Shown here in pieces: positions 1-24,292 of a stretch of 24,292 nucleotides of DNA (positions within the stretch are counted from its first letter, which is position 1; the number at the start of each line of letters is the position of its first letter). The notes under the pieces were generated by a model, which was given only the letters and a program-made list of their open reading frames with translations, was not told the origin of the DNA and searched no databases. The translations under genes and the position numbers were made by a program. The DNA comes from a virus, in IMG/VR virus record IMGVR_UViG_3300050035_000374, positions 1 through 24,292 of that record; one strand, 5' to 3'.

Positions 1-363
1 ATTCCTATCATTATAGTCTTTACTATCATGCCATTTAGTCCATAAATATTTTCCTACATCCTCTATAAAATAGTTATTAGACTTCTTTCCTCTTTTCTTT
101 TTATCGGCAAGTTCTGGATATCTTTCAGGATATAAGCTATATGCCTTTAATAGAAAAGAAGAACTATACTTATTATTAGGAAATTTATCAAGCATTTCAC
201 CAATAATTCGTTTTTCCATAAAGTCCACATCAATTTTAGAATATAGAATTACTCTATATCCGTGCTTAACATCTTTTCCAATATCATCTCGGTCTATGCC
301 AAGATTATCATATATATTTTCATAAGTTGGTAAATTTACTTCAAAATTATTATCTATTTCCAA
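1..363 (-). CDS. Unknown phage protein, 3' end outside the window (TTG start)
   Basis: An open frame of 121 codons runs without a stop from a TTG at 363-361 to the left edge, so the C-terminus is missing. The start is chosen because AAGAAGG lies about 5 nt before the TTG; the nearby ATG at 368-366 is in another frame and meets a stop after four codons. The protein begins MEIDNNFEVNLPTYENIYD and is mixed-charge, with a lysine-rich stretch (ADKKKRGKKS) near residues 97-106 and many Tyr and Asp residues. I do not recognise the family. A promoter-like motif lies at 400-409 and a terminator of the upstream gene at 433-463, so it probably starts its own transcript. That it is coding rests on frame openness, the RBS and the promoter-like motif. 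Confidence 0.6.
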   Translation of the reverse strand, partial: MEIDNNFEVNLPTYENIYDNLGIDRDDIGKDVKHGYRVILYSKIDVDFMEKRIIGEMLDKFPNNKYSSSFLLKAYSLYPERYPELADKKKRGKKSNNYFIEDVGKYLWTKWHDSKDYNDRN

Positions 364-399
364 AGCATACCTTCTTTAATTACTTAATTATAACTACAA

Positions 400-409
400 T
401 ATCGGATAA
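400..409 (-). promoter_or_regulatory. Promoter-like CGATA motif before the gene at 363
   Basis: On the minus strand this reads TTATCCGATA, followed by TTGTAGTTAT. It is a variant of the motif seen at seven other gene starts in the window. It lies 36 nt before the TTG start and after the terminator of the preceding gene, as expected of a promoter. The function is inferred from position and recurrence. Confidence 0.5.
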
Positions 410-432
410 ACTAAATTAATTCTTAATATAAA

Positions 433-463
433 AATACCCTAATTTAGTAAGAATTAGGGTATT
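433..463 (-). terminator. Rho-independent terminator
   Basis: A perfect 12-bp inverted repeat (AATACCCTAATT, 433-444, and its complement, 452-463) encloses a 7-nt loop. Read on the minus strand, the stem is followed by a T-rich stretch (TTTTTATATT, starting within the stem end). It sits 25 nt beyond the stop of the nuclease-like gene at 489-1556, so it would end the recA-nuclease transcript. Confidence 0.8.
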
Positions 464-488
464 CAATATAGTAAGTAAGAAATAAAAA

Positions 489-1556
489 TTATATAGTTAT
501 ATTCTCTATTTGCTTATTAATATATTCCTCTAAATTATTATTTTCAGTATATGGAATAATTATTAATTTTATATTATTTTCATTAGCATATATCACTTTA
601 TCCATATCTCTTTGAACTGCTTTTTCGTGAATTTCTAAAGTTTTATGAAAAAAATTAGGAAAGATATAATGCTGATAACCATGATACTCAAATGCTATTT
701 TATACTCTTCATTATAGCCATCAAATTCAAAAAACTTAGGTTTGTTGTAATAAAATCTTGTTTTATTAAACTTAATATTTAATCTTTGCTCTAAAAGTTC
801 TTTACATTTATATTCAGTTTTAAATGAAGAGCATTCAGGACACCAAGAAGCTTTATTTTTAATATTATCCCAACTTGCTTTCCATTTATGACCCTCTGAA
901 CACTCCCATAATAATTTAGTATTATTATTTACATAGTTAGTAGATAATAATGTCCCATTCTTATTATTAGCAAATTGTTGTAATTTTGATATATCTAGTT
1001 TACTACATCTGGCACATTCAGGACACCAAGAAGCTTTATTTTTAATATTATCCCAACTTGCTTTCCATTTATGACCCTCTGAACACTCCCATAAAAGTTT
1101 TTGTCTACTATTTATATAATCAGTAGATAGTAATTTTCCATTTTTATTTTCAGCATGTTTTTGTAACTCCTTTATATCACAAAGGGCGCTAGAACATGCT
1201 GGACACCAACTTTTGGAATTTTTAATGGAATTCCATTTTGTTCTCCACTGATGTCCTTTTTCACATTCCCATAACATTTTAGCAGTACTATTTATATATT
1301 TAGTGGATATTAATTTACCTTGTTTGCTAGAGGCAAATTGCTGTAACTCAATAATGCTACATTTTCGTAATTCAGCCCAGCACTCTGGACACCACGTTTT
1401 ACCAGTTAAAATACTATGCCACTCTGCTAACCACTGATGACCATCTTTACATTGCCACAATAATTTATGCTTATTATCAACATATTCTGTAGATAATAAT
1501 AAGCCACTTTTAGCAGCAGCAAAGGCCTGTAAGGTAGCTACATCATATTTTTTCAT
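489..1556 (-). CDS. Zinc-ribbon repeat protein with C-terminal Vsr-like (EDxHD/PD-(D/E)XK-type) nuclease domain; possible homing endonuclease
   Basis: The 355-residue protein has four repeats of about 60 residues (roughly 9-59, 70-121, 130-181, 191-242). Each has the pattern LLWECxxGHxWxxxWxxI followed by WCPxC, the signature of the probable zinc-ribbon family DUF4379. Residues 250-340 form a different domain with FEFDGYNEE (D279), AFEYHGYQHY (E290, H296), QRDMDK (D317, K320) and a final IKLIIIPY strand. This arrangement resembles the Vsr-fold endonucleases that include EDxHD homing enzymes. The likely role is sequence-directed DNA cleavage, with the zinc units binding DNA; no target is known. 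The ATG directly follows the recA stop codon with no gap, so the two are probably co-transcribed. A broken relative lies at 2780-3252. Domain recognition is good; the homing role is inference. Confidence 0.75.
   Translation of the reverse strand: MKKYDVATLQAFAAAKSGLLLSTEYVDNKHKLLWQCKDGHQWLAEWHSILTGKTWCPECWAELRKCSIIELQQFASSKQGKLISTKYINSTAKMLWECEKGHQWRTKWNSIKNSKSWCPACSSALCDIKELQKHAENKNGKLLSTDYINSRQKLLWECSEGHKWKASWDNIKNKASWCPECARCSKLDISKLQQFANNKNGTLLSTNYVNNNTKLLWECSEGHKWKASWDNIKNKASWCPECSSFKTEYKCKELLEQRLNIKFNKTRFYYNKPKFFEFDGYNEEYKIAFEYHGYQHYIFPNFFHKTLEIHEKAVQRDMDKVIYANENNIKLIIIPYTENNNLEEYINKQIENITI
832..911 (-). repeat. 80-bp direct repeat, copy 1 (zinc-ribbon unit 4)
   Basis: These 80 bases are identical to 1015-1094, at a period of 183 bp (61 codons). 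They encode the core of a zinc-ribbon unit, including KWKASWDNIKNKASWCPEC. The other two units of the same gene are clearly diverged, so this pair reflects recent unit duplication or gene conversion. Confidence 0.9.
1015..1094 (-). repeat. 80-bp direct repeat, copy 2 (zinc-ribbon unit 3)
   Basis: This is the second copy of the perfect 80-base repeat at 832-911. It lies in the same reading frame of the same gene. Confidence 0.9.
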
Positions 1557-2720
1557 TTAATCATCTATTCCAGATAAGTCAGCTATATCTCTAATATCAG
1601 AAGCATCAGGAAGAATAGCCTCTTCAGAACCAGCTGAAAAATTAAGTTTCTCACTATAGCAATTACGCATCATTTTTAGAAAATGCTGCTTATTTTCCTC
1701 AGACTCGTTAAATAGTTTAGTGAATGTATCAATAGAATTAAACTTTTTCTCGGAACCATCTGGCATGATAATAGTCTTCCAAGCAGCTTTACCCATATAA
1801 TCAGCATCATTTAATAAATCATAGACAATATGTGGATTGTAATAACCACGGTCGTCATAATACAAACGTAGCGGAATGGTCCTCCCTAAAGCAGCCGAGG
1901 ACTTACATTTTATTATTTTTGTTCTCACGAAATGACCAGAAGGAAGCTTGGGGTCAGAGCCTATAAATTTACCTCTATCCATAAATAATCTAGAAATACA
2001 GGCATAACGAACAGCATCTCCTCCAACAGTAGTATATACAGGTCCTTGCCAAGAACTAGTCATGCCACCAATTTGCTGTCTTACTTGATTTATAATTAAT
2101 ACAGCTAGGTTAGTCTCACGGCACAGCATTTTAGTTCGTTTTAGACCTTTTGAAATCATTTTAGCAGTCATGGCCACAGTGCTTGTCTCATAATCACTTT
2201 CTAATTCGGCCCTGGTACTTAATCCTGCCAGGGAATCTAAAACTACTAAACTAGGAACAGATATATTTTTACGCTGAATATAATTAGCGATTTTTTCAAT
2301 TTGAGCAAAAGCACGTTCTGCCAAATCCTCTACTGTAATAATACACTTTTTAGTGTCAACACCGAAATTTTCCATTCTAAACCGATCGCCTGACCCGCCC
2401 TCTGTGTCAATAAGGCAAGCAAGGCCACCAAGCTTCTGAACTTGAGCCAACATATGAATACCGAAGGAGCTCTTCCCCGACCCCTCTTTTCCCGAAATTT
2501 CTGCCATAGCTCCCTGTATAAGGCCTCCTCCAAGTAAGAAATCTAACGAATCTATTCCAGTTGGTATAAAAGACCTTACAAAGTCTTCATCATCTAGTGC
2601 TGTATTGCCACCAAATTCCTTTCTCAATTGGCTCTTAAATTCGTCAAGGTCATTAAAATTATCGGTAGCATTAATGATACTTATATCTCTATCTAATTTA
2701 TTTGATTTCTTAACTGCCAT
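1557..2720 (-). CDS. recA: RecA/UvsX-family recombinase
   Basis: The 387-residue strand-exchange ATPase would form filaments on single-stranded DNA for recombination-dependent replication and repair. Seen directly: Walker A GKEGSGKSS (about 77-85), the following LIDTEGG segment, Walker B SLVVLD (about 157-162) and the NQVRQQIGG motif (about 211-219) at the L2 DNA-binding loop. The C-terminus is acidic, as in bacterial RecA. The length is close to T4 UvsX and slightly longer than typical RecA; the Walker A is RecA-like rather than T4-like. The ATG at 2720-2718 is preferred because GGAG lies 7 nt upstream; a GTG two codons earlier sits too close to that site. A promoter-like motif lies 20 nt before the start. 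It is directly joined to the nuclease gene downstream. I see no intron in it. Confidence 0.95.
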   Translation of the reverse strand: MAVKKSNKLDRDISIINATDNFNDLDEFKSQLRKEFGGNTALDDEDFVRSFIPTGIDSLDFLLGGGLIQGAMAEISGKEGSGKSSFGIHMLAQVQKLGGLACLIDTEGGSGDRFRMENFGVDTKKCIITVEDLAERAFAQIEKIANYIQRKNISVPSLVVLDSLAGLSTRAELESDYETSTVAMTAKMISKGLKRTKMLCRETNLAVLIINQVRQQIGGMTSSWQGPVYTTVGGDAVRYACISRLFMDRGKFIGSDPKLPSGHFVRTKIIKCKSSAALGRTIPLRLYYDDRGYYNPHIVYDLLNDADYMGKAAWKTIIMPDGSEKKFNSIDTFTKLFNESEENKQHFLKMMRNCYSEKLNFSAGSEEAILPDASDIRDIADLSGIDD

Positions 2721-2740
2721 GTTCACTCTCCATAGTATAT

Positions 2741-2750
2741 TATCGACAAA
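2741..2750 (-). promoter_or_regulatory. Promoter-like motif TTTGTCGATA before recA
   Basis: On the minus strand this is an exact TTTGTCGATA, 20 nt before the recA ATG and immediately upstream of its Shine-Dalgarno site. If it is a promoter, the recA leader is very short. Confidence 0.6.
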
Positions 2751-2753
2751 TAT

Positions 2754-2806
2754 GAGAAAAGCCTTAGAAAACCTTGAGATTATATGCCCAAGGCAGTTAT
2801 TTTCTC
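2754..2806 (-). terminator. Possible long hairpin terminator upstream of recA
   Basis: GAGAAAAGCCTT (2754-2765) can pair with AAGGC (2790-2794) and TTTTCTC (2800-2806), giving a 12-bp stem with a 5-nt bulge. A smaller CCTTG/CAAGG stem lies inside. Read on the minus strand, it overlaps the end of the broken nuclease gene and leads into a U-rich stretch. It could stop read-through before the recA promoter-like motif. The pairing is visible; the function is inferred. Confidence 0.4.
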
Positions 2807-3252
2807 AGTAATGAAATTCTCTAAATTTCTCTCTTCAGTATAGGATATTATGATTAATTTTATATTACTTTCCCTAGCATATATCACTTTATCCATATCA
2901 CGTTGCTATTACTATTTTTAATACTATGCCAATGAGCTTTCCATTGATGCCCTTCTTTACATTCCCATAACATTTTAGTAAAACAATTTATGTATTCTGT
3001 AGATATTAACTTTCCTTCTTTATTTTTAGCATATTCCTGTAGTTCAATTATATCAGGTTTAGCCTTTCCAGAACAAAGTAAACACCAATTATCCTGACTT
3101 TTAATACTATTCCAACAAGCACTCCATTGATGACCCTTCTCACATTCCCATGACATTTTAGTATAACTATTTATGTATTCAGTAGATATTAACTTACCAC
3201 CTTTGATTGTGGCATGCTCTTGACATACTTTTATATCACATTTCCTAGACAT
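2780..3252 (-). pseudogene. Broken zinc-ribbon/Vsr-like nuclease gene (internal deletion and frameshift)
   Basis: This is a decayed relative of the gene at 489-1556. It starts at an ATG (3252-3250) with GGAGA 7 nt upstream and encodes two zinc-ribbon units, the first with WECEKGHQW and CLLC. After HSIKNSNS the frame runs into unrelated codons and stops at 2884. In another frame, starting at about 2906, the sequence resumes as QRDMDKVIYARESNIKLIII and continues to a TAA at 2782-2780, matching the C-terminal 40 or so residues of the intact protein. The end of the second zinc unit and most of the nuclease core are missing. One event deleting this segment out of frame explains what is seen. The open part could still make a 122-residue zinc-ribbon protein. 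Confidence 0.85.
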
Positions 3253-3281
3253 TTACTCTTCTCCATCTACCCTAATAAAAA

Positions 3282-3298
3282 ATAACTACAGCATCTGA
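3282..3298 (-). promoter_or_regulatory. Degenerate promoter-like motif before the broken nuclease gene
   Basis: The minus strand reads TCAGATGCTGTAGTTAT. It shares TGTAGTTAT and a preceding TCnGAT with the site at 400-409, but the CGATA core is lost. It lies about 30 nt before the start of the broken gene. It may be a decayed promoter, or the similarity may be chance. Confidence 0.25.
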
Positions 3299-3356
3299 AT
3301 TAAAGTTTTTATGAGAAAATATTCAAATAATATTTATTAATCTACTATATAAGAAA

Positions 3357-3378
3357 AGCCTGGAATATTTCCCAGGCT
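3357..3378 (-). terminator. Rho-independent terminator after the SSB gene
   Basis: AGCCTGG (3357-3363) pairs with CCAGGCT (3372-3378) across an 8-nt loop. On the minus strand the stem is followed by TTTTCTTATAT. It begins 20 nt after the stop codon of the gp32-like gene. Confidence 0.8.
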
Positions 3379-3397
3379 ATTCCTACTTAAATCAACA

Positions 3398-4258
3398 TTA
3401 ATCTTCTAACATCTTGCGCATCTCGTCAAGGTCCAGTTCACTATCAACTTCTGGTTCCTTTGACTGAGCCTTTCGTGGTTCTGGCTTATATTTATCCAAC
3501 ATCTCATGCTCTTCCTCAGAAGGATCGGCTTCTTCATCAGCCTCTACTGGAGTTGAACTAAATTCCTTAAACTTAGCAGCAAGTTCAGTATCATTGAGAG
3601 GAGAAACAACACTAGTGAGGTCTGGAGAAGCATCAACAAGAGAGTCCCAAATTTTCTTAGCATTTTTGCCATCAAAGGCAGCAGATGAATCGCCGAAATC
3701 CCAGCTGATCGTTGTAACCGTATTCTTTCCTGTGGCTTTGGTTTTTAGAAGCTCCACATCACGACCGGTCTGAAAATCAACAAAATCAATTTCCTTTTCT
3801 AGCTTGCTTTCAATAAGGCTCATTACCGACTGAGAAGAAGCTCTAACAATCTTAATATCATCAGAGGAAATGTTAGCTGGATCAATTTCATTTGGCTGAA
3901 AACCAACTAGCAAATAATGCTTTTTAGCAAATAACTTCTTAGCTGCTTCGAGATATTCCTTGTCATTAGTCTTTGTAAACTTACGATAAGTCTTTGAGGC
4001 TAAATCACAGAAGGGGCAGAAACGATCCTCTGTTTGACGAGGGCAGGCAATACTCTCAAAATGACCATCAGGGAATGTGACGGCATGATGATTAAAAATA
4101 CTAATAGGAAGCTCTAGATTTTCTGACTTTAGTGGTAGAAATCTCAGAGTGTACTTATGACCAGCATCATACTTCATCCAATTGAGACCAGAAGAAGCTT
4201 TCTTGGCCTTTGACTGTTCCATCTTCTGCTTAAACTTTTCGAAATTAGTAGTAGCCAA
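3398..4258 (-). CDS. Single-stranded DNA-binding protein, T4 gp32-like
   Basis: The protein would coat single-stranded DNA during replication and recombination and work with the RecA-type protein encoded nearby. The gp32-type zinc site is visible: His at 57/58, then ACPRQTEDRFCPFC with Cys at 72, 81 and 84. It follows an N-terminal basic segment (FEKFKQKMEQSKAKKA) and a YTLRFLP strand. The C-terminal third is acidic and ends DSELDLDEMRKMLED, like the gp32 tail that recruits other replication proteins. I prefer the TTG at 4258-4256 (286 residues) because AAAGGA lies 6 nt upstream and the resulting N-terminus resembles gp32. The frame also extends to a GTG at 4300-4298 (300 residues), but that has no good ribosome site. 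A terminator follows, and a structured leader precedes. Confidence 0.88.
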   Translation of the reverse strand: MATTNFEKFKQKMEQSKAKKASSGLNWMKYDAGHKYTLRFLPLKSENLELPISIFNHHAVTFPDGHFESIACPRQTEDRFCPFCDLASKTYRKFTKTNDKEYLEAAKKLFAKKHYLLVGFQPNEIDPANISSDDIKIVRASSQSVMSLIESKLEKEIDFVDFQTGRDVELLKTKATGKNTVTTISWDFGDSSAAFDGKNAKKIWDSLVDASPDLTSVVSPLNDTELAAKFKEFSSTPVEADEEADPSEEEHEMLDKYKPEPRKAQSKEPEVDSELDLDEMRKMLED

Positions 4259-4336
4259 TTTATTTCCTTTTGCGAACTTAATCGCTGAAAAGATACCCAC
4301 TTAGGCATCAAAATTATTAATCATATAATTAATTCA

Positions 4337-4379
4337 GTAGTTTCTTGGTAGCTGTTTCTCTGTCTGCTACCCTTGCTAC
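4337..4379 (-). promoter_or_regulatory. Structured leader hairpin upstream of the gp32-like gene
   Basis: Within the leader, GGTAGC and GCTACC (4366-4371 and 4347-4352 on the minus strand) form a perfect 6-bp stem with a 13-nt purine-rich loop. GTAG and CTAC outside it (4376-4379 and 4337-4340) extend the stem past an internal loop. An A/T-rich stretch of about 75 nt follows up to the TTG start. T4 gene 32 represses its own translation through a leader pseudoknot followed by unstructured A/U-rich RNA, so a similar operator is plausible here. That role is inference. Confidence 0.4.
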
Positions 4380-4387
4380 ATAACTAA

Positions 4388-4397
4388 TATCGGTAAG
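4388..4397 (-). promoter_or_regulatory. Promoter-like motif CTTACCGATA before the gp32-like gene
   Basis: The minus strand reads CTTACCGATA followed by TTAGTTATG. This variant matches the sites at 11178 and 24152 (ACCGATA). It lies 129 nt before the preferred TTG, the longest leader of the set, which leaves room for the hairpin at 4337-4379. Confidence 0.55.
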
Positions 4398-4431
4398 CAC
4401 TCAGAAAACATGAGAAAAAATTTTTGAAAAT

Positions 4432-4968
4432 TTACCACATAACCTGACCCATAGGAACGAAATCACTAGGGTGAAGGGCATAATCATCAGGTTCAACTAC
4501 ATCATTATACTTACACCAGGAGGTATTAGCACTAACTTCAAGCATATTAGCCACTAATACTGAGCAGTCCATTGCCCTATAACGAAATAGCTGCTGAAAA
4601 ATAGGCTTAAATGTCCAACAACCAAAGGTAAGCCTATGTAAGAAATGGTTTAAGGCAGAATCAGCTAAACATAAATATCCATAAGGCTCATGTCTCCAAA
4701 AACTTTTTTCATTAATTTCTGGAAGATTAAAAGTTGGTCTAAAACAAAAAACTTCCTCAGCATCTTCTAAATAATAAAAAGGAGCATAGGATAAAGTTCT
4801 CAAAGTAAGTGCTTCAAGAATGTATAGCTTTCCATCTACCTCTCTGACAGCAGCTGAATGGACAAAAGAACTTCCTTCAATCAATCTAATTAGTTTCTGA
4901 AGGAAAGTTGCTTTTTCTTTATGTGTAAAAAGTAAAATATCGCCATGACGCAATTCGGTATACAGCAT
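4432..4968 (-). CDS. Permuted papain-like (YiiX/DUF830-type, NlpC/P60 superfamily) amidase or peptidase
   Basis: The 178-residue protein has the circularly permuted papain arrangement. An N-terminal GDILLFT motif (residues 9-15) is followed by SSFVHSAAV with the candidate catalytic His37, LYILEAL with Glu52, and a C-terminal DCSVLVANML containing the candidate nucleophile Cys135. Such enzymes cleave amide or thioester bonds in lipids, peptides or peptidoglycan; the substrate here is unknown. No signal peptide is seen, so it probably acts in the cytoplasm or reaches the wall by lysis or virion delivery. The ATG has an ideal AGGAGG site 6 nt upstream. It is the first minus-strand gene of the divergent region, with a candidate TATAAT box at 5038-5043. 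Fold assignment is fairly good, role unknown. Confidence 0.7.
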   Translation of the reverse strand: MLYTELRHGDILLFTHKEKATFLQKLIRLIEGSSFVHSAAVREVDGKLYILEALTLRTLSYAPFYYLEDAEEVFCFRPTFNLPEINEKSFWRHEPYGYLCLADSALNHFLHRLTFGCWTFKPIFQQLFRYRAMDCSVLVANMLEVSANTSWCKYNDVVEPDDYALHPSDFVPMGQVMW

Positions 4969-5037
4969 TAAACCTCCTAAAATTAATTATTTAGGATACC
5001 AAATATTTATTTTCAAAAACCCTAAAGTTTCTCCAAT

Positions 5038-5043
5038 ATTATA
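5038..5043 (-). promoter_or_regulatory. Candidate -10 box (TATAAT) for the amidase gene
   Basis: A perfect TATAAT on the minus strand lies about 70 nt before the ATG at 4968. The best -35 match (GCGACA) is 19 nt further upstream, a poor match and spacing. Given the AT-rich background, this is a weak to moderate host-type promoter call. Confidence 0.35.
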
Positions 5044-5060
5044 CGATAATAAAGCAGCAA

Positions 5061-5070
5061 CTTGTCGCTT
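5061..5070 (+). promoter_or_regulatory. Weak variant of the promoter-like motif in the divergent region
   Basis: CTTGTCGCTT followed by AAATATTAAC shares TTGTCG with the motif at 7462 and others but lacks the GATA end. It points toward the plus-strand operon starting at 5264, about 190 nt away. Low confidence. Confidence 0.2.
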
Positions 5071-5154
5071 AAATATTAACCTTCAAGCAAAGCAAAGAAA
5101 GACTAAACAAACAAGTAAAACCTAAAAGATAGAAGTTCAAAACAAAAATAAATC

Positions 5155-5205
5155 GTTCGAAGCGAAGCTGAGAACTGGGTTGAGAGAACGAAGTTCGAGC
5201 AACCC
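5155..5205 (+). promoter_or_regulatory. Two adjacent hairpins with C(GAA)G triloops in the divergent control region
   Basis: Hairpin 1 (5155-5175) is GTTC-GA-AGC-GAA-GCT-GA-GAAC: two short stems, an internal GA/GA loop and a GAA triloop, and it contains GCGAAGC. Hairpin 2 (5177-5205) is GGGTTG-AGA-GAAC-GAA-GTTC-GAG-CAACCC, with the same design. Only one base separates them. No T-run follows, so they are not ordinary terminators. GCGAAGC is known to form an exceptionally stable DNA mini-hairpin, and C(GNA)G loops occur in phage N4 virion polymerase promoters. Here they could be promoter, origin or leader RNA elements. The rest of 4969-5263 is A-rich on the plus strand and T-poor from about 5080, with no credible gene. 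Confidence 0.5.
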
Positions 5206-5263
5206 ATAAGGAACTAGAACTAAGAAGATAAATAAGTAGTATGAAAGCTGACAATGAATAACT

Positions 5264-6406
5264 ATGGCTTCTATTAAATTTAGACAAAAATTATCTGGAA
5301 GACTTAGAACTGGAAAAAGGTCTAAAAAACTTAATACCAGAACTAAGATATCTGAGAATAATAACAATCCTCTTCTAATTGTTGATATAACTTATCTTGA
5401 GGAATTATTGTTATTCAGACAGCAGTGTAAAACTTCTGCTCTCTATAATAAATCCATAGAAGAATTAGTTAAAAGAGTATATACATGGCTATATTCTGCT
5501 TTTACTATAATAAACCCTTCTGGAATTCTATTTATTTCAGAACAAAATACAACTTTAACACAGGCTTTAAATCAGTCTGTAATATATGGAAATGTTAAAA
5601 ATATCATATTCTCTTTACTTAATCAACAGATAAATAATAAATCTATCTGTATTCTTTCTAATAATTTAGATTTATGGTCTCTAGTCTCCTTTTCTGCTAA
5701 AATATCTTTTCTGGCTATAAATTCAGATAATAGACTTTATTACTATAGTAATAAAACTGGTTTAGATATTCTTTCTAAACTTATAGGAACTTATAAAATA
5801 GTAAATAAACTTGGATTAGATAGTTTAAAGTATATGAGTCTTCAGTATCTTTATATGTTGCTTTTTTATATTCAATTTACTAACAAGAAGAAAAATGAAG
5901 ATTTTTATTTTGATAAAGATTATTTTAAAAACAACTATAAAAAATTTTCTAAATCAAATGGATTAGGTCTGGAACTCATAGCTAAAGCCCATAAGTTTTT
6001 AAGTTATGCTTTTTTAACTAAACCAGAATTTTTAGATTATTTCTTTCTGGGCAACTCTTCCCACTTCTCCTTAAATCTTCAGCGTTTAATGAAGCTTTTA
6101 TATTTTGATAGAGTTTTATTAGAGGGTATGAAAGCATCCTATGATAAAGTTCAAAAACCTTCTGTAATACCTAATATAGACTTCTCTAATACCCAGCCAG
6201 AGCTCCCAAGTCAGTTTAAATGTTATACTATGCTGTGGAATAATGATACCTCCTGTGATAGCCTACAAGAGCAGAAAATATTTGATAGAATAAGTAATAG
6301 GTATAATAAAAAACTTGAGGAACCTATTGAACAAGCTGAAATTACCGATAATAATAGTATTAATACTGTTGAGAATTATGTAAAAAACCTTTTATCGGAG
6401 ATATAG
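5264..6406 (+). CDS. Possible catalytically dead relative of the phage 5' nuclease (FEN/PIN-like fold)
   Basis: The 380-residue protein has no confident family match, but its first half tracks the nuclease encoded next door. PLLIVDITYLEELLLF (36-51) corresponds to LLIDGHNLLIRVMF, GILFISE (87-93) to LYVAFDN, and ICILSNNLDLWSLV (128-141) to VIILSNDSDFLQLV. The metal-binding acidic residues are mostly gone: AFD becomes ISE, SNDSD becomes SNNLD, the EADD segment and arch are absent, and no GDTSDN is seen. The N-terminal 30 residues are strongly basic. The gene opens the plus-strand operon and its TAG shares a base with the start of the next gene. The ATG has no clear Shine-Dalgarno site and is preceded by a possible six-codon ORF at 5241. 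It may assist its active partner or bind DNA; that is inference. Confidence 0.55.
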   Translation: MASIKFRQKLSGRLRTGKRSKKLNTRTKISENNNNPLLIVDITYLEELLLFRQQCKTSALYNKSIEELVKRVYTWLYSAFTIINPSGILFISEQNTTLTQALNQSVIYGNVKNIIFSLLNQQINNKSICILSNNLDLWSLVSFSAKISFLAINSDNRLYYYSNKTGLDILSKLIGTYKIVNKLGLDSLKYMSLQYLYMLLFYIQFTNKKKNEDFYFDKDYFKNNYKKFSKSNGLGLELIAKAHKFLSYAFLTKPEFLDYFFLGNSSHFSLNLQRLMKLLYFDRVLLEGMKASYDKVQKPSVIPNIDFSNTQPELPSQFKCYTMLWNNDTSCDSLQEQKIFDRISNRYNKKLEEPIEQAEITDNNSINTVENYVKNLLSEI

Positions 6407-7461
6407 TGGTAAGTCCTAAATTCATGGATTCACAAAATGTTCTCTTAATTGATGGACACAACCTCTTAATAAGGGTAATGTTTTCTAAAAATAAGGGTTC
6501 AGTAGTGATATCTGAACCTGAGTTAATACAGGAATGTGCTGAAATTTTTATTAATCAAATCAGTCTTTGTATCAGGAAATATTCTTGTAGGCGACTTTAT
6601 GTAGCATTTGATAATGGTGGCTCTATAAGAAAGAAAGCTATCTTTGAAGCATATAAAGCAAATAGACCTGCCTCAGGAACTAACTATGGACAAGTTTCCG
6701 CTTTTAATGATACTAGTAGTGATTTATTTAGTAAGTTAAAAGAAAAAGTATTAGAGCTTTGTAATATACTTAATCTAACTGTTTTCTGTGAGTATGGAAT
6801 AGAAGCAGATGATTACATAGGAATTGCTACTAAAGAGCTTACTAATATAGGTAAGCAAGTTATTATTCTGAGTAATGATAGCGACTTTCTTCAGCTTGTT
6901 AGAACCCCTTCTGTAATTTGTTCTATTCCCTATAATAAATCAGAGGTATCTTTAGATAATTTTACTCGTTACTTTTCTGAATTGCCAAAAACAAAAGGAG
7001 TAACTATTAGTAGTTATGAATATTTGTTTTATAAGGTTATAGTTGGAGATACTTCAGATAATATTAATGGAATTAAAGGAATTGGTTATAAGACTTTATT
7101 TAAATTAATGAAAGAACAATTACCATTAGAAAATAAATCTACTTTATATATTTATGTTAAAAATAATTTAGATTATATTAAACTTCTTTCTTCACGGAAT
7201 TCAACTAAATTAGAGAAACTTATTCACGAGAATATAGAATTACTTGAACGTAATTATAAGTTAATAGATTTAACTTCTTCTGTAATTTCTTCAAATACAG
7301 TATCCTTAACCTTAAAAAAGTTATTAGAGGTCGGTGAGCTTCCTGGAAAAAAAGAAACCATTCATAAATTTCATGAGTTATTTCCATTAGCTACTAATTA
7401 TATAGACTTTGTTATCAGCACTTTATTTGCCTTTAAACCGGTCTATAAAGAACCTGAGTAA
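6406..7461 (+). CDS. 5'-3' exonuclease / RNase H of the T4 Rnh (FEN) family
   Basis: The 351-residue 5' nuclease would remove RNA primers from Okazaki fragments. Conserved acidic sites are visible in order: LLIDGHN (D16), YVAFD (D69), the basic EAYKANR helix (81-87), GIEADDYIG (E133, D135, D136), LSNDSDF (D158, D160) and GDTSDN (D215, D218). The helix-hairpin-helix GIKGIGYKT follows at 222-230. Length is slightly above T4 Rnh (about 305). The GTG start overlaps the stop of the upstream gene by one base and has GGAG 5 nt before it; the ATG at 6424 is a weaker alternative. It lies between its apparent degenerate paralogue and the primase gene, so it is part of the lagging-strand set. Confidence 0.9.
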   Translation: MVSPKFMDSQNVLLIDGHNLLIRVMFSKNKGSVVISEPELIQECAEIFINQISLCIRKYSCRRLYVAFDNGGSIRKKAIFEAYKANRPASGTNYGQVSAFNDTSSDLFSKLKEKVLELCNILNLTVFCEYGIEADDYIGIATKELTNIGKQVIILSNDSDFLQLVRTPSVICSIPYNKSEVSLDNFTRYFSELPKTKGVTISSYEYLFYKVIVGDTSDNINGIKGIGYKTLFKLMKEQLPLENKSTLYIYVKNNLDYIKLLSSRNSTKLEKLIHENIELLERNYKLIDLTSSVISSNTVSLTLKKLLEVGELPGKKETIHKFHELFPLATNYIDFVISTLFAFKPVYKEPE

Positions 7462-7471
7462 TTTGTCGATA
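7462..7471 (+). promoter_or_regulatory. Promoter-like motif TTTGTCGATA before the primase gene
   Basis: An exact TTTGTCGATA directly after the stop of the nuclease gene, 19 nt before the ATG and 8 nt before GGGAGG. It indicates a new transcript starting inside the replication block. Confidence 0.6.
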
Positions 7472-7490
7472 CTTACTGTGGGAGGTTGCA

Positions 7491-8393
7491 ATGTCTGACT
7501 CTGAGTATGTGATAAACTGTCCAAGATGTGATTCTTGTAAGTCTCCTAAGCTTTATGTAAATCCAACGAAGGCAATGTTTAATTGCTTCAGATGTGGATG
7601 GCATGGTAGGCTTTCTGAATTGTATAAATATCCTGAGATAATATCTTCTTTACAAGATAAGATTAGCTTATCTGAATTTACTAAGTTGAAATCTTTTAAA
7701 CCTTTAACAGTTAAGAATGTAGATGCCTTAGAGGATTTAAATCCAGTTCGTGAAATTTCCTTTGAAGATGCTCAATATTCTTACTTAGTTTCAAGAGGAT
7801 GGTCAGAGGAGCTTATTTTTATTTACAGACCTTTAGTTTCTTTAAATCCTGCTTATTTAGATAGGGTTATTTTGCCTGTGATTAGAGAAGATAAGATAGT
7901 TTATTGGACCGCAAGAAGTATTAAATCAGATGGCTCAATGAAATATAAAAATCCTTCTATCCCAAGAAAGGATATTATATTTGAGTCTAAGTTATCTGAA
8001 AATAAGTTTTTTCCAGATAGTTTAGTAATATGTGAGGGTATTTTTGATGCTTGCTCTATTCCAAATGCTGTGGCTTTATTTGGAAAAACTATAACCAAGG
8101 AAAATGAGACTAACTTACTTCAAAAATTAATGGGAAAATCTAAGGTATATGTAGCATTGGATTTTGGAGCAGAATCTTGGATACAAACTATCTGTAGTAA
8201 GCTTCATAATTGGATGCCTAATAAGGAGGTATACTACATAGATACTTCTAAATATAAAGACAATGATTTAGGAAAATTAGCTGAGACTTTAAGTTCCTTT
8301 GATTTAATGGCTTGGATACAAACAAATAGTATTAGATATATGCCACAATCAACAATGGAAACTTTAAAGAGTAGACTGAAGCTGTATAATTAA
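7491..8393 (+). CDS. DNA primase with zinc ribbon and TOPRIM domain
   Basis: The 300-residue protein would make RNA primers for the lagging strand. The N-terminal zinc ribbon is NCPRCDSC (C10, C13) plus FNCFRCGWHG (C32, C35), typical of DnaG/phage primases. The TOPRIM part has VICEGIFDA (E182), then VALDFGAES (D224), and KYKDNDLGK (256-262) where KD-type residues usually follow. The usual second acidic residue of the DxD motif is Gly here, an unusual change. It is short, with no helicase domain, so a separate helicase is expected elsewhere. The start is well supported by GGGAGG 5 nt upstream. It could instead be a TOPRIM-containing primase-like accessory protein. Confidence 0.82.
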   Translation: MSDSEYVINCPRCDSCKSPKLYVNPTKAMFNCFRCGWHGRLSELYKYPEIISSLQDKISLSEFTKLKSFKPLTVKNVDALEDLNPVREISFEDAQYSYLVSRGWSEELIFIYRPLVSLNPAYLDRVILPVIREDKIVYWTARSIKSDGSMKYKNPSIPRKDIIFESKLSENKFFPDSLVICEGIFDACSIPNAVALFGKTITKENETNLLQKLMGKSKVYVALDFGAESWIQTICSKLHNWMPNKEVYYIDTSKYKDNDLGKLAETLSSFDLMAWIQTNSIRYMPQSTMETLKSRLKLYN

Positions 8394-8397
8394 GTTT

Positions 8398-9534
8398 ATG
8401 GATATTCCAAAATTTATTATCTCAGAAAATTTTTCATGGCTTCTAAAAGAATTAGAGGCATATGACGATCCAAAGGTTACTTATAAATGGCAGGGCCGCA
8501 AAGATTTAAGAGGTGGCCTTAGAATGATGTATAGAGAGTATGTTGATTTTGCTAAAAATGTAATTATAACTAAATCTCCCTCTCCTACTAATGTTAGTTT
8601 TGGTGCTACCACAGTAGAGTGTGATGAGTGGCATGTCCTACACAATGACTATCAAAATAAAGAGTTAAAGGAAAGATATCCTAAAAATGGTTATACTTGT
8701 TTAGTTACGAGTAGAAATTCATTACTAAATGGAACAGCTACTCGTTATTATTGTTCTTGTGATTGTATGGCATTTCAGACTTTATTTAAGTCAGAAATGC
8801 TAAAATATGGATATACAAATGGAACTACTTTACCTTCTACAGGCGTGAAAAAACAACAGGCTGCTGTATGTAAGCATTTATTTTCTATATTGACCAAGAA
8901 ATATGCTGATTTTATCTCCAAAGAATCTGGCCCTGAAGAAAGTGCCTTTATTGTATCTAAGGAAATTAAGGCACAAGAACAACCCTTGCCAGCTGAACCT
9001 ATTCAAGCAGTTTCGCCAAGTGAAGTAAAGAAAAGGGGAAGAATTGCTAAGACTACAGATGAGCGTAAAGCAGATTATGAGAAAGTAATTAGACGCTCTT
9101 TAAAGTTCTTTAGTAATGTTATGCCAAATACTGTTGAAGTGTATAAAAATTCCAGAGCTAAAAATGCTTCTGGAGAATTATATAAGAAATACAAATTTAT
9201 GGTTAAGAAGTATTTTCAAGGTTGGGTTATTGTGTTTACTAATCCAGCACTCAATCCATTACGAGATAAAATAAAAGATAAAGAATTAGTTCCAATAATG
9301 ACTAGATTAGCTAATAAGACAGTTCCCTCTGGAGATACTATAGTAGTATACACTAAGTATTTTTCAAAAGATGAACTTATGAATATGATTAAATCAGAAA
9401 CTAGAGAAATACAGCAAAATCAAATAGATAAACTTAACAAATCTGGAATAGCCTATACTTTAACAGAAGGAATAGAGATTTTAGATAGTGACGATAATAC
9501 TTCAATACTTCACGTATTACTAGGGGTTTCTTAA
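8398..9534 (+). CDS. SWIM-type zinc-finger protein
   Basis: The 378-residue protein has a SWIM-like zinc motif: YYCSCDC (C119, C121, C123) followed about 35 residues later by AVCKHL (C158, H160), matching CxC...CxH. SWIM fingers bind DNA or proteins. Before it is an aromatic, basic N-terminal region. A linker rich in Glu and Pro (about 185-205) leads to a basic KKRGR patch and a folded C-terminal half of unknown type (YKFMVKKYFQGWVIVFTNPA). It begins 4 nt after the primase stop and overlaps the next gene in TAATG. The ATG has only a weak ribosome site, suggesting translational coupling. A role in DNA replication or in the virion is possible; I cannot decide. Confidence 0.6.
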   Translation: MDIPKFIISENFSWLLKELEAYDDPKVTYKWQGRKDLRGGLRMMYREYVDFAKNVIITKSPSPTNVSFGATTVECDEWHVLHNDYQNKELKERYPKNGYTCLVTSRNSLLNGTATRYYCSCDCMAFQTLFKSEMLKYGYTNGTTLPSTGVKKQQAAVCKHLFSILTKKYADFISKESGPEESAFIVSKEIKAQEQPLPAEPIQAVSPSEVKKRGRIAKTTDERKADYEKVIRRSLKFFSNVMPNTVEVYKNSRAKNASGELYKKYKFMVKKYFQGWVIVFTNPALNPLRDKIKDKELVPIMTRLANKTVPSGDTIVVYTKYFSKDELMNMIKSETREIQQNQIDKLNKSGIAYTLTEGIEILDSDDNTSILHVLLGVS

Positions 9535-9935
9535 TGACTACAACTCTTATATTTGAAAAAACTGTAGCTGTAAAATATGATACAGTTAATTATCCTGCTG
9601 ATACTACTGCTGCTTTAGTTAGGCCTTACACAGATTTACTAGTTGTTTCTAGCAATACTGATACTCCTCCGCAAGTTAAGGATTTCGATGCCACTCAAAT
9701 ATCTGTGTTTTATAATGGCCAGGAACTAGGGACTACTACCACTTCAAAATATTTTTATTCAGTTACCGCAACCCCAGCAAGCCCTTCTACAGCTACCTTA
9801 ACTGGTTTTACTATTACAATATATGCCAATCAATCTTATACTAGTCCAGGATATGTTGGTCAGACTGCTTATGCCCTTTTAATAGGTCCTAACGATTTAT
9901 TCTTCTTAAATTATACTTATACAATATATAGTTAG
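9534..9935 (+). CDS. Small beta-rich protein of unknown function
   Basis: The 133-residue protein is rich in Thr, Ser, Tyr and Val, alternating hydrophobic and polar residues (ATLTGFTITIYANQS), as in small beta-sandwich virion proteins. It has almost no Lys/Arg after the first 15 residues and no Cys. The ATG overlaps the upstream stop. It lies at the change from replication genes to structural-looking genes, so a head or tail decoration role is possible but only inferred from composition and position. Confidence 0.5.
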   Translation: MTTTLIFEKTVAVKYDTVNYPADTTAALVRPYTDLLVVSSNTDTPPQVKDFDATQISVFYNGQELGTTTTSKYFYSVTATPASPSTATLTGFTITIYANQSYTSPGYVGQTAYALLIGPNDLFFLNYTYTIYS

Positions 9936-9942
9936 GAATATA

Positions 9943-10428
9943 ATGCTAAAAACGCAAGAGAAGCTTTTACAAGATGCTAAAATACAAATAGCACAATATT
10001 TGTATAGGTCATTACAAGAACCTACTAATGTCTTAACTATGCTGCTACAGGATATTTCTGGTAATGGAAATCTAAATTGGCAGATGGATTCAAATAAAAA
10101 TAAATTATCTAAAGTATTTTATGAGATAGCTAAAAAAATAAATGCCTACACTTTAGATAATGGTGATTTTAGAACTTATGTTTTATTACAATTAGTTGAA
10201 ATTGTATATAATGAATATAAAGAAGAATTATTTACCCAGTTTTTACAGCAGGGGTATAATGCCCTACCTGAAAGTATAGTAGCTTCTTTGTCTGATGACT
10301 ATTCTAAACAGCCTCCACAAAATACAAATTTTCCAGGAACTGAAAATACGTCAGATAAATTTATACCTATTTCAGTAAAAGACAGATTAATACCTGAAGC
10401 CTTATACTCAGTAAAAGACATTGATTAA
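9943..10428 (+). CDS. Unknown alpha-helical protein
   Basis: The 161-residue protein is mostly helical for its first 110 residues (EKLLQDAKIQIAQYLYRSLQ), followed by a Pro/Asn/Thr-rich linker and a short C-terminal segment SVKDRLIPEALYSVKDID. There are no Cys residues or membrane segments. AGGA lies 5 nt before the ATG. The end overlaps the next gene by 8 nt. Family not recognised; operon position suggests a virion or assembly role. Confidence 0.5.
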   Translation: MLKTQEKLLQDAKIQIAQYLYRSLQEPTNVLTMLLQDISGNGNLNWQMDSNKNKLSKVFYEIAKKINAYTLDNGDFRTYVLLQLVEIVYNEYKEELFTQFLQQGYNALPESIVASLSDDYSKQPPQNTNFPGTENTSDKFIPISVKDRLIPEALYSVKDID

Positions 10429-10792
10429 AAAACTAAAGTTGACTGATTTTTTATCCCATACCTCTATTATCGACAGTCCTTTAACTTTTCAACCAAAGGA
10501 ATTCGACAATATGAGTTATCCTATGTCGGATTTTTATAAGGCCATATCAGAACATACTGGATTATTTATAGTTAATGGTATAAGTTATACCTCTCTTATA
10601 CCATCTATAAATAATCTATATTTTTTTATTAAGGAGTCAGTCAATGTTGAATACTTGTTATCTTTCAATGCTATTATTGACATTAAACAGAAAAAGCTTA
10701 ATGAATTTATAGTGTTTTATTATCCAGATAGTAAGGTAACCATATTATTACAGGATTTTAATAATGTCAAAGAAAACAAAACAACAACTTAA
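10421..10792 (+). CDS. Unknown small protein (TTG start likely)
   Basis: The frame opens with TTG at 10421, overlapping the upstream stop by 8 nt. It encodes 123 residues beginning MIKKLKLTDFLSH. The ribosome site is weak. An ATG at 10512 with AAAGGA about 11 nt upstream is an alternative giving a 93-residue protein. The protein alternates hydrophobic strands (GLFIVNGISYTSL, FIVFYYPDSKVTILLQDF), consistent with a small alpha/beta or beta domain. It overlaps the next gene by 29 nt. Family not recognised. Confidence 0.45.
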   Translation: MIKKLKLTDFLSHTSIIDSPLTFQPKEFDNMSYPMSDFYKAISEHTGLFIVNGISYTSLIPSINNLYFFIKESVNVEYLLSFNAIIDIKQKKLNEFIVFYYPDSKVTILLQDFNNVKENKTTT

Positions 10793-11177
10793 GGCCAATC
10801 TATATGAGAATGATTATGATTATTTTGAAGAAGAGTTAGAAGCTCCAGTAACTAAATTTAAACATATAACTAATACAGTAGTTAAAAAAATAAAACCAAT
10901 AGTTATACAGACAATAGGAGTTACTGAAGCTGAAAAAAAGTTAGAATTACAAAATAAAGTCTTTGGTGGAAAAATATCAGATAAAACTGTCTCTTGTAAT
11001 TGTAATAAATGTGGTCATCATATTAATGGAATATTAGTAAGTACTATTTATTCTCCCATTTCTGATTTGGTAACTCCCTTTATTTCTTATGAGTGTTCTT
11101 ATTGTAAACACATAGGCTATAGAAGTGTTAAAGAAAAATCATTAATAGCAAAAGAATTTGATGCAATTTATTTCTAA
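10764..11177 (+). CDS. Small zinc-knuckle protein
   Basis: The 137-residue protein has an acidic N-terminal stretch (YENDYDYFEEELEAP), a basic middle and a probable zinc ribbon made of SCNCNKC (C78, C80, C83) and ECSYC (C111, C114), 28 residues apart. AGGA lies 8 nt before the ATG, and the start overlaps the previous gene. The following gene at 11210 has a similar double-knuckle plan, so the two may be distant relatives. It may bind nucleic acid or stabilise an assembly; no specific role is supported. Confidence 0.5.
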   Translation: MSKKTKQQLKANLYENDYDYFEEELEAPVTKFKHITNTVVKKIKPIVIQTIGVTEAEKKLELQNKVFGGKISDKTVSCNCNKCGHHINGILVSTIYSPISDLVTPFISYECSYCKHIGYRSVKEKSLIAKEFDAIYF

Positions 11178-11187
11178 TTTACCGATA
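11178..11187 (+). promoter_or_regulatory. Promoter-like motif TTTACCGATA
   Basis: This variant starts just after the stop of the previous gene and lies 22 nt before the ATG at 11210. It could drive the following zinc-knuckle gene and the large virion genes beyond it. Confidence 0.55.
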
Positions 11188-11209
11188 TTTTAATAAAGGA
11201 CTTTAACTT

Positions 11210-11551
11210 ATGGATTTAATAAAGAAAGCATATGTTTGTGTTAATTGTAAACACAAGGGAGTAATTCTTAATGCTATTAAAAAGAACGAAGTAATTAGTA
11301 CTGATTTTTTAAGTGATTATGTTAGACCTTTGGGAATAATTACTGATTCAAAAATTTATAAATACAATATCATTAGAGATGACTGTGACATTGTTGTAAG
11401 TAAGAAACCTTTTGAGTGTGTGTGTGAGAAGTGTGGAAAATCCTCAATAGAATATATACCAACTCAGAAGTTTGATAATGTTCTTAACTTCTATAGTGCT
11501 GCTGAACCTGAGAAATGGCTTAGGGGCTTTAATGGCTTGGGAAAACGGTAG
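11210..11551 (+). CDS. Small zinc-knuckle protein
   Basis: The 113-residue protein opens with a zinc knuckle, YVCVNCKHKG (C10, C13), and closes the probable ribbon with ECVCEKCGKSS (C70, C72, C75). In between is a region with SDYVRPLGI. The C-terminus is basic. AAAGGA lies 9 nt upstream of the ATG and a promoter-like motif just before that. It resembles the preceding gene in architecture but not closely in sequence. It is the last small gene before the 5-kb gene. The function is unknown. Confidence 0.5.
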   Translation: MDLIKKAYVCVNCKHKGVILNAIKKNEVISTDFLSDYVRPLGIITDSKIYKYNIIRDDCDIVVSKKPFECVCEKCGKSSIEYIPTQKFDNVLNFYSAAEPEKWLRGFNGLGKR

Positions 11552-11595
11552 AATAGTAATTAAATGTAGTAAGTTTTTACATCTGAAGGATTGTG

Positions 11596-14500
11596 ATGGT
11601 TGACCGTTTATTTAAAAACCTTTTTCAAGAAGCTAAAAGTCCACGAAGAATAAAAGACCCCTTAGCTTTTACTTCACTAGCTAAGAAGGAAGAAGAGTCA
11701 AAGGGTAAGAAACCAGATAAGAAAACCGTAGCTGTTAATGAGCCTTCTGTGGATACTACTCCACTCTCTTTCAATACCCTAGATAGTGAAAAACGAGTTG
11801 AGGAATTAGCTAAATCTAAGTATGTCAATAAGGCTACTTCAGAAAGTGACCCTAATAAAAATTCAGAGGATACTAATTTAGAAGCTAGATGGGCAGAAGA
11901 AAAGGCCCAATATGGCTCTTCTTATATTAAAAATAGAAAATCAGTAAATGAGTTCTTTGAGGATGCCAAAGAATTACCCGTACTTATAAGTAGTGGAAGA
12001 TGTAGATATCTAGTAGATAGTATTAAGAATATAATAACCACTAACGAAAATGTATTAGCTGCTTCAGAAACTGACCCTTCATTTAAAGAGTTAATGTTAT
12101 TGCTATCAAACCAATCAAATTTCGGTTTAAATTCAAGAAAGCTTAGTGATGTAAATGCTAATATGCCAGGATATGTATTTTTTCTATCCTTGGTTTTTCC
12201 ACTATTAGAACAGAATATAGTGGTTGATTTTTTTAAAAATGCCAATACAGTAAATTTCTTTTCTTCCCTACAAAAAATGTATTCTGGAACTATTTTTAAC
12301 TCAATAGAATTTTCACCAGAAACTAATTTCAATTCCTTAGAACACATAAAAGACAGTAAGTTAAAATCATTTATTCATATATTACAAGAGAGTGTTGTAT
12401 CTGATTCTGAAGAAGATGCTGAAATTAAACGATTACTTTCTATAGGGTTAAACTATGTAGCATTAGGAATGAAAGAAAGTACAATAAAAGCTATTGGCAA
12501 TAATAAACATAGAAATGAAATTTCAAAAACTATTTATTATTCTATTTTAAGTTCATATACTCCATTTAATATGGACTTATTTCAATTAGACAATAAAAAA
12601 GTAGCTGATAATATGGCAAGTAATCGCACTTCTGATGACTTTTTGACTTCTAGTGCTGATACACTAGTAGCAGCTAAAAGAACTTTAATACTAGAAGACC
12701 CTATTCTAACTAAGGGCACTTTAGGTAGAAACATAAGAGATGAATTAGCTTTTACTTATGCAAAAAATAGTGATAAGCTTAAAAAGCAAAGAAAGAATAC
12801 CAGAATAGCAAAAGTAAGAGAAGTTGAAAAGATAAATAATGACACTATTAAATTTTTTCATGTGGTAGTAGAGAATTTCCCAGAATTAAAAGACTCCTTT
12901 ACTGAATTAGATAATATTTTAGAGGACTTTTTTACAGAGACTTCCTTACCTACTAAGGAAGAAGATAAAAATCAAAACGATAAGTTAACTAGTCTGTGTC
13001 ATGAGGCTTTTGAGAGGCTACATACTTTTGCAATAAATGGTCTAGATAAGTTAGATGTAGTTTTAACTAATCCGGATTATCTAACCAATATTTTTAATTC
13101 AGCAATAAAAAATAATCCAAAAATATTAGAGGAATTATCAACAGAGCAGGATAGACTGTCTTATGTGAATAGCACATATGTGGCTCCATTTAAGGCTACT
13201 CTAGAAAGAAAATATAGAGAGTTTTCAGAAGTTACTGAGGGTGATATTTATGTATTACTTAAGACAGTAGTTTCTATAACACTGGCTAAAACTGGCTTGT
13301 TATCTATAAAAGAATTAAAGAAGAATTTAGAAGAAACATATAAAAAGCATTTAAGTGATGCTTCCCTTACTTCAAATGGATATAGATTTGATGGCTTTAT
13401 CTTTTTTAGAAGTGTATTAAAATTAGATGAACTTTTATTGGAAGCTGATAAGATAGTAAGAAAATCTCCCAAACAATTAGAGGCTTCTTTAAATACTAAA
13501 AAAGCAGAGAGAGATACTCATGCGGATTATTTTAATCAGCTACAGACTGCTAGAAAGAGAATTTTAGATACAGAGTATTTATTACATCATATGAATGCTG
13601 CGGTATCCCTTTTATTTAAAAAGATTTCTGCTAAAATAGCTAATGCTGATTTAGCTACTCTGAGAGAATTAGTATTTGGTATAGAAGATACTGATAAAGA
13701 AACTAATAATGGACTATCATCGTTCTTTAATGATTTAATAAAGGATATATCAGCTAATTTCTTTTCTGAGCAATCTCCATATAAATTATACCTGCTATCA
13801 GAGGAAGATATACTACAAAATTCAGAAAAGGCCAATATTTTAATTGTTAATGATTTAATACAAAAAGCCAAGAATAAAGTGTTAGCCACTGAAGGTGTTT
13901 TCAGTACTAATATGGATTATTATGAAGGTTTAACTAATGACTATATAGACTTTATCAATTTAGCTGCCTCAATACAAAAGAATTTTTCTGGTCTAAGTAT
14001 GACTTCTGAGGGTATTCCAGAATTAAACTTCAATCTTGACCCAGCAAGTGATTCTAATAGTTTCTTCGGTAATTTTTTTAGTGGATTACCTACTACTGTA
14101 TCTATTAATCCAATAGCAACTTTATGTTTTCATAAGTTTATTCTTTCTAAATTAACCTCTTTAGTATCTCCAGTATTACAGACTGTTTCTGTAGATAGAA
14201 TTCTTTTACCAGATGTTAAAAAGGCTAATAAAGGTGCTGTATCGCAAATAGATGCTTATTTTAAAAACTTATATTCAGTATCAGTAATTGGACTTAAAAC
14301 AGCTATTAAAGACATAGATGCTAGAATACTAGAGGCTGCGGGTAATACTACTCAACGATTCGTTTTAAGTGCTGAGAACTCAAGTACCTATTTTATTCCA
14401 GGTGAAATAAATGAGGATTTTAATAAATTTACAATGTTATTAGGAAGTAAGGCTGTATTATATGCCCTTAGAAAATCTAATAACCTAAAAAATTCTGCTC

Positions 14501-16659
14501 AGTTATTTTTTAATAGTATAGCTGTTTCTCAGGCTTTTGAATCTACTCCAAAAACTAGTGACCCAGCAACTGACCCGTCCTCATATGCTATCTCTAAAAT
14601 ACAAAGTGCCGTAGATATTATATCTACAGCTATTAATTTAAAGGCTTTCAGTTGTGCTACCTTAGGTAATCCAGAAACCAATGAACTATTAGCTAATTTA
14701 GTTAATAAGTATCAAAAAGAAGGAGAAGAAGCTAAGGCTAATGATGTAATGAATAATATGGCTAAGGCAACTTCCCTACTTGATAAGTTTACAAAAGAAT
14801 CTGGTTTTATAGGAACTCAACTTATAAACAAAGAAGATAATAGAATATCAAATCCTATTTTAACTTTAATTTTAGATAAATTTAATAAGTTTATAACAAA
14901 TGAACAGATTGATAAGATTGTAGCAGAGGTTAAGACTCAGCGAGAAGAGTCAGAAACTTCAGGAACTGCTTCTTTCTCTAAGGCAGAGACTGTGTTACCT
15001 AAGACTGGAATAATGTATTTAAATACAGTTATTACAGAAAAGGAGCCTGAAGAAACCACTCCAGAAACTCCATTAGGTAACGTAGAAAATCCTGAGGCTA
15101 ATCCTACAGAAACTAATCCCTCTCCATTTGTAAATGAGAATGGTATATTAAAGTTTACTTTACAGCCTATTAAAAATATAGTTAAAGAATTAAACTCTAC
15201 CATAAGTGGAGAAACTCATACTACTTTAGGAAAAGATAAAAGATACGGTACAAATGTAGTGCAGGTAAAATCCTATTCGCAATATATAAGTGAGTTAACT
15301 GGAGCTATCTCAGTTGCTTCAAATTCTTATATAGATTTCTATAATGGAATTGGATTACCAGCTATTGCTTCTGAAGTAAAGACATTATCTGATGCTTCTT
15401 TTTATAATTGCTCTACTTTAAGTGGTTTTTTTAAGGTAATAGCTAAGGAGTATATTTTTAATGTGGGCACTCAAACTACTCTATTAAATTTATTGGCCAA
15501 ATTAAAACCAGAAGGGGCCATTACACAAAAAGATACCTCCACTGGAACAGATACTTCAAATATAACACTACCAGAATTATTTTCAATTGAGCACTTTAAA
15601 GCAAAAAATAGTAATGATATGTTAGAGCAAAATTTTAATGCCTATAAAGGGTCCAAACACGTATTTAGTTTATTAGGTATGGGATATACTATATCTCAGA
15701 TATTAAGTAAAGTTAATACTATTTTACTAGAAAAAGGAAATGATCCAGAATTCTTAGAGTTGGCTGATGAAGAAATTTCATTATATTCAGAATCATCCTC
15801 TTATAATCAAGCAGAGGATGATTTGACTAAGAGCAGTATACAACCAACTCCATCGTATGTTGAACCCTCTGAAGATAATATGCCTTTAGGGAATGAGCAA
15901 GAATTTTTAGGGTCTCCTTATTATATTAAAAGTAGACCTTGGACAGCATCTAAATTAAACTCCGCATTTATTACCAGATACTGTACCTTACTTGACCCCA
16001 ATACCTATCTATCCAATAATATTACACCAGAAGAGAAAGAAAGAAATAAGAAAGCAGCAATAAGTCTTCTTAAAACTCTTTCAAATATCTCATCTACAGA
16101 GCAAGGCAAAAAAATTAATGCTGATATAACTCAGGCTATTAAATCTGGGATTGGTGTAAATGCTATAACTGGGAATCCAGTATCTTCTATAATAACTGAT
16201 GAAACTCAGTTTCCATCCTTTGTTAAAGAGAATATACTTCAGTTAGCTAAGCAGATATTAGAAGCAGTTGAAGGAGAGAAGCAACTTCCTAACCCAACTA
16301 CAGAAACTAATGCTAATAATAATGCTTTACAGGAAGATTCTAGGACATTAAATATTTTAGCAGCCGTTTTACGAGTATACTATCACGTAAATCCCTCTCA
16401 GCAAGGACTGTTAAAAGCAGATAATACTCCATTTACATTTAGTTTTATGGAACCAGAATATTGGATTTTACAAAAAGTAAACAGTTCACTACAACAGGCT
16501 CTTAAGGTGATTGATAAGTTTGCGAAACGACAAGATAAAATTCAATTTAGAATAAATACTAAAAGTCCTAATAACATGGCCTATATTCAAGTATTTCATT
16601 TTGCTAAACTAAAGGCCTTAATAACTAACTTCTATACTCCAACTTCTGAGCAGATATAA
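11596..16659 (+). CDS. Very large unknown protein, probably a virion protein (1687 residues)
   Basis: This is the largest gene in the window. The ATG at 11596 is preferred because AAGGA lies 5 nt upstream; a GTG one codon earlier is too close. The protein is hydrophilic and mostly helical, rich in Asn, Ser, Lys and Leu, with charged low-complexity linkers near residues 30-45 (LAKKEEESKGKKPDKK) and at roughly 1145-1175 (rich in Glu, Thr, Pro). No enzyme motif, membrane segment or signal peptide is evident. Its size, the adjoining 703-residue gene and the lack of enzymatic motifs fit a structural or ejected virion protein. It does not look like a classic tape measure, as no long hydrophobic segments are seen. 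Its first residues (DRLFKNLFQEAKS) resemble those of the 20488 product (FLQEA). Confidence 0.7.
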   Translation: MVDRLFKNLFQEAKSPRRIKDPLAFTSLAKKEEESKGKKPDKKTVAVNEPSVDTTPLSFNTLDSEKRVEELAKSKYVNKATSESDPNKNSEDTNLEARWAEEKAQYGSSYIKNRKSVNEFFEDAKELPVLISSGRCRYLVDSIKNIITTNENVLAASETDPSFKELMLLLSNQSNFGLNSRKLSDVNANMPGYVFFLSLVFPLLEQNIVVDFFKNANTVNFFSSLQKMYSGTIFNSIEFSPETNFNSLEHIKDSKLKSFIHILQESVVSDSEEDAEIKRLLSIGLNYVALGMKESTIKAIGNNKHRNEISKTIYYSILSSYTPFNMDLFQLDNKKVADNMASNRTSDDFLTSSADTLVAAKRTLILEDPILTKGTLGRNIRDELAFTYAKNSDKLKKQRKNTRIAKVREVEKINNDTIKFFHVVVENFPELKDSFTELDNILEDFFTETSLPTKEEDKNQNDKLTSLCHEAFERLHTFAINGLDKLDVVLTNPDYLTNIFNSAIKNNPKILEELSTEQDRLSYVNSTYVAPFKATLERKYREFSEVTEGDIYVLLKTVVSITLAKTGLLSIKELKKNLEETYKKHLSDASLTSNGYRFDGFIFFRSVLKLDELLLEADKIVRKSPKQLEASLNTKKAERDTHADYFNQLQTARKRILDTEYLLHHMNAAVSLLFKKISAKIANADLATLRELVFGIEDTDKETNNGLSSFFNDLIKDISANFFSEQSPYKLYLLSEEDILQNSEKANILIVNDLIQKAKNKVLATEGVFSTNMDYYEGLTNDYIDFINLAASIQKNFSGLSMTSEGIPELNFNLDPASDSNSFFGNFFSGLPTTVSINPIATLCFHKFILSKLTSLVSPVLQTVSVDRILLPDVKKANKGAVSQIDAYFKNLYSVSVIGLKTAIKDIDARILEAAGNTTQRFVLSAENSSTYFIPGEINEDFNKFTMLLGSKAVLYALRKSNNLKNSAQLFFNSIAVSQAFESTPKTSDPATDPSSYAISKIQSAVDIISTAINLKAFSCATLGNPETNELLANLVNKYQKEGEEAKANDVMNNMAKATSLLDKFTKESGFIGTQLINKEDNRISNPILTLILDKFNKFITNEQIDKIVAEVKTQREESETSGTASFSKAETVLPKTGIMYLNTVITEKEPEETTPETPLGNVENPEANPTETNPSPFVNENGILKFTLQPIKNIVKELNSTISGETHTTLGKDKRYGTNVVQVKSYSQYISELTGAISVASNSYIDFYNGIGLPAIASEVKTLSDASFYNCSTLSGFFKVIAKEYIFNVGTQTTLLNLLAKLKPEGAITQKDTSTGTDTSNITLPELFSIEHFKAKNSNDMLEQNFNAYKGSKHVFSLLGMGYTISQILSKVNTILLEKGNDPEFLELADEEISLYSESSSYNQAEDDLTKSSIQPTPSYVEPSEDNMPLGNEQEFLGSPYYIKSRPWTASKLNSAFITRYCTLLDPNTYLSNNITPEEKERNKKAAISLLKTLSNISSTEQGKKINADITQAIKSGIGVNAITGNPVSSIITDETQFPSFVKENILQLAKQILEAVEGEKQLPNPTTETNANNNALQEDSRTLNILAAVLRVYYHVNPSQQGLLKADNTPFTFSFMEPEYWILQKVNSSLQQALKVIDKFAKRQDKIQFRINTKSPNNMAYIQVFHFAKLKALITNFYTPTSEQI

Positions 16660-16660
16660 T

Positions 16661-18772
16661 ATGACTCTTAATAAAGAGGATTTATATAAATCTATTTTAA
16701 CAAGACTCGATAAAAGAGAATTGGAGGAAGTTTTAGCTGCTCCTAAGATAGCTGGCTTCGGATTAGATACTGTTCCAATGAAGCCAAAAAAAACAACTGG
16801 TTCTACTGTAAGTGATTTTTTACAGAACACTAAAGATGACTATTCCAAGCAACATATAGTTCCTCATTTACTTAATACTGATATAATGAAGCATTTTGGG
16901 CAACTAACTCCAGAACAACAGGCCCAATTACAGCAACAAGCAATAGATTATAGTAATAAAATAAAAGAGGTTAATTGGACACAATATTTTTATAACACTG
17001 ATATTTTACGTCAAAAAAGAGTTAGATTATATACCTTTCTAAAAAAAGCTTCTGTTTCCTCTGTAGCACCTACAACAGAAAGTTTTTATACTAATTATGC
17101 GTGTAATTTATTTGAGGCCTCCATATCTACCACTCCAGGAGATAGATCAGGTGACTATTTATTTTTAAACTCTAATGAAGAAACTAGAGCCTATGTTAGA
17201 GCAGATTTAGAATCTAATTTATATGTAGGAACTTCTAGTAAGGGTCCTAGATATTTTGAGTTTATACAAGGACACTTAACTGTTAATACAGAAGAGGCTA
17301 GAAGAGTAGTCTCTTTTTCTTCCTCTATATTAGAAGAAATAAAAGCAAAAGTAATTTCAGAGTTGACTCCCTATTTTAATAGTCCATCTGAAAAGGACTT
17401 TTTAAATAATATATCTAATAATCAACTTCCTTTAGTTTTTCTTGATTCTCTTATGTTTGGATTAGTGGACACTTTAAATTTTCCATCAACTAAGGATTAT
17501 GGAACTGGTCATCAAGCAGGTAATGGATTGCTTGGAAATCCTATACTATCTAATAGTAATATAGAACCAGCATTAAGTGAAAATATAAAAAATAATTTAA
17601 CAAAATGTATTCATAACACTAATCCTTATCTAAAAAATATCTCTAATCTATTACAAGTAATGAGTAAATCTCGTTCTAAAAACACAGTTTATAATTCATT
17701 AACTAACGTAATCATAGGAAATTTTGCCAATCTTAATGCTAAGTTAGCATCAGTTTGTGGTGTAAGTAATTTTGATTTTACTCCTATTTTTTGTTCGGAA
17801 GATTCAGAAAATAGAATATCCACTCTTATATCATTAGGAGAAAATGAATTTTTTAGGTCTTTTAGTAATGTAGAGAGAACAATTCCAAATCCATTTATTA
17901 GACTTACCTTTACTAAAGCTTCTTTAAGTTATAATAAGGATAAACAAGCATATTTGTTAATGACTAAAAATGTTAGTGGTATTAGTTGTAAATCTAAATC
18001 CACAGAAAGATATTCTACAACTAGTAATTGGCATGGCTTAGGAATTCCTTTGGACCAACATAATTTTATTTTACAAAAAGCCCAACAGGATTTTGGTAAT
18101 ATAGATGCTTCTTCTTATCTTTCTGTATTAGCCTCCCTAGACACAAGAGGAGAGACTGCTCAAAATATATACTCAGGAGGCTCTGAAAACTCTACTGCTG
18201 TTCAGTTTCAACAATTTTTAGCCTCTATTTATCAATCTGATGGTAGTTTTAAAACTAATTTTGTAGTATTTGCTTTAATACCAAGAATATTTTTTCAGTA
18301 TAATTCTGACTATACTACTTTAAAAGGATTTAAATCAAGTACTAGACCATTACATTTTAGTAATTTATATGACAAAGTAAGAACTACGACTATAGATAGT
18401 GTATATACCCCAGTAAATCCTGAGGTTAATCTAATGGCTACGGAGGATATGGAGCTATTAGACGATATTAGAGATAGATTTTTACAAATAATGTATAACT
18501 TTAATACCACTACTTCACAGGTAGAGGATTTAAAGAATGATTTTATAGCCTTAACTACAAATATTATAAATGGATACTGGACTTGTGATAAATTTATTAT
18601 ACGTCATGAATCGGATTCCTCAGTATATAGTCAGGATTTAGGTTTATTTAATCCACTTAATGAAATTAAGGGTGATTTACAGTTTAATAGGGAATTACTA
18701 GAAAAATCTAATATATTAACTTTACGAGAAAATTGGATTTCAGAGCAAGAAAAATTAAGGGAAGGTAAGTAA
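16661..18772 (+). CDS. Large unknown protein, probably a virion protein (703 residues)
   Basis: The gene starts 1 nt after the stop of the 1687-residue gene and overlaps the next start in TAATG, so all three are likely co-translated. The N-terminal part is helical with a Gln-rich run (LTPEQQAQLQQQ, about 84-95). The middle has mixed strands such as YFEFIQGHLTVNTEEARRVV, and the C-terminus is charged and helical (LRENWISEQEKLREGK). There is no membrane segment or enzyme motif. Family not recognised; paired structural roles with the upstream protein are inferred from location and size. Confidence 0.65.
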   Translation: MTLNKEDLYKSILTRLDKRELEEVLAAPKIAGFGLDTVPMKPKKTTGSTVSDFLQNTKDDYSKQHIVPHLLNTDIMKHFGQLTPEQQAQLQQQAIDYSNKIKEVNWTQYFYNTDILRQKRVRLYTFLKKASVSSVAPTTESFYTNYACNLFEASISTTPGDRSGDYLFLNSNEETRAYVRADLESNLYVGTSSKGPRYFEFIQGHLTVNTEEARRVVSFSSSILEEIKAKVISELTPYFNSPSEKDFLNNISNNQLPLVFLDSLMFGLVDTLNFPSTKDYGTGHQAGNGLLGNPILSNSNIEPALSENIKNNLTKCIHNTNPYLKNISNLLQVMSKSRSKNTVYNSLTNVIIGNFANLNAKLASVCGVSNFDFTPIFCSEDSENRISTLISLGENEFFRSFSNVERTIPNPFIRLTFTKASLSYNKDKQAYLLMTKNVSGISCKSKSTERYSTTSNWHGLGIPLDQHNFILQKAQQDFGNIDASSYLSVLASLDTRGETAQNIYSGGSENSTAVQFQQFLASIYQSDGSFKTNFVVFALIPRIFFQYNSDYTTLKGFKSSTRPLHFSNLYDKVRTTTIDSVYTPVNPEVNLMATEDMELLDDIRDRFLQIMYNFNTTTSQVEDLKNDFIALTTNIINGYWTCDKFIIRHESDSSVYSQDLGLFNPLNEIKGDLQFNRELLEKSNILTLRENWISEQEKLREGK

Positions 18773-19035
18773 TGGAAAACCAACCAGCTACATTCTCACA
18801 GCAAGAAATGACACTAGCAGAAATGATGTTTATCTTAAGTGCTGGTTTTTATGTTGAGGCTTCTAATATAGGACAAAAGGCCCTGGAAGAAAAAAATCAA
18901 AATTTCGTAGTAGTTAGAAATGAAAATGACCCAACAGTAAAGGATGAGGAAGCTAAAGCAGAGTCTGAAATGGCCTCGATGGAGTCGGAGGAGGCCTCAT
19001 TAGAGCCACCTCCCGAAGATTCTTCTATCAGTTAA
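18772..19035 (+). CDS. Small acidic-tailed protein of unknown function
   Basis: The 87-residue protein has a helical N-terminal half (LAEMMFILSAGFYVEASNIG) and a very acidic C-terminal half (KDEEAKAESEMASMESEEAS) ending in a Pro-rich tip. Its ATG shares one base with the upstream TAA and has AAGG 6 nt before it. The acidic tail may serve in protein contact or assembly. Function unknown. Confidence 0.55.
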   Translation: MENQPATFSQQEMTLAEMMFILSAGFYVEASNIGQKALEEKNQNFVVVRNENDPTVKDEEAKAESEMASMESEEASLEPPPEDSSIS

Positions 19036-19042
19036 TCCTGAA

Positions 19043-19052
19043 TTTGTCGATA
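19043..19052 (+). promoter_or_regulatory. Promoter-like motif TTTGTCGATA before the nuclease gene
   Basis: An exact TTTGTCGATA followed by CTAGTATTAC, 8 nt after the preceding stop codon and 23 nt before the TTG start. Confidence 0.6.
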
Positions 19053-19075
19053 CTAGTATTACCTCGGAGGCTTCG

Positions 19076-20470
19076 TTGTTGGACGAAACTACTATAAATT
19101 ATATACAGCCCAGTTTAAAATTTTCTATAAAGAAATATTTTCCTCTAAAAGAGAAAACTTTACTGTATGATGCTCTGCTATTCTGTAGCCTAGTGTCCAA
19201 GACACCATCCTTTGCCTCATCTTCTGATTTGGATGCTTTTTCTATTCTGATAGACAACTGTAAGCAGTGTAATATCTCATTAGGTAAATATTTAAGTTGT
19301 GCTTACTCCTATATTCAAAAATATACCTCACCTGGACACAAACTTAGTTTAGGATATTTTCTAAACGATTCAGTAGTTGAGTATTGTAGTAAATTTATAG
19401 ATAATTTTACTACTTCTTCTTTATTATTCGAACAAGTTAAGGATGACATTCTTCTAACTGAAAAAAATATAAGAGAAATTGCTGTCACGGATTCTGTTTC
19501 TTATGAGGATGCCTTTAATAAATATAAAAAGGAAGGAAAATTAACTTCTTATTTTTTAGCCTATAAAAGATATTGTCACTCTCCTCTTGTAGCATCCTCG
19601 GGTTCTTTATATTTAGATAAACTTTCAGTTATTTTGGAGCCTTTCTTCACTTATATTTTAGCTAAAAATAGCATATATGTTTCAGATAAAATAGAGGAAT
19701 GGAATAATTCTAAGTTAGAAGATTTTAGTTTCTGTCCTAAATATTTTACAGATAGATATATTACAAATGAATTGGTAGAGGAATGTTTAGGTAATGAGGC
19801 TACAAAACAAGGTTCTAAATTACATCTTATTTTTGAGACTATTTTTACCAGATACAATAAAAGTAAAACTAAAAATCTTAAAAATATAGCCTCTAACTAT
19901 TTTTCTTCTAATAAATATTTAGACATCAAGAATGAGTTAGCAGAACATACTCCATTTATAGAAAGTTTATTCTTGGATGATACTTCTATTTTTTATCAGT
20001 TAATAAATCCTTCATCTATTGTATTAGTAGAACATTTAATGAAGGGTAATTTGTCGAATTATGACTTTTATGGAACTGCTGATTTAATTATAATTAATGA
20101 AAATATAGCTCATATTTTAGATTATAAATCATCTAAATTAGATGAGAAATATTTAGAAAAAAACAATACTAAATATAATAAACAAATTAGCTTATATGCT
20201 AAGCTTCTAAAAAATGAATATCCTAAGTTAGAAACAATTGATGGCACCTTAATTTATACTAGAGGTCTATTACATCCATTTAAGGAATTGGCTTTTAATA
20301 TTGATATAGATAGGGCAAAAGACATAACAAAGATTAAACAAACTTTAAAGTCTGGTATACTTCTTCCTAATACTAGAAGTTGTTTTTTATGTAGGCATCC
20401 TAATTGTATTTTTAGAACTAGGGAAAGTATTTGGGACATTAATGGGAATAAAAAGAAAAAGATTAATTAA
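19076..20470 (+). CDS. PD-(D/E)XK nuclease, RecB/Cas4-type, with probable Fe-S cluster
   Basis: The 464-residue protein has the RecB-family nuclease core in its second half: GSKLHLIFE (H250), FYGTADLI (D336), HILDYKSS (D349, K351) and KQISLYAKLL (Q370, Y374). Cysteines at FSFCPKYF (C220) and CFLCRHPNC (C436, C439, C444) bracket this core, as in the 4Fe-4S nucleases of the AddB/Cas4 group. The first 200 residues are helical and unassigned. It probably degrades or processes DNA ends with exonuclease polarity; the substrate is unknown. TTG at 19076 (or the adjacent TTG at 19079) is the start, with GGAGG 5 nt upstream. It lies in a structural neighbourhood but has its own promoter-like motif. No cas genes are nearby. 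Confidence 0.85.
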   Translation: MLDETTINYIQPSLKFSIKKYFPLKEKTLLYDALLFCSLVSKTPSFASSSDLDAFSILIDNCKQCNISLGKYLSCAYSYIQKYTSPGHKLSLGYFLNDSVVEYCSKFIDNFTTSSLLFEQVKDDILLTEKNIREIAVTDSVSYEDAFNKYKKEGKLTSYFLAYKRYCHSPLVASSGSLYLDKLSVILEPFFTYILAKNSIYVSDKIEEWNNSKLEDFSFCPKYFTDRYITNELVEECLGNEATKQGSKLHLIFETIFTRYNKSKTKNLKNIASNYFSSNKYLDIKNELAEHTPFIESLFLDDTSIFYQLINPSSIVLVEHLMKGNLSNYDFYGTADLIIINENIAHILDYKSSKLDEKYLEKNNTKYNKQISLYAKLLKNEYPKLETIDGTLIYTRGLLHPFKELAFNIDIDRAKDITKIKQTLKSGILLPNTRSCFLCRHPNCIFRTRESIWDINGNKKKKIN

Positions 20471-20487
20471 CTTTGATGAGGTATAGT

Positions 20488-21084
20488 ATGAATTTAAAAA
20501 TAAGAGACTTTCTTCAAGAAGCTATTGATGATGTAAATCTTCCCAAAGAACCTACAAGTGCCCAGGAAGTAAGTGGTGCCCCAATGTCGGATGCTGATTT
20601 TCCTGCTGCTACAGGTGCTTCTGATGCTGCCCCTGCTAAGCCTGGACTAACTGCCCCTCAAATGCCTTCTCCATCAGGTTCTGCTTCTAATACTGTTCAG
20701 AAAGATGTAATTAATCCAGAACTTATACGTGCTATAACCATTCCACTAAAGAGTTATGTAGGTTCTTTTGAAAAACTCTTTGATAAAGATATGACTGTAG
20801 ATAACGCAGTTCCTCATATTGATGAGTTTTTAAAGATATTAGCTGGCTGTGCTGATAGTATAGCAACATTGGCTGGTGGACAGGCTACAGAGCCTCCAAT
20901 TGAGCCATCAGTTGCCCAAGCACCCATTGAGCCCACTGCTGAACCAGTTCCCACAGAACAGCCTGCAGAGGCCTTATCAGCTCCTTTAGAGGCCCCTTCT
21001 GCTGGTGGTCAAGAAGGATATACTGATCCATTTGGTCATGCAGATGAGTCTCCATATACTAATCCACTTGAGGCTGCTTATTAA
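20488..21084 (+). CDS. Ala/Pro/Glu-rich low-complexity protein, possible virion or scaffold protein
   Basis: The 198-residue protein starts at ATG 20488, with GAGG 6 nt upstream; upstream TTG and ATG codons in frame lack spacing. Residues 1-15 (MNLKIRDFLQEAIDD) form a short helix. A low-complexity stretch rich in Ala, Pro and Ser precedes a central helical segment (about 75-130). The last 65 residues are again Ala/Pro/Glu repeats with PIEP motifs. There are no enzyme motifs. Its start resembles that of the 1687-residue protein. It overlaps the next gene by one base in TAATG. Scaffold or linker roles would fit the composition, but nothing is certain. Confidence 0.55.
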   Translation: MNLKIRDFLQEAIDDVNLPKEPTSAQEVSGAPMSDADFPAATGASDAAPAKPGLTAPQMPSPSGSASNTVQKDVINPELIRAITIPLKSYVGSFEKLFDKDMTVDNAVPHIDEFLKILAGCADSIATLAGGQATEPPIEPSVAQAPIEPTAEPVPTEQPAEALSAPLEAPSAGGQEGYTDPFGHADESPYTNPLEAAY

Positions 21085-21377
21085 TGTCTTCCTATACTAC
21101 TAAATTTAATGTAGGCGATACAGCTTATAGAATTTATCATGATAATCCAGTATCTGTTAATATTACTGATATTTATATTCATGATTCTTTAAGTAATGTT
21201 GGTTGCCCTGAAGTTTCGTATAAGATTTCCTATGCTCTAAATGCCTCTGGAGTAGGAAATCCAAGGCCTGGACCTACTTTATTTAATGAGCATGAGCTAT
21301 TTTATTTAGATGAAATTACAGGTATTCTGACGGTTATTTTAGCACAAAAAACAGCTAATTTACAGGCCTTACAATAA
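21084..21377 (+). CDS. Small beta-rich protein, tandem paralogue A
   Basis: The 97-residue protein has FNVGDTAYRIY near the start, then VNITDIYIHDS, VSYKISYAL and EHELFYLDE, ending KTANLQALQ. This spacing recurs in the next gene (FSVNDIAYFVI, VKITNVYLK, VMYDLLRL), so the two are tandem paralogues. The VGD-x-AY pattern is reminiscent of small SH3-like barrels, but I cannot name a family. It overlaps both neighbours by one base (TAATG). Confidence 0.55.
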   Translation: MSSYTTKFNVGDTAYRIYHDNPVSVNITDIYIHDSLSNVGCPEVSYKISYALNASGVGNPRPGPTLFNEHELFYLDEITGILTVILAQKTANLQALQ

Positions 21378-21655
21378 TGACTACACAACAACTTACAGCA
21401 AATTTTTCGGTAAATGACATAGCTTATTTTGTTATTTTTGCTACTGCTAATTTATATGCTGTAAAGATTACTAATGTGTATTTAAAAACTATAGACAGCC
21501 AATCTACTGTTATGTATGATTTGTTAAGATTAGATAAAAATTTTATAATTCAAGCAATACCTCAAAATCAAGTGCTTACCTTTACAGAAGCAAAAACTAG
21601 TTTGATTAATTATTTACAAACACAGCTTTCTATAGTAAATAACTTAACGGCATAA
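21377..21655 (+). CDS. Small beta-rich protein, tandem paralogue B
   Basis: The 92-residue protein is related to the preceding gene by position-matched motifs: FSVNDIAYFVI, then VKITNVYLK, then VMYDLLRL and a C-terminal helix (KTSLINYLQTQLSI). The copies are well diverged, so the duplication is old. The ATG overlaps the upstream stop. Function unknown, possibly a virion component. Confidence 0.55.
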   Translation: MTTQQLTANFSVNDIAYFVIFATANLYAVKITNVYLKTIDSQSTVMYDLLRLDKNFIIQAIPQNQVLTFTEAKTSLINYLQTQLSIVNNLTA

Positions 21656-21656
21656 A

Positions 21657-22187
21657 ATGACAACTTTGTATAATAAATTATTTGAGACTTTTAGTAGTTT
21701 AACAGCAAAAGATGCTGTTAATGGAGTTATAGGTGGTGTAGTCTCCCCATACTCAGTTCCAGCTAAAGATTCTATAGGTATTTCTATTGAATCATTGAAT
21801 GACTCTAAAAAGATACAAAGTCAGATAATTTTAGTACATAAGAAGTGTAGTGAACATATTTATATGGCTTCTTCACCTAATGTGGAGGGTTTTAAGACTC
21901 TTTGTGCCAGATTAAAGACAGCTATAGAACTTAACAAACTATTCAGTGATGACCCTGTGCTACAAAATAAATTAGCCGAGATTTTAGCTTACGGATATAT
22001 ATCTAAGAATTCTGAGTATTTAATCTATCCCGATTTTGGAGTAGCTAAAACAAAAGCCCAAAACGTGTATCAGGTTGTAAATAAACTAGGTTTAACCGCA
22101 TTTTCACCTAATGATGAAAATCTAATTAAGACCTTATTACTATCCGTTTTCTATTCACCTAAAAAAGAAGATAAGAAAGAAGCATAA
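21657..22187 (+). CDS. Unknown protein, 176 residues
   Basis: The protein has a short helical start (LYNKLFETFSSL), a glycine-rich VNGVIGGVVSPYS stretch, a hydrophobic strand (SQIILVHKKCSEHIYMA) and a helical C-terminal half ending in a basic/acidic tail (PKKEDKKEA). There are two isolated Cys and no known motif. It begins 1 nt after the upstream stop and ends 1 nt before the membrane protein gene. Role unknown. Confidence 0.5.
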   Translation: MTTLYNKLFETFSSLTAKDAVNGVIGGVVSPYSVPAKDSIGISIESLNDSKKIQSQIILVHKKCSEHIYMASSPNVEGFKTLCARLKTAIELNKLFSDDPVLQNKLAEILAYGYISKNSEYLIYPDFGVAKTKAQNVYQVVNKLGLTAFSPNDENLIKTLLLSVFYSPKKEDKKEA

Positions 22188-22188
22188 C

Positions 22189-22806
22189 ATGAGTCTAGGC
22201 ACTGATTTAACATTTATAGAAAAATATCACAGGGATATTATTTGGATTCTTCTAGCTGGTCTTGCTGTATTTGGAGCTATTTATATTAAAGATAGGCTAC
22301 ACAATGAAACTATTACTAAAGAGAATGCTCAAATAGCAAGTCTAAATATAGAAGCTGTGAAACTAACTGCTGCCAAAGATACTGCTGATGCTGCTGCTAC
22401 TTCTGTCTATAATTTATATCAGTTAGAACATTCAAAAGTAGTAGCCTTATTGAGTAAAAAGCCTGTAATTACACCAACACCTACTGTTAGTAATGCTGTA
22501 GTGGCACCTGCTCCTTTAGTTCAATTACCAAATACTCCAACACCTACTACATTACCTGATTGTCAACAAGAATTAGCTGCAGTTAAAGCAGATGATGCTC
22601 AGTGTGTAGATACTGTAAACGATTTACAGACAGACAAGGCAGCTGATCAAGCTTTAATAAACAATCAATCACAGACTATCTTTAATGTTGATGTAGAGAA
22701 CACACAATTAAAAAAGGATGTTAATGTCCAGACTAAGAGAAAAAAGCTATGGCGTGATTCAGCATTAGCAGAAGCTGCTTTAATTGCTCTACACTTCTTA
22801 CTTTAA
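22189..22806 (+). CDS. Membrane-anchored coiled-coil protein, spanin-like
   Basis: The 205-residue protein has an N-terminal transmembrane segment (about 17-33, IIWILLAGLAVFGAIYI), a helical region, a Pro/Thr-rich hinge (about 92-124, with PTPT repeats), then a charged coiled-coil stretch with C125 and C139. This resembles inner-membrane spanins (Rz type), which disrupt the outer membrane at lysis. The C-terminal 16 residues (SALAEAALIALHFLL) are hydrophobic, unusual for an i-spanin, so it may be another envelope protein with two anchors. No outer-membrane spanin partner is visible inside the gene. The next gene is an L,D-transpeptidase-like enzyme, which supports an envelope or lysis module. 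Confidence 0.55.
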   Translation: MSLGTDLTFIEKYHRDIIWILLAGLAVFGAIYIKDRLHNETITKENAQIASLNIEAVKLTAAKDTADAAATSVYNLYQLEHSKVVALLSKKPVITPTPTVSNAVVAPAPLVQLPNTPTPTTLPDCQQELAAVKADDAQCVDTVNDLQTDKAADQALINNQSQTIFNVDVENTQLKKDVNVQTKRKKLWRDSALAEAALIALHFLL

Positions 22807-22834
22807 GTAAAAACAGCAATCTAAGAGGTAATCC

Positions 22835-23245
22835 ATGAGTATAACTTTTAAAATAACTACTGGAACTATAACTAATGATGAGGATTCCACTGTCTTAACT
22901 AGTAGTGCTTATGCTGGTAATGATAGTAGAATACCTCAAAATCCAAATAGAATACATGGTAAAAATAATCCAAATATGTGCTCGGTTCATTTTATAGGCC
23001 CATTACCACCTGGAAAATATAATATAGGCTCCTTTGAAAACCATCCAGTAGTAGGCGAAAATAGTGCTCAATTAACTCAAATTTCTGGAAATACCTTTGG
23101 AAGGTCTGCTTTTTTTATTCATGGACAAGAAGCTCCAAATGGTTCTAATTATTTACAGGAATCAGAAGGCTGTATAGTTGTTCCACATAATGATAGACTA
23201 AAAATAGCAGCCCTTGCTCCAAAAATTTTAACTGTAATAGTATAA
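22835..23245 (+). CDS. L,D-transpeptidase-like peptidoglycan enzyme (DUF2778/Tlde1-like)
   Basis: The 136-residue protein matches the DUF2778 pattern: an AYAGND segment, GPLPPGKYNIG (55-65), NTFGRSAFFIHG with H96, and QESEGCIVVP with the candidate nucleophile C113, followed by R121. Members of this family act on peptidoglycan peptides as L,D-carboxypeptidase or transpeptidase-like enzymes, and some are type VI secretion toxins. No signal peptide is seen, so release would need a holin, lysis or injection. AGAGGT lies 5 nt before the ATG. Together with the membrane protein upstream it suggests host cell-wall attack or remodelling. Which bond it cuts is unknown. Confidence 0.78.
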   Translation: MSITFKITTGTITNDEDSTVLTSSAYAGNDSRIPQNPNRIHGKNNPNMCSVHFIGPLPPGKYNIGSFENHPVVGENSAQLTQISGNTFGRSAFFIHGQEAPNGSNYLQESEGCIVVPHNDRLKIAALAPKILTVIV

Positions 23246-23258
23246 TTATTATTTTATA

Positions 23259-23268
23259 TTTGTCGATA
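23259..23268 (+). promoter_or_regulatory. Promoter-like motif TTTGTCGATA before the small-gene cluster
   Basis: An exact TTTGTCGATA, 13 nt after the L,D-transpeptidase stop and 18 nt before the ATG at 23287. It probably drives the cluster of five small genes. Confidence 0.6.
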
Positions 23269-23286
23269 ATAGATTTTGGAGACTGT

Positions 23287-23463
23287 ATGAATGATGAACA
23301 AAGTATTACGTTTACACAACAAGAATTACGTGTTTTGTTAGATATATTAAATAAGTATAGTATTTCAATAAGTGTTAGTGATTTATCAAAGATACAAAAG
23401 CAAGAAATACAGTCTCCATTATTAACTATTTTTGACAAGTTAACTGAATCACAAGGGAGCTAA
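23287..23463 (+). CDS. Small unknown protein (58 residues)
   Basis: The start is the ATG at 23287, with GGAG 5 nt upstream; the frame opens earlier at a TTG that lies inside the promoter-like motif and is unlikely to be used. The protein is helical (QQELRVLLDILNKYS) with a Ser/Ile-rich middle and no Cys. It is the first gene of the small-gene cluster. Function unknown. Confidence 0.6.
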   Translation: MNDEQSITFTQQELRVLLDILNKYSISISVSDLSKIQKQEIQSPLLTIFDKLTESQGS

Positions 23464-23466
23464 TAT

Positions 23467-23529
23467 ATGGTTTGTTTGTCCGAAAAGGCAAGAGCGAATT
23501 ATGAGAGTAGTATTGAAGTAAGTAATTAA
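23467..23529 (+). CDS. Tiny ORF (20 residues)
   Basis: ATG at 23467 is preceded by GGGAG at 7 nt spacing, inside the end of the previous gene. It encodes MVCLSEKARANYESSIEVSN and then TAA. The close operon spacing and the ribosome site are the only support; it may be a real micropeptide or a translation relay. Confidence 0.4.
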   Translation: MVCLSEKARANYESSIEVSN

Positions 23530-23563
23530 ATTATATCAATAAGTTAATGAAAGGATATTATAA

Positions 23564-23713
23564 ATGAAGAATGGTAGCGAAAAGCATGGTGTTGGAGGCG
23601 AGCAGAAGGGTCCTGTAAAGGTTCCTGGTAAGACTCAGAAGAATGGTATTTTACGTGATACTCGTAAGGGTACTGTAAAGCCTAGTGGTGGTATTAAGGA
23701 AGATAAGCGTTAA
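23564..23713 (+). CDS. Small Gly/Lys-rich protein (49 residues)
   Basis: ATG at 23564 has AAAGGA 8 nt upstream. The protein (MKNGSEKHGVGGEQKGPVKV at its start) is basic and rich in Gly and Lys, probably disordered, with repeated short KG and GG units. Its codons are mostly GGT, AAG and CGT, unlike the GGA, AAA and AGA preferred in most neighbours, which suggests high expression or a different origin. It may bind nucleic acid through its charge; no family recognised. Confidence 0.6.
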   Translation: MKNGSEKHGVGGEQKGPVKVPGKTQKNGILRDTRKGTVKPSGGIKEDKR

Positions 23714-23743
23714 TTAGTAATGTAATTTAAAGGAGATAATAAG

Positions 23744-23857
23744 ATGGTAGATAAAAAGAAAGACTCAGGTAAGAAACTTCCACCCTGGCTTAAGAAGGAT
23801 GGTAAGGACGACAAGAAGATGGATAAGAAAGATAAGAAGGGTAAGGATTGTAAGTAA
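23744..23857 (+). CDS. Small Lys/Asp-rich protein (37 residues)
   Basis: ATG at 23744 has AAAGGAGAT about 6 nt upstream, a very strong ribosome site. The sequence has PPWLKKDGK in the middle and is almost entirely Lys, Asp and Gly after that, ending KKGKDCK. AAG codons dominate, as in the gene before it. Function unknown; it is likely disordered and well expressed. Confidence 0.55.
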   Translation: MVDKKKDSGKKLPPWLKKDGKDDKKMDKKDKKGKDCK

Positions 23858-23876
23858 TCTTTATTTAGGTGCTACA

Positions 23877-24017
23877 TTGCCATATAAATCAGAGAAACAA
23901 AGAAAATTTTTTAATGTTAATAAAGGTAAGTTAGAAAAATCTGGTGTTGATGTAGATGAATGGAACAAAGTTAGTAAAAATAAAAAATTACCAAAAGTAG
24001 CACCTAAAAAGAAATAA
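23877..24017 (+). CDS. Small phage protein of the MPYKSxxQRKFF type
   Basis: The TTG at 23877, with AGGTG 5 nt upstream, gives a 46-residue protein starting MPYKSEKQRKFF, followed by a variable segment and VDEWNKVSKNKKLP. This order (PYKSxxQRKxF, then a DEW and a KLP segment) is familiar from short uncharacterised phage proteins. The open frame extends much further upstream but runs through the preceding gene in another frame. It is the last gene before the strong terminator at 24106. Role unknown. Confidence 0.6.
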   Translation: MPYKSEKQRKFFNVNKGKLEKSGVDVDEWNKVSKNKKLPKVAPKKK

Positions 24018-24033
24018 CCGGCAATTATTGACT

Positions 24034-24134
24034 TTGACATGTGTATGAGATAGTTGCTAAATATCAAGCTTGTCGCACATGACCACTTGATTTTGATTAT
24101 ATCTTAGAGACCCGTTAATTTGGGTCTCTTTTTT
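24034..24134 (+). ncRNA. Possible small RNA between a sigma70-like promoter and a strong terminator
   Basis: TTGACA (24034-24039) and TAAATA (24058-24063), 18 nt apart, form a plausible host-type promoter, though the -10 match is poor. Downstream, ATCAAG (24063-24068) and CTTGAT (24086-24091) bound a hairpin containing a GTC/GAC pair, and transcription would end at the terminator at 24106-24134. The transcript would be roughly 65 nt. No start codon with an RBS is seen here. The simpler reading is that this is only the end of the upstream operon. Confidence 0.3.
24106..24134 (+). terminator. Strong rho-independent terminator
   Basis: AGAGACCC (24106-24113) and GGGTCTCT (24122-24129) form a perfect 8-bp stem with an 8-nt loop, followed by six T residues (24129-24134). 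It ends the plus-strand small-gene cluster. Confidence 0.92.
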
Positions 24135-24151
24135 GTAATTTTTTGTATGAT

Positions 24152-24161
24152 TTGACCGATA
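24152..24161 (+). promoter_or_regulatory. Promoter-like motif TTGACCGATA before the gene at the right edge
   Basis: The motif is followed by CTCGTTATTAC and lies 17 nt after the terminator and 70 nt before the ATG at 24232. The leader between them can form an imperfect hairpin (AATTGC at 24177-24182 with GCAATT at 24204-24209). The terminator-motif-gene order strongly suggests a promoter. Confidence 0.6.
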
Positions 24162-24231
24162 CTCGTTATTACATAAAATTGCTATTCCTGTGGCTAGGGT
24201 ATCGCAATTAAATATACAGGAGTCGAAGCAC

Positions 24232-24292
24232 ATGCCAGAAGCACTAAATGACGAAGCATTACAGTATCTTCTAAATAAGAACGTAGCGGTAG
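24232..24292 (+). CDS. Start of an unknown gene, 3' end outside the window
   Basis: ATG at 24232 has AGGAG 9 nt upstream and opens a frame of 20 codons (MPEALNDEALQYLLNKNVAV) to the window edge. It has its own promoter-like motif and a long structured leader, unlike the co-transcribed genes before it, which may mean separate and strong expression. The product cannot be named from this fragment. Confidence 0.6.
   Translation, partial: MPEALNDEALQYLLNKNVAV

Follow-up and report, generated by a model that had tools for sequence, protein, structure and literature searches.

A short sequence with the core CGATA recurs in front of genes in a viral genome fragment, which raises the question of whether it constitutes a promoter class and, if so, which transcription machinery would recognise it. 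The fragment, a virus record of 24,292 bases that was analysed as a whole and is termed here the window, contains 1,630 intergenic bases, and a megablast search of it against a phage collection of 50,697 records gave no match. The first-pass annotation had proposed that eight such sites are promoters read by a phage sigma factor or a phage RNA polymerase. Its promoter proposal is strongly supported by our analysis, as reflected in the position and orientation of the sites, their recurrence in a relative, their enrichment in hold-out sequence and the presence of a -35 partner at a fixed distance.

Recurrence and placement of the CGATA element

Four exact copies of TTTGTCGATA are found at 2741, 7462, 19043 and 23259, as originally described, compared to an expectation of 0.02, and none of 100 shuffled sequences reached this number. 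The four variants ending in CCGATA are equally real, with CGATA located at 400(-), 4388(-), 11183(+) and 24157(+). In total, the window contains 23 copies of CGATA, of which nine are intergenic-sense, one is intergenic-antisense, nine are coding-sense and four are coding-antisense. Among the 60 permutations of its letters it ranks first by intergenic-sense count (next 5, median 1). The refined form YCGATAHT is found 11 times (expected 2.03, at most 7 in 100 shuffles), and eight of these copies are intergenic and point towards the next gene, as had been claimed for the eight sites, two being coding-sense and one coding-antisense. A ninth intergenic-sense CGATA at 5044(+) is without the extended form. 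If two mismatches are allowed, the count of 42 compares with a shuffle mean of 28.7, which is barely over chance and illustrates that the signal sits in the tight form. The described distance of 18-129 nt to the start codon holds at its upper end, whereas the lower end is closer to 14 nt and depends on the choice of start; our gene calls were made with a simple custom script that shortened some starts and missed small genes.

On the minus strand, the class A site, as we refer to these elements, of the sigma factor gene (398..425) combines a -10 TCCGATATT at 398-406 with TAAG at 422-425 in the -35 position, and a terminator-like hairpin (464-432) lies just upstream. The putative promoter of UvsX (phrog_97; 2739..2766) contains GTCGATAAT at 2739-2747 and TAAG at 2763-2766, and the site of the SSB gene (phrog_1192; 4386..4413) contains ACCGATATT at 4386-4394 with a poor -35, TCAT, at 4410-4413. 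On the plus strand, the primase (phrog_47) is preceded by TAAA at 7446-7449 and GTCGATACT at 7465-7473 (site 7446..7473). The site of a gene encoding 113 residues with its start at 11210 (11162..11189) has ACCGATATT at 11181-11189 and that of an exonuclease-family gene (phrog_69, start 19076; 19027..19054) has GTCGATACT at 19046-19054, both with poor -35 sequences (TGCA and ATCA). A small gene starting at 23287 follows a site (23243..23270) with TAAT at 23243-23246 and GTCGATAAT at 23262-23270, and a ribonucleotide reductase gene starting at 24232, whose identity was taken from its counterpart in contig G002, follows a site (24136..24163) with TAAT at 24136-24139 and ACCGATACT at 24155-24163, upstream of which a hairpin is located at 24106-24129. 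The observation that several sites directly follow a terminator or a stop codon is borne out by the hairpins before 400 and 24157 and by stop codons right before 7467 and 11183, with the total number of terminator-like hairpins in the window not exceeding that in shuffles (7 vs 5.6; 4 vs 4.7).

The same phage is represented by other IMG/VR contigs, namely G002 (80,322 bases), G006 (48,960 bases), G001 and G005. G002 is 99.4% identical to the window over 20.6 kb and 91.5% identical over its first 2.9 kb. A relative is represented by G003 (67,598 bases) and G004 (29,471 bases), which share 99.99% identity over 24.3 kb, and its DNA is 75-78% identical to that of the window phage where megablast aligns, which amounts to a few kb in all. 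The phage group is uncultivated and contractile-tailed. The virion proteins are T4-like and comprise terminase, portal, major head protein, sheath, tube and gp25-, gp15- and gp19-type families. Searches with UvsX, primase, sigma factor and terminase led to this lineage, with the terminase also retrieving proteins of 25-37% identity, and a search of genome contigs for other lineages returned none.

In a combined set of 174,368 bases (G002, G006 1-21298, G003 and G004 1-5150), CGATA occurs 182 times, with 36 intergenic-sense, 3 intergenic-antisense, 86 coding-sense and 57 coding-antisense copies. Once the part homologous to the window is set aside, a hold-out of 7,363 intergenic and 143,137 coding bases remains, in which 39 copies of YCGATAHT distribute into 20 intergenic-sense, 1 intergenic-antisense, 13 coding-sense and 5 coding-antisense sites, the excess of coding-sense over coding-antisense copies illustrating that the motif is not restricted to gene starts. 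An unseeded comparison of 101 upstream regions also singled out CGATA, which had the greatest strand asymmetry of all 5-mers tested (33 vs 8), where gaps between divergent genes were counted from either side. In the same regions CGATANT is found 30 times in sense and 7 times in antisense orientation, and any single change at its six fixed positions lowers the sense matches from 30 to 0-10.

Sites also recur at orthologous genes of the two species. In 58 reciprocal-best ortholog pairs, a site within 160 nt upstream was present in both members of 10 pairs, in one member of 6 and in neither of 42 (Fisher p 6e-7). The distance to the gene agrees within 6 nt in 7 of the 10 two-sided pairs, the SSB gene, G002 56250 and G006 4780 being the three that do not agree. 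In three one-sided cases the site of the relative precedes an extra gene heading the operon, which is found before UvsX, before the primase and, as a homing endonuclease preceded by a variant form of the site, ahead of the sigma factor gene.

Beyond this lineage, a strict pattern combining promoter and ribosome-binding site matched 88 viral stretches. When 80 of these were screened for YCGATAHT together with 13 distant terminase loci (L038-L050), three of the best 45 loci contained three or four intergenic-sense sites, all of them belonging to this lineage, and five contained two (L107, also of this lineage, L057, L105, L043 and L045). The latter four were rejected as carriers of class A since we saw no shared class A geometry, and the sites of L057 are placed inside sigma-70-like promoters. 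As controls, 100 of the 190 kb of Microcystis phage Mel-JY01 contained one intergenic-sense and one intergenic-antisense YCGATAHT site and 100 of the 595 kb of LR756511 contained one and none, respectively.

Two-part geometry and likeness to sigma-28 promoters

The first-pass annotation had noted no consistent -35 box, which our data contradict. TAA is found at exactly -21 in five of the eight window sites, the sites at 4388, 11183 and 19048 being those with poor boxes, and no other upstream column of the wider set is as conserved as T at -21. This set consists of 34 aligned sites, obtained from the 36 intergenic-sense CGATA copies after leaving out the minus-strand sites 73875 and 73990 of G002; it includes one row, G003 13415 before the portal ortholog, that has no T at +6 and may be a chance match. 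The alignment defines a weak YTAAA located 15 nt ahead of GYCGATANT. In the upstream part, C or T is found at -22 in 28 sites, T at -21 in 29, A at -20 in 16 and A at -19 in 22, and around the -10 element, where CGATA itself was fixed by selection of the sites, G is found at -2 in 20, C or T at -1 in 30 and T at +6 in 31, with A and C at +5 in 12 and 14 of the 34 sites. The -21 column contains 0.64 bits, whereas no column exceeded 0.45 bits when the sequences were dinucleotide-shuffled 1000 times. The match to TAAA peaks at a spacer of 15 nt (mean 2.44 of 4, next 1.62), where 17 of the 34 sites match in at least three of four positions, compared to at most seven at spacers of 9-14 and 16-21. 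Both features are retained in the 26 hold-out sites, with T at -21 in 22 of them and the TAAA peak again at 15 (13 of 26). The proposed downstream GTTAT, in contrast, is confined to three of the eight window sites (400, 4388 and 24157) and does not appear as a conserved column in the 34 sites.

The described geometry closely resembles that of promoters recognised by sigma-28 (FliA), whose consensus is given as TAAAGTTT-N11-GCCGATAA (PMC7286023 and PMC2859248). As in these promoters, class A combines a -35 TAAA and a spacing of 15 nt with a -10 element of the form GCCGATA. The agreement with GCCGATAA is evident in the columns of the alignment, whereas that of the -35 element holds as an average, with three of the eight window sites being poor. 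Class A also shows distinct features: T is common at -1 (10 of 34 sites) and conserved at +6, the -35 element is weak with its GTTT part not conserved, and the sites are found in a phage in front of genes of replication and metabolism. A scan for the consensus that required at least 10 of 12 matching positions gave 14 intergenic-sense and 32 coding-sense matches, compared to 1 and 14 for the reversed consensus. The likeness to sigma-28 promoters is thus evident across the sites as a set but weak in individual ones. With its -10 CGATANT, class A does not correspond to the TTGACA and TATAAT of primary sigma-70 promoters.

Taken together, the two-part geometry, the orientation, the recurrence and the location of sites after stop codons and hairpins make it very likely that the CGATA sites constitute a promoter class. 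That they would instead act as a leader RNA element or as an operator to which a DNA-binding protein of the phage attaches is highly improbable: many sites are indeed placed 14-40 nt ahead of the start codon, but a second element is found exactly 15 nt upstream, distances reach 129 nt, some sites follow terminator-like hairpins and an Rfam search of the window was without match.

Genes next to class A and a second, single-box class

The named genes led by class A are mostly those of replication, recombination and nucleotide metabolism and HNH endonucleases. They encode the sigma factor, UvsX, SSB, primase, the exonuclease-family protein and SbcD, and next downstream of another site is a class II (B12-type) ribonucleotide reductase. 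HNH endonucleases with class A sites are located at 36074-37144 and 43742-44839 of G002, and in the relative a site precedes a homolog of dNMP kinase. No class A site was found in the gaps upstream of the major head, sheath and tube genes, and the gaps upstream of portal and terminase are merely 5 and 2 nt long. Three sites are nevertheless located within the virion gene block of G002 (9749, 37165 and 44861). Since the last of these lies upstream of an HNH gene that is followed by the portal gene, the latter could be read from that site.

A second motif, AATTAAnTnTA, to which we refer as class B, shows 32 intergenic-sense, 4 intergenic-antisense, 12 coding-sense and 1 coding-antisense matches. 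Because 7 of the 32 intergenic-sense matches overlap a called ATG, part of them may reflect chance or mis-called starts. Its short form AATTAAnTn is found 58 times in sense and 16 times in antisense orientation and precedes the major head, sheath and tube genes; no conserved -35 column was found at these sites. In the window, class B boxes are located on the plus strand before a gene encoding 1688 residues (AATTAAATGTA, 11558..11568) and before the reductase gene (AATTAAATATA, 24206..24216), which thus has sites of both classes, with the class B box being the nearer one.

There is precedent for phages that combine a sigma factor with an intergenic motif of its own. The phages phiEco32 and 7-11 (PMC4331800) share with the phage described here an encoded sigma factor and a recurrent intergenic motif for middle and late genes. 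Their motif is a single box (TAATGTATA; TGATGT core), whereas class A is two-part and sigma-28-like. The late promoters of T4 and their sigma factor gp55 offer another comparison, in light of the T4-like virion genes and of a phage sigma factor that weakly matches the late-sigma family. Since T4 late promoters are single boxes without a -35 element (PMC2988020), which class A has, class B is their closer analogue. A sigma-28-type promoter class in a phage was not recognised among the best-ranked matches in the open-licence literature; PMC6282759 concerns host flagellar genes.

Candidate readers of class A

The proposal that the sites are read by a phage sigma factor or a phage RNA polymerase stands in so far as a phage sigma factor is encoded, the 5' end of its gene being the first gene of the window, while its assignment to either class A or class B is beyond what sequence can provide. 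With respect to a phage RNA polymerase, no such family was found among those listed in our scans (best 25 of 86, best 25 of 26, and single-protein scans), which covered 99 proteins of G002 and G006 1-21298 (5 skipped), 73 of them jointly and 26 singly or via their window counterparts, and few proteins of the relative.

The window contains the first 121 residues of the sigma factor (1..363, minus strand), of which residues 2-121 are identical to the G002 protein. The whole protein in G002 consists of 326 residues, and with a counterpart in G003 that is 74% identical the gene is present in both species. The match to sigma-70 region 2 (residues 133-170) lies past the window edge. PF04542 was detected in three of the five records searched (G002, G003 and G004, 24.4-24.8 bits) and was absent from the window; upon rescoring, where the cut-off was 24 bits, it reached 22 and 23 bits, thus placing it at or just below the curated Pfam threshold, and a match to TIGR02937 was under its cut-off. 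Region 4 (PF04545) was not found in any of the five records at E up to 1, a threshold that a strongly diverged copy might escape. Weak matches relate the protein to SigF- and SigB-type factors, sigma-32, FliA/WhiG and T4 late-sigma families, the last including phrog_234, for which the same lax limit was also positive in 7 of 14 control genomes. AlphaFold models were too poor to help (mean pLDDT 51.4 and 38.0), and a Foldseek search with the first of them was without matches at E up to 0.001. A phmmer search against the PDB returned five sequences at E 0.44 or worse and tblastn against the phage collection two records at E 0.7, which are annotated as sigma-70 region 2.

Three readers may be considered, the phage sigma factor, a host factor of the sigma-28 family, and a host sigma factor assisted by a phage activator, of which we narrowly favour the first. 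In the searches that were run, motif and sigma factor were found solely in this lineage, and the weak matches of the protein include group-3 sigma families such as FliA/WhiG. Its role as reader of class A is challenged by the missing detection of region 4, in light of the -35 element of class A, and by the weak match to the T4 late-sigma family.

These objections are at the same time the strength of the closest rival, which we regard as unlikely but serious, where a host sigma-28-family factor would read class A, so that the middle genes of the phage would run on a host flagellar-type sigma, and the phage protein would be a gp55-like late factor reading class B. Besides the close match to the consensus with its exact spacing, this assignment is consistent with a phage sigma without detected region 4 facing a class B without conserved -35 column, with its weak match to phrog_234 next to T4-like virion proteins, and with the class A site of the sigma gene itself, which better suits a sigma of the next tier. 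It is, however, weakened by what can be surmised about the host. A DUF3326 gene hints at a cyanobacterial host, the one control genome of 14 in which it was detected being that of their cyanobacterial member, Synechococcus elongatus. Cyanobacteria are not known to possess sigma-28. Moreover, the SigF promoter of Synechocystis PCC 6803 is of a different kind (TAGGC, GGTAA; PMC2758279), and two control phages are without the motif, although their hosts may differ from that of this phage.

We consider it doubtful that class A depends on the host primary sigma factor acting together with a phage activator or a sigma-appropriating protein. Middle promoters of T4 provide a precedent, with the host sigma being helped by MotA and AsiA. 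GATANT would retain the two positions that matter most in the -10 element of a sigma-70 promoter, with YTAAA being placed close to the canonical -35 spacing. In contrast, changes towards TATANT at the C or G are not tolerated (CTATANT 10 sense and 10 antisense, CAATANT 5 and 5), sigma-70-type promoters in the window do not exceed shuffles (64 vs 62.4; 57 vs 59.8), and no MotA or AsiA family was among the best 25 of 86 families in the scan.

Our preferred reading, which we advance tentatively, thus assumes a sigma-28-like class A, with a weak -35 YTAAA, 15 nt and a -10 GYCGATANT, that would be recognised by the host core RNA polymerase together with a sigma factor similar to sigma-28 in specificity, for which the diverged factor of the phage is the most likely candidate, and a separate single-box class AATTAAnTnTA that would serve the virion genes. 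Transcripts from class A would be expected to start shortly ahead of the ribosome-binding site and would cover genes of replication, recombination and nucleotide metabolism, homing endonucleases and the phage sigma factor, which might be seeded early and then act back on the class A promoter of its own gene. The motif, its position and orientation, the -35 partner with its spacing, the recurrence in a relative and the presence of a sigma gene are observed directly, whereas we infer from the sequence that the sites are active as promoters, where and when transcription starts and which sigma factor belongs to which class. With somewhat greater confidence, we consider it probable on balance that a T4-like phage lineage has adopted the sigma-28 promoter grammar for its whole middle regulon, either via a host sigma-28 or via a small phage sigma without canonical region 4, in addition to a box-only virion class.

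Collectively, the gene set of the phage would be roughly halved between the two promoter classes, with replication on one side and the virion on the other, and a single recognised sigma gene would have to be allotted to either of them. Since the same phages carry their own diverged sigma factor, the reader of class A becomes a testable question. Class A may further be considered a candidate for an orthogonal promoter. If its likeness to sigma-28 promoters is functional, the development of the phage would either be tied to a motility-type regulon of its host or rely on a phage sigma factor that has converged on the same promoter.

A second motif upstream of genes

A second motif, AATTAAnTnTA, precedes genes with a strand bias in intergenic regions of the window, of G002 and G006, two other contigs of the same phage, and of G003, a contig of a relative. 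It lies near virion genes, and near other genes too, and probably represents the late promoter class. In the window, boxes reside on the plus strand at 11558-11568, ahead of the gene of a 1688-aa protein (11593-16659), and at 24206-24216, and on the minus strand at 4978-4988 and 4324-4334. Within an intergenic inverted repeat of G003 (25725-25802; L018:5725-5802), ARAGORN called a tRNA-Pyl (cta), which is probably spurious.

Motif copies in an unrelated contig

GCCGATAATA is found twice in L057, an unrelated viral contig of 186 kb (positions 7818 and 12309). Both copies sit within the spacer of sigma-70-promoter-like sequences (TTGAC ... TAGAAT), a placement that an operator might have.

Proteins with few or no matches, a possible gene remnant and a possible host clue

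No PHROG match was obtained for either of two large window proteins, the 1688-aa one and one of 703 aa (16661-18772). Within the phage collection, the G002 major head protein (L013:17295-18899) matches a single record, LR756511 (595 kb), with which it shares 27% identity. The HNH/homing endonuclease encoded at 489-1556 has a repeat-type relative of 122 aa at window positions 2884-3413; the window segment 2906-3413, for which G002 has about 128 nt instead, looks like a homing-endonuclease remnant. G006 carries a DUF3326 gene (20447-21442; L024:447-1442; E 4e-52) with no match in the phage collection. DUF3326 is present in one of 14 control genomes, that of Synechococcus elongatus, and the gene is a possible clue to the host.
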